Shown here piece after piece: positions 1 through 64,000 of a stretch of DNA of 64,000 bases. The DNA lies in assembly GCF_026427355.1 (NCBI RefSeq), contig NZ_CP102664.1:2542001-2606000 (forward strand), read 5' to 3'. A program made the translations under genes and the position numbers. Every line of letters starts with the position of its first letter. Position 1 is the first letter of the stretch. The DNA is from Sphingobium sp. JS3065. GTDB taxonomy: Bacteria; Pseudomonadota; Alphaproteobacteria; Sphingomonadales; Sphingomonadaceae. Below the pieces are notes generated by a model. The model was not told the DNA's origin. It saw only the letters and a list, made by a program, of their open reading frames with translations, and ran no database searches.

Positions 1-148
1 GGGTCGCTTCGCCCACGCCCATGTTGAGCGTGATCTTCTCGATCTTGGGCACCTGCATGACGTTCTCATAACCGAACTTCTCGGTCATCGCCTTGACGAT
101 TTCGGCGTCATACTGCGCCTTCGAGCGCGGAATGTACTTGTCGCTCAT
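1..148 (-). CDS. rplE: 50S ribosomal protein L5, N-terminal part
   Basis: The first 49 residues of L5 (begins [14 protein letters not shown], then [11 protein letters not shown]) are readable before the window edge. L5 binds 5S rRNA in the central protuberance of the 50S subunit. Its ATG overlaps the stop of rplX in a TAATG junction, so translation is probably coupled. The rest of the spc operon (rpsN, rpsH and so on) would lie beyond the left edge. Confidence 0.95.
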
Positions 149-459
149 TACAGCACCTCACCGGACTTGACGGCGACGCGGACCTTCTTGCCGTCGCGAT
201 CCTCGAAACGGACGCGGGTCGGCTTGCCATCCTTGTCGGCGACAGCGACGTTCGAAATGTGGAGCGGCGCGGGCTTGCGCTCGATGCCGCCCTGCGGGTT
301 CGCCTGGTCGGGCTTGCGGTGACGCGCATGCACGTTGATGCCTTCGACGAGAACCTTGTCGTCCTTGGGCAGCACCTGCAGGACGGCGCCGGTGCGGCCC
401 TTGTCCTTGCCGGCCAGGACGACGACCTTGTCGCCCTTCTTGATCTTCGCAGCGCTCAT
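148..459 (-). CDS. rplX: 50S ribosomal protein L24
   Basis: 103-residue L24, an assembly-initiating protein that binds the 5' region of 23S rRNA. It starts [19 protein letters not shown], and the [17 protein letters not shown] stretch is the family KOW motif. It lies between rplN and rplE and shares one base with each neighbour (TAATG junctions), as expected in the spc operon. Length is normal for alphaproteobacterial L24. Confidence 0.97.
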
Positions 460-827
460 TACAGCACCTCGGGGGCAAGCGAGATGATCTTCATGTGCTT
501 CTTAGCGCGCAGTTCGCGAACGACCGGGCCAAAAATACGGGTGCCGATCGGCTCCTCGTTCTTGTTGATGAGCACAGCGGCATTGCCGTCGAAGCGAATC
601 ACGCTGCCATCAGCGCGACGCACGTCCTTGGCGGTGCGCACGATGACGGCGCGATGCACGTCACCCTTCTTCACCTTGCCACGAGGCGCAGCTTCCTTGA
701 TCGAGACGACGATGATGTCGCCTACGCTCGCGAAGCGACGCTTCGAGCCGCCCAGCACCTTGATGCACTGGACGCGCTTGGCGCCGCTGTTGTCAGCGAC
801 GTCAAGATTGGATTGCATCTGGATCAT
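459..827 (-). CDS. rplN: 50S ribosomal protein L14
   Basis: 122 residues, the canonical length. It begins [20 protein letters not shown], the strongly conserved L14 N-terminus, and carries the [13 protein letters not shown] stretch. L14 sits at the subunit interface and helps form bridge B8 to 16S rRNA. The gene is first of the spc group. A 179-bp spacer (828-1006) separates it from rpsQ and has no recognisable gene. It could hold a processing or regulatory site, but no clear terminator is visible. Confidence 0.97.
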
Positions 828-1006
828 GGATCCGGTTCCTTCTTATTTGGCCTACCGGGGCAATTCCCGGCGGTTCCGAATTTCACTGCCTAGAGTCCCC
901 TAAGCCGAACCTTTGACTCTACGCGAAGCGCGGGCCTGTACCCTTTCCATGAGAAAAAGGCCAGCCCCGCGCCGCATTTTTAGTTCAAAGGCTCAACGAG
1001 CCTCCC

Positions 1007-1270
1007 TCAAGCCGCCGTTTCCGGCGACTTGTGGGTGTCCACGCGCTCGATGACCTTCCAGGTCTTGAGCTTGGAAATCGGAGCGGTCTCTTCGATGCGG
1101 ACCGTTTCGCCTTCCTTGTAGACATTGCCCTCGTCATGGGCATGGTACTTCTTCGAACGGCGGATGATCTTGCCATAGAGCGCATGTTTTACCTTGCGCT
1201 CTACGCGAACCACCACCGTCTTGTCGGTCTTGTCGGAAACCACCGTTCCCGTCAGCACGCGCTTGGGCAT
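1007..1270 (-). CDS. rpsQ: 30S ribosomal protein S17
   Basis: 87-residue S17, a primary 16S rRNA-binding protein of the OB fold. It begins [25 protein letters not shown], the typical S17 start, and keeps the KYHAHDE segment. It is the last gene of the S10 group in this order, 14 bp after rpmC. The larger gap behind it marks the change from the S10 to the spc group. Confidence 0.97.
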
Positions 1271-1284
1271 CGTGTGTTCCCTTC

Positions 1285-1488
1285 TTACTTCGCGGCCGAG
1301 CGCGAACGCTCGGTCTGCAGCGTCTTGATCTGCGCGATCGACCGGCGGACTTCCTTCACGCGGCTGGGCTTTTCCAGCTGGTTGGTGGCCGCCTGGAAAC
1401 GCAGGTTGAACTGCTCGCGCTTCAGGTTGTTCAGTTCGGTCGACAGTTCGTCGTCCGACTTGGTCTTGAGGTCAGCTACATTCGCCAC
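1285..1488 (-). CDS. rpmC: 50S ribosomal protein L29
   Basis: 67 residues forming the usual two-helix L29 hairpin ([22 protein letters not shown]). L29 lies near the peptide exit tunnel and contributes to the docking site for SRP and trigger factor. It lies 3 bp behind rplP, in canonical S10-operon order. Confidence 0.96.
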
Positions 1489-1491
1489 GGA

Positions 1492-1923
1492 TTAACCCTC
1501 CAGGTGGGAGGTGTCGCCGAGGCGAGCGACAACCTTCGTCTTGATCGGCAGCTTCATCGCGGCGCGCGAGAAAGCCTCTGCTGCGAGCGGGCCGGGCACG
1601 CCGTCCAGTTCGAACAGGATGCGGCCGGGCTTTACGCGCGCCGCCCAATATTCGACCGAACCCTTACCCTTGCCCTGACGGACTTCGGCAGGCTTCTTGG
1701 AAACCGGAACGTCGGGGAACACGCGGATCCACAGACGGCCCTGACGGCGAATGTGGCGAGTGATCGCGCGGCGAGCCGCTTCGATCTGACGTGCGGTGAC
1801 GCGCTCGGGTTCCAGGGCCTTCAGACCATAGGAGCCGAAATTCAGGTCCGAACCGCCCTTGGCGTCGCCCTTGATCCGACCCTTGAAGGTCTTACGGAAC
1901 TTCATTTTCTTCGGTTGCAGCAT
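1492..1923 (-). CDS. rplP: 50S ribosomal protein L16
   Basis: 143 residues. Begins [16 protein letters not shown] and contains [21 protein letters not shown] sequence (here [12 protein letters not shown]), the loop that reaches toward the peptidyl-transferase region and organises the A-site tRNA binding area. Packed between rpsC and rpmC. Family length and order are normal. Confidence 0.97.
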
Positions 1924-1958
1924 GACGCTATTACCTTCTTATCTTCAGCGCGCCGAAA

Positions 1959-2654
1959 TCAGCGAGCAGGCCGCACGCCGGAGGTCTGAGCCTCCAGCAT
2001 CAGCCGATCGGTGGCCATCGGATCGTGACCAAGGATTTCACCCTTGAAGATCCAGACCTTGATGCCGCACACGCCATAAGCGGTGTGGGCCTCGGCTTCG
2101 GCATAGTCTACATTCGCGCGCAGCGTGTGCAGCGGAACGCGGCCTTCGCGATACCATTCCACGCGGGCGATCTCCGCGCCGCCCAGACGGCCGCCGCAGG
2201 TGATCTTGATGCCTTCGGCGCCCAGACGAAGAGCCGACTGCACCGCACGCTTCATCGCGCGGCGGAACGCCACGCGGCGCTCCAACTGATCGGCGATGCC
2301 CTGCGCCACGAGCTTGGAATCGACTTCCGGCTTGCGGATTTCGACGATGTTCAGGCTGACGTCCGAAGAGGTCAGGCTGCCCAGCTTCTTGCGCAGCTTT
2401 TCAATGTCCGCGCCCTTCTTGCCGATAATGACGCCCGGACGGGCGGCATAGATCGAAATGCGGCACAGCTTGGCCGGACGCTCGATCACGACCTTGGAGA
2501 TCGCGGCCTGCGGCAGGTTCTTCATGATAAACTGGCGGATCTTCAGATCCTCCAGCAGCAGGCGGCCGTAATCGGCGCCTTCCGCGAACCAGCGGCTGTC
2601 CCAGGTGCGGTTGATCTGCAGGCGCAGACCGATCGGATTGCTCTTGTGACCCAT
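1959..2654 (-). CDS. rpsC: 30S ribosomal protein S3
   Basis: 231 residues from the start chosen here. The ORF is open further upstream, but the conserved S3 N-terminus is [16 protein letters not shown], so the ATG at 2654-2652 is preferred over one 33 nt upstream that would add a basic, non-conserved leader. The KH type-2 RNA-binding motif ([14 protein letters not shown]) is present. S3 forms the mRNA entry site of the 30S subunit. Only a few bases separate it from rplV. Confidence 0.96.
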
Positions 2655-2658
2655 AGTC

Positions 2659-3045
2659 TTACGCCTCCGCTTCTTCAGCAGCTTCACGCACCACGATGCG
2701 CACGCGGCTGAAGGGCTTCAGGATCCGGGTCGACTTGCCGCGGCCGCGGGCGTGGAAGCGCTTCAGGGTGAAGCTCTTGCCCACCGATGCTTCCGCCACG
2801 ACCAGCGCGTCGACGTCCAGATTGTGATTGTTTTCCGCATTGGCGATGGCCGAAGCCAGCACCTTGCGCACGTCGACCGCCATCGCCTTTTTGGAGAAGG
2901 CGAGGATGTTCAGCGCGTCCTCGACCTTGCGGCCGCGGATGAGCGTGGCGACCAGGTTCAGCTTCTGGGCCGAACCGCGGATCTGCGTGCCAACGGCCAG
3001 CGCTTCATTGTCGGCGACGCGACGGGGAGCCTTTTCCTTGCTCAT
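2659..3045 (-). CDS. rplV: 50S ribosomal protein L22
   Basis: 128 residues. Contains the L22 core ([21 protein letters not shown] and the C-terminal [17 protein letters not shown] hairpin that lines the exit tunnel). The N-terminal extension [20 protein letters not shown] is longer than in E. coli. Its ATG shares a base with the rpsS stop (TAATG), suggesting translational coupling. Confidence 0.96.
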
Positions 3046-3323
3046 TAGCGCTTGCCCTTCTTGTCGGCGGCATGGCCGGGGAAGTAGCGGGTCGGGGCGA
3101 ATTCACCCAGCTTGTGACCCACCATATCCTCGTTCACCGAGACCGGCACATGCTTGCGGCCATTATAGACGTTGAACGTCAGGCCAACGAACTGCGGCAG
3201 GATGGTGGAACGGCGCGACCAGGTCTTGATCGGACCCGAACGGCCACCGGCGTCCTGCGCCACTTCCGCCTTCTTCAGAAGGCTGAGGTCCACGAACGGA
3301 CCTTTCCAGACGGAACGAGCCAT
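3045..3323 (-). CDS. rpsS: 30S ribosomal protein S19
   Basis: 92 residues beginning [18 protein letters not shown], the invariant S19 start, with [11 protein letters not shown] near the C-terminus. S19 sits in the head of the 30S subunit next to S13. Located between rplB and rplV as in all S10 operons. Confidence 0.97.
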
Positions 3324-3328
3324 CTCGC

Positions 3329-4165
3329 TTACCTCTTCTTCTTCGCGTGGCGGCTACGGATGATGAACTTGTCCGTCGCCTTGTTGTGGCGGGTGCGCGC
3401 ACCCTTGGTCGGCTTGCCCCAGGGCGTGACCGGATGACGGCCGCCCGAGGTCCGGCCTTCACCACCGCCATGCGGGTGATCGACCGGGTTCTTCGCCACA
3501 CCGCGCGTCAGCGGACGCTTGCCGAGCCAGCGGTTACGGCCGGCCTTGGCAAGGTTGGTGTTGGCATTGTCCGGGTTCGACACGGCACCGACGGTGCCCA
3601 TGCAGTCCGAACGGATGTAACGCTGCTCGCCCGAGGACAGGCGGACCATCACCATGCCACGATCGCGGCCGACCAACTGGGCGTAGGTGCCAGCCGAACG
3701 GCAGAGCTGACCGCCCTTGCCGGGCTTCATCTCGATATTGTGGATGATGGTGCCGACCGGCATCTGGCCCAGTTCCATCGCATTGCCCGGCTTCACGTCG
3801 GTCTTCTTGCCCGCGACGACCTTGTCGCCGGGCGCCAGACGCTGCGGCGCCAGGATATAGGCCTGGGTGCCGTCGGGATAGTTTACCAGCGCGATGAAGG
3901 CGGTGCGGTTAGGGTCATATTCCAGACGCTCGACCGTGCCCTCGACGTCCCACAAGCGACGCTTGAAGTCGATGATGCGGTAGCGCTGCTTGTGACCGCC
4001 GGCGATGCCGCGCGAGGTCACATGGCCCTTGTTGTTGCGGCCGCCGGTCTTGCGCTTGCCTTCGGTCAGCGCCTTGACGGGCTTGCCCTTGTGCAGGCCG
4101 CTGCGGTCGACGAGGATCAGGCCGCGCTGCGCCGGGCTCGTCGGATTATAGCTCTTAAGCGCCAT
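3329..4165 (-). CDS. rplB: 50S ribosomal protein L2
   Basis: 278 residues, the usual size. Begins [20 protein letters not shown] and keeps the C-terminal HPHGGGEGR motif, whose histidine lies near the peptidyl-transferase centre. L2 is a core 23S rRNA-binding protein needed for subunit association. It is 2 bp behind rplW. Confidence 0.98.
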
Positions 4166-4167
4166 GG

Positions 4168-4485
4168 TCAGCGCACTCCTTCGGTGATGTCGATCGACTG
4201 GCCATCAGCCAGGCGAACGATCGCCTTCTTGACGTCCGAGCGAGTGTAGGGCTTGCCCTTCCACTTCTTCGTCTTGCCCTTGACGACCAGCGTGTTCACG
4301 CTCTTGACGGTCACGCCCCAGAGCGCTTCGACGGCAGCCTTGATCTCCGGCTTGGTCGCGTCATTGGCAACCTTGAAGACGACGGCGTTATTCTCTGAGA
4401 GAAGGGTCGACTTCTCGGTGATGACCGGCGCTACAACCACATCGTAATGACGGTTGCTCACAGTCGCGGCTTCTTTCTTAGCCAT
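4168..4485 (-). CDS. rplW: 50S ribosomal protein L23
   Basis: 105 residues. The family core [14 protein letters not shown] and the [17 protein letters not shown] segment are present. L23 is the trigger-factor and SRP docking protein at the tunnel exit. Its start lies 8 bp inside the end of rplD, so the two are probably translationally coupled. Confidence 0.97.
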
Positions 4486-5101
4486 TGAAACGGGCCTCCA
4501 GCTTTTCGACCGCGGCGCGGGTGAGCACCAGCGAGTCGGCCTTCAGTATGTCGTATACGTTGGCGCCAACGGCCGGCAGCAGGTTCACGCCGACGATGTT
4601 GGCCGAAGCCTTCGCGAAGCTGACGTTGACCGCGTCGCCGTCGATGAACAGGGCCTTGGTCAGGTTCAGCTTGGCAAGGTGGGCGACCAGAGCCTTGGTC
4701 TTGCCTTCCGCCACATCAAGATTGTCGAGAACGATCAGCGAACCGTCCTTCGCCTTCGACGACAGGGCCATTTTCAGGCCTAGCGCACGAATTTTCTTGT
4801 TGAGGTCGTGACCGAAGTCGCGGGCGCGGGCGCCGTGAGCCTTACCACCGCCGATGAAGACGGGAGCGCGGCGATCGCCGTGACGAGCCGTACCCCCGCC
4901 CTTCTGACGACCGAACTTCTTGCCGGTGCGGGCAACGTCCGAACGTTCACGGGTAGCACGGGCAGGCGCACGACGCTTTTCCAGCTGCCAGGTGACGACG
5001 CGGTGCAGAATGTCGGTGCGGGGCTCAACGCCGAACACGGCATCGTTCAGCTCCAGCTCACCGGCGGCTGCGGCATCGAGGGTCTGTACATTGACCTTCA
5101 T
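4478..5101 (-). CDS. rplD: 50S ribosomal protein L4
   Basis: 207 residues. Contains the long L4 loop ([40 protein letters not shown] region) that reaches into the exit tunnel. In E. coli L4 also represses its own S10 operon. Whether that control exists here cannot be seen. Two bases separate it from rplC. Confidence 0.97.
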
Positions 5102-5103
5102 GA

Positions 5104-5862
5104 TTAGCCCTCCTGGCCTTCGGTCGCTTCGGGAGCGACTGCTTCTTCAGCAGGCGTTTCGGCCGGAGCGTTGTTGCTGTTGGCGGCCTGCTTCAGGCTC
5201 GCCGGATACGGGGCATCCGCCGGACGCTTCACCTTGACGGCGTCGCTGACGGTCAGCCAGGTGCCCTTGGCGCCCGGAACGCTGCCCTTCACGAACAGCA
5301 GACCGCGTTCGACGTCCGTCCGGACGATTTCGAGATTCTGCTGGGTCCGCTCACGGTCACCCATGTGACCCGCCATCTTCTTGTTCTTGAAGACGCGGCC
5401 CGGATCCTGACGGTTACCCGTCGAACCATGGGCACGGTGGCTGATGGACACGCCGTGGGTGGCGCGCATGCCGCCGAAGCCCCAGCGCTTCATGGCGCCA
5501 GCAAAACCCTTACCCTGGGTGTGACCGGCGACGTCGACCAACTGGCCGGCGATGAAATGATCGGCCGCGATCTCGGCGCCGACATCGAGGAGCGCGTCCT
5601 CGGCGACACGGAATTCGACCAGGCGCGCCTTCGGCTCCACTTCCGCCTTGGCGAAGTGGCCGCGCTGCGGCTTGGCGACATTCTTGACCTTCGCGACACC
5701 CGCACCGAGCTGAACCGCGACATAACCGTCACGATCGACTTCCTTGCGGGCCACGACCTGATTGCCCTCAAGGGCCAGAACCGTAACCGGAATATGACGT
5801 CCGTCCTCCTGGAACAGACGGGTCATCCCGACTTTCTTAGCGATCACGCCTGTGCGCATCAC
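5104..5862 (-). CDS. rplC: 50S ribosomal protein L3
   Basis: 252 residues, longer than E. coli L3 (about 209) because of an acidic, alanine/proline-rich tail ([18 protein letters not shown]). The conserved segment around [20 protein letters not shown] is present and holds the glutamine that is methylated in other bacteria. L3 is one of the two proteins that start 50S assembly. A strong SD-like GGGAGTAATCGG precedes the start. The 270-bp spacer to rpsJ is unusually long for this operon. Confidence 0.96.
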
Positions 5863-6132
5863 CGATTACTCCCATAGAGGCCCGCCTTAGCAGCGGGCGT
5901 ATCCAACGAAAAAACCGCTCAGGATCTCTCCTTCGCGGCCCAACCCAAGTATAGATCACCCCGTCCGGGTTGGATGCCGACCCCTCACCGGGACCAGCGA
6001 CGGGGGACCAGGACCACGCGCCTTTCCGGTTCACCGGAAGGGCCGTGCGGTATCCCTTGTGTCGTTTGAGCTTCCGATTGCCCGGAATGCCCGATACCCT
6101 GCCCTCCTTGAGGAAAGCAGGGACTTGCTGAC
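5863..6132 (-). other. spacer between rpsJ and rplC
   Basis: A 270-bp non-coding stretch inside the S10 operon. Just after the rpsJ stop, a hairpin can form between CCCTGC and GCAGGG with an inner CCTC/GAGG stem (about 6098-6123). No T-run follows it, so it looks more like a processing or attenuation element than a terminator. An open frame of 65 codons here has no family character. Confidence 0.4.
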
Positions 6133-6441
6133 TTAAGCCAGCTTGATCTCGACGTTGACGCCGGCCGCGAGGTCCAGCTTCATCAGCGCGTCGACCGTCT
6201 GCGGCGTCGGCTGCACAATGTCAAGCATACGCTTGTAGGTGCGGACCTCGAACTGCTCGCGCGACTTCTTGTCGATGTGCGGACCACGGTTGACCGTGAA
6301 CTTTTCGATGCGCGTCGGAAGGGGAATCGGACCGCGAATAAGGGCGCCGGTGCGGCGGGCGGTGTCGGCGATATCGCCGGTCGCCTGATCAAGCACGCGA
6401 TGATCGAACGCCTTGAGGCGAATGCGGATGTTGCTGTCCAT
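6133..6441 (-). CDS. rpsJ: 30S ribosomal protein S10
   Basis: 102 residues, begins [19 protein letters not shown]. Contains the S10 loop [30 protein letters not shown]10 is a 30S head protein and, as NusE, a transcription antitermination factor. It is first of the S10 operon. Its promoter must lie between the tuf terminator and 6442. Confidence 0.97.
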
Positions 6442-6599
6442 TGTTCCTGTACCGATGCGAAAGAGCCAAAAACTCAGAGCATTTTCAAAAATCAGCCGGA
6501 GCAGCCGATGATTTGTGAAAATGCGCCAACCAAAAAATATCCGCCCCGTTCATTGCCCTTCTAGCTCATGCGAGCCGGAGAAAGGCGATCCGGGGCGGT

Positions 6600-6638
6600 A
6601 AAAAACTCAGCGGCGCGAATCAGGCGATTCGCGCCGCT
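6600..6638 (-). terminator. rho-independent terminator behind tuf
   Basis: Read on the minus strand after the tuf stop, a 13-bp perfect stem AGCGGCGCGAATC / GATTCGCGCCGCT with a 4-nt loop is followed by GAG and a run of six T. It separates the str-type transcript (rpsL-rpsG-fusA-tuf) from rpsJ, so the S10 operon must have its own promoter in 6442-6599. Confidence 0.9.
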
Positions 6639-6649
6639 GCGGTCCTATA

Positions 6650-7840
<1,191 letters not shown>

Positions 7841-7940
7841 TTTATCCTACCTTCTAATCAAATCAGCTTTGGTCTGACCGCTCGGCCGCGCCTCGCGAAG
7901 GCGCGTCCATAGCAGCAAATTTACAGATTACCAGCCCTAA

Positions 7941-7962
7941 CCGAACCGGTTGCCCGGTTCGG
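7941..7962 (-). terminator. hairpin between fusA and tuf
   Basis: A perfect 9-bp stem CCGAACCGG / CCGGTTCGG with a 4-nt loop lies 13 bp after the fusA stop on the minus strand. There is no downstream T-run, so it is more likely a processing, stability or partial termination element than a full terminator. Confidence 0.5.
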
Positions 7963-7974
7963 CCAGAGGATTCT

Positions 7975-10047
7975 TCAGGCCATCTTCGCCTTGACTTCGT
8001 CCGCCACATTCTGCGGCACTTCGTCATAGTGCGAGAAGATCATCGAATAGTTCGCGCGCCCCTGAGTGAAGGACCGCAGCGAGTTCACGTAGCCGAACAT
8101 GTTGGCCAACGGCACCATCGCCTCGACCACCTGCGCGTTGCCGCGGGTGTCGGTGCCCTGGATCTGGCCACGACGGCTGTTCATGTCGCCGATGACGTCG
8201 CCCAGATATTCCTCCGGGGTGACGACTTCGACCTTCATGACCGGTTCAAGCAGCGTGATGCCCGACTTCTGAGCCGCTTCGCGCATCGCGGCGCGGCCCG
8301 TGATTTCGAAAGCCAGAGCCGACGAGTCGACGTCGTGATAGGCGCCGTCATACAGGTTGATTTCGAAGTCGATGATCGGGAAGCCGATGAGCGAGCCGGT
8401 GGCCGCCGTTTCGCGCATGCCCTTTTCGATCGCGGGGATATATTCCTTGGGAATATTGCCGCCCTTGATCTCGTCCTTGAAGATGATGCCAGCGCCGCGC
8501 TCGCCCGGCGTCAGCTTCACCTTGATGCGGCCGAACTGGCCGGTGCCGCCCGACTGCTTTTTGTGGGTGTAGTCGATGTCGACGGGCTTCTTGAGATATT
8601 CGCGATAGGCCACCTGCGGCGCGCCGACATTCGCCTCGACCTTGAACTCGCGCTTCATGCGGTCGACCAGGATTTCGAGGTGAAGTTCGCCCATGCCCTT
8701 GATGATGGTCTGGCCCGATTCGTGATCGGTCGTGACGCGGAAGGACGGATCCTCGGCAGCCAGGCGGTTGAGCGCGACACCCATCTTTTCCTGGTCGGCC
8801 TTGGTCTTGGGTTCCACCGACAGTTCGATCACCGGCTCGGGGAATTCCATCCGCTCCAGAATGATCGGCTGGCGCTCCGCGCACAGCGTATCGCCGGTGG
8901 TGGTTTCCTTCATGCCGGCCAGCGCGACGATGTCGCCCGCATAGGCGGCTTCGACGTCTTCACGGCTGTTGGCATGCATCAGCAGCATGCGGCCGATCTT
9001 TTCCTTCTTGTCCTTGACCGAGTTCAGATAGGTGCCCTTGGTCAGGGTGCCCGAGTAGACGCGCAGGAAGGTCAGCGATCCAACGAACGGGTCGTTCATG
9101 ATCTTGAACGCCAGACCGGCGAAGGGCGCGTCATCCGCGGTCTTGCGGCTGTCGGGTTCTTCGGTGTCGGGATTGATGCCCTGCACGTCGGGAATGTCCA
9201 GCGGCGAAGGCAGATAGTCGACCACCGCGTCGAGCAGCGGCTGAACGCCCTTGTTCTTGAATGCCGAACCGCACAGCACCGGCACGAAGGCCTGCTCCAG
9301 CGTACCCTTGCGGATCAGCTTCTTGAGCGTGGCGGTATCGGGTAGATTACCTTCCAGATAGGCTTCCATCGCCTCATCGTCCTGTTCGACGGCGAGTTCG
9401 ATCAGCTTTTCGCGATATTCGGCAGCCTTGTCGGCGAGGTCGGCCGGGATTTCCTCATAGCTGAACTCGGCGCCCAGATTCTCATCCTTCCAGATGATGG
9501 CGCGGTTCTCGACCAGATCGACCAGGCCCTTGAAGTCCGACTCTGCACCGATGGGCAGATAGAGGACGGCCGGGGTGGCGCCCAGACGGTCGATGATCGT
9601 CTGCACGCAATAATAGAAATTGGCGCCGGTGCGGTCGAGCTTGTTGATGAAGCACATCCGCGGCACCTTGTACTTGTCCGCCTGGCGCCACACGGTTTCC
9701 GACTGCGGCTCCACGCCCGCGACGCCGTCGAACGCGGCGACCGCGCCGTCCAGCACGCGCAGCGAACGCTCGACTTCGATGGTGAAGTCGACGTGGCCGG
9801 GGGTGTCGATGATGTTCAGCCGGTGGTCGTTCCAGAAACAGGTCGTCGCGGCCGAGGTGATGGTGATGCCCCGCTCCTGCTCCTGCTCCATCCAGTCCAT
9901 GGTGGCGGCGCCGTCATGGACTTCGCCGATCTTGTAGGACTTGCCGGTATAATAAAGGATACGCTCGGTCGTGGTGGTCTTGCCGGCGTCGATATGCGCC
10001 ATGATACCGAAATTGCGATAGCGTTCGAGCGGATGGCTGCGGGCCAT
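7975..10047 (-). CDS. fusA: elongation factor G
   Basis: 690 residues, the standard length. Catalyses GTP-dependent translocation of tRNA and mRNA on the ribosome. The P-loop AHIDAGKT is at about residues 17-24. DTPGHVDF and NKLDR follow, and domains II-V are complete to the C-terminus ending EVKAKMA. It lies between rpsG and tuf in the str operon. Confidence 0.98.
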
Positions 10048-10173
10048 GATGCTTCTCCGTTGCCGGCACGCCGGCGGTGAGTGAATGAGTCTTGCGGCTG
10101 GCCCCTAAACCAATCCGTCCGCCATGGGTAGCCCCACGGCGAACGGACCGATATTCAAAACCAGAAAGGCGAA

Positions 10174-10193
10174 GCGGGCGCCGGAGCGCCCGC
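10174..10193 (-). terminator. hairpin between rpsG and fusA
   Basis: Eight-bp GC-rich stem GCGGGCGC / GCGCCCGC with a 4-nt loop, starting 6 nt behind the rpsG stop on the minus strand, followed by TTCGCCTTTC. This could act as a weak terminator or attenuator that lowers read-through into fusA. Only the structure is seen. The effect is inferred. Confidence 0.5.
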
Positions 10194-10198
10194 CCCGA

Positions 10199-10669
10199 TT
10201 ACCAGCGGTAGTGCGAGAAGGCGCGGTTCGCTTCCGCCATGCGGTGCGTGTCTTCGCGCTTCTTGACCGCATTGCCGCGGTTGTTGGCGGCGTCCAGCAG
10301 CTCACCCGACAGGCGGGCGGCCATGGTGGTTTCGCTGCGGTTGCGCGAAGCCGTGATCAGCCAACGGATCGCCAGCGCCTGGGCGCGCTCGGGGCGCACT
10401 TCGACGGGAACCTGGTAGGTCGCACCGCCGACGCGGCGGCTGCGGACTTCGATGCCGGGCTTCACATTGTTCAGCGCGTCATGGAACATGCCGATCGGGT
10501 CCTTCTTGGACTTCGTCTCGACAGTTTCGAGCGCACCGTAAACGATGGACTCGGCGACGGCTTTCTTGCCATCCTGCATGATGCTGTTCATGAACTTCGA
10601 CAGCACGATATCACCGAATTTGGGATCGGGCAGGATAACGCGCTTTTCGGGGCGACGACGACGTGACAT
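10199..10669 (-). CDS. rpsG: 30S ribosomal protein S7
   Basis: 156 residues. Begins [20 protein letters not shown] and contains the S7 signature region ([29 protein letters not shown]). S7 nucleates assembly of the 30S head and contacts E-site tRNA. It lies 13 bp behind rpsL. Confidence 0.97.
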
Positions 10670-10682
10670 GCTTTAGTCTCCC

Positions 10683-11054
10683 TTACTTCGGACGCTTGGC
10701 GCCGTACTTCGAACGGCTCTGCTTGCGGTCCTTGACGCCCTGGGTATCCAGAACGCCGCGCAGCACGTGATAACGCACACCGGGAAGGTCGCGCACGCGG
10801 CCGCCGCGGATCAGCACGACGCTGTGCTCCTGAAGGTTGTGGCCTTCACCCGGAATGTAGGTGATGACTTCGCGCTGGTTGACCAGACGCACCTTCGCCA
10901 CCTTGCGGAGAGCCGAGTTCGGCTTCTTCGGGGTCGTCGTGTAGACACGGGTGCAAACGCCGCGCTTCTGCGGGTTCGCTTCCATGGCAGGGACCTTCGA
11001 CTTGGTCTTCTGCAGTTCGCGGCCCTTGCGGACCAACTGGTTGATCGTTGGCAT
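10683..11054 (-). CDS. rpsL: 30S ribosomal protein S12
   Basis: 123 residues from the conserved start [11 protein letters not shown]. An in-frame ATG four codons upstream (MKGF) would give a non-conserved leader, so 11054 is preferred. The decoding-centre loop [13 protein letters not shown], with the lysine altered in many streptomycin-resistant mutants, is wild type here. It is the first gene of the str operon. The promoter should be in 11055-11300. Confidence 0.96.
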
Positions 11055-11491
11055 GAAGCCCTTCACCTTTTTCAGTTACTTTACCTGCATTCCCGCGTTC
11101 CTTGCTCCCGAAGCGACCCGCCTCAAACGAATCGCCTCCAAACAGCAAAGGCCCCGGCGGAAACCCGCCCGGAGCCGCAAGAGCACCGGCAATGTTCAGC
11201 TCTGATGCCCCCAGAACCGGATAGGGTGCGAACGAATCCGTCCATTCCGGGCCTTCGGGCTGGCGCGCCTATAGCCATGGCCGTCCCACGGGTCAAGGAC
11301 GAGGCCAACCGGGGCCTTCCGCTCCCGAAAATTTTTGAATCGGCCGGAACCAAAATCACGGCTCCACGTTTCGTCCCGCTCATCTTTCGATTCGTCACGA
11401 GTCCGCTCTCCAGGATTCGCGCGACTCGATTCCTTTTGTTAGCGCCCCGTTCACTAAAAGAACGGGGTCGCAATTGTCGCAACAGAATAAG
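11055..11491. other. divergent intergenic region rpsL / M23 peptidase
   Basis: About 440 bp between two divergently read genes. It must hold the str-operon promoter on the minus strand and a promoter for the peptidase on the plus strand. I see no RNA gene or convincing ORF in it. Open frames crossing it lack codon character. Confidence 0.4.
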
Positions 11492-12667
11492 ATGGGGACA
11501 GCCGTCCTCCGGGCCAGGATGATTGCCCTGTGGTCGAAACTGTGCCCGGAGCGGGAGATTTTTCTGCGCTCCGGCGGCCAGGTGAAGTTCATTCGCATCT
11601 CGCGCAAGGCGCAGTTCGCCGCCGCCATCGCCTCCTCCGCGCTGATCGGCTGGGTGGGCCTCACCTTGTCCATGGCCATCGGCAGCGCGAAGGTCGAACA
11701 GGATCGCGCCGCCCTCACCGCACAGGGGAAGGCCGTCGCCAGCACCGCCAGTCAGGTCGCCAGCTATCGCAAGTCCGTCGACCAACTCGCCCATGAACTG
11801 GAAGAGCGGCAGGATTTCATGGACGATCTCTACCGCACCCATTTCGGCAAGGAGGACGCGGCGCCCGCCCAGAATGTGATCGGCAAGCCCGATGCGGGGA
11901 CCGGAACGGGCGCGCCCAAGCTGGACACCAAGATCAGCGCCGCCCCCGAAGCGGCCCCGCTGCTCAAGATCGACGCGCGCCAGCGCCGCTTCGCCGCCCT
12001 GCTGACCGGCGCGGTCGAGCAGCGCGCCGACAAGGCGGCCGCCGCGATCCGCAGCTTCGGTCTCAACCCCGACAGCCTTGCGCGCAGCGCCGCCCGCGCC
12101 CAGGGCGGCCCCTTCGTCCCGTGGGAAGGGCAGGACGCCATGCCGGACGAATTTGAAAAGCTGGCCAAGGCGCTGTCCCGTATGGAATTTCTGGAAGCCA
12201 GCCTGCTCGCCATCCCTTCCGGCAAGCCCACCGCGACGCCGATGCTGAGCAGCAGCTACGGTTATCGCAGCGATCCCTTCAACGGCCATGCCGCCTTCCA
12301 TGCGGGCCTCGATTTCCCCGGCAGCATGGGCCAGCCGATCCTGGCCGCCGCATCAGGCAAGGTCAGCTTCGTCGGCCAGCGCAGCGGCTATGGCAATGTG
12401 GTGGAGGTCACGCACGGCAACGGCCTGATGACCCGCTATGCCCATTTGTCCGGCTTCGAACGGCGCGTCGGCCAGCAAGTCGCACGCGGCGAAAAGATCG
12501 CCCGCATGGGTTCGACCGGACGCTCTACCGGCCCGCATCTTCATTTCGAGGTGCGCGTGAACGGCAATGCCATCAATCCCCGCCGCTTCCTAGAGGCCCG
12601 CAAAGATGTTCTCCAGATCCAGCAAATCGCCACGGCGCGCCTCGCAGATGTCGGCGACCGGGGCTAA
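11492..12667 (+). CDS. M23 family metallopeptidase (murein hydrolase type)
   Basis: About 391 residues. An N-terminal membrane segment (residues ~40-60, AQFAAAIASSALIGWVGLTL) is followed by a coiled-coil-like stretch and a C-terminal peptidase_M23/LytM domain. That domain has HAGLDFPG and HLHFEVRVNG, which provide the zinc-binding His/Asp residues. Such proteins cut peptidoglycan cross-bridges or activate amidases. Start choice is uncertain: ATG at 11492 or 11519, and a TTG at 11474 is also in frame. The 3' end overlaps the bactofilin gene by 62 bp, a known pairing of M23 enzymes with bactofilins in cell-shape control. Confidence 0.85.
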   Translation: MGTAVLRARMIALWSKLCPEREIFLRSGGQVKFIRISRKAQFAAAIASSALIGWVGLTLSMAIGSAKVEQDRAALTAQGKAVASTASQVASYRKSVDQLAHELEERQDFMDDLYRTHFGKEDAAPAQNVIGKPDAGTGTGAPKLDTKISAAPEAAPLLKIDARQRRFAALLTGAVEQRADKAAAAIRSFGLNPDSLARSAARAQGGPFVPWEGQDAMPDEFEKLAKALSRMEFLEASLLAIPSGKPTATPMLSSSYGYRSDPFNGHAAFHAGLDFPGSMGQPILAAASGKVSFVGQRSGYGNVVEVTHGNGLMTRYAHLSGFERRVGQQVARGEKIARMGSTGRSTGPHLHFEVRVNGNAINPRRFLEARKDVLQIQQIATARLADVGDRG

Positions 12668-13034
12668 GAACACCCCCTTCTCCCTGATCGGCGGCGACGT
12701 GATGATCAGCGGCAACCTGACCGCCAGCGTCGACCTGCATATCGACGGCATGGTGGAGGGCGACATACGCTGCGCCGCCCTGGTGCAGGGGCCGGACAGC
12801 CGCATCACCGGCCATGTCGTGGCGCAGAGCGCGCGGCTTGCGGGACTGGTCGACGGATCCATCACGGCGGAGGAACTGGTGGTGGAAAGCAGCGCGCGGA
12901 TCACCGGCGACGTCATTTATGACAGCATCTCGATCGCACCGGGCAGCCGCATCGAAGGGCGCTTCACCCACAAGGAAAATGGGCCTATGGCGGTGAGTGA
13001 ACTCAAGCTGATCACGAGCGAGAGCGCCGGCTGA
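12606..13034 (+). CDS. bactofilin (polymer-forming cytoskeletal protein)
   Basis: 142 residues. The right-handed beta-helix core (SLIGGDVMISGNLTASVDLHIDGMVEGDI) is that of the bactofilin/DUF583 family, which polymerises without nucleotide. Short flexible ends flank the core. It starts inside the 3' end of the M23 peptidase gene in another frame, so the two are probably co-expressed. By analogy with other bacteria it may position the peptidase at the membrane. Confidence 0.88.
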   Translation: MFSRSSKSPRRASQMSATGAKNTPFSLIGGDVMISGNLTASVDLHIDGMVEGDIRCAALVQGPDSRITGHVVAQSARLAGLVDGSITAEELVVESSARITGDVIYDSISIAPGSRIEGRFTHKENGPMAVSELKLITSESAG

Positions 13035-13134
13035 GGATTCGACCGGTCCTACGACCAGTTTTGGCCAATTGCGGGCACAGGTCTCATTAGCCGAGCGGAG
13101 CGAGACTTCCATGCTTCGCCTCTGCTCAGCATGG

Positions 13135-13161
13135 CCCTTCGACTTCGCTCAGGGCGAACGG
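13135..13161. repeat. sphingomonad-type short intergenic repeat (CCCTTCGAC..CTCAGGGCGAACGG)
   Basis: A CCCTTCGACTTCGCTCAGGG-type palindrome followed by CGAACGG. The same unit recurs at 18182-18207 and, in altered form, near 47733-47751. It lies between the convergent bactofilin and comM genes and may serve as a REP-like or termination element. Confidence 0.6.
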
Positions 13162-13193
13162 AAATTGAATGTCCGCCTTCCAACCCAGCCCGA

Positions 13194-14708
13194 TCAATTC
13201 ACCGGCGCCCGACGCCTGTAGCTCAGCGCCTCCGCCACATGCACGCGCCCGACCCGCTCGGCCCCGGCAAGATCGGCAATGGTCCGCGCCACCCGCAACA
13301 CCCGCGTATAGCCCCGCGCCGACAGCTTCATCGCCGCCGCGGCCTGCGCCAGCAACTCACGCCCCGCCTGATCCGGCCCGGCGACATCCTCCAGCCGCTC
13401 GCCATCCACCTCCGCATTGGTCCGCACGCGCGTTCCCTCATAACGCCGCGTCTGCACATGCCGCGCCACCGCGACCCGCGCGGCAACCTCGGCCGAACCT
13501 TCGGCGGGGGGCGGCAACACCAGGTCCGCCGCCGTCACCGCCTGAACCTCGACATGCAGATCGATACGGTCCAGCAAAGGCCCCGACACCTTCGCCTGAT
13601 AATCCGCCGCACAACGCGGCGCCCTTGAGCAAGCCAGCGCCGGATCGCCCAGATGCCCGCAACGGCACGGATTCATCGCCGCCACCAACTGCACCCGCGC
13701 CGGAAAGGTCACATGCGCATTGGCCCGCGCCACCGTAACCTCGCCCGACTCCAGCGGCTGTCGCAGCGAATCCAGCACAGTCCGCTGAAACTCCGGCAAT
13801 TCGTCGAGGAACAGCACGCCCAGATGCGCCATGCTGACCTCGCCCGGCCGCGCCTTCTGCCCGCCGCCGACCAACGCCGCCATCGACGCGCTATGATGCG
13901 GATTGCGGAAAGGCCGGGACCGGCTGATCCGCCCGCCCTCCAGCGTTCCGGCAACGCTCGCCACCATGGAGGTTTCCAGCGCCTCACCCGGCGTCAGCTC
14001 GGGCAGGATGCCGGGCAGGCAACTCGCCATCAGCGACTTGCCCGCACCCGGCGGACCGATCATCAGCAGATTATGACCGCCCGCCGCCGCAATCTCCAGC
14101 GCCCGCTTGGCCGTCTACTGCCCCTTCACCTGGCGAAGGTCGGCGGTCCGCACCGGCGGTTCCACCTCGCCCGGCTGCGGGGGCGAAAGCGCGGCTGTCC
14201 CCTTGAAATGGTTGAGGATGGTCAACAGGTCCGGCGCGGCGACGACCTCGACCTGCCCCGCCCAGGCCGCCTCCGCGCCCTGCGCCACTGGACAGACGAG
14301 GCCCAATTCCCGCTCCCCGGCATGCAACGCCGCAAGCAGCACGCCGGGCGTCGGCGCGATGCGGCCGTCCAGCCCCAACTCCCCGACGACGACATAGCCC
14401 GCCAGCGTCTCGGCATCGATCACCCCCATCGCGCCCAGCAAGGCCAGCGCGATCGGCAGGTCGAAATGCGACCCTTCCTTGGGCAGATCGGCCGGCGACA
14501 GGTTCACCGTGATCCGCTTGGGCGGCAGCGAAAGGCCGATGGCGGCGATGGCGTTACGCACCCGTTCGCGGCTCTCGGCCACCGCCTTGTCAGGCAGGCC
14601 GACGACGATGAAATTGGGCAGCCCCGGAACAAGCTGGCACTGAACCTCTACGCCCCGCGCTTCCAGTCCCAGATAGGCGACCGTCGATACCGTCGAAACC
14701 AATTCCAA
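13194..14708 (-). pseudogene. comM: YifB/ComM-type Mg-chelatase-like AAA ATPase, interrupted by amber codon
   Basis: The reading frame from MELVSTVSTVAYLGLEARGVEVQ (14708) to 13194 encodes a full-length ComM homologue of about 504 residues. It is broken by one TAG at 14117-14115, between VKGQ and TAKRALEIAAAGGHNLL. Homologues normally have a glutamate here, so a GAG to TAG change would explain it. No frame shift is needed. The downstream part keeps the Walker A (GPPGAGKS), Walker B-like (VLFLDELPEF) and sensor regions. ComM promotes branch migration during natural transformation. The sequence shows the stop. Whether it is real, suppressed or a sequencing error is unknown. Confidence 0.88.
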
Positions 14709-14738
14709 ATCCCCCTGCGCCCATTCCGCCTACGCCGC

Positions 14739-14764
14739 CCTGTTCCTGCCTTCGCAGGAACAGG
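14739..14764. repeat. short palindromic repeat CCTGTTCCTGC-CTTC-GCAGGAACAGG
   Basis: An 11-bp perfect stem with a 4-nt loop between comM and rlmE. A related hairpin (GTGCTCCTGC / GCAGGAGCAC) is at 52895-52918. Such TCCTGC..GCAGGA units are frequent between sphingomonad genes and probably act as terminators or REP elements. Confidence 0.6.
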
Positions 14765-14805
14765 CAGCCATTTCAATCTCTTGGCATGGGAAGATAGAAG
14801 GCCGA

Positions 14806-15477
14806 TCAGCCTTCTTCAGGCCGCCCCTTGAACCCCTGCGCCACGACATACCATTCGACGCTGCCCTTCCGGCTGGCTGGCGGCTTGGCATGCTTGATCG
14901 TCGTGAAATGCTTCTTGAGGATGGCGAGCAGGTCTGCATCCGTACCGCCCGCAAACACCTTGGCGACGAAGGTACCGCCCTTGCGCAGATTCTCGACAGC
15001 GAACATCGCCGCTGCCTCGACCAGACCCATGGTGCGCAGATGGTCCGTCGCCGCATGGCCGACCGTGTTCGCCGCCATGTCGGAAATCACCAGGTCCGGC
15101 GCATCGCCCAGAGCCTCCGCCAACAGGACGGGCGCCTTGTCGTCCATGAAGTCCATCTGGAACAGGGTGACGCCCGGAATCGGATCGGTGGGCAGCAGGT
15201 CGATGCCCACCACCTTCGCCTTGGGGCAAAGCTTGCGCACCACCTGCGCCCAGCCGCCGGGCGCCACGCCCAGGTCGACCACCGCCCGCGATCCCTTCAC
15301 GAAGTGGAATTTCTCGTCCAGTTCGATCAGCTTGAAGGCGGCGCGGCTGCGCCACCCTTCCGCCTTGGCGCGGCGGACATAGGGGTCGTTCAACTGCCGT
15401 TCGAGCCAGCGGGTGGACTGCGCCGTCCGTCCCTTCGCCGTCTTGACGCGCACCTTGCCGGCGCCAGTGCCTCTCAA
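14806..15477 (-). CDS. rlmE: 23S rRNA (uridine-2'-O-)-methyltransferase
   Basis: 223 residues, FtsJ/RrmJ family. Methylates U2552 of 23S rRNA in the A loop at a late step of 50S assembly. The SAM-binding motif is VVDLGVAPGGWAQVV. SDMAANTVGHAATDH holds a catalytic aspartate of the K-D-K-E set, and FVAKVFAG its lysine. It follows the Ppx/GppA gene by 10 bp on the same strand, so the two are likely one transcript. Confidence 0.93.
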   Translation of the reverse strand: MRGTGAGKVRVKTAKGRTAQSTRWLERQLNDPYVRRAKAEGWRSRAAFKLIELDEKFHFVKGSRAVVDLGVAPGGWAQVVRKLCPKAKVVGIDLLPTDPIPGVTLFQMDFMDDKAPVLLAEALGDAPDLVISDMAANTVGHAATDHLRTMGLVEAAAMFAVENLRKGGTFVAKVFAGGTDADLLAILKKHFTTIKHAKPPASRKGSVEWYVVAQGFKGRPEEG

Positions 15478-15487
15478 AGCCTACCCC

Positions 15488-16606
15488 TCACATCTTCACT
15501 CCGTCGCGGTCCATCAGACCGCGCAATATGCCTTCGCGAATGCCCCGGTCGGCCACGCCCAGTCGCTGCGCGGGCCAGATGTCGAGGATCGATTCCAATA
15601 TGGCGCAGCCCGCCACGACCAGATCTGCCCGTTCCGTCCCGATGCAGGGCAGCTTCTGCCGCTCCGCCAAAGGCATGGAGGAAAGCCGCGCCGAAATCGA
15701 TCGCATCGACGTCGACGGCACGATCAGCCCGTCTATCGCCTGCCGGTCATAGCGCGGCAGGTCAAGGTGCAGGCTGGCCAGCGTCGTCACCGTCCCCGAT
15801 GTGCCGAGCAGACGAATATCCGCCCGCGAATCAGGCAGGCGCCGGGCAAGAGGCGCGAAAGCCTCCGCCACCCGCGCACGCATCCGCCCATAGGCCGACA
15901 GCCGGTCCATCGGATCGGCATGATCGAAAGGCTCGCTTTCGGTCAGCGACACGACGCCCCAGGGCGCGCTCACCCAATCGACGATATGCGGCGCACCTTC
16001 GCGATTGGCGTCCACCAGCACCAATTCGGTCGATCCGCCGCCAATGTCGAAGATCAACGCCGGGCCGTCGCCCGGCTCCAGCAGCGCATGGCAGCCCAGC
16101 ACCGCCAGCCGCGCCTCTTCCTGCGCACTGATGATGTCCAGCGCGATGCCGGTTTCGCGATAGACGCGCTGGATGAAATCGGCGCCGTTGGACGCCCGGC
16201 GACAGGCTTCGGTCGCGACCGACCGGGCCAGGGTGACATGACGGCGGCGCAGCTTGTCGGCGCAGACCGACAGTGCCGAAATGGCCCGATCGATGGCTTC
16301 GTCGCTGATCCGGCCCGAAGCGGCAAGCCCCTCCCCCAACCGCACGATTCGGGAAAAGGCGTCGATGACGACGAAACCGTCAGCCGATGGCTTGGCGATC
16401 AGCAGGCGGCAATTATTGGTGCCAAGATCAATGGCCGCATAAGAACGGCGTCCGCGCAGCGGATGAGGCGAAAGGCCCCGCGATTTCAACGGGGGAGTGA
16501 GGGCCGCAGCCTTGCTCCCATTGCCCTGACCGGAACGGACCCCTTTGTCCGAAACGCCGCCGGCCGGGCCGGAACTCTGCGGCGATGGGCGGCTTTGCTG
16601 CACCAT
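15488..16606 (-). CDS. Ppx/GppA family phosphatase
   Basis: 372 residues. ASKHA-fold hydrolase of polyphosphate or pppGpp. AAIDLGTNNCRLLIA is the phosphate-1 loop, FDIGGGSTELVLV the phosphate-2 loop, and the C-terminal GCAILESIL segment is typical. The first 50 residues are low-complexity and not conserved, so the true start may be further in. Short single-domain members occur widely in Alphaproteobacteria. Whether it prefers polyP or pppGpp cannot be told from sequence. Confidence 0.9.
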   Translation of the reverse strand: MVQQSRPSPQSSGPAGGVSDKGVRSGQGNGSKAAALTPPLKSRGLSPHPLRGRRSYAAIDLGTNNCRLLIAKPSADGFVVIDAFSRIVRLGEGLAASGRISDEAIDRAISALSVCADKLRRRHVTLARSVATEACRRASNGADFIQRVYRETGIALDIISAQEEARLAVLGCHALLEPGDGPALIFDIGGGSTELVLVDANREGAPHIVDWVSAPWGVVSLTESEPFDHADPMDRLSAYGRMRARVAEAFAPLARRLPDSRADIRLLGTSGTVTTLASLHLDLPRYDRQAIDGLIVPSTSMRSISARLSSMPLAERQKLPCIGTERADLVVAGCAILESILDIWPAQRLGVADRGIREGILRGLMDRDGVKM

Positions 16607-16707
16607 GGCCGTATCTCTTTTCTTCTTCGCCAGCGCCGAAAGGCGCCGGAACTTGCCCCAAGATTAGGCAAAGGAAAAAGAAAGCGCAAGAAGGCGCGGA
16701 AAAGCCC

Positions 16708-17109
16708 TCAGGTGATCGGCATCAGCGCGGCCACGATCCAGCGTTCCTCGGCACGCAATACGCCCCAGGCGCGGGCGGCGGCTCGGCTGTCCATGACTTC
16801 GACGCCAATGCCCCTCGCCTCCAGTTCGCGCACGAAGGGACGCGGCGGCTGGCGCAGGCCCGCGCCCGTGCCGACCAGCAGAAATTCGGGCAACGGATCA
16901 AGATCGAACAGATCGCCCAGGTCCGCCACCGTCAACGCATCGATGGCCGGCGCGCCTTGCCAGGCCAGCGCCCGCACCGGGGAGAGCAGCAGACCGTCGG
17001 GAAAGACATCGTCCCTGACCCGAAAGCCCCGCCCCTGAAAGCCAGTGACGATCGGCCCCTGCCCCGATTCATCGCGGCGCAGTTCGATGCCTGTCCCTTT
17101 GCCGTTCAG
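16708..17109 (-). CDS. Mth938-like (DUF498) domain protein, start unresolved
   Basis: A conserved Mth938-like domain is readable from the secF stop (ELRRDE...TGFQGRGFRVRDDVFPDGLLLSPVRALAW) to the stop at 16708. However, there is no ATG, GTG or TTG in this frame between the preceding stop and GTG 16977. That GTG would cut off about 40 conserved residues. The candidates are a CTG at 17109 that overlaps the secF stop (CTGA) or the ATC before GAACTG at 17088. The gene follows secF in many Alphaproteobacteria and is thought to have a link to membrane assembly or respiratory complex I maturation. The 3' end is certain, the 5' end is not. Confidence 0.75.
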   Translation of the reverse strand: MNGKGTGIELRRDESGQGPIVTGFQGRGFRVRDDVFPDGLLLSPVRALAWQGAPAIDALTVADLGDLFDLDPLPEFLLVGTGAGLRQPPRPFVRELEARGIGVEVMDSRAAARAWGVLRAEERWIVAALMPIT

Positions 17110-18095
17110 GGCCGCGCTCCATCATCGCGCGGTCCGGTGCGCTCGGCCTGGGCGGCGATATTTGCCCTGGCCGCCGCCTTCTTCTCGGCCGTGGCGGGCG
17201 ACAGGCCCAAGGTGATCAGCAGCGAGGAGGACACATAGACCGACGAATAAGTGCCGACGATGATGCCCAGCATCATGGCCGCCGTGAAGCCGCGCAGCAC
17301 ATGGCCGCCCAGCAGCAGCAGCGCGCCCAACGCCAGCAGCACCGTGACGGAAGTCATGACCGTGCGCGGCAAGGTTTCGTTGACCGACAGGTCGATCAGC
17401 GCCTTCATGTCCATCTTGCGATATTTGCGCATATTTTCGCGGATGCGGTCGTCGATCACCATCTTGTCGTTGATCGAATAGCCCACGATCGTCAGTACGG
17501 CGGCGACGATGTTGAGGTCGAATTCCAACTGGGTGATGGCGAAAAAGCCCAGCGTCATCAGCACGTCGTGCATGATCGCGACAAAAGTCGAGATGCCGAA
17601 CTGCCATTCATAGCGGAACCAGGAGAAGATCGCGATGCCGATCACCGCCAGCATCACCGCCAGAACGCCATTCTGGATCAGTTCGCCTGACACCTTGCCC
17701 GACACCGTGTCGTAGCGGGAGAAGGTGACGCCGGGAAATTCCGCCGTCATCGCCTTGCGCACCTTTTCGACGATGGCGTTGGATGCGCCCGCGCCGCCCT
17801 GCTCAGGCAGGGGCAGGCGGATCTGCACCGTCCTGGGATCGCCGAATTGCTGGAGCGAGCCATCGCCCACGCCCAGCCGGTCGATCACCGCGCGCACCTT
17901 GTCGGTTTGCGGCGGAGCCGAGAACTTCGCCTCGATCATCAGACCGCCGACGAAATCGACGCCCAGGTTCAGCCCCTTGTAAAAGGTGGCGCCGACCGCC
18001 AGCACCGTCAGCAGCGCCGTCAGGCCGAAGGCCCAATGGCGCAGCTTGACGAAGCCGAGATTCGTATTGTCGGGGACGAGCTTAAGCAGTTTCAT
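17106..18095 (-). CDS. secF: protein translocase subunit SecF
   Basis: 329 residues. Six-TM partner of SecD that uses the proton gradient to assist Sec-dependent export. The signature GLNLGVDFVGGLMIEAKF follows TM1, a periplasmic domain comes next, and a C-terminal block of five TM segments contains YSINDKMVIDDRIREN. It follows secD with a 132-bp gap containing short repeats. Confidence 0.95.
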   Translation of the reverse strand: MKLLKLVPDNTNLGFVKLRHWAFGLTALLTVLAVGATFYKGLNLGVDFVGGLMIEAKFSAPPQTDKVRAVIDRLGVGDGSLQQFGDPRTVQIRLPLPEQGGAGASNAIVEKVRKAMTAEFPGVTFSRYDTVSGKVSGELIQNGVLAVMLAVIGIAIFSWFRYEWQFGISTFVAIMHDVLMTLGFFAITQLEFDLNIVAAVLTIVGYSINDKMVIDDRIRENMRKYRKMDMKALIDLSVNETLPRTVMTSVTVLLALGALLLLGGHVLRGFTAAMMLGIIVGTYSSVYVSSSLLITLGLSPATAEKKAAARANIAAQAERTGPRDDGARP

Positions 18096-18110
18096 GAGAT
18101 TACCCTAACC

Positions 18111-18208
18111 CGTTCGGGCTGAGCGAAGTCAAAGCCCGGCGCAGAGCGAAGCGAAGTGGCTTCGCCTGCGGCTCAGCCAGGCCCTTCGACAAGCTCAGGG
18201 CGAACGGA
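18111..18208. repeat. repeat-rich spacer between secD and secF
   Basis: Contains two inversely oriented copies of the TTCGAC/AGCTCAGGGCGAACGG-type unit (CGTTCGGGCTGAGCGAAGTC near 18113 and CCCTTCGACAAGCTCAGGG at 18182). They can fold on each other. The unit is shared with 13135 and 47733. It may lower read-through from secD to secF or stabilise the upstream message. Confidence 0.55.
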
Positions 18209-18227
18209 AACGAGGTGGACGCCCCCA

Positions 18228-19829
18228 TCATATGTGGATTTCGGTCGGGCGCTTGGCGCGGACCCAGTAGGAAACCAGCAGGCGCGTGAAGGTGACGGCG
18301 GTGAACACGCTGGTCGCGATGCCGATCAGCAGCACGATGGCAAAGCCCTTCACCGGACCCGACCCAAGAGCGAGCATGATCCCGCCCGCGATGGCGTGGG
18401 TCACATTCGCCTCGAAAATGGTGCGGCTGGCTTCTTTATAGCCATGTTCGATCGATTGGATCACGTTCCGGCCACGGCGGCGTTCCTCGCGGATACGCTC
18501 ATAGATCAGCACGTTCGCGTCGACCGCAGTACCTATGGTCAGCACGAAACCGGCGATGCCGGGCAAGGTCAGCGTCGCGCCCAATATGCCCATCACGCCC
18601 AGGATCACCAGCACGTTGATGGCGACCGCGATGTTGGCATAGATGCCGAAACGGCCGTAGCTGAGGAACATGAAGGCCGCGACGGCCACGACCGCGATGA
18701 TCGATGCGGTAAGCCCCGCCTTGATCGAATCGGCGCCGAGCTGCGGCCCGACCGTGCGTTCCTCGACAACCGTCAGATCGACCGGCAGCTTGCCCGACCG
18801 CAGCGCGATGGCGAGCTGATTGGCGCTTTCCACGGTGAAACTGCCACTGATCTGGGCGCTGCCGCCCAGAATCGGCTCGTTGATGTTCGGCGCCGACAAC
18901 ACCTTTCCGTCCAGGATGATGGCGAACGGCCGGTTGACATTCTGCGACGTCACCTGGCCGAATTTGCGCCCGCCCGCCCCGTTGAAGCGGATGTTGACGA
19001 TCGGCTCGTTGCCCTGCTGGTCATAGCCCTGGGTCGCGTCGGTCAGGTCTTCGCCCGACACCATGACCTGCCGGTAGACGGCGATCACCGGCGGCCCGGC
19101 TGGATTGGTCGGATAGGGCAGCACCTCGCTGCCCACCGGTGCGCGGCCCTGCGCCACCTCGGATGGATTGGCGTTGACGTCGACCAGCTTGAATTCCAGC
19201 TTCGCGGTCTGGCCCAGCAGATCCTTCAGCGCCTGGGGATTTTGAAGCCCCGGCACCTGCACGACGATGCGGTTGTCGCCCTGCTGTTGGATGGTCGGCT
19301 CTCGCGTGCCCATTTCGTCGATGCGCTTGCGGATGACCTCGGTCGCGACTTCCATCGCGCCCTTCACCGCATTGTCGATGCCTGCCTTGGTCGGGGTGAT
19401 GACGATGGTGGAGCTGTTCACCACCTCGACATTGAAATCGCGCTGGCCGGTCAGGCCCGCTCCCTGGGTCAGCGGCCGGATGCGTTCGACTGCGGCATCG
19501 ACCTCCGACGGATTGCGGATCATGAAGCTGAGCTTCCCGTCGCGGCTGGAAATATCCCCGATCGCGATCTTGGTGTCGCCGCGGCGCAGTTCCGTGCGGA
19601 CCTGCTCCTCCATATTGGCGATCCGCTGCTTGGCCACGTCCTGGGTCGAGGCTTCCAGCAGCAAATGGCTGCCGCCTGACAGGTCGAGGCCCAGATTCAC
19701 GCGGGTCTGCATGAATTTGGGCATGTGCTCGACCATGCGGTCCGGCAGGAAGCTCGGCACGGCGCAGGCGATGCCGATCAGCAGCGGCAGCAGGATCGCG
19801 GCGACCGCCCAGCGAGGGAAGTTCAGCAT
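18228..19829 (-). CDS. secD: protein translocase subunit SecD
   Basis: 533 residues. Begins with TM1 (MLNFPRWAVAAILLPLLIGIA). It carries the signature NLGLDLSGGSHLLLEA, a large periplasmic P1 region, and a C-terminal five-TM block with GTAVDANVLIYERIREE. With SecF and YajC it forms the accessory complex of the SecYEG translocon. Nine bp separate it from yajC. Confidence 0.96.
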   Translation of the reverse strand: MLNFPRWAVAAILLPLLIGIACAVPSFLPDRMVEHMPKFMQTRVNLGLDLSGGSHLLLEASTQDVAKQRIANMEEQVRTELRRGDTKIAIGDISSRDGKLSFMIRNPSEVDAAVERIRPLTQGAGLTGQRDFNVEVVNSSTIVITPTKAGIDNAVKGAMEVATEVIRKRIDEMGTREPTIQQQGDNRIVVQVPGLQNPQALKDLLGQTAKLEFKLVDVNANPSEVAQGRAPVGSEVLPYPTNPAGPPVIAVYRQVMVSGEDLTDATQGYDQQGNEPIVNIRFNGAGGRKFGQVTSQNVNRPFAIILDGKVLSAPNINEPILGGSAQISGSFTVESANQLAIALRSGKLPVDLTVVEERTVGPQLGADSIKAGLTASIIAVVAVAAFMFLSYGRFGIYANIAVAINVLVILGVMGILGATLTLPGIAGFVLTIGTAVDANVLIYERIREERRRGRNVIQSIEHGYKEASRTIFEANVTHAIAGGIMLALGSGPVKGFAIVLLIGIATSVFTAVTFTRLLVSYWVRAKRPTEIHI

Positions 19830-19837
19830 CGGGCCAC

Positions 19838-20173
19838 TCAGTCGTTCGCGGGCTTGGCGGTCGCGGGGTCGATCACGTCGGTCAGAGTCGACTTCACCGC
19901 CTTGACCTTCATGTTCGGGGCCAGTTCGACTTCGGCGTAGAATTCGTCGACGCGGACCACCTTGCCCACCAGACCGCCGCCGGTCACGACCTGATCGCCC
20001 TTCTTCACAGCGTCGATCTTGGCCTTATGTTGCTTCATCTTCTTTTGCTGCGGACGGATCAGCAGGAAATAGAAGACGACGAAGATGAGGACCAGCGGGG
20101 CCATCTGAACCAGCATCGAGGCGCCGGACGATTCCCCGCCCGCAGTCTGGGCAAAGGCTGAAGATATGAACAT
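19838..20173 (-). CDS. yajC: preprotein translocase subunit YajC
   Basis: 111 residues from MFISSAFAQ. The single TM (MAPLVLIFVVFYFLLIRP) followed by QQKKMKQHKAKIDAVKKGDQVVTGGGLVGKV is diagnostic of YajC. An open frame extends upstream, but the leader is not conserved, so ATG 20173 is preferred. Co-transcribed with secD and secF. Confidence 0.94.
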   Translation of the reverse strand: MFISSAFAQTAGGESSGASMLVQMAPLVLIFVVFYFLLIRPQQKKMKQHKAKIDAVKKGDQVVTGGGLVGKVVRVDEFYAEVELAPNMKVKAVKSTLTDVIDPATAKPAND

Positions 20174-20315
20174 GCTTGGGACTTTCGCCTTTTTGTCTTG
20201 TCCAGCAGACGCGAAGCGCCTGCAAACCAAGGGGGCGCGGCTAACACAGATGGGCCGGGGGAGGCAACATGATTAGGGTTTCGGGCGAAAGCGCAAAAAG
20301 CGTTCATCGACGGGG

Positions 20316-20344
20316 TTGCATAAAGTGCAAACTGCTTCTAATTG
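20316..20344 (+). promoter_or_regulatory. possible sigma-70 promoter of tRNA-Pro
   Basis: TTGCAT, 17 nt, then TAATTG, ending 12 nt before the first base of the tRNA gene. Spacing fits a housekeeping promoter, but the hexamers are imperfect. Confidence 0.4.
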
Positions 20345-20356
20345 CGCCGCTCCGGT

Positions 20357-20433
20357 CGGGACGTAGCGCAGCCTGGTAGCGCATCACACTGGGGGTGTGG
20401 GGGTCGGAGGTTCGAATCCTCTCGTCCCGACCA
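20357..20433 (+). tRNA. tRNA-Pro (anticodon GGG)
   Basis: 77 nt with encoded CCA. Acceptor arms CGGGACG/CGTCCCG, D-arm GCGC..GCGC with GCCTGGTA loop, anticodon stem TCACA/TGTGG with loop CTGGGGG (GGG anticodon), T-arm GGAGG-TTCGAAT-CCTCT. The gene is intact. Its 3' 45 bp are duplicated at 39710-39755, which identifies it as the integration site of the genomic island to its right. Confidence 0.95.
20389..20433 (+). repeat. attL: 3' end of tRNA-Pro
   Basis: 45 bp from CTGGGGGTGTGGGGGTCGG through CGTCCCGACCA. Matches 39710-39755 except for one extra G and one G/A change in the T-loop region of the right copy. It is formed by the functional tRNA gene, the usual arrangement for tyrosine-recombinase islands. 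Confidence 0.85.
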
Positions 20434-20456
20434 ATATTTCTAGCTTTTACAAGCAC

Positions 20457-20722
20457 TTAGCGGGCAGCGAAAGCTGCCCGTTTTGCTTTGCGCGCTTCGT
20501 GTAAGAGGCTTGTAAGAGTTGCCCGTGAATCGCCGCATTCATATGCTTGCTCCCATGTCCCATCGCGCTCCCATGCCCGCAGGGCAGCGACGACCGCCAC
20601 CATGTCCCGCCGGTCCAGCGCACCGCTTTGGATACCGGGCAGCACCTCGCGCTCAACCCATGCGTCAAACGACCCGAACAGAAGCGTGAACGGCGATGGT
20701 CTCGGCTTCTCCGCTTCCTCTA
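20457..20722 (-). pseudogene. 5'-truncated small gene at the left island end
   Basis: A minus-strand frame encodes SFDAWVEREVLPGIQSGALDRRD, then an Ala/Arg-rich helix and EQAYECGDSRATLTSLLHEARKAKR, ending at 20457. It has consistent coding character. Its only start codons lie inside the conserved-looking part, and upstream it runs into a stop and the IS481-like fragment, so the 5' end is probably lost. I do not recognise the family. The position suggests a leftover gene of the integrative element. Confidence 0.45.
20461..20484 (+). terminator. terminator-like hairpin behind tRNA-Pro
   Basis: CGGGCAGC-GAAA-GCTGCCCG followed by TTTTGCTTT, 27 nt after the tRNA end. It is a plausible terminator for the tRNA transcript. 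It lies inside the island side of attL, so it came with the element. It also overlaps the last codons of the minus-strand ORF at 20457. Confidence 0.65.
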
Positions 20723-20727
20723 ATCAC

Positions 20728-20814
20728 TACGAATACATCTGCAAAATCTGGACTTCTGACCCAGATCGATTCAGCATCAATCCGATCCACCAGATGCCGG
20801 GACTAAACAACTAG
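20728..20814 (+). pseudogene. C-terminal fragment of IS481-like transposase
   Basis: The 28-codon frame YEYICKIWTSDPDRF, then INPIHQMPGLNN, and stop matches the extreme C-terminus of IS481-type transposases (usual ending ..YEYICK.W...P.RF....HQ.PG.N). Everything upstream is missing. A second, longer fragment of a related transposase is at 38691-39051 in the opposite orientation, so the island cargo is framed by inward-facing transposase ends. Confidence 0.7.
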
Positions 20815-21446
20815 CGCCAGGCGGGCGCCTGCGAGTCCACTATGCTCGCGCGCCGGAAACCCGGTCGTGCGCACGCCCTCTCGAGGTAAGCGCGGACGTG
20901 CGGTCCGAAATTGCCGCCGAGGCCAACAACGCGGTCTGCGAGATACAATGCGTAGCCGATCGCGATGTCGGCGATCGTGAACCGCCCGGCGCAGAGCCAC
21001 TCCCGATCCGCCAGCGCTGACTCGACAGCCTTGAGCCGGCCACTGAACCACCTTTCGTAATCCGCCGCCGGCTGTTCAGCTCGGTTTTCAGGCGCTTCGA
21101 GCTGCCGGTATCTCAAGACGATGGTTTGCGGGAAGGTCAGCGTTGCGTCGCTGTAGAACAACCAATTCAGGAACAACGGATAGTCTCCTTCATCCGGAGA
21201 TACCGCCAGCGGCGTCGGACCATAGCGCGTAGCCAAGTATAGGCAGATCGCAGTCGACTCCGTCATCCGGACCTCGCCGTCCACCAAAAACGGTATGGTG
21301 CCGATAGGATTGATGGCCAGATACTCCCTCGCAAGGGCTCTGGGCGGGAAGGGAAGCAGGACCGGCTCATACGGGACCCCCATCTCCTCCAGAGTCCAAA
21401 GCGGGCGCAGGGAACGCGCCTCCCGGCAATGATAGAGCTTAAGCAT
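20811..21446 (-). CDS. glutathione S-transferase family protein
   Basis: 211 residues. An N-terminal thioredoxin-like domain (MLKLYHCREARSLRPLWTLEE, with NPIGTIPFLVDG and the glutathione-binding TESTAI) is followed by a helical C-terminal domain with FTIADIAIGYAL. The catalytic residue is not clear. The first helix region has S12/R13. Its stop shares the CTAG with the stop of the IS481 fragment. It lies 10 bp behind the CoA ligase, possibly in one operon. Substrate unknown. Confidence 0.85.
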   Translation of the reverse strand: MLKLYHCREARSLRPLWTLEEMGVPYEPVLLPFPPRALAREYLAINPIGTIPFLVDGEVRMTESTAICLYLATRYGPTPLAVSPDEGDYPLFLNWLFYSDATLTFPQTIVLRYRQLEAPENRAEQPAADYERWFSGRLKAVESALADREWLCAGRFTIADIAIGYALYLADRVVGLGGNFGPHVRAYLERACARPGFRRASIVDSQAPAWR

Positions 21447-21456
21447 GAACAGCCTT

Positions 21457-23133
21457 TCAGCACTCCCCGAGATCAGCGATCATTGCCTCGCGCAGCAGGT
21501 ATTTCTGGACCTTGCCGGAAACGGTCATCGGGAAGGATTCTACGAAGCGGACATAACGCGGAACCTTATAGTGGGCGATCTGCCCGCGGCAGAAGGCGAT
21601 GATTTCGTCGGCATCCGCCGACGCTCCGACGCGGAGCTTGACGCAGGCGAGAACCTCCTCGCCGAACTTCGCATCGGGCACGCCGATCACCTGCACGTCC
21701 TCGACCGATGGGTGGGTGTAGATGAACTCCTCGATCTCGCGCGGGTAGATGTTCTCGCCTCCGCGAATGATCATGTCCTTGATGCGTCCAACAATGCGGC
21801 CGTACCCGGCCTCATCGATGACGGCGAGGTCGCCGGTGTGCATCCAGCCGTCGCGGACAGCGTCGGCGGTTTTGTCAGCGTCGTCCCAGTAGCCGAGCAT
21901 GACCGAGTAACCGCGCGTGCACAGCTCGCCCGGCTGGCCCCGCGGCACGGTCTCGCCCGTGCCCGGGTGGACGATCTTCACCTCGAGGTGCGGTTGGACG
22001 CGTCCGATCGTGCCGACCCGCCGCTCGATGGAGTCATCTAGCGCCGTCTGGAAGCTGACCGGGCTGGTCTCAGTCATGCCGTAAGCAATTCCGATGTCGC
22101 GCATGTGCATGCGGGTCATGACCTTGCGCATCACCTCGACCGGGCATGGCGAGCCGGCCATGAGGCCGGTGCGCAGGCTCGACAGGTCGAAGCGGCCGAA
22201 CTCGGGATGCTCGAGCGCGGCGATGAACATGGTCGGCACGCCGTGCAGCGCCGTGCAGCGCTCGGTCTCGACCGCCTCGAGGACGGCGAGCGGCTCGAAG
22301 CCCGCCGACGGATAGACCATCGTCGCTCCGTGTACCAGGCAGGCCAGGTTGCTCATCACCATCCCGAAGCAATGATAGAGCGGCACCGGGATGCACAGCC
22401 GATCGCCCTCTCCCAACCCCATACCAAGGCCGACAAAATAGGCATTGTTGAGCACATTGCGGTGCGACAGCGTCGCGCCCTTGGGCGAACCGGTGGTCCC
22501 GCTGGTGAACTGGATGTTGATGGGATCGTCCGGCTGAAGGCCCGCGGTGATGGTGGCGAGTTCCCGCTCTGATGCGTCCTTCCGCAGCGCAGCGACCTCG
22601 TCGAACTCGAGCCAACCAGGGCGCCGGTCGCCGCCGATCTTGATGATATGGGACAGTGCCGGCAGACTGTCTGACCGGACCTCGCTCGGCGAGCCTGCGC
22701 CCGTTGGGATCAGCGTCTCCACCATCGCGACATAGTCGCTCGTCTTGAACGAGGCTGCGCAAATAAGCGCCTTCACCCCAACTTTCCGCAGCGTGTATTC
22801 AAGCTCGGATGCGCGGTAGGCCGGGTTGATGTTGACCTGGATCATGCCCGCGCGCGCAGTGGCGAACTGAGCGATGGTCCACTCAGCGCAATTCGGCGCC
22901 CAAACCCCGACCCGGTCGCCGGGACGAAGTCCGAGCGCCAGCAGCCCCGCCGCAAATGCATCGGCCGCCGCCTTGAGCCCAGCCCAGGTGAGGCGGACGT
23001 TCTGGTGGCGCGATACCAGCGCCTCGGCCGCGGGCCAGCGCTGTGCCGCCAGTTCCAGCGCGGCGCCGATCGTGTGGTCGATCAGCGGCGGCTCAGTGGC
23101 GCCGACGACGTGGCTGAGTTGCTCTACCTTCAT
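21457..23133 (-). CDS. acyl-CoA ligase (AMP-binding, FadD/LcfB type)
   Basis: 558 residues from [12 protein letters not shown] start 39 nt upstream is also open. It activates a carboxylic acid with ATP and CoA. The ATP-binding motif is [19 protein letters not shown], followed by [38 protein letters not shown] and the C-terminal [22 protein letters not shown] and [10 protein letters not shown] (catalytic lysine). It closely resembles the ligase fragment at 63247-64000. A hairpin (23163-23181) lies upstream. In this island it could activate the acid freed by the nearby esterases, but that is inference. Confidence 0.9.
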
Positions 23134-23162
23134 CCAATTGACACCTATCCCCTGAGGTCGTT

Positions 23163-23181
23163 GAGCTCTCATCGAGAGCTC
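23163..23181. promoter_or_regulatory. palindrome upstream of the CoA ligase
   Basis: GAGCTCTC-ATC-GAGAGCTC, an 8-bp perfect inverted repeat 30 bp before the ligase start. A second inverted pair (GGCGGCGC..GCGCCGCC, 23192-23226) lies just beyond. Either could be an operator or the remains of a terminator from the broken receptor gene upstream. Confidence 0.35.
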
Positions 23182-23300
23182 TGAAAGTTATGGCGGCGCG
23201 CTTACCGTTTTGACAAGTGCGCCGCCACCATTTTGGAGGTCTCCTTATTCCCCCGGGCGCTGCGACCAAATTGCTACCCGGGAAAACGTACCTCCGGTAA

Positions 23301-23897
23301 TCATAGAAGCTCACGTCCAAGGTCTTCGCTGCGATCGGGGCTGGCCGGGATCAGCCCCAGCACCCCGCTTCCATTGGTCGTTTCATACCGCATCTCGATC
23401 GTTTCGTGCGTGAGGCGCGCACCAGCGGTCAGCCGCAGTTTGTCCGTGAGCCGATAGGTGCCCTGCCCATAGGCGGCATAGCTGCCCAGCTGCTGTTGCC
23501 AGAAACTGTCCGATCCCAGGAACGTCGTGAATCCGGGAGGGGGCGATTGTCCGAGCGTGGCCGCCAACAGGGCATCCTCCCGGACGCGCGCCTTCAGGAA
23601 GAACAGTCCGGCCTGATATTCGAAAGCACCTCCGGTCGGCGACGTCAGGCGAAGCTCATCGGAAAACTGCTTCGTCGTGATACCTCCGCCAAAAAACAGG
23701 ACAAGCGGAAGCGGGCTATAGTCGGCATCGAATGCCTGCGATGTTTTGAAACCGCGATAAGCCGCGATGCTCGTAAGGCTCAGGCCACTGTCGAATTGGT
23801 ACGATATCTTCAGGCGGCCGCCCCCGACCTTCAGATCATAGAAGGTCAGCCCATCATACGCACTCTTCGAATTATCCACGCCAGGGTTGATCATCAC
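23301..23897 (-). pseudogene. internal fragment of a TonB-dependent receptor
   Basis: About 195 residues of beta-barrel sequence, including QFSDELRLTSPTGGAFEYQAGLFFLKA and YRLTDKLRLTAGARLTHE. Signal peptide, plug domain and barrel end are all missing. It is related to, but clearly different from, the intact receptor at 34336-36684 (same ELRLTSP and Y.LTD.LR.TAG.R.TH motifs). Upstream, the sequence changes abruptly to a 27-bp repeat shared with 34028-34054. It looks like a receptor destroyed by IS-mediated deletion. Confidence 0.8.
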
Positions 23898-23908
23898 GGA
23901 TACTCTAA
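23882..23908 (-). repeat. 27-bp inverted repeat, left copy
   Basis: Read on the minus strand: TTAGAGTATCCGTG followed by ATGATCAACCCTG, identical to 34028-34054 on the plus strand. The TAG in it is the stop codon of the esterase gene. The right copy continues into an IS110-like transposase end. This one continues into the receptor fragment, so only the tip of the element is left here. Confidence 0.85.
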
Positions 23909-24849
23909 GCGGTCATTGCCGCTCTCGCGAGCAGTTCCTCGAGGCGCTCAACAACGGCGGCCGTCGCTTTGGCGGCAGCCGGCACGAGCGCGGACAGATT
24001 GGGGAATCCATGCGTCAGATGCTCGAACTCGACGAGATCGACCACCACCCCCGCCTCCCGCAGCCGATCGGCATAGGCGACAGCCTCGTCGCGCAGCGGA
24101 TCGACGGTCAGCACGACGACCACAGCCGGAGGCAAGCTGTCGAGGCGTTCCGCGGCAAGCGGTGAAATGCGCGGGTCGGCGCGATCATGGCCGCCGCAAT
24201 AACTTCCCATCATCTGCGGGAAAGTCTCGGTGCGCAGGCTCGGATCCGCGTTGGCGAGGCGAGACGGATAGGCATCCGCTTCGCTGCGAAGATCGACGGC
24301 GGGATAGAAGAGCAACTGAGCGTCGAAGTTCTTGCTGGCGCCGCTGCGCAGCTCCAGGGCGATGGCGGCGGCAAGATTGCCGCCCGCACTCTCGCCTCCG
24401 ATGACGACCGGGTGAGCCGCGCCGCCGAGTTCGCCGACATGATCGAGGACCCATCGGGCGGCGGCGAGCGAGTCCTCGAAGCCTGCCGGGAATGGATGCT
24501 CAGGCGCCAGCCGATACCCGCTCGCGACCACGACCATCGAGAGGTCGCGCGTCAGGCGCCGGGCAAGTGGTTCGATAAAATCGATGCTGCCCATTGCCCA
24601 ACCACCACCATGAAGGAGGTGCAAAGTGCCCCTGGGCGTGCCCGCCGGACGGAAGATGCGGATCGGCACGCTGCCAGCGAGGCTTGGGAGATCGTTGTTC
24701 TCAACATGGCCGATCTCAATTGGTCCCTCCGGCCCATGGAAAAGGGATGTCATGGACAATGTTTGTTTTCTCAACGCTGGAAAGTCGATCTCCCCGGAAG
24801 GGATCGGCAGCTGGTCAAGAATTTGCTGGAGTGCTGGATCGAGCGCCAT
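23905..24849 (-). CDS. alpha/beta hydrolase (HSL family esterase)
   Basis: 314 residues from MALDPALQQILDQL. Hormone-sensitive-lipase family: oxyanion motif HGGGW near residue 75, nucleophile elbow GGESAGGN near 148, catalytic Asp in VDPLRDEAV near 250 and His in HLTHGF near 283. No signal peptide, so cytoplasmic. It follows iolB by 4 bp and ends exactly at the 27-bp repeat. Enzymes of this family cut short-chain or aryl esters. Placement at the end of an inositol operon suggests it releases inositol or a related polyol from an ester, but the substrate is not known. Confidence 0.87.
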   Translation of the reverse strand: MALDPALQQILDQLPIPSGEIDFPALRKQTLSMTSLFHGPEGPIEIGHVENNDLPSLAGSVPIRIFRPAGTPRGTLHLLHGGGWAMGSIDFIEPLARRLTRDLSMVVVASGYRLAPEHPFPAGFEDSLAAARWVLDHVGELGGAAHPVVIGGESAGGNLAAAIALELRSGASKNFDAQLLFYPAVDLRSEADAYPSRLANADPSLRTETFPQMMGSYCGGHDRADPRISPLAAERLDSLPPAVVVVLTVDPLRDEAVAYADRLREAGVVVDLVEFEHLTHGFPNLSALVPAAAKATAAVVERLEELLARAAMTA

Positions 24850-24853
24850 AAAG

Positions 24854-25681
24854 TTAGTTTCCTTTAGTTGCAGCCGGTTTTGCCGACGAGCGCAAGATCC
24901 ACTCATGCGCGGGGTCATTGGCGAACACCCAGCTTCGGCGAGGTCCTGCCATCACATTCAGATAGTAGAGATCGTAGCCATGTGGCGCGCCGACCGGGTG
25001 GTAGCCACGCGGCACCATGACGACGTCGCCGTCCTCGACTGATATCGTCTCGTCTATCGAGCGATCGTCGGTGTAGACGCGCTGGAATGCGAAGCCCTGC
25101 CGCGGCGACAGCCGGTGGTAGTAGGTCTCCTCGAGGAAGGTCTCTTCGGGATAGGCGTCGCGATCATGCTTGTGCGGCGGGTAGCTCGACCAGTGACCGC
25201 CGGGCGTGATCACCTCGACCACAAGCAGGCTCTCGGCTTCCGCCTTGTCGTCAAGAATATTGCGTACGAAGCGCGTATTTGTGCCCTGCCCCCGCGTTTC
25301 GAGGCCGACATCCTCCGGCCGGATCACGCGAAGCTGGCCCTTGCCCGTAGCGGGTGCGGTGCAGATAGCGATCTCGGCAACGCCGACAGTCTCGATCCGG
25401 TAGCGCGTTCCAGCCGGCACATAGACCGAGGTAGGCGGACCGTCGAAGACGCCCGCGCGCGCACCCAGGCCGACGAAGTGCTCCTTGCCGCCGGTTACGC
25501 TGATCGTACCCGAAAGGATGACGAGGCAAGCCTCTCGGCCCGGCTCGTTACCCTCGTAAACCCGGCCGGGAGCCAGCCGGACGACGCGAAAACCGACATA
25601 GTTCCAGCCGGCGCTTTCGGGCGTGATGTCGAGCACGACGCCGCTTGCGTCGGGCGTTTTACTGCGGACGCGCAGGCTCAT
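24854..25681 (-). CDS. iolB: 5-deoxy-glucuronate isomerase
   Basis: 275 residues, IolB family cupin. Converts 5-deoxy-glucuronate to 2-deoxy-5-keto-gluconate in myo-inositol breakdown. Family motifs visible include GTISVTGGKEHFVGLGARAGVFDG, SYPPHKHDRD with metal-binding histidines, EETYYHR and PRGYHPVGAPHGYDLYYLNVMAGP. Its ATG overlaps the iolE stop (ATGA), so it is coupled to iolE. Confidence 0.94.
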   Translation of the reverse strand: MSLRVRSKTPDASGVVLDITPESAGWNYVGFRVVRLAPGRVYEGNEPGREACLVILSGTISVTGGKEHFVGLGARAGVFDGPPTSVYVPAGTRYRIETVGVAEIAICTAPATGKGQLRVIRPEDVGLETRGQGTNTRFVRNILDDKAEAESLLVVEVITPGGHWSSYPPHKHDRDAYPEETFLEETYYHRLSPRQGFAFQRVYTDDRSIDETISVEDGDVVMVPRGYHPVGAPHGYDLYYLNVMAGPRRSWVFANDPAHEWILRSSAKPAATKGN

Positions 25682-26571
25682 GCCACCAGCTCGGCATCGC
25701 GGGCGAGACGCTTTAGCGTGTCCAACCCGAGCTGCTGGTAGGAGCGAGGGTTCGCGACCGCAGGGTCCTGCTCCGCCTCGATCACGATCCAGCCCGTATA
25801 GTCGATCCGGGCAAGCTCGCGCATGAACGGTGCAAAGTCGTAGTCGCCATCTCCCGGTGTCGTGAACATGCCGCCAACCACTCCATCGAGAAAGCTGGTG
25901 CCGTCGGCGAGGAACGCCTTGTACCGGGCGGCGCGCACGTCCTTGCAGTGGACGTGGTTGATGCGTTCGGGCCGCTCGTGCGCGACCGTGACTGGGTCGA
26001 TCCCGCCGTAAAGTGCGTGGCCGGTGTCGAGCACCAACCCGACATGGTCGCCGGTCACCTCGAAGAAGCGGCGGAGATCGGCATCGGTTTCGACAACGGT
26101 GCCGAGATGGTGGTGATAGGCGAAGCGCATGCCCCTTTCGTTGACATAGGCCGCGACCGCATCCAGCCGCTCGCCGAAACGCACCCATGCATCGTCGGCT
26201 AGCTGCGGATGCGTGTCGAGCCGGCTTGATCGGTCGCCGTGCACCGCGTTCGAGGTTTCGGCGAGGATGAAGACACTCGACCCCATGGCTTCGAGTAGCG
26301 CCAAATGATCCACCATTGCTTCCATCTCGCCATCGGCGGCGCGGACCAGCAGGTTCGACGAGTACCAGCCGCCGACGACGTCGAGGCCGTAACCCGCCAT
26401 GATCGGCTTCAGCGTGGCGGGATCGCGGGGAAACTTGTTGCCGAGCTCGACACCGTTGAAGCCGATCTCCTTTACATCGGTCAGCAGCTCGTCCAGAGTC
26501 GTATCGCCGCCCAGTTCAGGCAGATCGTCATTAGCCCAGGCGATCGGGCTGGCGCCCCAGCGGATCGTCAT
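25678..26571 (-). CDS. iolE: inosose dehydratase
   Basis: 297 residues, xylose-isomerase-like TIM barrel. Converts 2-keto-myo-inositol (scyllo-inosose) to 3D-(3,5/4)-trihydroxycyclohexane-1,2-dione. Family features include IRWGASPIAWANDDLPELGGDTTLD at the N-terminus, FAYHHHLGTVVET, LDTGHALYGGIDP, NHVHCKDVR and EAEQDPAVANP. Stops overlap-coupled with iolD upstream and iolB downstream. Confidence 0.94.
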   Translation of the reverse strand: MTIRWGASPIAWANDDLPELGGDTTLDELLTDVKEIGFNGVELGNKFPRDPATLKPIMAGYGLDVVGGWYSSNLLVRAADGEMEAMVDHLALLEAMGSSVFILAETSNAVHGDRSSRLDTHPQLADDAWVRFGERLDAVAAYVNERGMRFAYHHHLGTVVETDADLRRFFEVTGDHVGLVLDTGHALYGGIDPVTVAHERPERINHVHCKDVRAARYKAFLADGTSFLDGVVGGMFTTPGDGDYDFAPFMRELARIDYTGWIVIEAEQDPAVANPRSYQQLGLDTLKRLARDAELVA

Positions 26572-28403
26572 CGAGATTGTCCCTTTTTCATCTTTTCATA
26601 AGTTGCACGGGCAGCAGCGCCCTCGCTGCGGATGGATATTTCCGGCACCGCCACGTCCCACCAGTGGCCACCTTCTTTGGTCGTGATCATCGGATCGGTG
26701 TCGATCACGATGACATAGCTCGTCGTCGAGGCTGCCGCGCGGGCGAGCGCCTTTTCCAGTTCGGCGATGCCGGTGACTTTCTCGGCTTCGGCACCAAGGC
26801 TGCGGGCGTGGGCGGCGAAGTCGATCGCAGGCAGCTTATCGTGCCGCGTATCAGCGAGCAGGTTGTTGAATGGCCGTCCACCAGTCGCCTGCTGCAACCG
26901 GTTGATGCAGCCATAGCCGCGATTGTCGAGCAACACGACGACGATCTTGGCGCCCAGCATCACCGAGGTGGCGAGCTCCGAATTGAGCATGAGGTAGCTG
27001 CCATCGCCGACCATGACGAACACGTCGCGATCCGGGCTAGCCATTTTGACGCCGAGTCCGCCGGCGATTTCGTATCCCATGCACGAATAGCCGTATTCGA
27101 CGTGGTAGCCGCCAGGCGCCTTCGCGCGCCACAGCTTGTGCAACTCGCCCGGCAGTCCGCCGGCCGCGCAGACAACCACCGCATCGTCCGCCGCCTGCCG
27201 CCACACCGCGCCGATCACCTGCGCATCGGACGGAAGCTCGCCGCCTGGTGCCGTCGCGACGTCGAAGGCCCGGTTCCACTCTGCAACCGCCGCTGCATTG
27301 GCTTCCTGCCATGCCTTCGGAGCCTGCCAGCCCGCCAGCGTCTGTGCCAGCGCAGCCACAACCGTGCGGGCATCGCCCACGACGCATTGTGCCCCATGCT
27401 TGGCTGCATCGCCCGGGGCGACATTGACCTGGAACAATGTCCCGTCGAAGAGCGTGCGCGAACCGGTGGTGAAGTCCTGCAGACGGGTGCCGATGCCAAT
27501 GACGAGATCGGCTTCGCGCGCTGCGCGATTGGCGGCGCTCGTGCCAGTCACGCCGATCGCACCGAGTGCCTGCGGGTGATCCCAGGCGAGCGCGCCCTTC
27601 CCTGCCTGGGTCTCGGCGACCGGTATGCCCGCCTGACCCGCCAACGACGCCAACACCGCCTCGGCGCGCGAATAGAGCACGCCCCCGCCGGCAACTATCA
27701 GCGGGCGCTGGGCGGAACGGAGCGCCTCAACGACTGCGTCGAACTCCGCCTCATCAGGCCGTACACGCCGCTGCCGCCATAGTCGCGGTTCGAAGAAGCT
27801 CACCGGATAGTCAAACGCCTCTGCTTGAACGTCCTGGCAGAGGGCGAGCGTGACCGGGCCGCAGGTGGCCGGGTCAGTCAGAACGGCCATGGCACGCGGC
27901 GCAGCATCGAGAATCTGCTCGGGCCGGATGATGCGGTCGAAGTAGCGGCTTATAGGCCGAAAGCAGTCGTTAGCGCTCACCGTTGCATCACCGAAGTCCT
28001 CGATCTGCTGGAGGACCGGATCAGGCCGCCGGCTGGCATAGACGTCGCCGGGCAGGAACAGCACCGGTAGCCGGTTGACGTGGGCCAGCGCCGCGGCGGT
28101 GACCATGTTCGTCGCGCCAGGTCCGATCGAGCTTGTGCAAGCCATGGCGCGCTCGCGGCGATTGGCCTTGGCAAAGGCTATTGCTGCATGCGCCATACCC
28201 TGCTCGTTGTGGGCACGGTAAGTCGGCATCGTGTCGGACATGCCCGCGAGTGCCTCGCCCAGCCCCGCGACGTTGCCGTGGCCAAAGATCGCCCAGACAC
28301 CGGCGAAATAGGGCAGCTCCTTGCCGTCGATCTCGACGCGCTGCGCCGCCATCCAGCGGACGAGCGCCTGCGCTGTGGTCAGCCGGATGGTTCGCACGCT
28401 CAT
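26568..28403 (-). CDS. iolD: 3D-(3,5/4)-trihydroxycyclohexane-1,2-dione hydrolase
   Basis: 611 residues from MSVRTIRLTTAQALVRWMAAQ. The frame is open upstream into iolC, but the conserved IolD start is this one. ThDP-dependent enzyme that opens the ring to 5-deoxy-glucuronate. An ThDP-activating Glu lies in AHNEQGMAHAAIAFAKAN, and the ThDP motif is VMVGDGSYLMLNSELATS..LLDNRGYGCIN near residues 460-495. TSSIGPGATNMVTAAALAH is typical of IolD. Overlaps iolC and iolE by 4 bp each. Confidence 0.95.
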   Translation of the reverse strand: MSVRTIRLTTAQALVRWMAAQRVEIDGKELPYFAGVWAIFGHGNVAGLGEALAGMSDTMPTYRAHNEQGMAHAAIAFAKANRRERAMACTSSIGPGATNMVTAAALAHVNRLPVLFLPGDVYASRRPDPVLQQIEDFGDATVSANDCFRPISRYFDRIIRPEQILDAAPRAMAVLTDPATCGPVTLALCQDVQAEAFDYPVSFFEPRLWRQRRVRPDEAEFDAVVEALRSAQRPLIVAGGGVLYSRAEAVLASLAGQAGIPVAETQAGKGALAWDHPQALGAIGVTGTSAANRAAREADLVIGIGTRLQDFTTGSRTLFDGTLFQVNVAPGDAAKHGAQCVVGDARTVVAALAQTLAGWQAPKAWQEANAAAVAEWNRAFDVATAPGGELPSDAQVIGAVWRQAADDAVVVCAAGGLPGELHKLWRAKAPGGYHVEYGYSCMGYEIAGGLGVKMASPDRDVFVMVGDGSYLMLNSELATSVMLGAKIVVVLLDNRGYGCINRLQQATGGRPFNNLLADTRHDKLPAIDFAAHARSLGAEAEKVTGIAELEKALARAAASTTSYVIVIDTDPMITTKEGGHWWDVAVPEISIRSEGAAARATYEKMKKGQSR

Positions 28404-30331
28404 GCCGCCTGCTCCCGGCGCGCCGCGCGCCATCCGCAGACAAGCACGGCGAAGTTGCCCGCCATCTCGCCGACCGCCGCCTCGTCGTCGATCTCGCCCT
28501 TCAGCCAGCGCGCCGCCGGCTCGGACCAGATGGTTCGCCCGACCGCGAAGCCCTTGACAAGAGCGCTTGCGGCGGCGGCGGCGAAGCTCTCCAGCAGTTC
28601 GGTTTCGGAAGCCGCGAGGCCAAGGAGCACAATACCGCGGCAATGCGGGTCGCGCGCCTCGATTACCCGCTCGATAGCCGCCCACGCACCAGGCTCGGCA
28701 GCGGGCTCGAGTTTCCACCAGTCCGGATACACCCCGAGATCATAGATGTGCTCAACGACACGCGCCACCGTGTCGGTGGCGATTGGCCCATGCTTCGAGG
28801 CGATGATCTCGAGCAGTAGCTCGTGGCGCGTGTGCCGACAGGCCTCGAACAGCCGGAGGATCTGGCGGTCCTGCTGCGCCCGCAGATCGGCCGGATCGTC
28901 GGGGTGGTAGAAGACGAGGCATTTGACGACGTGATCGAGCGGCCAGTCGGCGAGGATCGTCGCCGCCTCGAACCCGCCTTCGAACGTCAGCGGCCGCGAC
29001 CCGGGCTGCTCAATCGGGCGTCCGATCCAGTAGCGCGTGTCGACCGCCCCCTCCAGCGCACGCATGCCGTAGCGCCCATCCGCCAGCAGCCCGAAGCCCG
29101 GGTTGTCGCTCGCCACGCGTTCGAGCGCCTTTAGCGCCAACTCCTTGAAGCGGGGCACCCGGTCGAGATTCGCCGTACCGAGCGTGGACACAAGGTCGTC
29201 GAACTGGCTGCGGTGATCGATTGCGAGCACTGTCATTTCGTCGTAGTTCGGATGGCGGTTCGTCGCCCAATGTATATGTTCGAGGGTCGTACTATCCCGC
29301 AGCCGGCGCGGCCAGTCGCTGCGCGACAGGAAGCACTGAAGTTCGTCCCAGCTTGGCTGTGCGGGCGCGCAGCCGTGCCGTGACACGACCATGGCGCCGC
29401 ACGCATTGGCATATGTGCAGCAAAGCTCGATCGGCTCGTCGCGTAGCCAACCGCGCAGGAAGCCAGCCATGAACGCGTCGCCCGCCCCGAGCACGTTGAA
29501 CACCTCGATCTTGAAGCCTTGGCCTACGACCCCTTCGTTGAGGCTGTCCGGCACCGCGCCGGGGAAGGCGACACAGCCATCGGCTCCGCGCTTGCACACC
29601 AGTAGCGCGTTGCTCGCGGCGCGGATCGTGCGGAGCGCCGCGACCGTGTCAGTCGTGCCGCCGAGAATATGGATCTCCTCCTCGGTACCGACGATGAGAT
29701 CGCACAGCGGAAGGACGCTCTGGAGTTCGGCGGTGACCGCTGCGCTCGCGACAAAGCGATCCTCGCCGTTCTCCTTGGACGCCAATCCCCACAGAACCGG
29801 GCGAAAGTCGATATCGAATATGACCCGGCCACCGGCTGCCTTCATTGCCCGTGCCGCCTTGAGACTTGCAGCATAAACATCAGGGCGTGACAGATGGGTG
29901 CCATTGATGAGCAGCGCGCCGGCAGATGCGACGAGTCCCGGGTCGATGTCGGCTTCACATAGCGCCATGTCGGCGCAGTTCTCGCGGTAGAAGATCAAAG
30001 GAAAGCTGTCGGCATCACGAATTCCCAGGAGCACCAGCGCCGTCAGCCGCTCGGGATCGCTGATCACGCCTGATACGTCCACGCCCTCGCGGAGCAACTC
30101 TTCGCGGATGAAGCGGCCCATGTGGTCAGAGCCGACACGCGTTATAAGCCCTGACTTGAGGCCGAGGCGCGCGACCCCGACCGCCGTGTTGGTAGGGCTG
30201 CCTCCGATATATTTCGCGAATGACCGCATGCGCTCGAGCCGACCGCCGACCTGCTCGCCATACAGATCGACGCTCGACCGGCCGAGCGTGATCAGATCGA
30301 GCACATGTTCCTGGCCATGCTTGCTGGTCAC
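28400..30331 (-). CDS. iolC: 5-dehydro-2-deoxygluconokinase fused to DUF2090 aldolase-like domain
   Basis: 643 residues, GTG start with AAGGA 8 nt upstream. Residues 1-~335 are a PfkB-family kinase (GGSPTNTAVGVARLG; NVLGAGDAFMAGFLRG with the catalytic Asp). Residues ~350-640 are a DUF2090 domain (VLAIDHRSQFDDL, HVVKCLVFYHPDD, LLLEIIASKHG). It phosphorylates 2-deoxy-5-keto-gluconate. The fused domain is widely annotated as the 6-phosphate aldolase giving malonate semialdehyde and DHAP, which could replace a separate IolJ. The aldolase role is inferred from family knowledge. First gene of the iolC-D-E-B-esterase operon. Confidence 0.92.
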   Translation of the reverse strand: MTSKHGQEHVLDLITLGRSSVDLYGEQVGGRLERMRSFAKYIGGSPTNTAVGVARLGLKSGLITRVGSDHMGRFIREELLREGVDVSGVISDPERLTALVLLGIRDADSFPLIFYRENCADMALCEADIDPGLVASAGALLINGTHLSRPDVYAASLKAARAMKAAGGRVIFDIDFRPVLWGLASKENGEDRFVASAAVTAELQSVLPLCDLIVGTEEEIHILGGTTDTVAALRTIRAASNALLVCKRGADGCVAFPGAVPDSLNEGVVGQGFKIEVFNVLGAGDAFMAGFLRGWLRDEPIELCCTYANACGAMVVSRHGCAPAQPSWDELQCFLSRSDWPRRLRDSTTLEHIHWATNRHPNYDEMTVLAIDHRSQFDDLVSTLGTANLDRVPRFKELALKALERVASDNPGFGLLADGRYGMRALEGAVDTRYWIGRPIEQPGSRPLTFEGGFEAATILADWPLDHVVKCLVFYHPDDPADLRAQQDRQILRLFEACRHTRHELLLEIIASKHGPIATDTVARVVEHIYDLGVYPDWWKLEPAAEPGAWAAIERVIEARDPHCRGIVLLGLAASETELLESFAAAAASALVKGFAVGRTIWSEPAARWLKGEIDDEAAVGEMAGNFAVLVCGWRAARREQAA

Positions 30332-30400
30332 TTCAGTTCCTTCTTCATATCCGCCCCTCTGATTCTGCGTGGCCGCTCGTTCTCGACGACCCGCAAGATT

Positions 30401-30637
30401 TCACGCGTCTAAAGCTTTCTTGAGCAAAACGTCGTTCGACGCCGTGCAGCTTTGCAGTTGATCTTCGGCCTCACGCAGCATCTCCTGCATGACAGCGACC
30501 GTCTTGCGACATGTCGTGGTCGCGACCGCATATCGAAGGTGCCGAACATCCGGCATATTCTGGTTGTTGCGCCATATACTGCCTCCGCGGCTTGGCCATC
30601 TCCGCTCGACGAGCTCGAAATTATTCTCGGTCTTCAA
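30401..30637 (-). CDS. small hypothetical protein coupled to the esterase gene
   Basis: 78 residues from a TTG that overlaps the stop of the beta-lactamase-like gene (TTGA). Charged, mostly helical, with no TM segment (EMLREAEDQLQSCTASNDVLLKKALDA at the C-terminus). I do not recognise it. The overlap supports real translation, but an accidental frame is possible. It ends 70 bp before iolC. Confidence 0.35.
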   Translation of the reverse strand: MKTENNFELVERRWPSRGGSIWRNNQNMPDVRHLRYAVATTTCRKTVAVMQEMLREAEDQLQSCTASNDVLLKKALDA

Positions 30638-31920
30638 TCCTGCTGTCCCGCCAGGATGTCAGCCGCCACGTCCCGGCTGCGGAACTGTAGCGACAGCCGT
30701 TCTGCATCGGCGAGGAGCTGGACCATGCAGACGAACACCAGGTCGTTGGTCGGGTCGACCCAGAACCAGCAACCGGCTGCACCGTCCCAGAAATAGGTAT
30801 CGCGTCCCAAGGCCACGCCGGCGGCTTGCGGGTCCGTGATGACCACGCCGTTATACGCATATTCGTAGCCGGGTCGCAGCCAGTGGGGCGCCGTGCCGAA
30901 GCCGCCTGTCAACAGATGCCGCGGCGTGTGGCTGCTCATCATCAGCGCGGCCGCCTCGGAGTTTAGAATTCGCCGGCCGTCGAGTTCCCCGCGGCCGAGC
31001 AGCATCCGGCCGAAGCGCAGATAATCGGGTGCGGTCGACACCAAACCGCCCCCCCCCGAGGCGAGGACTGGGAGCCTGTCATAGGGAAGCACCAGATCGC
31101 TGGGCGACAGCGCTGCGACATTGTCATAGTGGAGGCTGTCGGCGTCCGAACTCATCTCGACGAGTTCGTCGCCGGCCAACGAGTAGAGAGCGGCGAAGCG
31201 GTCACGCTTGCTTGCCGGCACCATGAAGTCTGTGTCGACCATGCCGAGCGGTTCGAAGATGCGCTCCAGCATGAAGTCGCGCAAGCGCATGCCACTCAAG
31301 CGCTCGACGATGATCCCCTGCACGTCCATGGCCACGCTGTAGCGCCAGCCCGTGCCCGGATCGAAGGCAAGCGGAACCTTCGCCAGTCGAGTCAGATACT
31401 CCTCGGCCGTGATATCGTGTGGAATGATGGGAACGCCCGCCGCATGGAAGGCGCCATCGACCGGCTCGTCGGTAAAGCCGTACGAGAAGCCCACCTGGTG
31501 TGTCATAAGATGTTCGAGCGTCGGCTGCCTATGGGGCGCAGCGAGCAGGAGGGCACCATCGGGCTCAGACCGGCGTAGCACCTGCAAGCCGGCGAGTTCG
31601 GGAAGATGCTTGGCGATCGGATCCGACGGTGACCATTTGCCCTCGCCCCACAATATCATCATCGCGACCGCGGTAACCGGCTTGGTCATCGAAAAGAGCC
31701 GGAAAATGCTATCCGCCTGCATCCGCTCGGCAGCCGCCACATCGCGCCGGCCGATGGCCGAGGCGTGCGCGACCGCGCCCTTGTGCCACACCATCGTCAC
31801 CGCGCCGCTCAGCAGTCGGCGGTCGACCACGTCTTGAACAGGCGCGTCGGCAGCGCACCATGGCCCGGACCTCGCCCGCCCGGGCAAGGCTGATACGGGA
31901 TTCTCCGCCGCTAACGTCAC
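30634..31920 (-). CDS. serine hydrolase of the beta-lactamase fold (class C-like esterase)
   Basis: 428 residues, GTG start. The SxxK motif is FSMTK near residue 77-80. The Y-x-x motif is in TGWRYSVAMDVQG near 190, and HQVGFSYGF and GGGGLVSTAPDYLRFGRMLL are typical of EstB/PBP4-like esterases. No signal peptide is evident, so it is unlikely to act as a secreted beta-lactamase. The family includes esterases and transesterases. It sits between the RpiR regulator and iolC on the same strand, so it is probably co-regulated with inositol breakdown. Confidence 0.85.
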   Translation of the reverse strand: MTLAAENPVSALPGRARSGPWCAADAPVQDVVDRRLLSGAVTMVWHKGAVAHASAIGRRDVAAAERMQADSIFRLFSMTKPVTAVAMMILWGEGKWSPSDPIAKHLPELAGLQVLRRSEPDGALLLAAPHRQPTLEHLMTHQVGFSYGFTDEPVDGAFHAAGVPIIPHDITAEEYLTRLAKVPLAFDPGTGWRYSVAMDVQGIIVERLSGMRLRDFMLERIFEPLGMVDTDFMVPASKRDRFAALYSLAGDELVEMSSDADSLHYDNVAALSPSDLVLPYDRLPVLASGGGGLVSTAPDYLRFGRMLLGRGELDGRRILNSEAAALMMSSHTPRHLLTGGFGTAPHWLRPGYEYAYNGVVITDPQAAGVALGRDTYFWDGAAGCWFWVDPTNDLVFVCMVQLLADAERLSLQFRSRDVAADILAGQQD

Positions 31921-31933
31921 GAGGCGCTCCTCT

Positions 31934-31953
31934 AATGGAATGTACTTTCCATT
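31934..31953. promoter_or_regulatory. palindrome upstream of the esterase-iolC transcript
   Basis: AATGGAA-TGTACT-TTCCATT, a 7-bp perfect inverted repeat 14 bp upstream of the GTG start of the esterase gene and behind the RpiR gene. Position and symmetry suit an operator for the RpiR protein. A different palindrome (GAATATATATTC) lies in the receptor promoter. Confidence 0.45.
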
Positions 31954-32010
31954 TTATAGCGCCTCAGAATGATGAGTGCAAGCGGTGCTTTGCGCCGCCG
32001 CGAGCAGCCC

Positions 32011-32865
32011 CTATGAGGCGGCCAACGTCGGCTCGGCCTTGCGGGCCGCGAAGCCAATAGCGAGCGACTGCGCCAGACACATCGAAGCGGCGAGCGAACG
32101 GAATCCGCGTACCTCCGACTCCCGAACCTGCAGCACGAGGCTCGCGTTCTTGGCTATGGGCCCGATGACGCTGTCGGTGATCGAGATGATGGGGCAGCTT
32201 CCTGCGGCCGCTTCGACGAGGCTGATGGTCTCCGAGCTATAGGGCGCGAAGCTGATTGCGACGATCAGGTCACTCGCTTCGAGGCCGCCGGTCTGCTGGA
32301 GGTGGAGTCCCGCGACGCCATCTACGAGCACGATGCGCTTGTCGGTTTGCGCCAGCAGATAGGCGAGGTAGCTGGCGACCGGGAAGGATCGACGGAAGCC
32401 AGCGATGAACACCGTGCGCGCTCGATCGAGCAGGTCGATGGCCTCGGAGAGTTCACGTTGGCCGAGCGCGTGATTGAGGTTCTCAAGCGCCAATATATTG
32501 CCCTCGACGAACTCTGAGAGCAGGTGCCGTGGACCCTCCAGATCCCCGGTAGCTGCATAGCGGTGCTGGCGGATGCGCTCGGCGTAACCGAGCGAGCGGT
32601 CCTCCCGCAGCAGCCCCTCCCGGATCAGCCGCTGCATCGGGTTAGCGCCGGAAAAGCCAAAGGCCTGGGCAAAACGGACGATTGCCGAAGGCTGGACCTT
32701 GCTTCGCTCGGCGATCACCGCGAGCGTCTCGAACGCCATGTCGTTGGGCTCCTCCAGGACATGGCGGGCGATCCGCTGCAATCGGTCGCTGAGCTCGTCG
32801 TAACGCTCGCGGATCGCGGTCAGGAACTCGTCGAGGTCACTAGGGGCCGAAACCGTCTCATTCAT
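32011..32865 (-). CDS. MurR/RpiR family transcriptional regulator
   Basis: 284 residues from MNETVSAPSDLDEFL. An ATG 90 nt upstream is in frame but its leader is not conserved. The N-terminal HTH_6 domain (IARHVLEEPNDMAFETLAVIAERSKVQPSAIVRFAQAFGF) is followed by a SIS phosphosugar-binding domain (FIAGFRRSFPVASYLAYLL; DLIVAISFAPYSSETISLVEAA). Such proteins sense a sugar phosphate. Regulators of iol genes in several bacteria belong to this family. It is divergent from iolG and is the likely local regulator. Confidence 0.9.
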   Translation of the reverse strand: MNETVSAPSDLDEFLTAIRERYDELSDRLQRIARHVLEEPNDMAFETLAVIAERSKVQPSAIVRFAQAFGFSGANPMQRLIREGLLREDRSLGYAERIRQHRYAATGDLEGPRHLLSEFVEGNILALENLNHALGQRELSEAIDLLDRARTVFIAGFRRSFPVASYLAYLLAQTDKRIVLVDGVAGLHLQQTGGLEASDLIVAISFAPYSSETISLVEAAAGSCPIISITDSVIGPIAKNASLVLQVRESEVRGFRSLAASMCLAQSLAIGFAARKAEPTLAAS

Positions 32866-33047
32866 CTTGCTATCATTCCTTCCCGCGGCAAGTTCTGCTG
32901 AACACCCGTTCCGTTGGATAACGCAATGAGTAACGCGTTCTGAAGAATGTTCCAAGCCACCTAGAATTTCATATCATCTTCATGTAGAATTATCCTTCTA
33001 TATGACGCGCACGGTTCTCCCGTGCATCTCGGCAGGATTGAGACATT

Positions 33048-34031
33048 ATGACATACAGCGTGGCCCTCTTTGGCGCTGGCAGAATAGGGCGCATCCATGC
33101 GACCAACATCGCAGCACACCCTGAACTGAGGCTTGCCTGGGTTTGCGATAGGAATGTGGAGGCTGCTCAGGAACTCGCGTCGCGCTTTGGGGCGCGCGTC
33201 GGCGGAGCAAACGAAGCCATCGCCGATTCGGCAGTGACGGGAGTCCTGGTGGCGACCAATACCGACACCCACCTCGATCTCAGCCTGCGCGCGAATCAGG
33301 CGGGCAAGGCGGTATTCTGCGAGAAGCCGGTCGATCTAGACCTTACTCGCGCACGCGCCGCCGCAAAAACGCTCGGCGACGCCCCAGTCTTCGTTGGCTT
33401 CAATCGCCGATTCGACCCTAACTTCGCCGCGCTGAAGGCGAAGCTCGTCTCGGGCGAGGCGGGTGCGCTCGAGTCGCTGCAAGTCACGAGCAACGACCCG
33501 TCGCCACCGCCCGTCGACTATGTACGGACATCGGGCGGACTGTTCGCCGACATGACCATTCATGACTTCGACATGGCACGGTTCCTGCTCGGCGAAGAAC
33601 CTGTCGAATTGTTCGCCTGGGGAAGCTGCCTGGTCGACCCGGCAATCGGCGAAGCCGGCGACATCGATACGGCGCGCGTTCTGCTGCGCACCGCATCGGG
33701 CAAGCTTGCGGTCATTGCCAACAGCCGGCGCAGCGGCTTCGGCTACGACCAGCGCGTGGAGGCCTTTTGCTCCCGGGGCCTCGTCGCGGCCGGCAACATG
33801 ACCGAGTCAACGGTCCAGGTCTGGCGCGAGGACGGCGCTCGTGCCGCGCCATTCCAGAACTTCTTCCTCGAGCGCTACGCTGCGGCGTTTCGCAATGAAC
33901 TGAGCCATTTTGCCGACATTCTCGCTGGACGCGCGCTGCCGCTCGTCAATTTTCATGACGGTGTCGCGGCGCTGGCCTTGGCCGACGCGGCGCGGCGTTC
34001 GCTGGCCAGGGGCGCATCGGTTGCGGTTTAG
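33048..34031 (+). CDS. iolG: myo-inositol 2-dehydrogenase (Gfo/Idh/MocA family)
   Basis: 327 residues. NAD-binding motif GAGRIGRIHATNI at residues 9-21, EKPVDLDL near 92 with the catalytic lysine, and GGLFADMTIHDFDMARFLLGE near 170 with the substrate-binding Asp/His. It oxidises myo-inositol to 2-keto-myo-inositol. Close relatives act on other inositol isomers or sugars, so substrate is not fixed by sequence. Context (iolB, C, D, E) makes the inositol role likely. Its TAG stop is part of the 27-bp repeat. Confidence 0.88.
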   Translation: MTYSVALFGAGRIGRIHATNIAAHPELRLAWVCDRNVEAAQELASRFGARVGGANEAIADSAVTGVLVATNTDTHLDLSLRANQAGKAVFCEKPVDLDLTRARAAAKTLGDAPVFVGFNRRFDPNFAALKAKLVSGEAGALESLQVTSNDPSPPPVDYVRTSGGLFADMTIHDFDMARFLLGEEPVELFAWGSCLVDPAIGEAGDIDTARVLLRTASGKLAVIANSRRSGFGYDQRVEAFCSRGLVAAGNMTESTVQVWREDGARAAPFQNFFLERYAAAFRNELSHFADILAGRALPLVNFHDGVAALALADAARRSLARGASVAV

Positions 34032-34054
34032 AGTATCCGTGATGATCAACCCTG
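34028..34054 (+). repeat. 27-bp inverted repeat, right copy
   Basis: TTAGAGTATCCGTG followed by ATGATCAACCCTG. Identical, in opposite orientation, to 23882-23908. Begins at the iolG stop codon and runs into the stop codon of the transposase remnant at 34046-34160. Confidence 0.85.
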
Positions 34055-34160
34055 AGATTGTGCCCAGCACCTATCGGCCTTGAGCAGTGCGTTTGCGGTG
34101 ACGACGAGCTTTCGCATGACGGCGGTGATCGCTAGCCGGATCTTTCGCTGAAGAAAAAAA
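34046..34160 (-). pseudogene. C-terminal remnant of an IS110-like transposase
   Basis: A minus-strand frame gives KIRLAITAVMRKLVVTANALLK followed by ADRCWAQSQG and stop. The AxxAVMRKLLV..NA pattern is typical of the end of IS110/IS1111-family transposases. Upstream the frame loses similarity and the receptor promoter begins. Family assignment rests on this short segment only. Confidence 0.5.
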
Positions 34161-34263
34161 GCGTGGTGATCCGCACCGGAGCCGTCAGCGCCGCCTTGCC
34201 TTCGGCGTGCTCTCCAAGGCCAAGTTGGACTACGGTATTTGCAAAAATATTTCCATATTAACA

Positions 34264-34293
34264 TTGACAGAATATATATTCCATTCTTATAAA
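34264..34293 (+). promoter_or_regulatory. promoter of the TonB receptor with palindrome in the spacer
   Basis: TTGACA at 34264-34269, 18-nt spacer, TATAAA at 34288-34293. The spacer contains the perfect 12-bp palindrome GAATATATATTC (34270-34281), a good position for a repressor. The SD GGGAGG is at 34324-34329 and the ATG at 34336. Confidence 0.72.
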
Positions 34294-34335
34294 AAGGACA
34301 GCCGCGCAGAATCGGCAAGGACATGGGAGGATTTA

Positions 34336-36684
34336 ATGAGAAGCAAGGTTGTTCTGCTGGGCAGCGTCGCCCTGGTCGGCACACTTGGAGCAGTCTCTGC
34401 TCCTGCGCGAGCGGAAGCGTCCGCCAACTCTGCTCCAGCCGGCGCGGAGCAAACCGAATCGACCAGCCGCAAGGGACTGCAAGACATCATCGTCACGGCG
34501 CGGCGCCGCAGTGAGAGCGCCCAGACCGTGCCCGTCGCGGTCAGCGTCGCGTCAGCAGCCAGCCTTGAGCAGCATCAGGTTCTCAACGCCTATCAGCTGG
34601 TGAATTTGACCCCTAGCCTTCAGGTGCGATCGACCAATCAGCAGACGGGCGCTCTCAACTTCACGATTCGCGGTATCGGCACGTCCGTTTTTGGTCCGCA
34701 GGTCGAATCCAGCGTCGGCGTCGTGATCGACGACGTGGTGATGAGCCGGCCGCAATTCGGCAATGTCCAGTTCTTCGATCTTGACCGGGTCGAGGTGCTG
34801 CGTGGTCCGCAAGGCATGCTGTTCGGCAAGAATGCCTCGGCCGGCCTGATCAACATCGTCACGGCCCAGCCCCGGCTGAACCGCACCGAATTCTTGGCAA
34901 ATATTCAATATGGCAACACGACGGCTCCTGGTGCCGGCAATGTCGCGTCGCTTCAGGTCGCCGGGAATATGCCGATAACCGGCAATTCCGCACTGCGCGT
35001 TTCCGGCTTTGTTACGCGGCAGGACGCGGTTGTGCGCGACACCAGTCTCCGCCAGAATCTCGGTAACACGGCGGTCGGCGGCCGCTTGAAATTTCTTTGG
35101 GAGCCGAGCGACAGCATCCGTCTGACGGTTGCAGGCGATTACCAGAATTCGAAAGGCCCCGGCGAAGGCGTGCTCGTGCACCGTTTCACCGCGCCCGGCG
35201 GGCTGATCTCCACGATCAACGCCAGCAATGGGGTGTTTGCCTCGCCAAAGAACACCAGCATGGCGACCGATATAGCGAACACCAACGGCTCCGATGTGTA
35301 CGGGGTGTCGCTGAAGGCAGAGATCGAGCTTGGCGGCGGATATACGCTGACGAACGTGCTCGCACACCGCCGTGCCAAGACAAACACCTCGATCGACACC
35401 GACACGACGACGGCGGACCTGTTCAGCGTCAATACGGGGGGCTTGCGGCGTCACCAGACTACGGAAGAACTGCGTCTGACCTCACCGGCGGACGGCCGGT
35501 TCAGCTATCAGCTCGGCCTTTTCTATCTGGACCTCAACGCGCGCGAGTTTCTCCTGCAAGGGGCAAATCTCGGCCTGCCCTCTCCCGGTCCCGGTCTCTC
35601 CTTTTTGGGAGGCTACGCCGACGGTACTGCGCTCATCAAGAGCTATGCCGGTTTCTTTGAAGGACAGTATAAACTTACCGACTCCCTGCGGGTGACCGCA
35701 GGCGGCCGTTACACCCATGACGATCTTCGCTACCATCTGGATCTAACGAACCCGGCAGCTCTGCTGCCCCTTTATGGCCCCGACAAGCATTTTTCGGTCC
35801 AAACGAAGAAGGACAATTTCTCCTATCGCTTCGGCGCTGACTACACGATTGCGCCTGACGTGCTCGTCTATGCCACCTACTCGCGGGGCTACAAGGGGCC
35901 GACTTTCGACCAGTTGACCGGTACTTTAGTGGATCCGGAAATTCCGAAGAGCTACGAGCTTGGCGTCAAATCCACGCTCTTTGATCGCAGGCTCCGGCTC
36001 AACATGGCCCTGTTCGACACCACCTTCGACGGGTTCCAGACGCAGGCCCAACGACCCGGTACCGCAGCGGGCTTTATGACCCTGAATGCAGGGCAGTTGA
36101 AGTCCCGCGGGGTAGAGGTCGAGTTCACCGCACTGCCGTTCGATGGCCTGACCATAAGCGGTGGGACCACCTTTAACGACACGAAGTACGTCGGTCTCTC
36201 TGGCATCCCCTGTACTTACGGGCTTCCGGCAGGCACTGGCAGGAACCAGTGTGATCCCAGTACCAATACAACGGATGTCAGTGGGAACCAGCTCGATAAT
36301 GCTCCGCGCTGGACCACCTCATTCACCGCGCGGTACGAACGTCCTGTGTCGAGCGAATGGGTCGGCTTCCTGCAGGGGGACGTCTATCATCGCAGCAGCT
36401 TCTACTTCGGCCAGACGCGCGATCCACACCTGCGCGTCGGGGCCAACGCGATCTTCGGATTATCGGCTGGCGCCCATACCCAGGACGACCGGCTGTCGAT
36501 TACCGCTTTCGTGCGCAATCTGTTCGACAAGCGAGTCCCAAGTTACATTCTCCAGGATCCGGTGTCAGCTTTTTACGTGGGTCCGTCGGGCGTTAGCGAC
36601 GCTGCCTTGGGCGGCAATTACTGGAGCCAGTTCGGACCGAATTCATTTCGCACGGTCGGCGTGACGGTGAATTACCGGATGTAG
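34336..36684 (+). CDS. TonB-dependent receptor
   Basis: 782 residues from MRSKVVLLGSVALVG. A frame opens further upstream, but the signal peptide (cleavage after APARA, ~residue 26) fixes this start. A TonB-box-like DIIVTARRRSES is followed by the plug (TIRGIGTSVFGPQVESSVGVVIDDV; RVEVLRGPQGMLFGKNASAGLINIVT) and a complete 22-strand-type barrel. The last residue is Met rather than the usual aromatic. It is the FecA/CirA-like type abundant in sphingomonads that imports siderophores, glycans or aromatics. Position beside iolG and CocE-like hydrolase suggests uptake of the island's substrate. Confidence 0.92.
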   Translation: MRSKVVLLGSVALVGTLGAVSAPARAEASANSAPAGAEQTESTSRKGLQDIIVTARRRSESAQTVPVAVSVASAASLEQHQVLNAYQLVNLTPSLQVRSTNQQTGALNFTIRGIGTSVFGPQVESSVGVVIDDVVMSRPQFGNVQFFDLDRVEVLRGPQGMLFGKNASAGLINIVTAQPRLNRTEFLANIQYGNTTAPGAGNVASLQVAGNMPITGNSALRVSGFVTRQDAVVRDTSLRQNLGNTAVGGRLKFLWEPSDSIRLTVAGDYQNSKGPGEGVLVHRFTAPGGLISTINASNGVFASPKNTSMATDIANTNGSDVYGVSLKAEIELGGGYTLTNVLAHRRAKTNTSIDTDTTTADLFSVNTGGLRRHQTTEELRLTSPADGRFSYQLGLFYLDLNAREFLLQGANLGLPSPGPGLSFLGGYADGTALIKSYAGFFEGQYKLTDSLRVTAGGRYTHDDLRYHLDLTNPAALLPLYGPDKHFSVQTKKDNFSYRFGADYTIAPDVLVYATYSRGYKGPTFDQLTGTLVDPEIPKSYELGVKSTLFDRRLRLNMALFDTTFDGFQTQAQRPGTAAGFMTLNAGQLKSRGVEVEFTALPFDGLTISGGTTFNDTKYVGLSGIPCTYGLPAGTGRNQCDPSTNTTDVSGNQLDNAPRWTTSFTARYERPVSSEWVGFLQGDVYHRSSFYFGQTRDPHLRVGANAIFGLSAGAHTQDDRLSITAFVRNLFDKRVPSYILQDPVSAFYVGPSGVSDAALGGNYWSQFGPNSFRTVGVTVNYRM

Positions 36685-36743
36685 GTGAAAAGGTGCCGGC
36701 ATCGTCTGCACGCGTAGTCGGTACTGATCTGCCTACAGCCGAT

Positions 36744-36765
36744 GTCCTCCAGCACTTTGGAGGAC
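36744..36765. repeat. hairpin 1 between receptor and CocE-like gene
   Basis: GTCCTCCA-GCACTT-TGGAGGAC, 8-bp perfect arms, 60 bp after the receptor stop. Confidence 0.6.
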
Positions 36766-36771
36766 GCCCCC

Positions 36772-36806
36772 CAGCTGGTAAACGGTGTTTCACCGTTTAC
36801 CAGCTG
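36772..36806. repeat. hairpin 2 between receptor and CocE-like gene
   Basis: Perfect 16-bp arms CAGCTGGTAAACGGTG / CACCGTTTACCAGCTG around TTT, ending 16 bp before the CocE-like start and overlapping the place where its SD should be. No T-run follows. It could sequester the ribosome site, act as an operator or end receptor transcription. Confidence 0.7.
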
Positions 36807-36822
36807 CCGCGCAGGAAAACAT

Positions 36823-38556
36823 ATGAAGTCCATATTCGAAGATAACGTAAAGATCCTCATGCGCGACGGCGTCGGGCTTGCCACGAACGTCTGGCGACCT
36901 GAAGGGGGCGAGCGGGTGCCCGCCTTGCTGCTGCGTAGCCCCTATGGAAAAGAAGAGGTGGCGCACGGCCTTGCACCGAACGTGTTTGCCCTCGTGCGCG
37001 CCGGCTATGCCGTCGTGATGCAGGATGTGCGGGGGACGTTTAATTCCGACGCCGAGTTCGTACCGCATGTACACGACGTAGACGACGGCGAGGACACGAT
37101 CCGCTGGCTGGCCGAACAACCATGGTGTGACGGTTCGGTGGGCATGTGGGGAGGATCCTACCTCGGGCTCGTTCAATGGCAGGCGGCCGCGACGGGGACG
37201 CCCGCTCTCAAGGCGATTGTTCCGGTTGTCACGAGCGCCGATCTCTACCGCGCGCCCTGGTATTCGCCCGGCGGCGCGCTGTCGCTCCATAGCTTAATCA
37301 CGTGGAGCGTAGCGATGGCGATGAACGCAGCAGTTCGCAAGCTTTCCCAAGGTGAGGGTGAGCCAGCGGATGTCCAACAGCTCGCCGCCATGCTGCAGAA
37401 CATCGATCGGATCATGTGGGAGACGCCGGTGGCCGACAAGCCATTGGTCACCAAATATATACCCTGGCTCAACGAGATGTTGGCGCACCCCAGCCGCGAC
37501 GAGTTTTGGACGTCACAATCAGCGGTCGACAAGGCCCAACAGATCAAGACGCCGGCGCTGTCCATTTCCGGATGGTATGACCTTTTCGTGACGCAGCAGC
37601 TTGCCGATTACGTGACGATGCAAGAGCGCGCTGGTTCCGAGGGCGCGCGCAACGGACAACGGCTCATTGTCGGGCCGTGGAGTCACAGCCAGACCGTCGG
37701 TTGCAACGGCGTGTTCCCTGATCGCGATTTCGGTGCGGCGGCGAGCGCGATGGCGGCCCAGCTGACACCCGCGCACCTCGCCTTCTTCGACCGGTGGTTG
37801 AAAGGAAGGGAGGATGCCCTGGACGGCTCGTCACCGGTGCGCCTCTTCGTCATGGGTGTCGACCAGTGGCGGGACGAGCAGTCCTGGCCGCTCCACGACA
37901 CGAAGTTCGTCGACTATCATCTGGATGGGGTGGGCGCGGCCAACACCGCCAATGGCAACGGCCTGCTCACTGTCGATCCCGCCACGCGCGACGAGGCCGA
38001 TCACTATCTCTACGATCCTCGCCGTCCGGTGCCCTCCGTCGGCGGCAACACGCTGGCTTTCGGATTCAACGGACCGGTCGATCAGTCGGCAGTGGAAGCC
38101 CGCGACGATGTTCTCTGCTTCAGCAGCGCCGTTCTTGATCGCCCACTCGAAGTCACGGGACCCATCTCGCTCAAGCTCTTCGTGTCATCTTCGGCGGTGG
38201 ATACGGACTTCACCGCCAAGCTGGTCGACGTGTTCCCGGACGGACGGGTTATCCCGCTCTGTGAGGGCATTCTGCGGATGCGGTACCGCAAGTCGCTTGC
38301 GGAGCCGGTAACGATGTCCCCAGGTGAAGTTTTCGAGATCACGATCGATGTGGGCGTGACGTCGAACGTCTTTCTTCCCGGCCACCGCCTCCGGCTCGAA
38401 GTCTCGAGCAGCAACTTCCCGCGCTACGACCGCAACAGCAATACCGGAGGCAACATCAGCGCAGAGCGCGAAGCCGACATGGTCGTGGCGGTAAATCGCA
38501 TCCATCGTGGGCCAACCTGCCCCAGCCGTCTGATCCTGCCGATCATAGAGCGCTAA
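36823..38556 (+). CDS. CocE/NonD family hydrolase
   Basis: 577 residues from MKSIFEDNVKILMRDG. The frame is open to 36742, but that part runs through the two hairpins. X-Pro dipeptidyl-peptidase S15-type domain with nucleophile GGSYLG (Ser near residue 111) and YGKEEVAHGL; C-terminal jelly-roll domain (SSAVDTDFTAKLVDVFPDGR; LPGHRLRLEVSSSNFPRYDRN). The family holds cocaine esterase, alpha-amino-acid ester hydrolases and glutaryl acylases. No signal peptide is seen. Third hydrolase of the island. Substrate unknown, an ester or amide is likely. Confidence 0.88.
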   Translation: MKSIFEDNVKILMRDGVGLATNVWRPEGGERVPALLLRSPYGKEEVAHGLAPNVFALVRAGYAVVMQDVRGTFNSDAEFVPHVHDVDDGEDTIRWLAEQPWCDGSVGMWGGSYLGLVQWQAAATGTPALKAIVPVVTSADLYRAPWYSPGGALSLHSLITWSVAMAMNAAVRKLSQGEGEPADVQQLAAMLQNIDRIMWETPVADKPLVTKYIPWLNEMLAHPSRDEFWTSQSAVDKAQQIKTPALSISGWYDLFVTQQLADYVTMQERAGSEGARNGQRLIVGPWSHSQTVGCNGVFPDRDFGAAASAMAAQLTPAHLAFFDRWLKGREDALDGSSPVRLFVMGVDQWRDEQSWPLHDTKFVDYHLDGVGAANTANGNGLLTVDPATRDEADHYLYDPRRPVPSVGGNTLAFGFNGPVDQSAVEARDDVLCFSSAVLDRPLEVTGPISLKLFVSSSAVDTDFTAKLVDVFPDGRVIPLCEGILRMRYRKSLAEPVTMSPGEVFEITIDVGVTSNVFLPGHRLRLEVSSSNFPRYDRNSNTGGNISAEREADMVVAVNRIHRGPTCPSRLILPIIER

Positions 38557-38690
38557 GCGGAACAGAGTTTCCGCAGCTTTAGTGATGTCCGACGCCATAG
38601 GGTTCGCGTCCGCCAGCGCTTTTGACGCCTGCGCCACCAGTAACCGGCAGGATCTGTCCGGGTTGATAGCTAGTCGACCGCCAAGAACGA

Positions 38691-39051
38691 CTAGATGTTT
38701 GGTCCCGGGATTTGATGGTGCGGGTCTGATGTGAAGCGCTGGGGTTCTTTTGTCCAGCATTTGCAGATGAACTCGTAGGGGGTAAGGCCCTTGGAGGGTC
38801 TTCAGCCGCTTGGCGAAGTTGTAGGCGGCGACGAAGTTGGCAAGATGTTCGCGCAGCTGATCGTGTGTTTGTAGTAGAACCGCTTGACGGTGGCATCCTT
38901 GATGGTGCGGTTCATCCGCTCGACTTGGCCATTGGTCCAGGGATGCTTGGGCTTGGTGGTGCGGTGATCGATGTCGCTGAGGGCGCAAGCATATTCGAAG
39001 GCATGAGCGCGGAAGATCTCGCCGTTGGCGATGGCCTCCCATTTCGACTGG
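38691..39051 (-). pseudogene. decayed IS481-like transposase, C-terminal half
   Basis: Three successive minus-strand frames together give the family sequence. SKWEAIANGEIFRAHAFEY, DIDHRTTKPKHPWTNGQVERMN and TVKRFYYK come first. A shift leads to HDQLREHLANFVAAYNFAKRLKTLQG, and a second shift to LTPYEFICKCWTKEPQRF, ending PGPNI at 38691. WTNGQVER is the region of the last catalytic Glu. Two frame shifts and the missing N-terminus make it non-functional. It faces inward, opposite to the fragment at 20728. Confidence 0.8.
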
Positions 39052-39074
39052 ATGCTCGCCCGGCACCGGCACGG

Positions 39075-39450
39075 CTGCCTGCAGTTCCAGACTGGTCAGA
39101 CGGGGATCGAGGCGTTTGTCCAGCAGCACCTTGAACGCGGTCGCCAGCCGGTTGAGGTTTTGCTTATGCGCTTTTTGATTGGCCTTGGCCCAAAGCCCAT
39201 AGTCGCTAGCGAGAAAGGCGCGGAAGGTCGGCACCTCCCGCTTGGGCTTGCGCGCTTCGATGGGATCAATGCCGCGATAGACTTCGGAGAGAATGACGCG
39301 GGCGCTCTCGCGGGCCTCGGACAAACCCACCGCATCGGCCCTGCCCAGCCACACCCGCTTGCCCCGCGCATATTCGCAATAGAAGGACTTCACCCCGGCG
39401 GGCGTTATGCGCAGGATCAAGCCTTTCAGCCGGGCATCCCTATAATCTTT
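39075..39450 (-). pseudogene. N-terminal fragment of tyrosine integrase (DUF4102 type)
   Basis: Sequence VKDYRDARLKGLILRITPAG, then KSFYCEYARGKRVWLGRADAVGLSEAR and a SAM-like core-binding part (FLASDYGLWAKANQKAHKQNLNRL) ends abruptly near LDPRLTSLEL, where the IS481-like fragment begins. The catalytic domain is gone. It lies beside attR and is presumably the integrase that inserted the island, now inactive. Confidence 0.75.
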
Positions 39451-39568
39451 GACTTTAACCGATATGGGGAAACTTATCGACCATGGATTGTGTCAAAGCA
39501 GTTCGCATTATTCCGGCCTCGCCTGCCAAAAAATCAAATCCCGAATCGCATCGTTCTGGTGGTGCGCT

Positions 39569-39622
39569 GGTGGTGCAACTTGCTGCAACAGAGCGGAACA
39601 TAACGGGACAATCTGCACCACC
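39569..39622. repeat. inverted repeat next to attR
   Basis: GGTGGTGCA and TGCACCACC, 9-bp perfect arms 36 bp apart, between the integrase fragment and attR. Position suits arm-type integrase or excisionase sites. No function is shown. Confidence 0.4.
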
Positions 39623-39709
39623 AGACATATCGACAGACTGGCAGAAAGACCACATTTTTCAAGGTTTATTGTTTAGTTCCGGTGTATTATGAGTCATCAA
39701 AAAGGCGGG

Positions 39710-39755
39710 CTGGGGGTGTGGGGGTCGGGAGGTTCAAATCCTCTCGTCCCGACCA
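39710..39755 (+). repeat. attR: partial copy of tRNA-Pro 3' end
   Basis: 46 bp, CTGGGGGTGTGGGGGTCGG, extra G, AGGTTC, A instead of G, then AATCCTCTCGTCCCGACCA. Lacks the 5' half of a tRNA, so it is not a gene. Marks the right end of the island. Confidence 0.85.
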
Positions 39756-39908
39756 AAAATCCATGAACGAAATCGTCAATTGAAACGGTTTCGTCGGATT
39801 TTCCCAAAATCCTATTTTTCCTATTTCGCGGGTGGGGCGGTTTTGCGCTGTCCTACAGCGAACCAAATGGGATAAGTGATCCGCCTTTCTGCACTGGGAG
39901 GCGGTTTC

Positions 39909-40448
39909 ATGGATATTTCGGCTCTGATCGACGAGGTGATCGCGCGCGAAGGCGGGTATGGCAACCATCCGGCGGATCGCGGCGGGCCTACCAATTTCGG
40001 GATCACCCAGGCGGTGGCGCGGGCGAACGGCTTCATGGGCGATATGCGCGCCCTGCCCCGCGGCGTGGCCGTCGCCATCTATCGGCGGCTTTATTGGGAG
40101 AGGCCGGGCTTTGCCTTTGTCGCGGAACTGGCGCCCCTCGTCGCGGAGGAACTGTTCGATACGGCGGTGAACATGGGGCCGGGGACCGCCGGCGGCTTTC
40201 TCCAGCGGGCGTTGAATGCGTTCAATCGCAATGGGGCCGACTATCCCGATCTGAAGGTCGACCAGGCGGTGGGGGCGAAGACGCTGGCGGCCCTGGGCGC
40301 CTTTCTGAAATTTCGCGGACGTTCAGGCGAGAAGGTGCTGCTCAAGGCGCTCGAAGCGCTTCAGGGGGAGCGTTATCTGGCGCTGGCGGAAAGCCGCCCG
40401 GCCAACGAGGCCTTTCTCTATGGCTGGCTGGCGAACCGGATCGGTTAG
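39909..40448 (+). CDS. glycoside hydrolase family 108 endolysin-like protein
   Basis: 179 residues from MDISALIDEVIAREGGYGNHPADRGGPTNFGIT. An in-frame start 33 nt upstream lacks the SD GGGAGG seen at 39896. The E-GGY-...-D-GG-T-GIT pattern, with Glu near residue 14 as likely catalyst, is that of GH108 lysozymes (phage N4 type), followed by the PG-binding_3 region. It cleaves peptidoglycan. Followed at once by a holin-like gene, so it looks like a lysis module, immediately right of attR. Confidence 0.87.
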   Translation: MDISALIDEVIAREGGYGNHPADRGGPTNFGITQAVARANGFMGDMRALPRGVAVAIYRRLYWERPGFAFVAELAPLVAEELFDTAVNMGPGTAGGFLQRALNAFNRNGADYPDLKVDQAVGAKTLAALGAFLKFRGRSGEKVLLKALEALQGERYLALAESRPANEAFLYGWLANRIG

Positions 40449-40461
40449 AGGGGAGAATGCC

Positions 40462-40722
40462 ATGACAAGGCGAAACGCGGGGGACCGGTGGACGCGGCGG
40501 GCGCGGCCGGCCTTTCTCTACGTCATGTACGGCCTGCTGCTCTGGTCGGTGCCGCTGGGGCTGATCGGAGGGGCGCGGCCCGATGTGGCGGCGGCGATCG
40601 TCCGGGCGATGCGGGCCTATTTCAACGCCCTGCCGGAGCCGCTCTACGCGCTCTTCGGCACGGGTTATCTGGGCTATACGGCGGCGCGGGCCTGGGGGAA
40701 GGTCAAGGGAGTGGAGCGCTAA
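40462..40722 (+). CDS. 3TM holin-like membrane protein
   Basis: 86 residues. Basic N-terminus, then hydrophobic segments (AFLYVMYGLLLWSVPLGLIGG, a second amphipathic stretch and LYALFGTGYLGYTAARAWG). Such small proteins next to GH108 enzymes are typed as 3TM holins, which let endolysin reach the cell wall. SD GGGGAG upstream. The pair may be a prophage or GTA-like remnant, as no other phage genes are seen nearby. Confidence 0.75.
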   Translation: MTRRNAGDRWTRRARPAFLYVMYGLLLWSVPLGLIGGARPDVAAAIVRAMRAYFNALPEPLYALFGTGYLGYTAARAWGKVKGVER

Positions 40723-41041
40723 AGGCGGATATGCTGTCGGGAAGGACCGCGCCCGGCCCCGGAGAGGCAGCGGCTTCGACAGGCTCGGCCCGCGGGGGAA
40801 GAGAGAGAATTACGTCGCCATGGGGTTGTCGGGATTTCGTCCAGGCAGAATCCCGACGACCCCACGCATGAGAGGGGCCGTTGGAGGGTTTCCTCCAACG
40901 GCCCGTCATTGACATGGTCAGCGGCCGGAAGCGCCGCCCATGGGAAACGTTGATCGCGCTATTTTCCAGATAGGACATTTCGCCCGCGAAACCGCGGTCG
41001 ACAATGGCCCTTTTTCTGCAAAACCGACGCTATGGCGTCGC
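40723..41041. other. intergenic region with strong hairpin
   Basis: About 320 bp without a convincing gene. At 40875-40904 there is a perfect 13-bp stem (GGGCCGTTGGAGG / CCTCCAACGGCCC, 4-nt loop). It is likely a terminator, possibly for the minus-strand transcript starting near 41098, although no long T-run is present. Near 40771 lies TTCGACAGGCTC, reminiscent of the local REP family. Confidence 0.5.
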
Positions 41042-41098
41042 TCAGCGGCGCGTTCCCCGAATGGACTTGACCGACCCCATTGCTGAACCATGAGACAT
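41042..41098 (-). CDS. possible 18-residue peptide with a near-perfect Shine-Dalgarno
   Basis: Frame MSHGSAMGSVKSIRGTRR preceded, 3 nt upstream of the ATG, by AAAGGAGGTGATC. This matches the complement of the 16S rRNA 3' end over at least 12 nt. Such a strong site in front of so short a frame suggests a translated leader or small protein rather than chance. A 13-bp hairpin 140 bp downstream could terminate the transcript. Unknown function. A longer overlapping frame (to 40918) starts without an SD. Confidence 0.4.
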   Translation of the reverse strand: MSHGSAMGSVKSIRGTRR

Positions 41099-41296
41099 CG
41101 GATCACCTCCTTTCGCTAGTTGAAGCCCCTATAGCCGTTCCCGGTACTGGTCCTTCGCCGCCTATGAAAGGAAATGTGAATCAGACGAGCCGCATGATCA
41201 AGGCTTGTAAAATTCTTTTTTCGAATCATACTTCTACGTCCGCATTTCCCAGGCGATTTGCTTCGAAATCAGCGGAAATTCCCGGAAATCAAAGGC

Positions 41297-41833
41297 TTAG
41301 GCGCGGCAATCCTCCACGACGCGGCCGACCTCCGCCCAGGCGGGCAGGATCAACATGGGCAAGCCCTGCACCTCGACCGCGAAACGGCCCCGGCTATAGG
41401 CGATTTGATCGAGCGCCGCATCGTTGGCGGCGCGGATCGCCTGGGTCGCCGGAACGGTGCCGGAGGGCGCGCTGGCGGGCCAGTTCACCGCGCCATAGCT
41501 GGTCCGCACCGTCATCGCCGTGGCCGCGACGCCGGGACGCAGCAGGCTGACGCGCCGCGCCGCCCGGTCGCAGCGGATGACGAACAGGCTGCCCTGCGCA
41601 TCGGCGCCGAACAGCGCGACCGATCCCGCGCCGTCGACCTGATAGCGCCAGTCGCCGGGCGTGGTGTCGCGGTCCTGCCATTCGACCGGCGCGGGCGGCG
41701 CAGGGGCGGGCCTGGGCGCGGGGGCGGGCCTGGGCGCGGGAGCCGGGGCGGGCGCAGGACGGTCGGGCGCGCCGACGCAGGAGGCCAGCAGAAGCGAGGG
41801 CGCCAGGACGGCGGAGGGCAGAGGAAAGCGCAT
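41297..41833 (-). CDS. hypothetical lipoprotein with Pro-Ala repeats
   Basis: 178 residues from MRFPLPSAVLAPSLLLASC, a type II signal peptide with lipobox LLAS-C. A PAPAPRPAP linker (residues ~27-50) leads to a folded domain (YQVDGAGSVALFGADAQGSLFVIRCDRAARRVSLLR; AVEVQGLPMLILPAWAEVGRVVEDCR). The upstream alternative start adds 12 residues before the signal. Probably anchored in the outer membrane with the linker crossing the periplasm. Two cysteines in the domain could pair. No known function. Confidence 0.75.
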   Translation of the reverse strand: MRFPLPSAVLAPSLLLASCVGAPDRPAPAPAPAPRPAPAPRPAPAPPAPVEWQDRDTTPGDWRYQVDGAGSVALFGADAQGSLFVIRCDRAARRVSLLRPGVAATAMTVRTSYGAVNWPASAPSGTVPATQAIRAANDAALDQIAYSRGRFAVEVQGLPMLILPAWAEVGRVVEDCRA

Positions 41834-42168
41834 CCCCCCTCCATGCCCCAGGGAAAGGGATGGCAGCAACCGGAAAAGGGCGGCCGGAAAGGGCCGGACG
41901 CAGCGCCCGGCCGGACCGCGGGAGCGGGAGCGGGGAAGCGCCGGATTTCACCGCTTTTGCGCCGGCTCGTCATTGACAGTGGGGAACCGAATCGGTAAGG
42001 GCACCCCTTCCCAATTCGCTGGAGAGCGGCAGTGCAACGGCACTGGCCGTCCTTTTTGCGTCCTGGGGTCTATCGAATCGGCTGCAAGTCCTTATCAAGG
42101 GATTTCAGCCCGGACGCTTTGAGATGGGTCGGCGCCAACCGCCCCGTGGAGCAGGAGTACAGATTACC
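41834..42168. other. upstream region of the alpha operon
   Basis: 335 bp between the lipoprotein gene (minus) and rpsM (plus). The only clear signal is the promoter-like pair at 41973-42001. The remaining ~165-nt leader could carry a control site for S13/S11 synthesis, but I see no recognisable structure. Confidence 0.4.
41973..42001 (+). promoter_or_regulatory. probable promoter of rpsM-rpsK-rpoA-rplQ
   Basis: TTGACA, 17-nt spacer, TAAGGG. A consensus -35 with a moderate -10, upstream of rpsM with no other gene between. Fits an independent alpha operon. Confidence 0.5.
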
Positions 42169-42537
42169 ATGGCACGTATTGCGGGTGTCAACATCCCGAC
42201 CAACAAGCGCGTGATCATCGCGCTCACCTACATTCACGGCATCGGCCGCAAGACCGCCGTCGACATCGCCACCAAGCTGGGCATCGACCACAGCCGCCGC
42301 GTTCAGGACCTGTCGGACGCCGAAGTCCTGCAGATCCGCGAAGCCATCGACGCCGACCTGACGGTCGAGGGCGACCTGCGCCGCGAAACCGCGATGAACA
42401 TCAAGCGCCTGATGGACCTGGCCTGCTATCGCGGCCTGCGTCACCGCAAGGGGCTGCCGGTTCGCGGCCAGCGCACGCACACCAATGCGCGCACCCGCAA
42501 GGGCAAGGCGAAGCCGATCGCAGGCAAGAAGAAGTAA
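42169..42537 (+). CDS. rpsM: 30S ribosomal protein S13
   Basis: 122 residues from [26 protein letters not shown], the conserved S13 start. The basic C-terminus ([24 protein letters not shown]) contacts tRNA in the P site. First gene of the alpha operon here. secY and adk, which precede it in many bacteria, are not upstream. Confidence 0.97.
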
Positions 42538-42638
42538 GGAATAGTCCGAGGGACTATTTCGTCTTCTTCTCCGCCGGAGGCAGCTCTCCCCAAGCGAGAC
42601 GCCTCCAGCAACACAAGTTTCAGTAGGATAGAGCAAAA

Positions 42639-43028
42639 ATGGCACGCGAACCCCAGCGCATCAAGCGCCGCGAACGCAAGAACATCTCGGCCGGCGTCGC
42701 GCACGTCAACGCCAGCTTCAACAACACCATGGTGACCATCACCGACGCCCAGGGCAACGCGATCTCCTGGTCCTCGGCGGGCATGATGGGCTTCAAGGGC
42801 AGCCGCAAGTCGACCCCCTACGCCGCGCAGGTCTGCGCCGAAGACGCGGGCCGCAAGGCCGCCGAACATGGCGTGCGCACCCTGGAAGTCGAAGTGAAGG
42901 GTCCGGGTTCGGGCCGTGAATCGGCCCTGCGCGCGTTGCAGGCCGTCGGTTTCCACATCACCTCCATCCGCGACGTGACGCCGATCCCGCACAACGGCGT
43001 GCGTCCTTCCAAGCGCCGCCGCGTCTAA
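42639..43028 (+). CDS. rpsK: 30S ribosomal protein S11
   Basis: 129 residues with [36 protein letters not shown] and the C-terminal [18 protein letters not shown]. Part of the 30S platform and the Shine-Dalgarno helix site. Follows rpsM by about 100 bp. Confidence 0.97.
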
Positions 43029-43149
43029 CCGCCGGCGTCAAGGTTTCGGCGGGCGGCGGACGCGCCGCCCGCTTACCCATCTGCATCGGTCGGAACGTCC
43101 TGTCGGGTCAGGATTTTAAGCGTTTCGGCCCCATCCCCAGGGGAAATAC

Positions 43150-44214
43150 ATGACTGTCAACATGAAGAACTGGCAGGAATTGAAGAAGCCCAACAGCCTT
43201 GAGATCAAGGTATCGGGCGACGGCAAGCGCAAGGCGACGTTCGTCGCCGAACCTCTGGAGCGCGGCTTCGGGCTGACGCTTGGCAATGCGCTGCGCCGGG
43301 TTCTTCTGTCCTCGCTCCAGGGCGCGGCGGTCACCTCGATCAAGATCGAGAACGTCCTGCACGAATTTTCCTCGCTCGCCGGCGTCCGCGAAGATGTGAC
43401 GGACATCGTCCTCAACATCAAGCAGGTCGCGCTGCGCATGGAAGGCGACGGTCCGCGCCGTCTTCAGCTTTCCGCCACCGGCCCCGCCGAAGTGCGCGCG
43501 GGCGACATCACCACCGTCGGCGACATCGAAGTGATGAACCCCGACCTGGTGATCTGCCACCTGGACCAGGGCGCGACGCTGAACATGGAACTGACCGCTG
43601 ACGTCGGCAAGGGCTATGTCCCCGCCGTCGCCAACCGTCCGGCGGACGCCCCGATCGGCCTGATCCCGATCGACGCGCTCTACTCGCCGGTCCGTCAGGT
43701 CGCCTACAAGGTCGACAATACCCGCGTCGGCCAGGAACTGGACTATGACAAGCTGTCGCTGACTGTCGAGACCGACGGCACCGTCACGCCGGAAGACGCG
43801 GTGGCCTATGCCGCCCGCATCCTGCAGGACCAGCTCCAGCTCTTCGTCCACTTCGAGGACGCGCTGCCCGCCGCCGCTCCGGCTGCCGGCGCCGCCGCCG
43901 GCGGTTCGGCCAGCGAGGGCGAGAGCGACGCGAACCAGATCAACCGCTATCTGCTCAAGAAGGTGGACGAACTGGAACTGTCGGTCCGCAGCGCCAACTG
44001 CCTCAAGAACGACAACATCATCTATATCGGCGATCTGGTCCAGAAGACCGAGGCCGAGATGCTGCGCACCCCCAATTTCGGCCGCAAGTCGCTGAACGAA
44101 ATCAAGGAAGTGCTGTCGTCCATGGGTCTGCGCCTGGGCATGGACATCCCCGGCTGGCCGCCGGAAAATATCGAGGAGATGGCCAAGAAGCTCGAACAGG
44201 AGCTGCTGGGCTGA
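43150..44214 (+). CDS. rpoA: DNA-directed RNA polymerase subunit alpha
   Basis: 354 residues. The N-terminal assembly domain ([25 protein letters not shown]) is joined to the C-terminal domain ([38 protein letters not shown]) by an alanine/glycine-rich linker. The C-terminal domain binds UP elements and activators. It lies between rpsK and rplQ, the standard alpha-operon order. Confidence 0.98.
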
Positions 44215-44221
44215 AAATAAC

Positions 44222-44249
44222 CGTCACCCCAGCGAAAGCTGGGATGACG
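44222..44249. repeat. short repeat CGTCACCCCAGC-GAAA-GCTGGGATGACG
   Basis: A palindrome with CCCAGC/GCTGGG core and GTCA/TGAC outer arms between rpoA and rplQ. This form (CGTCAxCCCAGCGAAAGCTGGGxTGACG) is a common intergenic repeat of sphingomonads. It may attenuate or process the rpoA-rplQ message. Confidence 0.6.
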
Positions 44250-44336
44250 AACTGACGGGCTGTTGGGCGGTGGCCCTTATCACCGCCTGGTCTGGGGTAC
44301 CTGAAACGGCCCCTTAACGAACGGAAGGAAGACATT

Positions 44337-44762
44337 ATGCGTCACAAGGTCGGTCATCGTAAGCTGCAGCGCAGCGCCGGGCATCGTAATTCGCTGCTCC
44401 GCAACCTCGCCGCTTCGCTCATCAAGCATGAGCAGATCCTGACGACCACGCCCAAGGCGAAGGAACTGCGTCCCTACGTCGAGAAGCTGATCACCCTCGC
44501 CAAGAAGGGTGGCCTGTCGAACCGTCGTCTGGCCCATGCCCGTCTGCAGGACGACACGCAGCTTACCAAGCTGTTCGAAGTCCTGGCCGAGCGCTACAAG
44601 GATCGCAACGGCGGCTATACCCGCGTGATCAAGGCCGGCATCCGCGCTTCGGACGCGGCGCCGATCGCGATCATCGAACTGGTCGACCGCGACGTCGACG
44701 CCAAGGGCCAGGATTCGGGTCCGGTCCAGAGCGCCGACGCCGACGAGCTGGAAGCGGCTTGA
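44337..44762 (+). CDS. rplQ: 50S ribosomal protein L17
   Basis: 141 residues. [32 protein letters not shown] is the family start. A C-terminal acidic tail ([14 protein letters not shown]) is added to the ~115-residue core. Last gene of the alpha operon, followed by a terminator hairpin. Confidence 0.97.
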
Positions 44763-44807
44763 TCCGCTGATACCACGGGTTCGCAAGTGGTAACCTGATT
44801 TCGGGAT

Positions 44808-44845
44808 GGGCCGTGGCTTGATAAAAGCCGCGGCCCGTTTCATTT
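44808..44845 (+). terminator. terminator of the alpha operon
   Basis: GGGCCGTGGCTT / AAGCCGCGGCCC, 12 pairs with one G-T, 5-nt loop, followed by GTTTCATTT. Located 45 bp after rplQ and just before the peptidase gene. Confidence 0.8.
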
Positions 44846-44851
44846 ATCTTC

Positions 44852-47059
44852 ATGAAAGATAGGGGAAAGGAGAGGATGCGCGCCCTTGGCTGCCTCATAT
44901 CGGCGGCGCTGTTGCTGGCCGTCCTCCCCGCGCGGGCCGAGCCGGATGCGGCGATCACCGGCGCAAGGGACGGCGCGAAGGCTTCCGGACTGCGCTATCC
45001 CGCCGCCCAGCGGATCGATCTGGTCGAGGATCATTTCGGCGTCAAGGCGACCGATCCCTATCGCTGGCTGGAAAACGACCTGCGCGGCGATCCCGCCGTG
45101 CGCGACTGGGTGGCGAAGGAAAACGCCCTCACCCGCCGCTTCATCGATGGCCTGCCGGGACGCGACATGCTGAAGAAGCGCATGCAGGCGCTCTTCGCCC
45201 ATGGCCGCTACACCATCCCGCGCAAGGCGGGCGGGCGCTATTTCTACGGCTTCAACAAGGGGCTGCAGAACCAGACGCCGCTCTATGTGCGCGAGGGGCT
45301 GAACGGCGCGCAGCGGCTGCTGATCGACCCCAATGACTGGGCGGAGGACGGGTCGGACGCGCTGGCGGAATGGGCGCCCTCCCCCGACGGAGGCTTCCTG
45401 CTCTATGCCGTGCAGGAGGCCGGGAGCGACTGGCGCACGCTGAAGGTGCTGGACGTCGCCACGGCAAAGCCGCTGGAAGACGCGGTGCAATGGGTGAAAT
45501 TTTCCCAACTCGCCTGGGACGGGCGGGGCCAGGGTTTCTTCTATTCCCGCTTCGCCGCGCCGCGGGACGGGGCGGGCCTGCAATCCTCCACCATGGGGCA
45601 GCAGCTTTTCTATCATCGCCTGGGCACGGCGCAGGCGCAGGACCAATTGATCTACGCCACCCCGGACCGGCCCCGGCTGAGCCACACCGCGCAAGTGACG
45701 CAGGACGGGCGCTGGCTGGTCATCGGCAGTTTCCAGGGCACTGACCCGCGCCGCGAACTGCATGTCGCGGAACTGACCGGGGGGAAGGTGAAGGTCCGGT
45801 CGCTGGTCAAGGGCATGACCAACGACTGGCGGCTGATCGGCAGCCGGGGCCGGACGCTCTATTTCATCACCGATCGATATGCCCCGCATCTGCGCGTCGT
45901 CAGCATCGACGCCCGCCATCCCCGCCGCGGCGGCACGCAGGTCGTGGCCGAACGCATGGACACGCTGGCGGGCGGATCGCTGGTCGGGGACCGGCTGATC
46001 CTGGCCTATCTGTCCGGCGCGGAAACCGTGGCGGAGCTGGTCGACCTGAACGGGCGCAAGGTCAGCGACGTGCCGCTGCCCGGCATGGGCACGGCGGCCG
46101 GTTTCGGCGGGCGCGACGGCGATCCGGAGACGTTCTTCAGCTTTTCCGGCTTCACCGCGCCGTCCAGCATCTACCGCTTCGACACGTCGACGCTGCGGTA
46201 CGAGCTGTTCGCGCGGCCCGACCTGCCCTTCGACCCCGACGATTACGGCATAGAGCAGGTCAGCTATCCGTCGAAGGACGGCACGATGATCCCGATGACG
46301 GTGATCCGCAAGAAGGCGCTGGCGCTGGCCAAGACCCCGGCGCCGACCATCCTCTACGGCTATGGCGGCTTCAACATCGCGTTGACGCCCGGCTATTCGG
46401 CGACGCGCATGGCGTGGCTGGAGCAGGGGGGCGTCTATGCCATCGCCAATCTGCGCGGCGGCGGAGAGTTCGGCAAGGCGTGGCACGACGCGGGCCGCCT
46501 GGCCAACAAGCAGAATGTGTTCGACGATTTCATCGCGGCGGGCGAATATCTGAAGGCCAATGGCTATGCGACCCGCGACGGGCTGGCGGTCGAGGGGCGG
46601 TCCAATGGCGGCCTGCTGGTCGGCGCGGTGGTGAACCAGCGGCCCGACCTGTTCGCCGCCGCCCTGCCCGCCGTGGGGGTGATGGACATGCTGCGCTTCG
46701 ACCGCTTCACCGCCGGGCGTTACTGGATCGACGATTATGGATCGCCCGACCGGGAGGAGGATTTCCGCCTGCTCTACGCCTATTCGCCCTATCATAACAT
46801 CACCGGCGGGAAGGAATATCCCGCGATACTGGTGACGACGGGCGATACCGACGACCGGGTGGTTCCGGCGCACAGCTTCAAATATGCTGCGGCGTTGCAG
46901 GCGGCGGAACTGGGGCCGAAACCGCGCCTGATCCGCATCGATACCAAGGCCGGCCATGGATCGGGCAAGCCGGTCGACAAGCTGATCGACGAATATGCCG
47001 ACAGCTATGCCTTCGCCGCGCGGTTCACCGGGCTGCGGATCGGGGATGGGGCGAAATAG
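44852..47059 (+). CDS. prolyl oligopeptidase family serine peptidase (S9A)
   Basis: 735 residues from the ATG at 44852. ATG 44876 (MRALGCLIS) is the more natural signal-peptide start. Signal peptide ends near LPARA. A seven-bladed propeller (residues ~90-430) precedes the catalytic alpha/beta domain. The catalytic Ser is in EGRSNGGLL (near 584), Asp in GDTDDRVVP (near 666), His in KAGHGSG (near 701). Exported to the periplasm or beyond. Cleaves short peptides after proline. Confidence 0.92.
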   Translation: MKDRGKERMRALGCLISAALLLAVLPARAEPDAAITGARDGAKASGLRYPAAQRIDLVEDHFGVKATDPYRWLENDLRGDPAVRDWVAKENALTRRFIDGLPGRDMLKKRMQALFAHGRYTIPRKAGGRYFYGFNKGLQNQTPLYVREGLNGAQRLLIDPNDWAEDGSDALAEWAPSPDGGFLLYAVQEAGSDWRTLKVLDVATAKPLEDAVQWVKFSQLAWDGRGQGFFYSRFAAPRDGAGLQSSTMGQQLFYHRLGTAQAQDQLIYATPDRPRLSHTAQVTQDGRWLVIGSFQGTDPRRELHVAELTGGKVKVRSLVKGMTNDWRLIGSRGRTLYFITDRYAPHLRVVSIDARHPRRGGTQVVAERMDTLAGGSLVGDRLILAYLSGAETVAELVDLNGRKVSDVPLPGMGTAAGFGGRDGDPETFFSFSGFTAPSSIYRFDTSTLRYELFARPDLPFDPDDYGIEQVSYPSKDGTMIPMTVIRKKALALAKTPAPTILYGYGGFNIALTPGYSATRMAWLEQGGVYAIANLRGGGEFGKAWHDAGRLANKQNVFDDFIAAGEYLKANGYATRDGLAVEGRSNGGLLVGAVVNQRPDLFAAALPAVGVMDMLRFDRFTAGRYWIDDYGSPDREEDFRLLYAYSPYHNITGGKEYPAILVTTGDTDDRVVPAHSFKYAAALQAAELGPKPRLIRIDTKAGHGSGKPVDKLIDEYADSYAFAARFTGLRIGDGAK

Positions 47060-47147
47060 GGACGGCTTTGGGCTGAAGGCGTCGTTCAGCCCCCCGACAG
47101 CCGAACAGTCCTAGCCATCGGGCCGAACTGGTTGAGGGACGCAGGTC

Positions 47148-47684
47148 ATGAACAAGGCAAGGTGGGTGACGGGATCGCTGATGGCGCTGGTGCTGCTGAC
47201 CGGCGGCGCGGCGGCGGCGCAGATGCAGCCTCCGCAAAGCTATCCCCAGGAGCAGGACGAGCTGGGGGACGAGGCCCTGCCGCCCGCCGATGAAGCCGAT
47301 CAGGCCAATCCTGCCCGCGCCGACGATGATTTTTCCGACGTGGTGGGGGCCGACCGGAACGGCGCCGCATCCGGCGACGAGCGCTATGGCCGACGGGACG
47401 ATCCGGCCGACGCCGCGCCCGGCGCCCCGGAGAGCGAGGAGGCGATCACCCACTGCGCCCTAGCCGCCCGCGACGAGGCCGAGCGCGACGGCGGCTATGC
47501 CGAGGTGCGGCAGGTGCAGGAGCCGCGTGAAACCCGCGACGGATATGATGTGGAGGGCGATGTCGAGGTCCGGTCCGGCTGGCGGATGCAGGACGGCGCG
47601 TCGCGGCACTTCACCTGTTCGATCCGGAACGGCCGGGTGGCGGACGTGTGGTTCCGTGGGGATCGGGGCAGGCGGCAGGATTGA
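47148..47684 (+). CDS. hypothetical secreted acidic protein
   Basis: 178 residues. Signal peptide MNKARWVTGSLMALVLLTGGAAAA followed by a disordered acidic part rich in D, E, A and P (residues ~28-95). A compact C-terminal part follows (CALAARDEAERDGGYAEVRQVQE..YDVEGDVEVR, then HFTCSIRNGRVADVWFRG) with two cysteines that may pair. Present in sphingomonads as an uncharacterised family as far as I can judge. Confidence 0.65.
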   Translation: MNKARWVTGSLMALVLLTGGAAAAQMQPPQSYPQEQDELGDEALPPADEADQANPARADDDFSDVVGADRNGAASGDERYGRRDDPADAAPGAPESEEAITHCALAARDEAERDGGYAEVRQVQEPRETRDGYDVEGDVEVRSGWRMQDGASRHFTCSIRNGRVADVWFRGDRGRRQD

Positions 47685-47695
47685 TTGGGTTGGGG

Positions 47696-47752
47696 GAAGA
47701 GCGAAGTCGAGAGCGCAGGCGAAGCATAGGAGCTTCGCTCAGCCCGAACGGA
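47696..47752. repeat. degenerate copy of the CTTCGCTCAGCCCGAACGG repeat
   Basis: Contains GCGAAGTCGAGAGCGCAGGCGAAG and CTTCGCTCAGCCCGAACGG, fold-back related to the units at 13135 and 18111-18208. Lies in the 247-bp gap before guaA. Confidence 0.5.
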
Positions 47753-47931
47753 TATCTCACGTCCTCATGGCCCTTTCCCGACTTCTCCGAATTTGTCCAT
47801 GCGGCCGGGGCGATTTCGGGCGGGCGGCCTAGCGCAAATAGCGGGGCCGGAGGCTTCGCTGGACAAGGGCGCGCAAGCGCACTAACCGGGCGCGAATCCC
47901 TACCCTCCTCAGGACAAGTAAAGGCGATTCG

Positions 47932-49491
47932 ATGACGCTGCCCCTTCAGGATTCCATCCTTATCGTGGATTTCGGCAGCCAGGTGACGCAGCTCATCGCG
48001 CGCCGCGTGCGCGAGGCGGGCGTCTATTCCGAGATCGCGCCCTTCAACAGCGCCGCTGAAGCCTTCGAGCGGCTGAAGCCCAAGGGCATCATCCTTTCCG
48101 GCGGGCCATCCTCCGTCATGTGGGAAGACAGCCCCCGCGCCCCGCAGCATTTCTTCGACGCGGGCGTGCCCGTGCTGGGCATATGCTATGGCCAGCAGAC
48201 GATGATGCAGCAGCTTGGCGGCAATGTCGAAGGCGGCGAGAGCGGGGAGTTCGGCCGCGCCTTCATCGAAGTGAAGAAGGGCTGCGCGCTGTTCGACGGC
48301 CTCTGGTCCGAGGGCGAAAAGCATCAGGTCTGGATGAGCCATGGCGACAAGGTGACGCAGCTTGCGCCGGGTTTCGAAGTCGTCGCGGTCAGCGAGGGCG
48401 CGCCCTACGCGATCACGGCGAATGAGGAAAAGCGCTTCTACGCGACGCAATTCCACCCGGAGGTCGTGCATACGCCGGACGGCGCGAAGCTGCTCGCCAA
48501 TTTCGTGCGCCATGTCTGCGGGCTGGCGGGCGACTGGACCATGGCGGAGTTCCGCGCCACCAAGATCGCGGACATTCGCGCGCAGGTGGGCGAAGGCCGG
48601 GTGATATGCGGGCTTTCGGGCGGCGTCGACAGCGCCGTGGCCGCCGTGCTGATCCATGAGGCGATTGGCGACCAGTTGACCTGCGTGTTCGTCGACCATG
48701 GGCTGATGCGGCTGGGCGAAGCGGAGCAGGTGGTGAGCCTGTTCCGCGAGCATTATGGCATCAAGCTGGTCCATGTGAACGCCGAGGAACGGTTCCTGGG
48801 CGGGCTGGCGGGCCTCACCGATCCGGAGAAGAAGCGCAAGTTCATCGGCGGCGAGTTCATCGCCGTGTTCGAGGAAGAGGCGAAGAAGATCGGCGGGGCG
48901 GATTTCCTGGCGCAGGGCACGCTTTATCCCGACGTGATCGAGTCGGTGAGCTTCACCGGCGGGCCTTCGGTGACGATCAAGTCGCACCACAATGTCGGCG
49001 GCCTGCCCGAACGCATGAATATGAAGCTGGTCGAGCCGTTGCGCGAACTGTTCAAGGACGAGGTGCGCGTGCTGGGCCGGGAACTGGGCCTGCCGGAGAT
49101 TTTCGTCGGACGGCACCCCTTCCCCGGCCCCGGCCTGGCCATCCGCATTCCGGGCGAGGTGAGCAAGGACCGCTGCGACATATTGCGCAAGGCGGATGCG
49201 GTCTATCTGGAGGAAATCCGGAACGCCGGGCTGTACGACGCGATCTGGCAGGCCTTTGCGGTGCTGCTGCCGGTGCGGACCGTGGGCGTGATGGGCGACC
49301 ATCGCACCTATGACAGCGTGTGCGCATTGCGGGCGGTGACATCGACCGACGGGATGACGGCGGACATCTATCCCTTCGACGCCGCCTTTTTGAGCCGCGT
49401 GGCGACCCGGATCATCAATGAGGTGAAGGGCATCAACCGGGTGGTCTATGACTACACGTCGAAGCCGCCGGGGACGATTGAATGGGAATGA
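47932..49491 (+). CDS. guaA: GMP synthase (glutamine-hydrolysing)
   Basis: 519 residues. An N-terminal class I glutamine amidotransferase domain ([16 protein letters not shown] with the nucleophile Cys; FHPEVVHT) is followed by the ATP-pyrophosphatase domain with P-loop [13 protein letters not shown] near residue 228 and the dimerisation domain ending KPPGTIEWE. Makes GMP from XMP. Its 3' end is a known integration site for tyrosine-recombinase elements, and an integrase gene follows at 49786. Confidence 0.97.
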
Positions 49492-49785
49492 TTCAGACCC
49501 CTCCAAACGCCGCAGAATTCGCGCTGCGATACGACATAACGAACTGAAAACAAAAATAAATTCCTCCTATGCCTATCGACAACTATCGGTGGGCATAGAT
49601 CGCGTTCGGCGGCCTCGCTGACGGGCCTCGCCCCCATTGATCAACCGGAAAAACGAAAGTACCGTCAGGAGCAATGAGGCTCTTGACGGTACTTTTTTTG
49701 ATCTAAGACGCTGAACTAAAAGCGTTTTCGACGCCACCAGCCTCTAAAAGCCGCGTGACGGTACTTTTCCGCGAGGAGGCCCGAA
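49492..49785. other. guaA-integrase spacer with repeated TGACGGTACTTTT motifs
   Basis: Contains AAAGTACCGTCA (49656-49667) and TGACGGTACTTT (49684-49695) as a perfect 12-bp inverted repeat, followed by a T-run. A third copy, TGACGGTACTTTT, is at 49756-49768, 18 bp before the integrase start, and a variant (TGGCAGTACTTTT) is at 52642-52654. Also CTATGCC..GGGCATAG near 49569-49600. These may be integrase arm sites. The first pair can also act as a terminator. Confidence 0.5.
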
Positions 49786-50616
49786 ATGTTGACCGATTCA
49801 GCACTTAAGTGTCTGAAACCAAAAGACAAAATGTATAAGGTATCTGATCGTGACGGCATGTACGTGCGCGTCGCGCCGTCGGGCGCTATCTCGTTCAGGC
49901 TCGACTATCGGCTGAACGGCAGGCGGGAGACTGTTTATCTCGGCAGATATGCCCGTGACGGAATATCACTCGCCAGGGCTCGCGAGTTATGCATCGACGC
50001 GCGGCGCGCGATCGCCGAGGGGCGGTCCCCCGCCATTGAGAAGCAGCGGGAGAAGCGACGGATCAAGGAAGCAAAGAGCTTCGGCCAGTTCGGCGAGAAA
50101 TGGCTGACCAACGCGACCATGGCTGATAGCACCCGCGCGATGCGCCGCTCCATCTTCGAGCGCGAACTCATGCCCGTCTGGCGGAATCGCCTCCTGACAG
50201 AGATCACACCTGACGATCTGCGCGCTCACTGCGGCAAGATCGTCGAACGGGGTGCGCCTGCGACCGCCATCCACGTGAGGGATATCCTGAAGCAAATCTA
50301 CGGCTTCGCCATTCTCCACGGTGAGAAGGTCGCCAACCCGGCCGATGACGTCGGTCCGGCCTCGATCGCCACCTTTACGCCGAAGGACCGCGCTCTTTCG
50401 CCCGCAGAGATCCGCATCATGTTCAAACAGCTCGAGCATGTCGCGACGCTGCCGACGATCCGCCTCGGCATGAAGCTGTACCTCCTCACCATGGTCCGGA
50501 AGAGCGAGCTGCAGGATGCAGTATGGGACGAGATCGATTTCGACAACGCCGTCTGGACGATCCCGAAGGAGCGCATGAAGCGGTCGAAGCCGCACAACGT
50601 CTACGCTTCCAACTAG
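49786..50616 (+). CDS. P4-type tyrosine integrase, C-terminally truncated
   Basis: 276 residues with SD GAGGAGG. The N-terminal DUF4102 domain (LTDSALKCLKPKDKMYKVSDRDGMYVRVAPSG) and core-binding domain are complete. The catalytic domain keeps only the first arginine (LTMVRKSELQ) and reaches RMKRSKPHNVY before ASN and stop. The HxxR and Tyr boxes are missing (full members are about 400 residues), so it should be inactive. It lies directly behind guaA, which is probably its target. Frameshift or recombination after HNVY is likely. Confidence 0.85.
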   Translation: MLTDSALKCLKPKDKMYKVSDRDGMYVRVAPSGAISFRLDYRLNGRRETVYLGRYARDGISLARARELCIDARRAIAEGRSPAIEKQREKRRIKEAKSFGQFGEKWLTNATMADSTRAMRRSIFERELMPVWRNRLLTEITPDDLRAHCGKIVERGAPATAIHVRDILKQIYGFAILHGEKVANPADDVGPASIATFTPKDRALSPAEIRIMFKQLEHVATLPTIRLGMKLYLLTMVRKSELQDAVWDEIDFDNAVWTIPKERMKRSKPHNVYASN

Positions 50617-50739
50617 CGGGACGTTCACTCCCAATTAGCCGCCAGCAAGGAGCTGGAGAATCGCGGCGCTATGCAAGCAGGTGCCGCGGCCGGCCTTTCG
50701 ACACTCCCTCAGCTGGCTCTTGATGAATCTACCAACTAG

Positions 50740-50749
50740 TCATATATGA
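50740..50749. promoter_or_regulatory. possible hipBA operator
   Basis: TCATATATGA, a 10-bp perfect palindrome about 40 bp upstream of the antitoxin start. Similar ATATGA elements recur after hipA at 52408-52445. HipB-type antitoxins bind palindromes in their own promoter. Assignment is by position only. Confidence 0.35.
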
Positions 50750-50789
50750 TAGACAAAGAGAGTTTGTTCTTCGTATATGGATTGTTGCT

Positions 50790-51167
50790 ATGGGCTCCCC
50801 GAAGTCGAAAGCTGCACTTGAGAGGCTCGGCCGCGACATCCGTGGCGCGCGTTTGCGGCGTGGAATCGCCGTAGCGGATCTGGCGATACGCGCAGGGACG
50901 TCGCCCAGTTCTGTCGGGCGGCTCGAGAAGGGCGACGCTGGCGTCGCCATTGGCACGCTTGCCGATGTCCTGGTCGTCCTGGGCCTGGTGGAGCGGCTGG
51001 CTGACCTGATCGACATCCGCAAGGACGATTTGGGGCTGGCGCTGGCCGATGAGCGCCTGCCGCGCCGCGGCCGGACCTTTGCGACTAAGTTGCGCAGACA
51101 GAAGGCCAGTGTGGAGCCCCCACAGGATGGCGCAGATATCATCGATCCTGACGGCGCGGCCTTCTGA
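50790..51167 (+). CDS. XRE-family antitoxin (HipB-like)
   Basis: 125 residues. An N-terminal helix-turn-helix (RLGRDIRGARLRRGIAVADLAIRAGTSPSSVGRLEKGD) is followed by a short C-terminal tail. The stop overlaps the ATG of the hipA-like gene (ATGA-type junction), typical of toxin-antitoxin pairs. Expected to neutralise HipA and repress the operon. Confidence 0.87.
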   Translation: MGSPKSKAALERLGRDIRGARLRRGIAVADLAIRAGTSPSSVGRLEKGDAGVAIGTLADVLVVLGLVERLADLIDIRKDDLGLALADERLPRRGRTFATKLRRQKASVEPPQDGADIIDPDGAAF

Positions 51168-52399
51168 TGGCCGACTTTACCGCGCATGTCGTTCTCGGCG
51201 AAAGCCTGATGCCAGTCGGCCAGTTGCGTTTCACGCGGAACGGGCCGCGTCAGTTTTCGACCTTCGCCTATGATCCGGCCTGGATAGAGAACCCGCGTGC
51301 CTTTGCCGTGCAGCCGGATTTCCCTCTTGAGGGAGGACCTTTCCATACGTCCGGGCAGCCCGGAAACATGCGCGATGCGCTGGCCGGTGCCTTTGCTGAC
51401 GCTGCGCCGGATACATGGGGCCGCAGGCTTCTCGAACGCGCTTATGGCAATGGTCTTTCCGAATTCGAGTATCTGACGCTGTCCGACGACAGTTGCCGGC
51501 AAGGCGCGCTGCGGTTTCTCGACGACGCAGGAAGGATCATCCGCGGCAGGGCGGCTGACGCGGTGCCACGTCTGGTCGATCTGCAGGCGATCACCGCCAT
51601 CGCCCGCGCCTATGAGCAGGGCAAGGAGATCGCCGCCGAAGAACTGCAGGCGCTCGCCGGCGCGGGCGGATCCGGTGGCGCGCGTCCCAAGGCCAACGTC
51701 CGGGATGGCGATACACTCTGGCTGGCCAAGTTCACGTCGGTTCATGACCAACAGCCGATTGAGCGTGTCGAGGTGGCGACGCTTCGTCTGGCACAGGCTT
51801 GTGGTATCCGCACGCCAGCCGTCAGGTTGGAACTGGCTGACACGCCCTTTCCCGTGGCGCTGATCCAGCGATTCGATCGGCGTGGTGCCACACGGATTCC
51901 ATACATCTCGGCCCGCACTGCTCTAGGCAAGACTGGGACCGAACTTGGCTCCTACACCGAGATCGTCGATTTCATACGGGCGAACGCCGCCGATCCGCAG
52001 GCTGATTTCCAGGAACTCTTCCTGCGATTGCTCTTCACGATCCTCGTGTCGAACAAGGATGATCATCTGAAGAACCACGGCTTCCTCTACGTGGGATCGG
52101 GCCGCTGGCGGTTATCTCCGGTTTTCGATGTAAATCCGGCGCCGGACCGCAATCCGCATCTCGAAACGGCGATTATCGAAGGCGGTGCGCATGATCGCTC
52201 GATCCGCTTGGCTCTTGAGGCGTGCGAGTTTTTCGAGATCGCCGACCACGATGCTCGCCGGATAATCCGGGAGACGGCGCAGCGTGTTTCCGATGGCTGG
52301 CGCGAAACGCTGCGATCAGCGGGCGTTCTGGGAAGCCAAGCGCGGGAGTATGAGGGGGCTTTCATCAATGACCAGACGGAGATTGCTCTGGCTCTCTGA
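51167..52399 (+). CDS. HipA-type toxin, serine/threonine kinase fold
   Basis: 410 residues. An N-terminal HipA domain (VGQLRFTRNGPRQFSTFAYDPAW) precedes the kinase: GAGGSGGARPKANV near residue 165 (glycine-rich ATP loop), LVSNKDDHLKNHGFL near 290 (catalytic Asp region) and LSPVFDVNPA near 320 (metal-binding Asp). All key residues appear intact, so the toxin is probably active. E. coli HipA phosphorylates glutamyl-tRNA synthetase and causes growth arrest. The target here is unknown. Confidence 0.9.
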   Translation: MADFTAHVVLGESLMPVGQLRFTRNGPRQFSTFAYDPAWIENPRAFAVQPDFPLEGGPFHTSGQPGNMRDALAGAFADAAPDTWGRRLLERAYGNGLSEFEYLTLSDDSCRQGALRFLDDAGRIIRGRAADAVPRLVDLQAITAIARAYEQGKEIAAEELQALAGAGGSGGARPKANVRDGDTLWLAKFTSVHDQQPIERVEVATLRLAQACGIRTPAVRLELADTPFPVALIQRFDRRGATRIPYISARTALGKTGTELGSYTEIVDFIRANAADPQADFQELFLRLLFTILVSNKDDHLKNHGFLYVGSGRWRLSPVFDVNPAPDRNPHLETAIIEGGAHDRSIRLALEACEFFEIADHDARRIIRETAQRVSDGWRETLRSAGVLGSQAREYEGAFINDQTEIALAL

Positions 52400-52950
52400 G
52401 TTTCAAATATGACATATAAAATCACTTAAATGGTCAGATATGATGTATTATCTGAAGGGCGATGCTTATGGTGGTGATTACTGCACGGGCGATGGGGCAG
52501 GTTTCGGGCAGTCAGATACCTCACCGATTATGATACGAATCCTAGAATTCCGAGGGCTGAAGTCCGAGGATTTGTATCTGCCAGTCGGGGATTCTTCACT
52601 CGCGATCCTCGCTCGAGGATGGAAACGTGCTATAGAGACCGTGGCAGTACTTTTCTGCCAACGTCGGAGCGCGCCATCTGCCTTCAAAAATCAATTTTGA
52701 AGGCAATTGGTGCCGATAGATGCCGTAACCGACGAAAAAATTTCCGCGGCGATTTCCCTTTAAAATCAAAAGCGTAACATTTTGACGGCCTTAGGGTCGG
52801 AATTTCCTCGGCGTCAGCAAGAATTTGGCAGTAATTTCAAGTGATTATATACTGTTCAAATAATCGAGTGGGGCATCGGGGAATGAAGTGCATCGTGCTC
52901 CTGCGCAGGCAGGAGCACGGAGCGTTGATGGTTGGGGAGGCTCTTTCCCC
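52400..52950. other. AT-richer tail of the guaA element
   Basis: About 550 bp with no convincing gene, clearly lower in GC than the surroundings. Holds the variant TGGCAGTACTTTT at 52642. A possible divergent guaA end (AATCGAGTGGGG near 52862, compare ATTGAATGGGAA at the guaA stop) lies directly before the hairpin at 52895. If so, that hairpin is the original guaA terminator. Confidence 0.4.
52895..52918. repeat. hairpin GTGCTCCTGC-GCAG-GCAGGAGCAC
   Basis: 10-bp perfect stem of the same repeat family as 14739-14764. Located downstream of the guaA element and upstream of the minus-strand small gene's stop. Likely a bidirectional terminator. Confidence 0.65.
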
Positions 52951-53103
52951 TCAAATCTCATATTCCGGGCGCCATTGCGGGCTGAGATAGGCGGGTTGCC
53001 GTTCCGCCAGATCGGGCTGGCGCTGGCGCATCTCGCCGTAGAGGCGCTTGACCGTCGCGCTGCCGGTGCGGGTAAAAAGGGCCGGCACCAGCCCGTGGAT
53101 CAT
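52951..53103 (-). CDS. small hypothetical protein
   Basis: 50 residues from ATG 53103: MIHGLVPALFTRTGSATVKRL, then YGEMRQRQPDLAERQPAYLSP and QWRPEYEI. Third-position GC and amino-acid make-up look like a real gene, unlike the overlapping longer frame that starts at 53317. It is divergent from the aminotransferase. No family recognised. Confidence 0.5.
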   Translation of the reverse strand: MIHGLVPALFTRTGSATVKRLYGEMRQRQPDLAERQPAYLSPQWRPEYEI

Positions 53104-53223
53104 GCAGGCCAGCCCCGCATCTCTGCTCGCTCATGATCATGGGAAAGCGGCACTTTAAAGCATGGGAAGGCGGAAGCAGAGAGCCGATCTGATGCAACTT
53201 GACCGCTCGGCCCAAAAACCGGC

Positions 53224-54411
53224 ATGTCGACCGGCATGAACGCCCGCAATCCCATTGGCCATCCCGTCTATCGGGACATGCCCACCACCATTTTCGAGAA
53301 AATGTCGGCCCGCGCACGCGAAACCGGGGCGATCAATCTGGGGCAGGGATTTCCCGATTCGCAGGGGCCGGAGGCAATATTGCGCGCCGCCGCCGATGCG
53401 CTGCTGACCCGGTCCAACCAATATCCGCCGATGGCGGGGCTGGCCGAATTGCGGGAGGCGGTGGCGGCGCATTATGCGCGGCACCAGGGGTTGGACCTTT
53501 CCGCGCAGGAGGTCATCGTCACCTCCGGCGCGACGGAGGCGATTGCCGACAGCCTGCTCGCGCTGGTCCGGCCCGGCGACGAGGTGCTGGTGCTGGCGCC
53601 GCTCTACGATGCCTATCTGCCGCTGATCGAGCGGGCGGGCGGCGTGGCGCGGGTTCTGCGCCTTACCCCGCCCGACTGGCGGATCGGGCGGGAGGCGCTG
53701 GAAGCGGCCGTCACTGAAAATACCCGCTTCCTGCTGATGAACAATCCGGTGAACCCGACCGGCATCGCCCTGCGCGACGAGGAGCTGGCGCTGCTGGCCG
53801 CGTTTTGCGTGGAGCATGAGCTGATCGCGATCTGCGACGAGGTGTGGGAGCATGTCACCTTCGACAACATCGCGCACAAGCCGCTGATGGGCTTTCCCGG
53901 CATGCGGGAACGCACGGTGAAGATCGGGTCGGCGGGGAAGATCTTCTCCGTCACGGGCTGGAAGGTCGGCTGGATGTGCGCCGCGCCGCCCATCGCCACG
54001 CTGCTGGCGCGGGCGCATCAGTTCGTCACCTTCACCACGCCGCCTGCGCTGCAATGGGCGGTGGCGGAGGGGTTGGGGAAGCCGGAAAGCTGGTTCGCGG
54101 CCATGCGGGCGGGCTATCAGGCGTCGCGGGACCGGCTGGCGGAGGGATTGCGCGGGGCGGGCTATGCCATGAACGCCAGCGCGGCGACCTGGTTCGTGAC
54201 CGTCGACCTGCCTGCGTCGGGCATCGATATGGACGACGTCAGCTTTTGCGAGCGGATCATCGGTGAGGCGGGGGTCGCGGCGATCCCGATTTCCGCCTTC
54301 TATCCCGCAGAGCCGGTGACGCATCTCGTGCGCCTCTGCTTTTCCAAGGGGGACGAGGTGCTGGATCAGGCGGTGGCGCGGCTGGCGGCGTTTCGTTCGT
54401 CGCTGGGCTGA
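53224..54411 (+). CDS. PLP-dependent aminotransferase (class I/II)
   Basis: 395 residues. ATG 53236 is an alternative start. Fold-type I enzyme: SNQYPPMAGLAELREAVAAHY, VIVTSGATEAIADSL, NNPVNPTGIAL, CDEVWEHVTFD and the PLP lysine in GSAGKIFSVTGWKVGW. Sequence is of the YbdL/kynurenine-glutamine transaminase group, which often uses methionine or kynurenine as amino donor. Exact substrate cannot be told. Cytoplasmic. Confidence 0.9.
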   Translation: MSTGMNARNPIGHPVYRDMPTTIFEKMSARARETGAINLGQGFPDSQGPEAILRAAADALLTRSNQYPPMAGLAELREAVAAHYARHQGLDLSAQEVIVTSGATEAIADSLLALVRPGDEVLVLAPLYDAYLPLIERAGGVARVLRLTPPDWRIGREALEAAVTENTRFLLMNNPVNPTGIALRDEELALLAAFCVEHELIAICDEVWEHVTFDNIAHKPLMGFPGMRERTVKIGSAGKIFSVTGWKVGWMCAAPPIATLLARAHQFVTFTTPPALQWAVAEGLGKPESWFAAMRAGYQASRDRLAEGLRGAGYAMNASAATWFVTVDLPASGIDMDDVSFCERIIGEAGVAAIPISAFYPAEPVTHLVRLCFSKGDEVLDQAVARLAAFRSSLG

Positions 54412-54711
54412 CCTTGCCGCGCCCCTGCCGCCAGCGGCCAGCCCACGTGGAACGGCGCGATTTCGCAGGCGAAGGGCGCCCGAGAGCGAAGATCAGCTTC
54501 CATTACAGATTATTTGGTGCGGTCGAGATGCCTTTACGAGCCCAGGATTTCCGTTAACATATTGTTTTCAATATATTTGCTCTGACAAATTTTTACTCTG
54601 AATGACCTGTTCTGACCGCCCCTTGTGCCATTTGTGCCAAGCTGCCTACGCCGAGTCAGGCAAACCGCACCCATTCGGTGGCGTGGCACAAAAATAGCAG
54701 GATTTGGCACA
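54412..54711. other. intergenic region upstream of integrase remnant
   Basis: 300 bp, AT-richer in the middle. Near 54628-54712 the word TTGTGCCA / TGGCACAA occurs repeatedly (TTGTGCCATTTGTGCCAAG and TGGCACAAAAATAGC, TTTGGCACAATGG), probably recombinase arm sites. No tRNA or other RNA gene recognised. Confidence 0.4.
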
Positions 54712-55391
54712 ATGGCGACCATTCAGAAGCGAAAGAAATCGTGCCGCGTTCAGGTTCGCCGCAAGGACCGGACTATGTCTGCCACCTTCGACACAAAGGC
54801 CGAAGCCGAAGCTTGACCCGCAACCCTTGCGCCCTGATCACCAAACCACGCAAACCGATGCCACGCACGCAGCGTGTCACGGTGGCGGACCGCAAGGCCA
54901 TCATCGCCAAACTCGGCTGGGACGGAACATCCGAGCCAACGACATCGGGGCAATGGGTCGCCTTCGCTTTCTACCTCGCGCTCGAAACCGCTATGCGCAA
55001 GGGTGAAATCCTCTCGCTGCGGTGGTCGGACATCGACTTCGACGCCCGCCACGCGCACCTCGACATGACGAAGAATGGTGACGAACGCGACGTGCCGTTG
55101 TCCAAGGCCGCAATGACTCTGCTACGAATCGTAAGGAAGCAGGAACCGACGGCGCCGGTCGTCCCTGTGCGGACGGGGCACTTCGACAAGCTGTTTCGCG
55201 GCGCAAAGCGGGAAGCCAGTCTGTCCCACATCCACTTTCACGACAGTCGGCGGGAAGCCGCCACGACAATGGCCCCGAAGCTGTCCAACGTGCTCCAGTT
55301 GGCGGCGATCACAGGGCACAAGTCCCTTTCGATGCTTCAGGTCTACTATAAACCCAAAGCAGCGGATCTCGCGGCGCGCCTTGACGCTTGA
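54712..55391 (+). pseudogene. tyrosine recombinase with internal deletion
   Basis: A short first part (MATIQKRKKSCRVQVRRKD, ending FDTKAEAEA, 54712-54816) is the normal N-terminus of a phage-type integrase. After a stop, another frame resumes inside the catalytic domain: AFYLALETAMRKGEILSLRWSDIDF (first Arg), HIHFHDSRREAATTMA (HxxR), AAITGHKSLSMLQVYYKPKAADLA (His and Tyr). The core-binding domain between them, about 100 residues, is missing. All catalytic residues survive, but the protein cannot be made as one chain. Confidence 0.82.
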
Positions 55392-55460
55392 GGCGGAAGC
55401 AAGAGGACGGTCAGGCAGTCCAATCTCCGGGCCATTCCGCGCACTGTAAGACGATGGCGA

Positions 55461-56969
55461 CTATGCGGCCTGCAGCCTTCGGGTTCTTCCAAGGATAGAA
55501 ATCTTACTGATGACGGTTGCAAGCAGGCCAAGGCCGATCAGACCGAAAGTGCCATCCACAATCAGAACCATAGGATCGCCTATTCCCATGAAGGCAGGAT
55601 GAGCGACTGCAAGGACGATCAAGACAATCCCCGTTCCGGCGCGCCCGATCCGCGAAAGCGCGACCTGCGACAGGAAAACCGCGCTGCCGAGCATCGCGAT
55701 GCTGACGGCGGCCCAGGTCCAGATCAACGGCGCGATCGACGATGCGAACAGCGCGGCGAGCGCAGCGCCTGCCAGTGCTACCGGCTGCCCCCACACAGTC
55801 GCGGTCCATGCGCGCTCCCAGCCCGGTGCCGGTCTGCCCTTGTCCCGCCGCCTCGCCAGCCAGATGTTGACGCCCCCCGCCGCGAGATAGGTGAGGCCAA
55901 GGCCCAGCAGGGCGTAGGCGATCTTGATTGCACCGCCGCCAAACCAACCGAAATGCAGAAGCCCGAGCGAACCCAGTATCTGCTGGCCGATATTGTTGTC
56001 CGCCGCTTGGTGTTCGTAGTAGAGCCTGCCGTTGCGGTCGAAGGCATAGCTGTCCGCGCTGGCGAGCCGTGTGGAGCCGTCCTCCACCTCGAACATCGCC
56101 GCCGCGCCCTGCTCCATCGGATGTTCGACGATGAGGTAATCGATGCGTTTCGATGGTTGGGCCGATGTCCGTTCGGCAACCTTGGCGAACAGCGGCGCCA
56201 GGTCGAGCGGTGGGGCCGGGCGCGCGTCCTCTGCCGGATGCGGCGCAACGAAGATGGCGTAGACCTTGTCGGTATCGCCGTTGAACACGGCGAAGCCGAT
56301 CGCGCCGATGATGACGGTGCTCAGGCCAAGCAGCGCGCCGGTCAGCGATACGGTGAGGTGGAAGGGCAGCGCCCATACGCCGATGCGGTTGTGCAGATCG
56401 GCCTCCTGCAAGCGGCGCGAACCGCCCAGCCGCAGGTGGAAGGCGTCGCGGAAGATGCGCGGATGCGCGAGCAGACCGGAGATGAGCGAGGAGAGCAGCG
56501 CGACGCCGGTCAACCCGACGATGAAGATGCCCCAGCTTTGCGGCAGGTGCAGGTTGATATGCAGGCGCGTCAGGAACTTGGTCCAGCCCTCGCGGATTTC
56601 GCCGGTGATGTGACCCGCGCTGTCGGCGATCCAGGTCGTCTGGGTTGCGTCCTCTGCATCGACCCGCAGCGTCGGCCATGGGCGATCCTCGCTCGGCATC
56701 ACGATGAGCACATGCTCGACAGGCCCGTTTGTGCGGTCTATCGCGGCGCGATAGGCGGCCTGAACGGCCTTCGCGGAGATCCTCTCCATGCGCTCGACGC
56801 CGGGGTTTTCCCAGCGCTGGAACTCGTTGGCAAAGACCGAGATCGCGCCGGTCAGGCAGACCAGATAGAGAATGGCGGCGAAGGCGAGGCCGAGACCGCT
56901 ATGTCCCTTGAGCACCGCGCGCACGAGATCGGGTGAAGGAAAGCCCGCGCCCTTTTTTGTCTTGGTCAT
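55461..56969 (-). CDS. PepSY-associated TM domain protein (siderophore reductase-like)
   Basis: 502 residues from MTKTKKGAGFPSPDLVRAVL. TM1 (GHSGLGLAFAAILYLVCLTGAISVF), a periplasmic PepSY region, TM2-TM3 around residues 190-290 (SWGIFIVGLTGVALLSSLISGLLAHPRIF, with histidines) and further TMs at the C-terminus. Members next to TonB receptors (FpvG/PiuB-like) are thought to reduce Fe(III)-siderophores in the periplasm. Its ATG overlaps the upstream gene's stop. Last gene of the receptor operon. Confidence 0.85.
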   Translation of the reverse strand: MTKTKKGAGFPSPDLVRAVLKGHSGLGLAFAAILYLVCLTGAISVFANEFQRWENPGVERMERISAKAVQAAYRAAIDRTNGPVEHVLIVMPSEDRPWPTLRVDAEDATQTTWIADSAGHITGEIREGWTKFLTRLHINLHLPQSWGIFIVGLTGVALLSSLISGLLAHPRIFRDAFHLRLGGSRRLQEADLHNRIGVWALPFHLTVSLTGALLGLSTVIIGAIGFAVFNGDTDKVYAIFVAPHPAEDARPAPPLDLAPLFAKVAERTSAQPSKRIDYLIVEHPMEQGAAAMFEVEDGSTRLASADSYAFDRNGRLYYEHQAADNNIGQQILGSLGLLHFGWFGGGAIKIAYALLGLGLTYLAAGGVNIWLARRRDKGRPAPGWERAWTATVWGQPVALAGAALAALFASSIAPLIWTWAAVSIAMLGSAVFLSQVALSRIGRAGTGIVLIVLAVAHPAFMGIGDPMVLIVDGTFGLIGLGLLATVISKISILGRTRRLQAA

Positions 56970-57544
56970 GCGAACCCCCGCAGCATCGCCGCGCCAAAAC
57001 CGGCGATGGCCGTTCCAACGAGCATGGCGGTCGCACGCAGGATGCGACTGTCCGCCAGCGTCCACGTCATCGCGCCACCCCAAGCGACGGGCACGATCAG
57101 CCCGCCGATCAGCAGCCGCGTCTGCGGCACTCCCGGCGCCCAAACGGCGTAGCTGATGCCGAGCGCCATTGCCGCCACCATGCCGATCGGGCCGGCCAGC
57201 AACCAGCGCAGCGTGGTCCGCCACGCACTTGGCGCGCGTTCCGCCGGTTCCGGCGCGAGACCTTCACGCGCTGTGCGAGCGGCTTTGGCGGGTCGCAGGG
57301 TATGGCCCCACGCAATGACGCCGACGGCTGCAACCGACAGCAGCGTCATCGCGATGAACGGCCCGCGCGCTTCTCCCAATATCCACGCGGGCCAGAAGAT
57401 ATTGAGGGACAGCAGGGAAAGTCCGGTCCATCGCCACGGCGCCTTGCCGGTTTTGAAACTCCAGGCCCGGCGCAGCATCCAGGTTCCTGCGACGGCACCG
57501 CCGAAAATGACTGTCATTGCGCTAAGAAGCGCCGCGCCGGTCAA
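56966..57544 (-). CDS. small inner-membrane protein of the receptor operon
   Basis: 192 residues if the TTG at 57544 (overlapping the receptor stop, TTGA) is used, or 183 from ATG 57517. Five or so hydrophobic segments (LLSAMTVIFGGAVAGTWML; FIAMTLLSVAAVGVIAWG; LLAGPIGMVAAMALGIS; LLIGGLIVPVAWGGAMTW; MLVGTAIAGFGAAML). Likely an accessory membrane protein of iron-siderophore uptake of the DUF3325/DUF3649 sort. Exact family not certain. Overlaps the PepSY gene by 4 bp. Confidence 0.7.
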   Translation of the reverse strand: MTGAALLSAMTVIFGGAVAGTWMLRRAWSFKTGKAPWRWTGLSLLSLNIFWPAWILGEARGPFIAMTLLSVAAVGVIAWGHTLRPAKAARTAREGLAPEPAERAPSAWRTTLRWLLAGPIGMVAAMALGISYAVWAPGVPQTRLLIGGLIVPVAWGGAMTWTLADSRILRATAMLVGTAIAGFGAAMLRGFA

Positions 57545-59802
57545 AACCCGGCTTCCAGGATCACGCCGACGCTGCGCGGCGCGCCGATGATGGCGAAGTT
57601 GGTGAAGCTGTTGATATACTGGTCGTATTTCTCGTCGAACAGGTTGTTGGCGAACAGCGACAGGCTCCATTGGTCGGCTTCATAGCCGATGCGGGCGTTG
57701 ACCAGCGTGCGCCCACCGACACGGCTGTCCGATTGCGGGATCGACACGTCGGCATAGACGGCGCTGCGGTAGCTGGCGTTGACATTGGCGTTGAAGCCGC
57801 CGCCGAACCGCACATTGGCCCCGCCGGCCAGCGTCCATCTAGGCGCATAGGGGAACTCCAGGCCTGACAGGTCGGTGATCGAGCCAACATCGGTGACGAA
57901 TTCGTCGAACTTGGTGCGGGTATGGCCCACGCTTGCGTACCAGTCGAAAACCGACGACACACGATGCGCCAGTTCCAGCTCGAACCCATAGAGATGCGAC
58001 TTGCCGGCGTTGACCGTGTGCGTGTCATAGGTGCCGTTGCCAAAATTGGCGGTGGTCTGCTGGTCGGCCCAGTCGATGTAAAAGGCGTTGGCGTTCACCG
58101 TCAGGCGACCGTCGAGCCAGGCCGAGCGCAGCGACAATTCGTAGTTCCAGGTGAACTCGGGATTGTATGGGAAGAGCTGCGAGCGCGCGGTGTTGAAGCC
58201 ACTGCCACCCGAACGATAGCCGCGCTGCAGAACGAAGGCAGTTGAAAGATTGGGCGTCCACGCCATCTCAACGCCGCCCTTGGGCAGGAAGGCATTGAAC
58301 GTGCGCGTGCCCACCGGCGCCGAACCATTGGCGTCATCGACCAGACCGAGCACCGCGGCATTGACCCCGGCAAAGGCCGGCGCCAGCGGGCCGTAAGCGG
58401 CCGGATCGGGCAAGGTGCCGACGAAGGTGGCGATGGCCTCTCCGCCGATCTTGTTGCGCTCCCGATCGTAGCGGAAACCGCCCAGCAGCGAGAGTCGGTC
58501 GGTCAGGCGATAGCGCGCGTCGGCGAACACGGCCATCGTCTCCACCTTGGTCGGGAAATCCGATGTGTAGTCGACCGGGATATTGGGAAGCGCGGCGGTG
58601 TAGAGCGCCGCGACCTGCGCTGCCGTCTGGGCACCCAGCGCGGGAGTCAACAGGTTCGCGATCGTCGGGCCGGGCGTCGGCACCAGCGTCACCTGATGCG
58701 CGCGCCGATACTGGTCGCGATTATAGTAGAACAGCCCGGCAAGACCGCTCAGCCGATCACCCTCATAGTTGAGCCGCAGTTCCTGCGTGAAGGTTTCCGC
58801 GCCACCGGCAATATCGCTATATGCTCTGCTGGCGGCCGAGGAATCGCCGTCATATTTGCGGATGAAGTCGGTGTCTGTCCAGGTGCCGAGCGTACTGAGC
58901 GACAGACCGCTACCCAGATCGTAGCGCAGGTTCAGCGTCACCTGATCGTTATCGACATCGCTGCTGTTGGGATAATCCGACGGATTGGTCCGGTTGTCGA
59001 AATAATCCCCGACCGACCGGTCGACATAGGTGAAGAGGTAGCCACCCTTCGTCTCGAAATGATGATAGCCGAGGCGCGCTTCGAAACCCGCAAGGGCGGA
59101 TGGCGTCCAGAGCAGCTTGCCCCGGATCGAGATGGAATCGACCGGGCTTTCCGGTTCGTTGCGGGTGATGTTGCGGATATATCCGTCCGAGTCCCGCTTC
59201 TCGGCCGAGACGCGGAAAGCGAGTTCACCGGGCACCAGCGGGCCGCCGCCCGCGACGGCGAATTGCGTCGTGTCGAAAGAGGAGACGAGCGCGCGGCCCT
59301 TCAGGCTCCAGTCGAAGGTCGGATCCTGCGTGCGGATGTGCACCGCGCCGGCGAGCGCGTTGAGGCCCTGGATGGTCGATTGTGGTCCGCGGAAGATCTC
59401 GATCTGCGCCACATCCCACATATCGGTCGGGCCGTTCGAGAGCACATCCTGCGGCACCGGCGCGCCATCGACGAACACCGTCGCGGTCGCCGCGTCGCCG
59501 CCGCCCGAAACGCCGCGCTGGTCAATGCCACGGATCGAGAAGCCGGAGGCGCCGTAGGTTTCCGAGACATTGGCGGTGCGGTTGTAGACGTCCTGGATGG
59601 TCAGGATATTCTCTTCAGCCAGCCCCTTGTCGGTCGTGACGCTCACCGAAGCGGTCGTTTCTTGAAGGCTGCGCGATGCCTTTTCGCCAGTGACGATGAT
59701 CCCATTCTGATCGTTCGTGGGCAGCCCGTCCTCGGCAAACGCGAGCGACGGCGTCGCCATTGCGGCGAACAACGATACGGAATGCAACCAGTGATGTTTC
59801 AT
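57541..59802 (-). CDS. TonB-dependent siderophore-type receptor
   Basis: 753 residues. Signal peptide MKHHWLHSVSLFAAMATPSLAFA, TonB-box-like GIIVTGEKASRSL, plug (FSIRGIDQRGVSGGGDAATATVFVDG; QIEIFRGPQSTIQGLNALAGAVHI) and a complete barrel ending in the aromatic GVILEAGF, as expected for outer-membrane insertion. First gene of an operon with two membrane proteins, downstream of a Fur-box-like palindrome. Iron-siderophore import is the likely job. Ligand unknown. Confidence 0.92.
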   Translation of the reverse strand: MKHHWLHSVSLFAAMATPSLAFAEDGLPTNDQNGIIVTGEKASRSLQETTASVSVTTDKGLAEENILTIQDVYNRTANVSETYGASGFSIRGIDQRGVSGGGDAATATVFVDGAPVPQDVLSNGPTDMWDVAQIEIFRGPQSTIQGLNALAGAVHIRTQDPTFDWSLKGRALVSSFDTTQFAVAGGGPLVPGELAFRVSAEKRDSDGYIRNITRNEPESPVDSISIRGKLLWTPSALAGFEARLGYHHFETKGGYLFTYVDRSVGDYFDNRTNPSDYPNSSDVDNDQVTLNLRYDLGSGLSLSTLGTWTDTDFIRKYDGDSSAASRAYSDIAGGAETFTQELRLNYEGDRLSGLAGLFYYNRDQYRRAHQVTLVPTPGPTIANLLTPALGAQTAAQVAALYTAALPNIPVDYTSDFPTKVETMAVFADARYRLTDRLSLLGGFRYDRERNKIGGEAIATFVGTLPDPAAYGPLAPAFAGVNAAVLGLVDDANGSAPVGTRTFNAFLPKGGVEMAWTPNLSTAFVLQRGYRSGGSGFNTARSQLFPYNPEFTWNYELSLRSAWLDGRLTVNANAFYIDWADQQTTANFGNGTYDTHTVNAGKSHLYGFELELAHRVSSVFDWYASVGHTRTKFDEFVTDVGSITDLSGLEFPYAPRWTLAGGANVRFGGGFNANVNASYRSAVYADVSIPQSDSRVGGRTLVNARIGYEADQWSLSLFANNLFDEKYDQYINSFTNFAIIGAPRSVGVILEAGF

Positions 59803-59840
59803 ATTTCCCCCATGCGTTGCGAGACGGCCTAGTTTGATTC

Positions 59841-59859
59841 GCTATTGATAGTCAATTGC
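59841..59859. promoter_or_regulatory. Fur-box-like palindrome upstream of the receptor
   Basis: GCTATTGA-TAG-TCAATTGC, an inverted repeat with one mismatch, 38 bp before the receptor ATG and overlapping a TTGACT that can serve as the -35 element on the minus strand. This resembles alphaproteobacterial Fur sites and supports iron control of the operon. Confidence 0.6.
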
Positions 59860-60319
59860 ATTTATGCATCGTAGACGCTGCGACGACTGTCCGCGCTTTG
59901 GCGCCTTCGGCGCTTGCCGCGCCCGTTATTCCCTGCCGACCCGGTCGTAGCCCGAAGGGTCCAGGCGCTGCAGGTGCTCGATGCGCACCAAGCCGGTGCG
60001 GGCCAGCGGGAAACCGTCATCGCCGTTCTGGGACCGAAAATGGCCGACGCGGTGAGCTTCGATTCTTCGCGCAAGAAGATCGGACGGCTGCTGAAACTGG
60101 CCGAACAACGTGTCGAGATTGGATATCGAAGATTCCTGTCGGATGAAGATTGGTAGCACGAAGGCTGATTTCCATGGCGTCCCGTCCGCTTGCGGACGGT
60201 CGCGCTCTATTCCGCCAGGCTCGCAGGCCCCCGCGTCCTCTCCGGCGCGGGGGCTTCGGCGCATCCAATTTCTGGTTCGCCCGAATCCGGGGGCTGGCTG
60301 AAACGGGCCTGCCCGATCG
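59860..60319. other. intergenic region without clear gene
   Basis: About 460 bp. Several open frames on both strands, none with convincing family character. A GC-rich hairpin GCCCCCGCG..CGCGGGGGC lies near 60227-60252. May contain decayed insertion-sequence material, given the IS6 relic that follows. Confidence 0.4.
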
Positions 60320-60388
60320 CACCCCGGCGCGCCCAAAGCCGCACCGCCAGAACCAACGCAGCCGTTTCTCCATCTCCGGAGCATACTG
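60320..60388 (-). pseudogene. IS6-family transposase relic, middle part
   Basis: Minus-strand QYAPEMEKRLRWFWR matches the segment that follows the N-terminal HTH of IS6/IS26-family transposases (..W.QRYAPE.EKRLRW..R). It continues the N-terminal part found at 63015-63150 and is separated from it by two insertions. Similarity ends near 60340. Confidence 0.65.
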
Positions 60389-60494
60389 CTAGAGCGATTT
60401 CCAGTGAGATGGCATCATCTGACGTTTAAGAAATCGCGGTAAGACAAAGGAATAGAGCGGCCGATCTGATTCAATCAGATCGAAAACCGCTCTA
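60389..60494. repeat. ~105-bp short interspersed repeat bounded by CTAGAGCG
   Basis: Ends are perfect 8-bp inverted repeats CTAGAGCG / CGCTCTAG, with an inner palindrome GATCTGATT / AATCAGATC. It encodes nothing. It interrupts the IS6 transposase relic between codons for WV and QYAPE, which shows it was inserted. Looks like a MITE or alphaproteobacterial intergenic repeat. IS66 later inserted at its right edge. Confidence 0.7.
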
Positions 60495-60529
60495 GACCGT
60501 AAGCGCTAAAACACTCCCACTGGGAGGCG

Positions 60530-62089
60530 TTAGGCGGCCTGATCGATGACGGCGCTGACGGGGGTGCGGCTATCTAGCCAGTTGTAGGGGAGCAGATCAT
60601 CGATCGGATCTGCGTCGCCGCGCAGGACGATACGGGCGAGGACGTCGGTGAGGTAAGCCTGCGGGTTGATACCGCTCAGTTTGCAGGTTTCGATGAGGCT
60701 GGCGAACGTCGCCCAGTTTTCAGCCCCCAGATCATGACCTGTGAACAGGGCATTTTTCCGCTGGAGGGTAAGCGGCCTGATTGACCGCTCAACGGTGTTG
60801 TTGTCCAGCTCGATCCGTCCATCCTCGAGGAAGCGGACGAGGCCTTTCCAGTGGTTGAGGGTGTAGCCGATAGCCTCAGCCGTGTTGGAGCTCCGCGGCA
60901 GCTTGGGCAGCATTTCCTCAAGCCAGGGCCGCATGTCGGCGATGATCGGGGCGGATTCAGCCTGGCGCACCGCCAACCTGTGTTCGGGGCTGGAGCCTCG
61001 GATACGCGCCTCGATCTTATAGAGGCTGGCGATCCGCCGCAGCGCCTCATCGGCGACCGGAGCGTTGCCACCCTTGGCGTCGTCAAAGAAGCCACGCCTG
61101 ACATGCGCCCAGCAGAAGGCGAGCGTTCCCGGGCCGCCTTTCCGGTCCGGCGCCTCTATGTGCTTATAGGCACCATAACCATCGCATTGGACGATGCCGG
61201 TGAAGTCCCCGAGCAGCTTTTCCGCCCAGACTTTCCCGCGACCCGGCATGTAGGTGTAGGCGACCGCCGGTGGATCGGTGCCGCCATGCGCGCCATCATC
61301 ACGAGCGATCGCCCAGAGATATCCCGTCTTCACCTTGCCGGTGCCAGGCGCCAGGACCTTGGCGGTGGTCTCATCGACGAACAGCCTCGCGCCCGACAGC
61401 AGATCCACTTTCATCCGGCTGGTCAGGCGACCAAGCCAGGCCGCAGCTCGACCCGCCCAGTTGCACATGGTTCCCCGGTCGACCTCGATGCCCTGCCGCC
61501 GCAGCGCCTGCGCTTGCCGATAGAAGGGCATGTGATCGGCATATTTCTTGACCAGAACATCGGCGATCAGCGCCTCGGTGGGCAGGCCGCCTGGCACCAC
61601 ATGCTTAGGCGCGGGCGCCTGGAACACGCCCTCGCTGCAGGCGCGGCACGCCATTCTCGGTCGGGACGTGACGATGACGCGATATTGTACCGGGATGACA
61701 TCAAGCCGGCTCGATATGTCGCTGTCTATGCAGTGCAGCGCGCCTCCACAGCAGGGACATTCCTTCTCGTCTGGAAGGATCACTTCCTCAATGCGGGTCA
61801 GGTGCGCGGGCAACGACGCCCGTGCTGTCCCGCTTTCCCTTCGTGCCCGTTCCTTCTTCTGACCGGCCGCCTGCTCGCCAAGCGCCTCCAGTTCAGCACG
61901 GGCGACGTCAAGATCATCGAAGGCAAGCGCCAACTGATCTTCGCTCAGCTTCTCCGACCGTTTCCCGAAGGTCGTGCGGGTGATATGGTCGATGATATGC
62001 TGCATCCGGGCTTCACGATCGAGGCCGGCCAGGACCATCGCCTTGAGGGTGGCGACATCGTCGGGAAGGTCGGCTGCCGTGGCGGACAT
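60530..62089 (-). CDS. tnpC: IS66 transposase TnpC
   Basis: 519 residues. An N-terminal helical domain and zinc-binding CPCCGG (near residue 112) precede the DDE catalytic core: Asp in LFVDETTAKVL, Asp in GIVQCDGYGAYK, Glu in ELDNNTVERSIRPL. The C-terminal IS66_C domain (TCKLSGINPQAYLTDVL) is complete. It cuts and joins the IS ends. Intact, with no stops. Confidence 0.95.
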   Translation of the reverse strand: MSATAADLPDDVATLKAMVLAGLDREARMQHIIDHITRTTFGKRSEKLSEDQLALAFDDLDVARAELEALGEQAAGQKKERARRESGTARASLPAHLTRIEEVILPDEKECPCCGGALHCIDSDISSRLDVIPVQYRVIVTSRPRMACRACSEGVFQAPAPKHVVPGGLPTEALIADVLVKKYADHMPFYRQAQALRRQGIEVDRGTMCNWAGRAAAWLGRLTSRMKVDLLSGARLFVDETTAKVLAPGTGKVKTGYLWAIARDDGAHGGTDPPAVAYTYMPGRGKVWAEKLLGDFTGIVQCDGYGAYKHIEAPDRKGGPGTLAFCWAHVRRGFFDDAKGGNAPVADEALRRIASLYKIEARIRGSSPEHRLAVRQAESAPIIADMRPWLEEMLPKLPRSSNTAEAIGYTLNHWKGLVRFLEDGRIELDNNTVERSIRPLTLQRKNALFTGHDLGAENWATFASLIETCKLSGINPQAYLTDVLARIVLRGDADPIDDLLPYNWLDSRTPVSAVIDQAA

Positions 62090-62156
62090 GCCCCATTTCT
62101 GGCAGTTTTGGATCGGTCCGCAATGGCCTTTCGATCAAGGGAATCAGGCGTGCGAC

Positions 62157-62510
62157 CTATCGCGTCGTCACCGGAACCTGGGTGCGCGGCGTGTGCATTT
62201 TCGACCATTGCAGCCCTTCGAACAAGGCCGACGCCTGCGATGCCGACAGCCGCATCACGCCATCGTGCGCCCGCGGCCAATGAAAGCCTCCGGTCTGCAA
62301 GACCTTGCTCACAAGCACCAGGCCGGTGCCGTCCCAGACCAGCAGCTTGATCCTGTTCGCCCGCTTCGAGCGGAAGATGAAGACCACCCCCGAGAAGGGC
62401 TTGAGTCCGAGTTCATGCTCGACCAGCGCCGCCAGGCTGATCGCGCCTTTTCTGAAGTCGACCGGCTTTGTCGCCACCATCACCTTGAGCGGCCCTGGCG
62501 GAATGATCAT
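62157..62510 (-). CDS. tnpB: IS66 accessory protein TnpB (Orf2)
   Basis: 117 residues with the family start MIIPPGPLKVMVATKPVDFRKG and FRSKRANRIKLLVWDGTGLVLVSKVL. Needed together with TnpA for transposition of IS66 elements, role not clear. Overlaps tnpA by 4 bp. Confidence 0.93.
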   Translation of the reverse strand: MIIPPGPLKVMVATKPVDFRKGAISLAALVEHELGLKPFSGVVFIFRSKRANRIKLLVWDGTGLVLVSKVLQTGGFHWPRAHDGVMRLSASQASALFEGLQWSKMHTPRTQVPVTTR

Positions 62511-62929
62511 CCCGACCGGCTCACAGCGGCGAGAACCCGGGCGATATGTTCCTCGCTCGCGCCCGACGGCACGTGGATCGCGATGGCGGCCGTGCGGATC
62601 ACGATCTCATCGCCTCCACCATCAGCCGAGCTGGGACCACCCGCATCTTCGATCACCGCCGGAACAAAGCCCAGCTTCTTGCTCGCCAGGCGCTTGCCCG
62701 GAATGCTGTCATGCCGCCATGCGTAGAGCTGCTGCGGCAGCAGCCCATGCGTTCGCGCAATTTCCGCGATGTTGGCGCCGGGTTCAAAACTCGACGCGAT
62801 GATCCGTGCCTTGGCCTCGGCCGACCAGCGCCGCCGCATCGGCCCTGCTGGAATGACATCCATACGCGAGGGCCGCTGACCCTCCTGCCTTTCGAAACCT
62901 GTTTCGAAGGTTCTTACATCATCAGCCAC
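62507..62929 (-). CDS. tnpA: IS66 accessory protein TnpA (Orf1)
   Basis: 140 residues. A helix-turn-helix of the IS3/IS66 Orf1 type (RRRWSAEAKARIIASSFEPGANIAEIARTHGLLPQQLYAWRH) is followed by a variable tail. Probably binds the IS ends. Starts about 80 bp inside the right end of the IS. Confidence 0.92.
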   Translation of the reverse strand: MADDVRTFETGFERQEGQRPSRMDVIPAGPMRRRWSAEAKARIIASSFEPGANIAEIARTHGLLPQQLYAWRHDSIPGKRLASKKLGFVPAVIEDAGGPSSADGGGDEIVIRTAAIAIHVPSGASEEHIARVLAAVSRSG

Positions 62930-63014
62930 TACGATACCCCTCGGATGAGGGGCGAAACATAGCCAGATCAGCGCCTACGAAAATGTGGGGAGGTTTTCGC
63001 GCTTACTCTAGACC

Positions 63015-63150
63015 CAGGGGTCGATCGTGATGTGGTCGACTGCGACGCCGCGCTCTGCGAGCATTTCCATCAGATCACGATAGCTGATCGGGTAACGGCG
63101 GTACCATCGGACCGCCTAAAGGATCACTTCGCCTTGAAAATGACGCCACT
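63015..63150 (-). pseudogene. IS6-family transposase relic, N-terminal part
   Basis: Minus-strand frame FKWRHFQGEVIL, stop, AVRWYRRYPISYRDLMEML, AERGVAVDHITIDPWV is the N-terminal zinc/HTH region of IS6-family transposases. The amber (TAG) replaces a residue that is usually Trp or similar, so the gene was dead or died after insertion. It continues at 60388-60320 after removal of IS66 and the short repeat. Confidence 0.8.
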
Positions 63151-63246
63151 TGAAATCTGTCAACCGTCGGTACGTTCCCACAAAGGAAACGCTTCGCCTC
63201 CATTCGGAATTTTTGCAAAAGAGCCATCCCAATTAATGGCAGGTGG

Positions 63247-64000
63247 TCACGGCAGGACGCCCAGCTCTGTCTCCATGATCCGACGCATTGCGAACTTCTG
63301 GGCCTTGCCGGTGACGGTCATTTCGAAGCGCTCGACGATGCGCACGTAGCGAGGCACCTTGAAATGGGCGATCCGTCCGCGGCAGTGATCGAGCACATCC
63401 TGCTCCGAGAGGACCGCACCCGGCTTGGGGATCACCCAGGCGCAGACTTCTTCTCCATACTTCTCGTTCGCGACACCGAAGACCTGGGCATCCGCAATCG
63501 ATGGATGCGCGAGCAGAAACTCCTCGATCTCGCGCGGGTAGATGTTCTCGCCGCCGCGAATAATCATGTCCTTGATCCTGCCGGTAATCCGGACGTAGCC
63601 GTGCTCGTCCATCACCGCGAGATCGCCCGAATGCATCCAGCCTTCGGAATCGATGGCCTCGGCAGTGCGTTCCGGATCGTCCCAATAGCCCAGCATCACG
63701 GCATAGCCGCGCGAGCAGTATTCGCCCTGTTCGCCGACGGGCAGAGTTGCGCCATCCGGTCCGATGACCTTGGCCTCGGCATGCGGATGAACGCGGCCAA
63801 CCGTGGAGACGCGCTCTTCCAACGGATCATCGGTGGCGGTCTGGGTAGTGAGCGGGCTGGTCTCGGTCATGCCGTAACCGATCGTCACTTCCCGCATGTT
63901 GAGCCGCTCGATCACCTGCCGCATGAGCGCGACCGGGCACGTGGCGCCAGCCATGATCCCGGTGCGCAGGGTGGAGACATCGTAATGCTCGAAATCTGGA
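63247..64000 (-). CDS. acyl-CoA ligase (AMP-binding), C-terminal part
   Basis: 251 residues are visible, with the start beyond the right edge. [70 protein letters not shown] and the catalytic Lys in [11 protein letters not shown] are all present. Closely similar to the ligase at 21457-23133 inside the island, so the two are paralogues or xenologues. Likely activates a fatty or aromatic acid with CoA. Confidence 0.92.

Follow-up and report, generated by a model that had tools for sequence, protein, structure and literature searches.

Comparison with described systems

The breakdown of inositol to DHAP and malonate semialdehyde by IolG, IolE, IolD, IolB and IolC is an established pathway. Acylsugars are defence compounds of the Solanaceae, and the plant acylsugar acylhydrolases are carboxylesterases that remove acyl chains from them. 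Among the beta-lactamase-fold esterases, PDB 7u1b, 7pp3 and 4ivi and Est-Y29 share family and SxxK motif with the esterase of the locus described here; we know of no linkage of esterases of this type to iol genes. A bacterial route for acylsugar breakdown was not found in the literature, among the matches listed. Tomato roots have been reported to exude acylsugars (PMC7961088, in excerpt).

According to the available part of PMC2597717, the IolR module of Caulobacter crescentus comprises inositol catabolic genes, an inositol regulator and a GGAA-N6-TTCC operator, features that it has in common with the locus of Sphingobium sp. JS3065. The same source describes an ABC inositol transporter in C. 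crescentus, whereas none was present in the island frames scanned, and it is esterases, a CoA ligase and a TonB receptor that join the island module. The acylsugar acylhydrolases, which are plant enzymes, were likened to the island esterases by their described activity, not by sequence. Taken as a whole, the route proposed below, in which the island was gained by horizontal transfer and serves the catabolism of inositol in acylated (esterified) form, is considered slightly more probable than its negation.

Genomic island at tRNA-Pro

Positions refer to the window, i.e. the whole 64,000-nt stretch of JS3065 DNA that was analysed (NZ_CP102664.1). The segment of interest is a 19.3-kb tRNA-Pro genomic island (20435-39756), with the following borders.

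20357..20433, + strand: tRNA-Pro (GGG), at which the island is integrated (ARAGORN)
39710..39756, + strand: right attachment site, repeating the 3' end of tRNA-Pro in direct orientation
38185..39420, - strand: integrase remnant (PF13356)

The 3' end of the tRNA-Pro (20389-20434) recurs at the right border with 95.7% identity over 47 bp, and in the integrase frame the Arm-DNA-binding domain alone is recognisable (PF13356, residues 2-58). The empty site, with the right flank directly after tRNA-Pro, was observed in 13 of the 29 relatives fetched (11 continuous and 2 as two collinear pieces). The original prediction, which had been made from the letters of the window, placed the gene content correctly but overlooked this island.

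Inositol catabolic genes

24854..25660, - strand: iolB, 5-deoxy-glucuronate isomerase, approximate start (TIGR04378, 347 bits, cut-off 205)
25678..26571, - strand: iolE, inosose dehydratase (TIGR04379, 361.7 bits, cut-off 290)
26568..28430, - strand: iolD, approximate start, frame from 28718 (TIGR04377, 941 bits, cut-off 715)
28400..30331, - strand: iolC fused to a DUF2090 aldolase (NF047869, 748 bits, cut-off 600)
33048..34031, + strand: iolG-like GFO/IDH/MocA dehydrogenase (Pfam)

It is apparent that iolC-DUF2090, iolD, iolE and iolB are present where they had been predicted, all with scores above the NCBIfam cut-offs. A GFO/IDH/MocA dehydrogenase likewise lies at the place given for iolG; its assignment as iolG is putative, being drawn from its Pfam family, its position and an identity of 55-56% to plasmid genes annotated as idhA.

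No dedicated inositol permease was found among the 13 scanned frames of 20811-38556, nor any ABC or other inner-membrane transporter among the island frames scanned. An iolA gene lies outside the island in the same genome, at C2:769997 (TIGR01722, 665.5 bits, cut-off 448.5), and a full-length PF00083 sugar porter, a candidate permease, at C1:611596. Because these candidates exist elsewhere in the genome, the lack of iolA or a permease in the island was rejected as a mark of a special pathway, and the earlier argument from the missing permease to a larger substrate falls away.

Accessory genes

20811..21446, - strand: glutathione S-transferase (GST), last gene of the minus run (Pfam)
21457..23172, - strand: acyl-CoA ligase, PRK12583 subfamily, likely start ~23133 (852 bits, cut-off 832)
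23301..23897, - strand: second TonB-dependent receptor, remnant of 198 aa (PF00593)
23905..24849, - strand: HSL-type carboxylesterase (HGGG, GESAG; PF07859)
30634..31920, - strand: serine esterase of the beta-lactamase fold with SMTK and YSV motifs, opening the minus run (PF00144)
34207..36684, + strand: TonB-dependent receptor, likely start 34336 (Pfam plug and barrel)
36742..38556, + strand: CocE/NonD-type hydrolase (GGSYLG), likely start 36823 (TIGR00976, 534.6 bits, cut-off 66.3)

Profile searches located the GST, the AMP-binding CoA ligase, the three hydrolases, the TonB receptor and the RpiR regulator as originally predicted. The three hydrolases had also been described as unrelated in fold, which holds for the beta-lactamase fold; HSL (PF07859) and CocE (PF02129) presumably both belong to the alpha/beta-hydrolase-type clan, so two fold classes are represented rather than three. 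The closest PDB relatives of the beta-lactamase-fold esterase are mostly esterases, and the best relatives of the CocE/NonD-type hydrolase are 84% and 79% identical. The HSL frame extends from 24918; the likely start, which matches the orthologs, is 24849, 4 bp past the iolB stop.

The catalytic motifs of the hydrolases are intact. A hydropathy heuristic detected no signal-peptide-like segments in these proteins, and because such segments are absent, the suggestion that hydrolysis takes place inside the cell is supported. The N terminus of the TonB receptor (a 782-aa database entry) is signal-peptide-like by hydropathy. The 198-aa receptor fragment at 23301-23897, unmentioned in the original prediction, is 41% identical to the second receptor of two plasmid clusters and 37-38% identical to the first.

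Regulator and predicted operators

32011..32955, - strand: RpiR-family regulator, predicted IolR (PF01418, PF01380; 76-77% to plasmid iolR)
31936..31951, no strand: predicted IolR operator, palindrome TGGAA-N6-TTCCA directly after a TATAAA-like box
32985..33000, no strand: possible operator TAGAA-N6-TTCTA in the rpiR-iolG intergenic space, pattern set afterwards
34269..34282, no strand: possible operator, differing from GGAA-N6-TTCC at one position, in promoter-like sequence ahead of the likely receptor start

The palindrome TGGAA-N6-TTCCA occurs once in the window, versus 0.017 expected, and stands ahead of the esterase gene both there and in the plasmids (loci L118, L121, L122 and L123). In the available text of PMC2597717, GGAA-N6-TTCC is the Caulobacter inositol motif, so that the predicted operator ahead of the esterase-iolC operon would match the inositol operator of that species. 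The broader pattern TRGAA-N6-TTCYA was picked only after its second site had been seen. The operators at the receptor promoter are imperfect, and this counts against an acylinositol substrate.

Related clusters on Sphingobium plasmids

A search for the same neighbourhood in other genomes, as the original prediction had proposed, revealed that orthologs of four accessory genes recur beside iol on plasmids of Sphingobium sp. RC1, TomTYG64, TomTYG46 and TomMM7A (AP027307, AP027329, AP027325 and AP027312). These four clusters have iolR, the serine hydrolase, iolCDEB, the CoA ligase and idhA in common with the island, and differ from it in being plasmid-borne, in gene order, in having iolA and further ligases, and in lacking CocE and GST. 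Orthologs of the beta-lactamase-fold esterase (69-74%) are situated directly before iolC, which they overlap, and those of the CoA ligase (73-75%) directly before idhA, in all four clusters; orthologs of the HSL esterase (68-69%) and of the TonB receptor (75%) were found in two of the four, TomTYG46 and TomMM7A. It had been allowed that hydrolases and receptor might never be linked to iol genes in homologous clusters; the plasmid clusters display that linkage, in the case of the receptor in two of the four. The plasmid orthologs and the IolR-type site thus tie the esterase, HSL, ligase and receptor to iol, as was originally supposed for the whole set. CocE and GST have no counterparts in the plasmid iol clusters and for that reason were rejected as core members of a conserved set.

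Some features of the plasmids count against acylinositol degradation. The RC1/TomTYG64 iol cluster has no adjoining HSL ortholog or receptor, an HSL at 49% and a receptor at 34% being present elsewhere on the plasmid, and the plasmid ligase ortholog scores 805, i.e. below the PRK12583 cut-off of 832. The soil origin of the Tom strains was also counted against it: most derive from alpha-tomatine-treated soil and only RC1 from roots (PMC10653915, in excerpt). The available main text of that paper has 0 mentions of inositol, and no functional description of the clusters was found in the literature searched.

The TomTYG46 cluster additionally encodes two ligases, an SDR and an MFS protein, and genes for two Abhydrolase_3/BD-FAE proteins lie close by; one of these ligases is nearest to the acetate-CoA ligase and MbcS models, at scores below their cut-offs. 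Extra genes in RC1 encode a ligase, an MFS protein and two Abhydrolase_3/BD-FAE-type proteins.

Distribution beyond plasmids

The esterase and the receptor are rare in the sampled genomes. At an E value of 1e-80, the esterase was detected in 5 of 396 genomes of the order, including that of JS3065, the other four at 51-53%; at 1e-90 it was found in 1 of 94 genomes of the genus, its own. At 1e-180, with 2 candidates scored per genome, the receptor was likewise found in its own genome alone (1 of 397 in the family). In the scan of genome contigs for iol loci the best 80 were kept, several of them short. The orthologous accessory set was present in 0 of 91 other iol loci among the matches listed (two duplicates, some short).

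Relatives of the esterase and receptor at 66-87% do occur in other sphingomonads and in metagenomes, where the presence of iol was unchecked, a point against an acylinositol substrate. In Sphingobium AN558 (207,930), Sphingomonas mali (375,165) and one metagenome contig (31,547), the longest contigs carrying the two relatives are equal in size, and because of these matching sizes the two are probably on the same contigs. Two further observations count against such a substrate: in Rhizorhabdus argentea the relatives lie on contigs of different size, and in the same-genus genome G218, which has a 54% receptor next to an HSL-type gene (36%), iolC was not found at 1e-100.

An ordinary iol locus (L181) also has a TonB receptor, though of another kind, together with an MFS permease and a phosphatase of the PhoD type; the mere proximity of such a receptor to iol is therefore not unusual. 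At a further iol locus (L182), Abhydrolase_3 and CocE-type genes adjoin iolG at only 32% and 27%, which may be a case of convergence.

Proposed function and alternatives

In the proposed route, an amphipathic ester of inositol would pass the outer membrane through the TonB receptor, and some permease would carry it through the inner membrane. The beta-lactamase-fold and HSL esterases, perhaps with CocE, are predicted from their motifs and lack of signal-peptide-like segments to remove the acyl groups in the cytoplasm, and the PRK12583-type ligase, from its family, to activate the acids so released, which would then enter beta-oxidation. Degradation of the inositol core by IolG, IolE, IolD, IolB and IolC-DUF2090 would yield DHAP and malonate semialdehyde, the latter being finished by an MmsA-type dehydrogenase encoded elsewhere in the genome. 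The RpiR regulator would repress the minus operon via the predicted TGGAA-N6-TTCCA operator. The natural substrates are most likely acylinositols from plants whose aliphatic acyl groups are of short to medium chain length. Because most of the gene set recurs on plasmids of relatives, the data suggest that these sphingomonads use esterified inositol, for example of plant origin, as a nutrient.

Alternatively, the esterases, ligase and receptor could act on an ester unconnected with inositol (of a xenobiotic, lipid or terpenoid), an ordinary inositol operon being no more than their companion on mobile DNA. In favour of this, the locus is a genomic island, conservation alongside iol does not extend to CocE and GST, a related receptor stands next to an HSL-type gene in G218, where iolC was not found, and the esterases of a second pTomRC1a module occur apart from iol. 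Nevertheless, this explanation is considered unlikely: the plasmid esterase and ligase, by overlapping iolC and directly preceding idhA, lie inside the iol gene run, the island HSL begins only 4 bp past the iolB stop, and the predicted operator is common to island and plasmids. It is improbable that the locus serves free inositol, with the receptor aiding uptake at low concentration and the hydrolases acting on compounds that occur with inositol. The flanking of L181 by a TonB receptor and an MFS permease would accord with such a role, but the L181 receptor gave no tblastn match to the island receptor at 1e-5, and two or three esterases and a ligase would be left unexplained.

An aromatic inositol ester, whether one of the phenolic inositol esters of dandelion latex or an auxin-inositol conjugate, is a very improbable substrate. 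No recognised aromatic-ring gene was found among the island frames scanned or among the TomTYG46 and TomMM7A cluster annotations, and the ligase is assigned to a subfamily of fatty-acid CoA ligases. CocE-type enzymes do include a benzoyl esterase, which would suit such a compound. In dandelion latex, phenolic inositol esters are one of three classes that each make up 5-7% of the fresh mass (PMC4701418, in excerpt). Aromatics were kept among the candidates because the nearest PDB sequences of the ligase include a feruloyl-CoA synthetase and a gene annotated as a monooxygenase lies upstream in RC1.

If acylinositol degradation is correct, a mobile set for deacylation and core catabolism would offer a testable explanation of how root and soil sphingomonads feed on acylsugars, and would provide new esterases for acylated polyols. 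It is tentatively suggested that this could be the first recognised bacterial system for plant acylinositols, one that is mobile and IolR-controlled, imports whole molecules, deacylates them in the cytoplasm and catabolises the acyl chains as well as the core, and that a sister module on pTomRC1a may serve acylsucroses. Cultivated-tomato acylsugars have been described as sucrose-based (PMC11444274, in excerpt), and this chemistry was counted against an acylinositol substrate.

Second esterase module on pTomRC1a

In the second module on pTomRC1a, an esterase of the HSL type and one of the beta-lactamase fold accompany ligases and a receptor, and genes for a GH68 enzyme and a fructokinase lie nearby. 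This module is only suggestive, because insertion-sequence genes intervene between the fructokinase and the esterases. The methylcrotonyl-CoA carboxylase cluster of pTomRC1a was rejected as specific evidence; relatives of its alpha subunit were found in 792 plasmid records at 1e-100. The two examined of ten other plasmid records with GH68 relatives are plain sucrose-type loci with no esterase directly beside GH68, and one of them has GDSL esterases ~8 kb away.

An island carrying an extended inositol module

Segment 20435-39756 of the window is a genomic island at tRNA-Pro, and its integrase has decayed; the contig measures 3.56 Mb in a genome of 5.1 Mb. The 3' end of the tRNA gene (20389-20434) recurs as a direct repeat at 39710-39756 (95.7% over 47 positions).

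Features of the segment
20433: 3' terminus of tRNA-Pro, the integration site
23301-23897, minus-strand run: TonB-receptor remnant, between the HSL esterase and CoA ligase genes
38185-39420: frame of the integrase remnant, with the Arm domain alone retained

For an empty-site comparison, secD loci were taken from the 30 of 92 genus genomes with a match, which, the window's own being included, gave 29 relatives. The tRNA gene follows secD in all 29, and the DNA to the right of the island directly follows the tRNA in 13 (continuously in 11, as two collinear pieces in two); other DNA is found there in the remaining relatives. The GH108 gene on the right-hand side is present in 14 of the 29. In one relative (L163), DNA resembling the island's left end follows the same tRNA. 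Among genus genomes iolC was detected in 2 of 94, and across the family in 11 of 397 genomes, the window's own being counted in each.

Profile matches from Pfam and NCBIfam bore out the gene list of the original prediction. Scores for iolC-DUF2090, iolD, iolE and iolB exceeded the NCBIfam cut-offs of equivalog or exception models; the iolG label of the GFO/IDH/MocA gene comes solely from its family and position. On the minus strand the order is beta-lactamase-fold esterase, iolC, iolD, iolE, iolB, HSL esterase, receptor remnant, CoA ligase and GST, and iolG, the TonB receptor and CocE run divergently to the RpiR gene. A second CocE-type gene, 41% identical, occurs in the same genome (G000:C1:1294841-1296565).

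Recurrence on Sphingobium plasmids

Relatives of iolC were found at 1e-100 in 134 plasmid records, with seven Sphingobium records at 75.9-77.3%. The cluster comparison rests on four of these seven, from strains RC1, TomTYG64, TomTYG46 and TomMM7A; the first two show equal identities to the window, and the others represent two further versions.

Identity of window proteins to plasmid counterparts
RpiR: 76-77%
Beta-lactamase-fold esterase: 69-74%
iolC: 77-78%
iolD: 78-79%
iolE: 72-76%
iolB: 79-80%
CoA ligase: 73-75%
iolG versus plasmid idhA: 55-56%
HSL esterase: 68-69% (TomTYG46 and TomMM7A)
TonB receptor: 75% (TomTYG46 and TomMM7A)

All four clusters share the order regulator, serine hydrolase (annotated as hypothetical in TomTYG46, but matching PF00144), iolC, iolD, iolE, iolB, iolA, AMP-binding protein and idhA. 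Those of TomTYG46 and TomMM7A additionally contain LipH, another AMP-binding protein, a dehydrogenase and a TonB receptor. Among the receptors compared, the remnant at 23301-23897 is closest to a second receptor further along these two clusters (41%, versus 37-38% to the first). The esterase and iolC are separated in the window by a 302-bp gap (30332-30633), where the plasmid versions overlap. Recurrence of the neighbourhood held for the esterase and ligase in four clusters and for the HSL esterase and receptor in two, but not for CocE and the GST, which have no counterpart in the four iol clusters compared.

Specificity of the linkage to iol genes

The island proteins were compared at 1e-5 with 91 other iol loci (L003-L082 and L179-L189, of which L179 and L181 duplicate L003 and L004). 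No matches were obtained for the beta-lactamase-fold esterase or the GST, two for the HSL esterase (32% and 27%), one each for CocE (27%) and the ligase (31%), and three for the TonB receptor (26-28%, two of them in one locus). Within the sampled loci, the linkage of esterase, ligase and receptor to iol genes is specific. An ordinary iol locus, L181, carries a different TonB receptor, an MFS permease and a PhoD-type phosphatase (4154-6838 and 16054-18806). In L182 (2789-5907), from another genus, Abhydrolase_3 and CocE-type genes directly adjoin iolG, possibly a convergent recruitment.

In a search of 5.8 billion proteins, Rhizorhabdus argentea, Sphingomonas mali and Sphingobium AN558 each gave a relative of the receptor and one of the esterase. 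The longest contig recorded for each of the two proteins has the same length in Sphingomonas mali and in Sphingobium AN558, as it does for one metagenome contig, which suggests that they share a contig; in Rhizorhabdus argentea the lengths differ. Against an inositol-ester reading stands G218, another genome of the genus, in which a 54% receptor adjoins an HSL-type gene (36%; L112 1501-4757) and no iolC is found at 1e-100, so that the receptor-HSL pairing exists apart from iol.

Predicted operator sites

The window has a single TGGAA-N6-TTCCA palindrome, against 0.017 expected from 60 first-order Markov simulations; it adjoins a TATAAA-like box ahead of the esterase gene, and the palindrome is found in the equivalent position in the four plasmid loci. 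The Caulobacter inositol module has the motif GGAA-N6-TTCC; of two copies upstream of its iolC, mutation of one raised expression and mutation of the other did not (PMC2597717). In TomTYG46 and TomMM7A, exact GGAA-N6-TTCC sites also lie 262 and 588 bp ahead of the point where the second receptor is annotated to begin. A related palindrome between rpiR and iolG in the window, and one-mismatch sites upstream of the receptor in the window, TomTYG46 and TomMM7A, are weaker evidence, since the window holds 34 sites when up to one mismatch is allowed. A second exact site in the window lies just after CocE (38559); chance alone would give about one.

Proposed function and candidate substrates

Taken together, this is an inositol module extended with esterases, a ligase and a receptor, mobile and recurrent in sphingomonads. 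Its function is likely degradation of an ester. The plasmids partly support the proposed system for inositol esters or conjugates, CocE and the GST excepted. All three hydrolases retain catalytic motifs and, by a hydropathy heuristic rather than a trained predictor, have no hydrophobic N-terminal stretch (the receptor has one); hydrolysis is therefore predicted to be cytoplasmic, in line with the suggestion that it occurs inside the cell. The ligase matches the fatty-acid CoA ligase PRK12583 (852 bits, cut-off 832); its TomTYG46 ortholog, at 805 bits, falls below the cut-off. The simplest use of esterases, ligase and iol enzymes would be of an inositol bearing several acyl groups. Further ligases and nearby Abhydrolase_3/BD-FAE proteins in the TomTYG46 and RC1 regions are what a mixed-acyl substrate would require.

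Acylsugars with an inositol core have been reported in eggplant and in S. quitoense (PMC11444274, PMC7386920), and phenolic inositol esters from dandelion latex (PMC4701418). Tomato roots make acylsugars (PMC11870507), which tomato is reported to exude (PMC7961088); those of cultivated tomato are termed sucrose-based (PMC11444274). Most strains of PMC10653915, a paper whose main text gave no match to inositol, were obtained from soil treated with tomatine, RC1 coming from the roots of tomato. A literature search found no paper with acylsugar and Sphingobium together.

The RC1 plasmid pTomRC1a (L190, AP027307.1 45000-94000) carries a second HSL esterase, 49% identical to the window's, with a beta-lactamase-fold esterase, ligases, a receptor and LacI, near GH68 and fructokinase genes. 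This second set is suggestive of a sister module for a sucrose core (acylsucrose).
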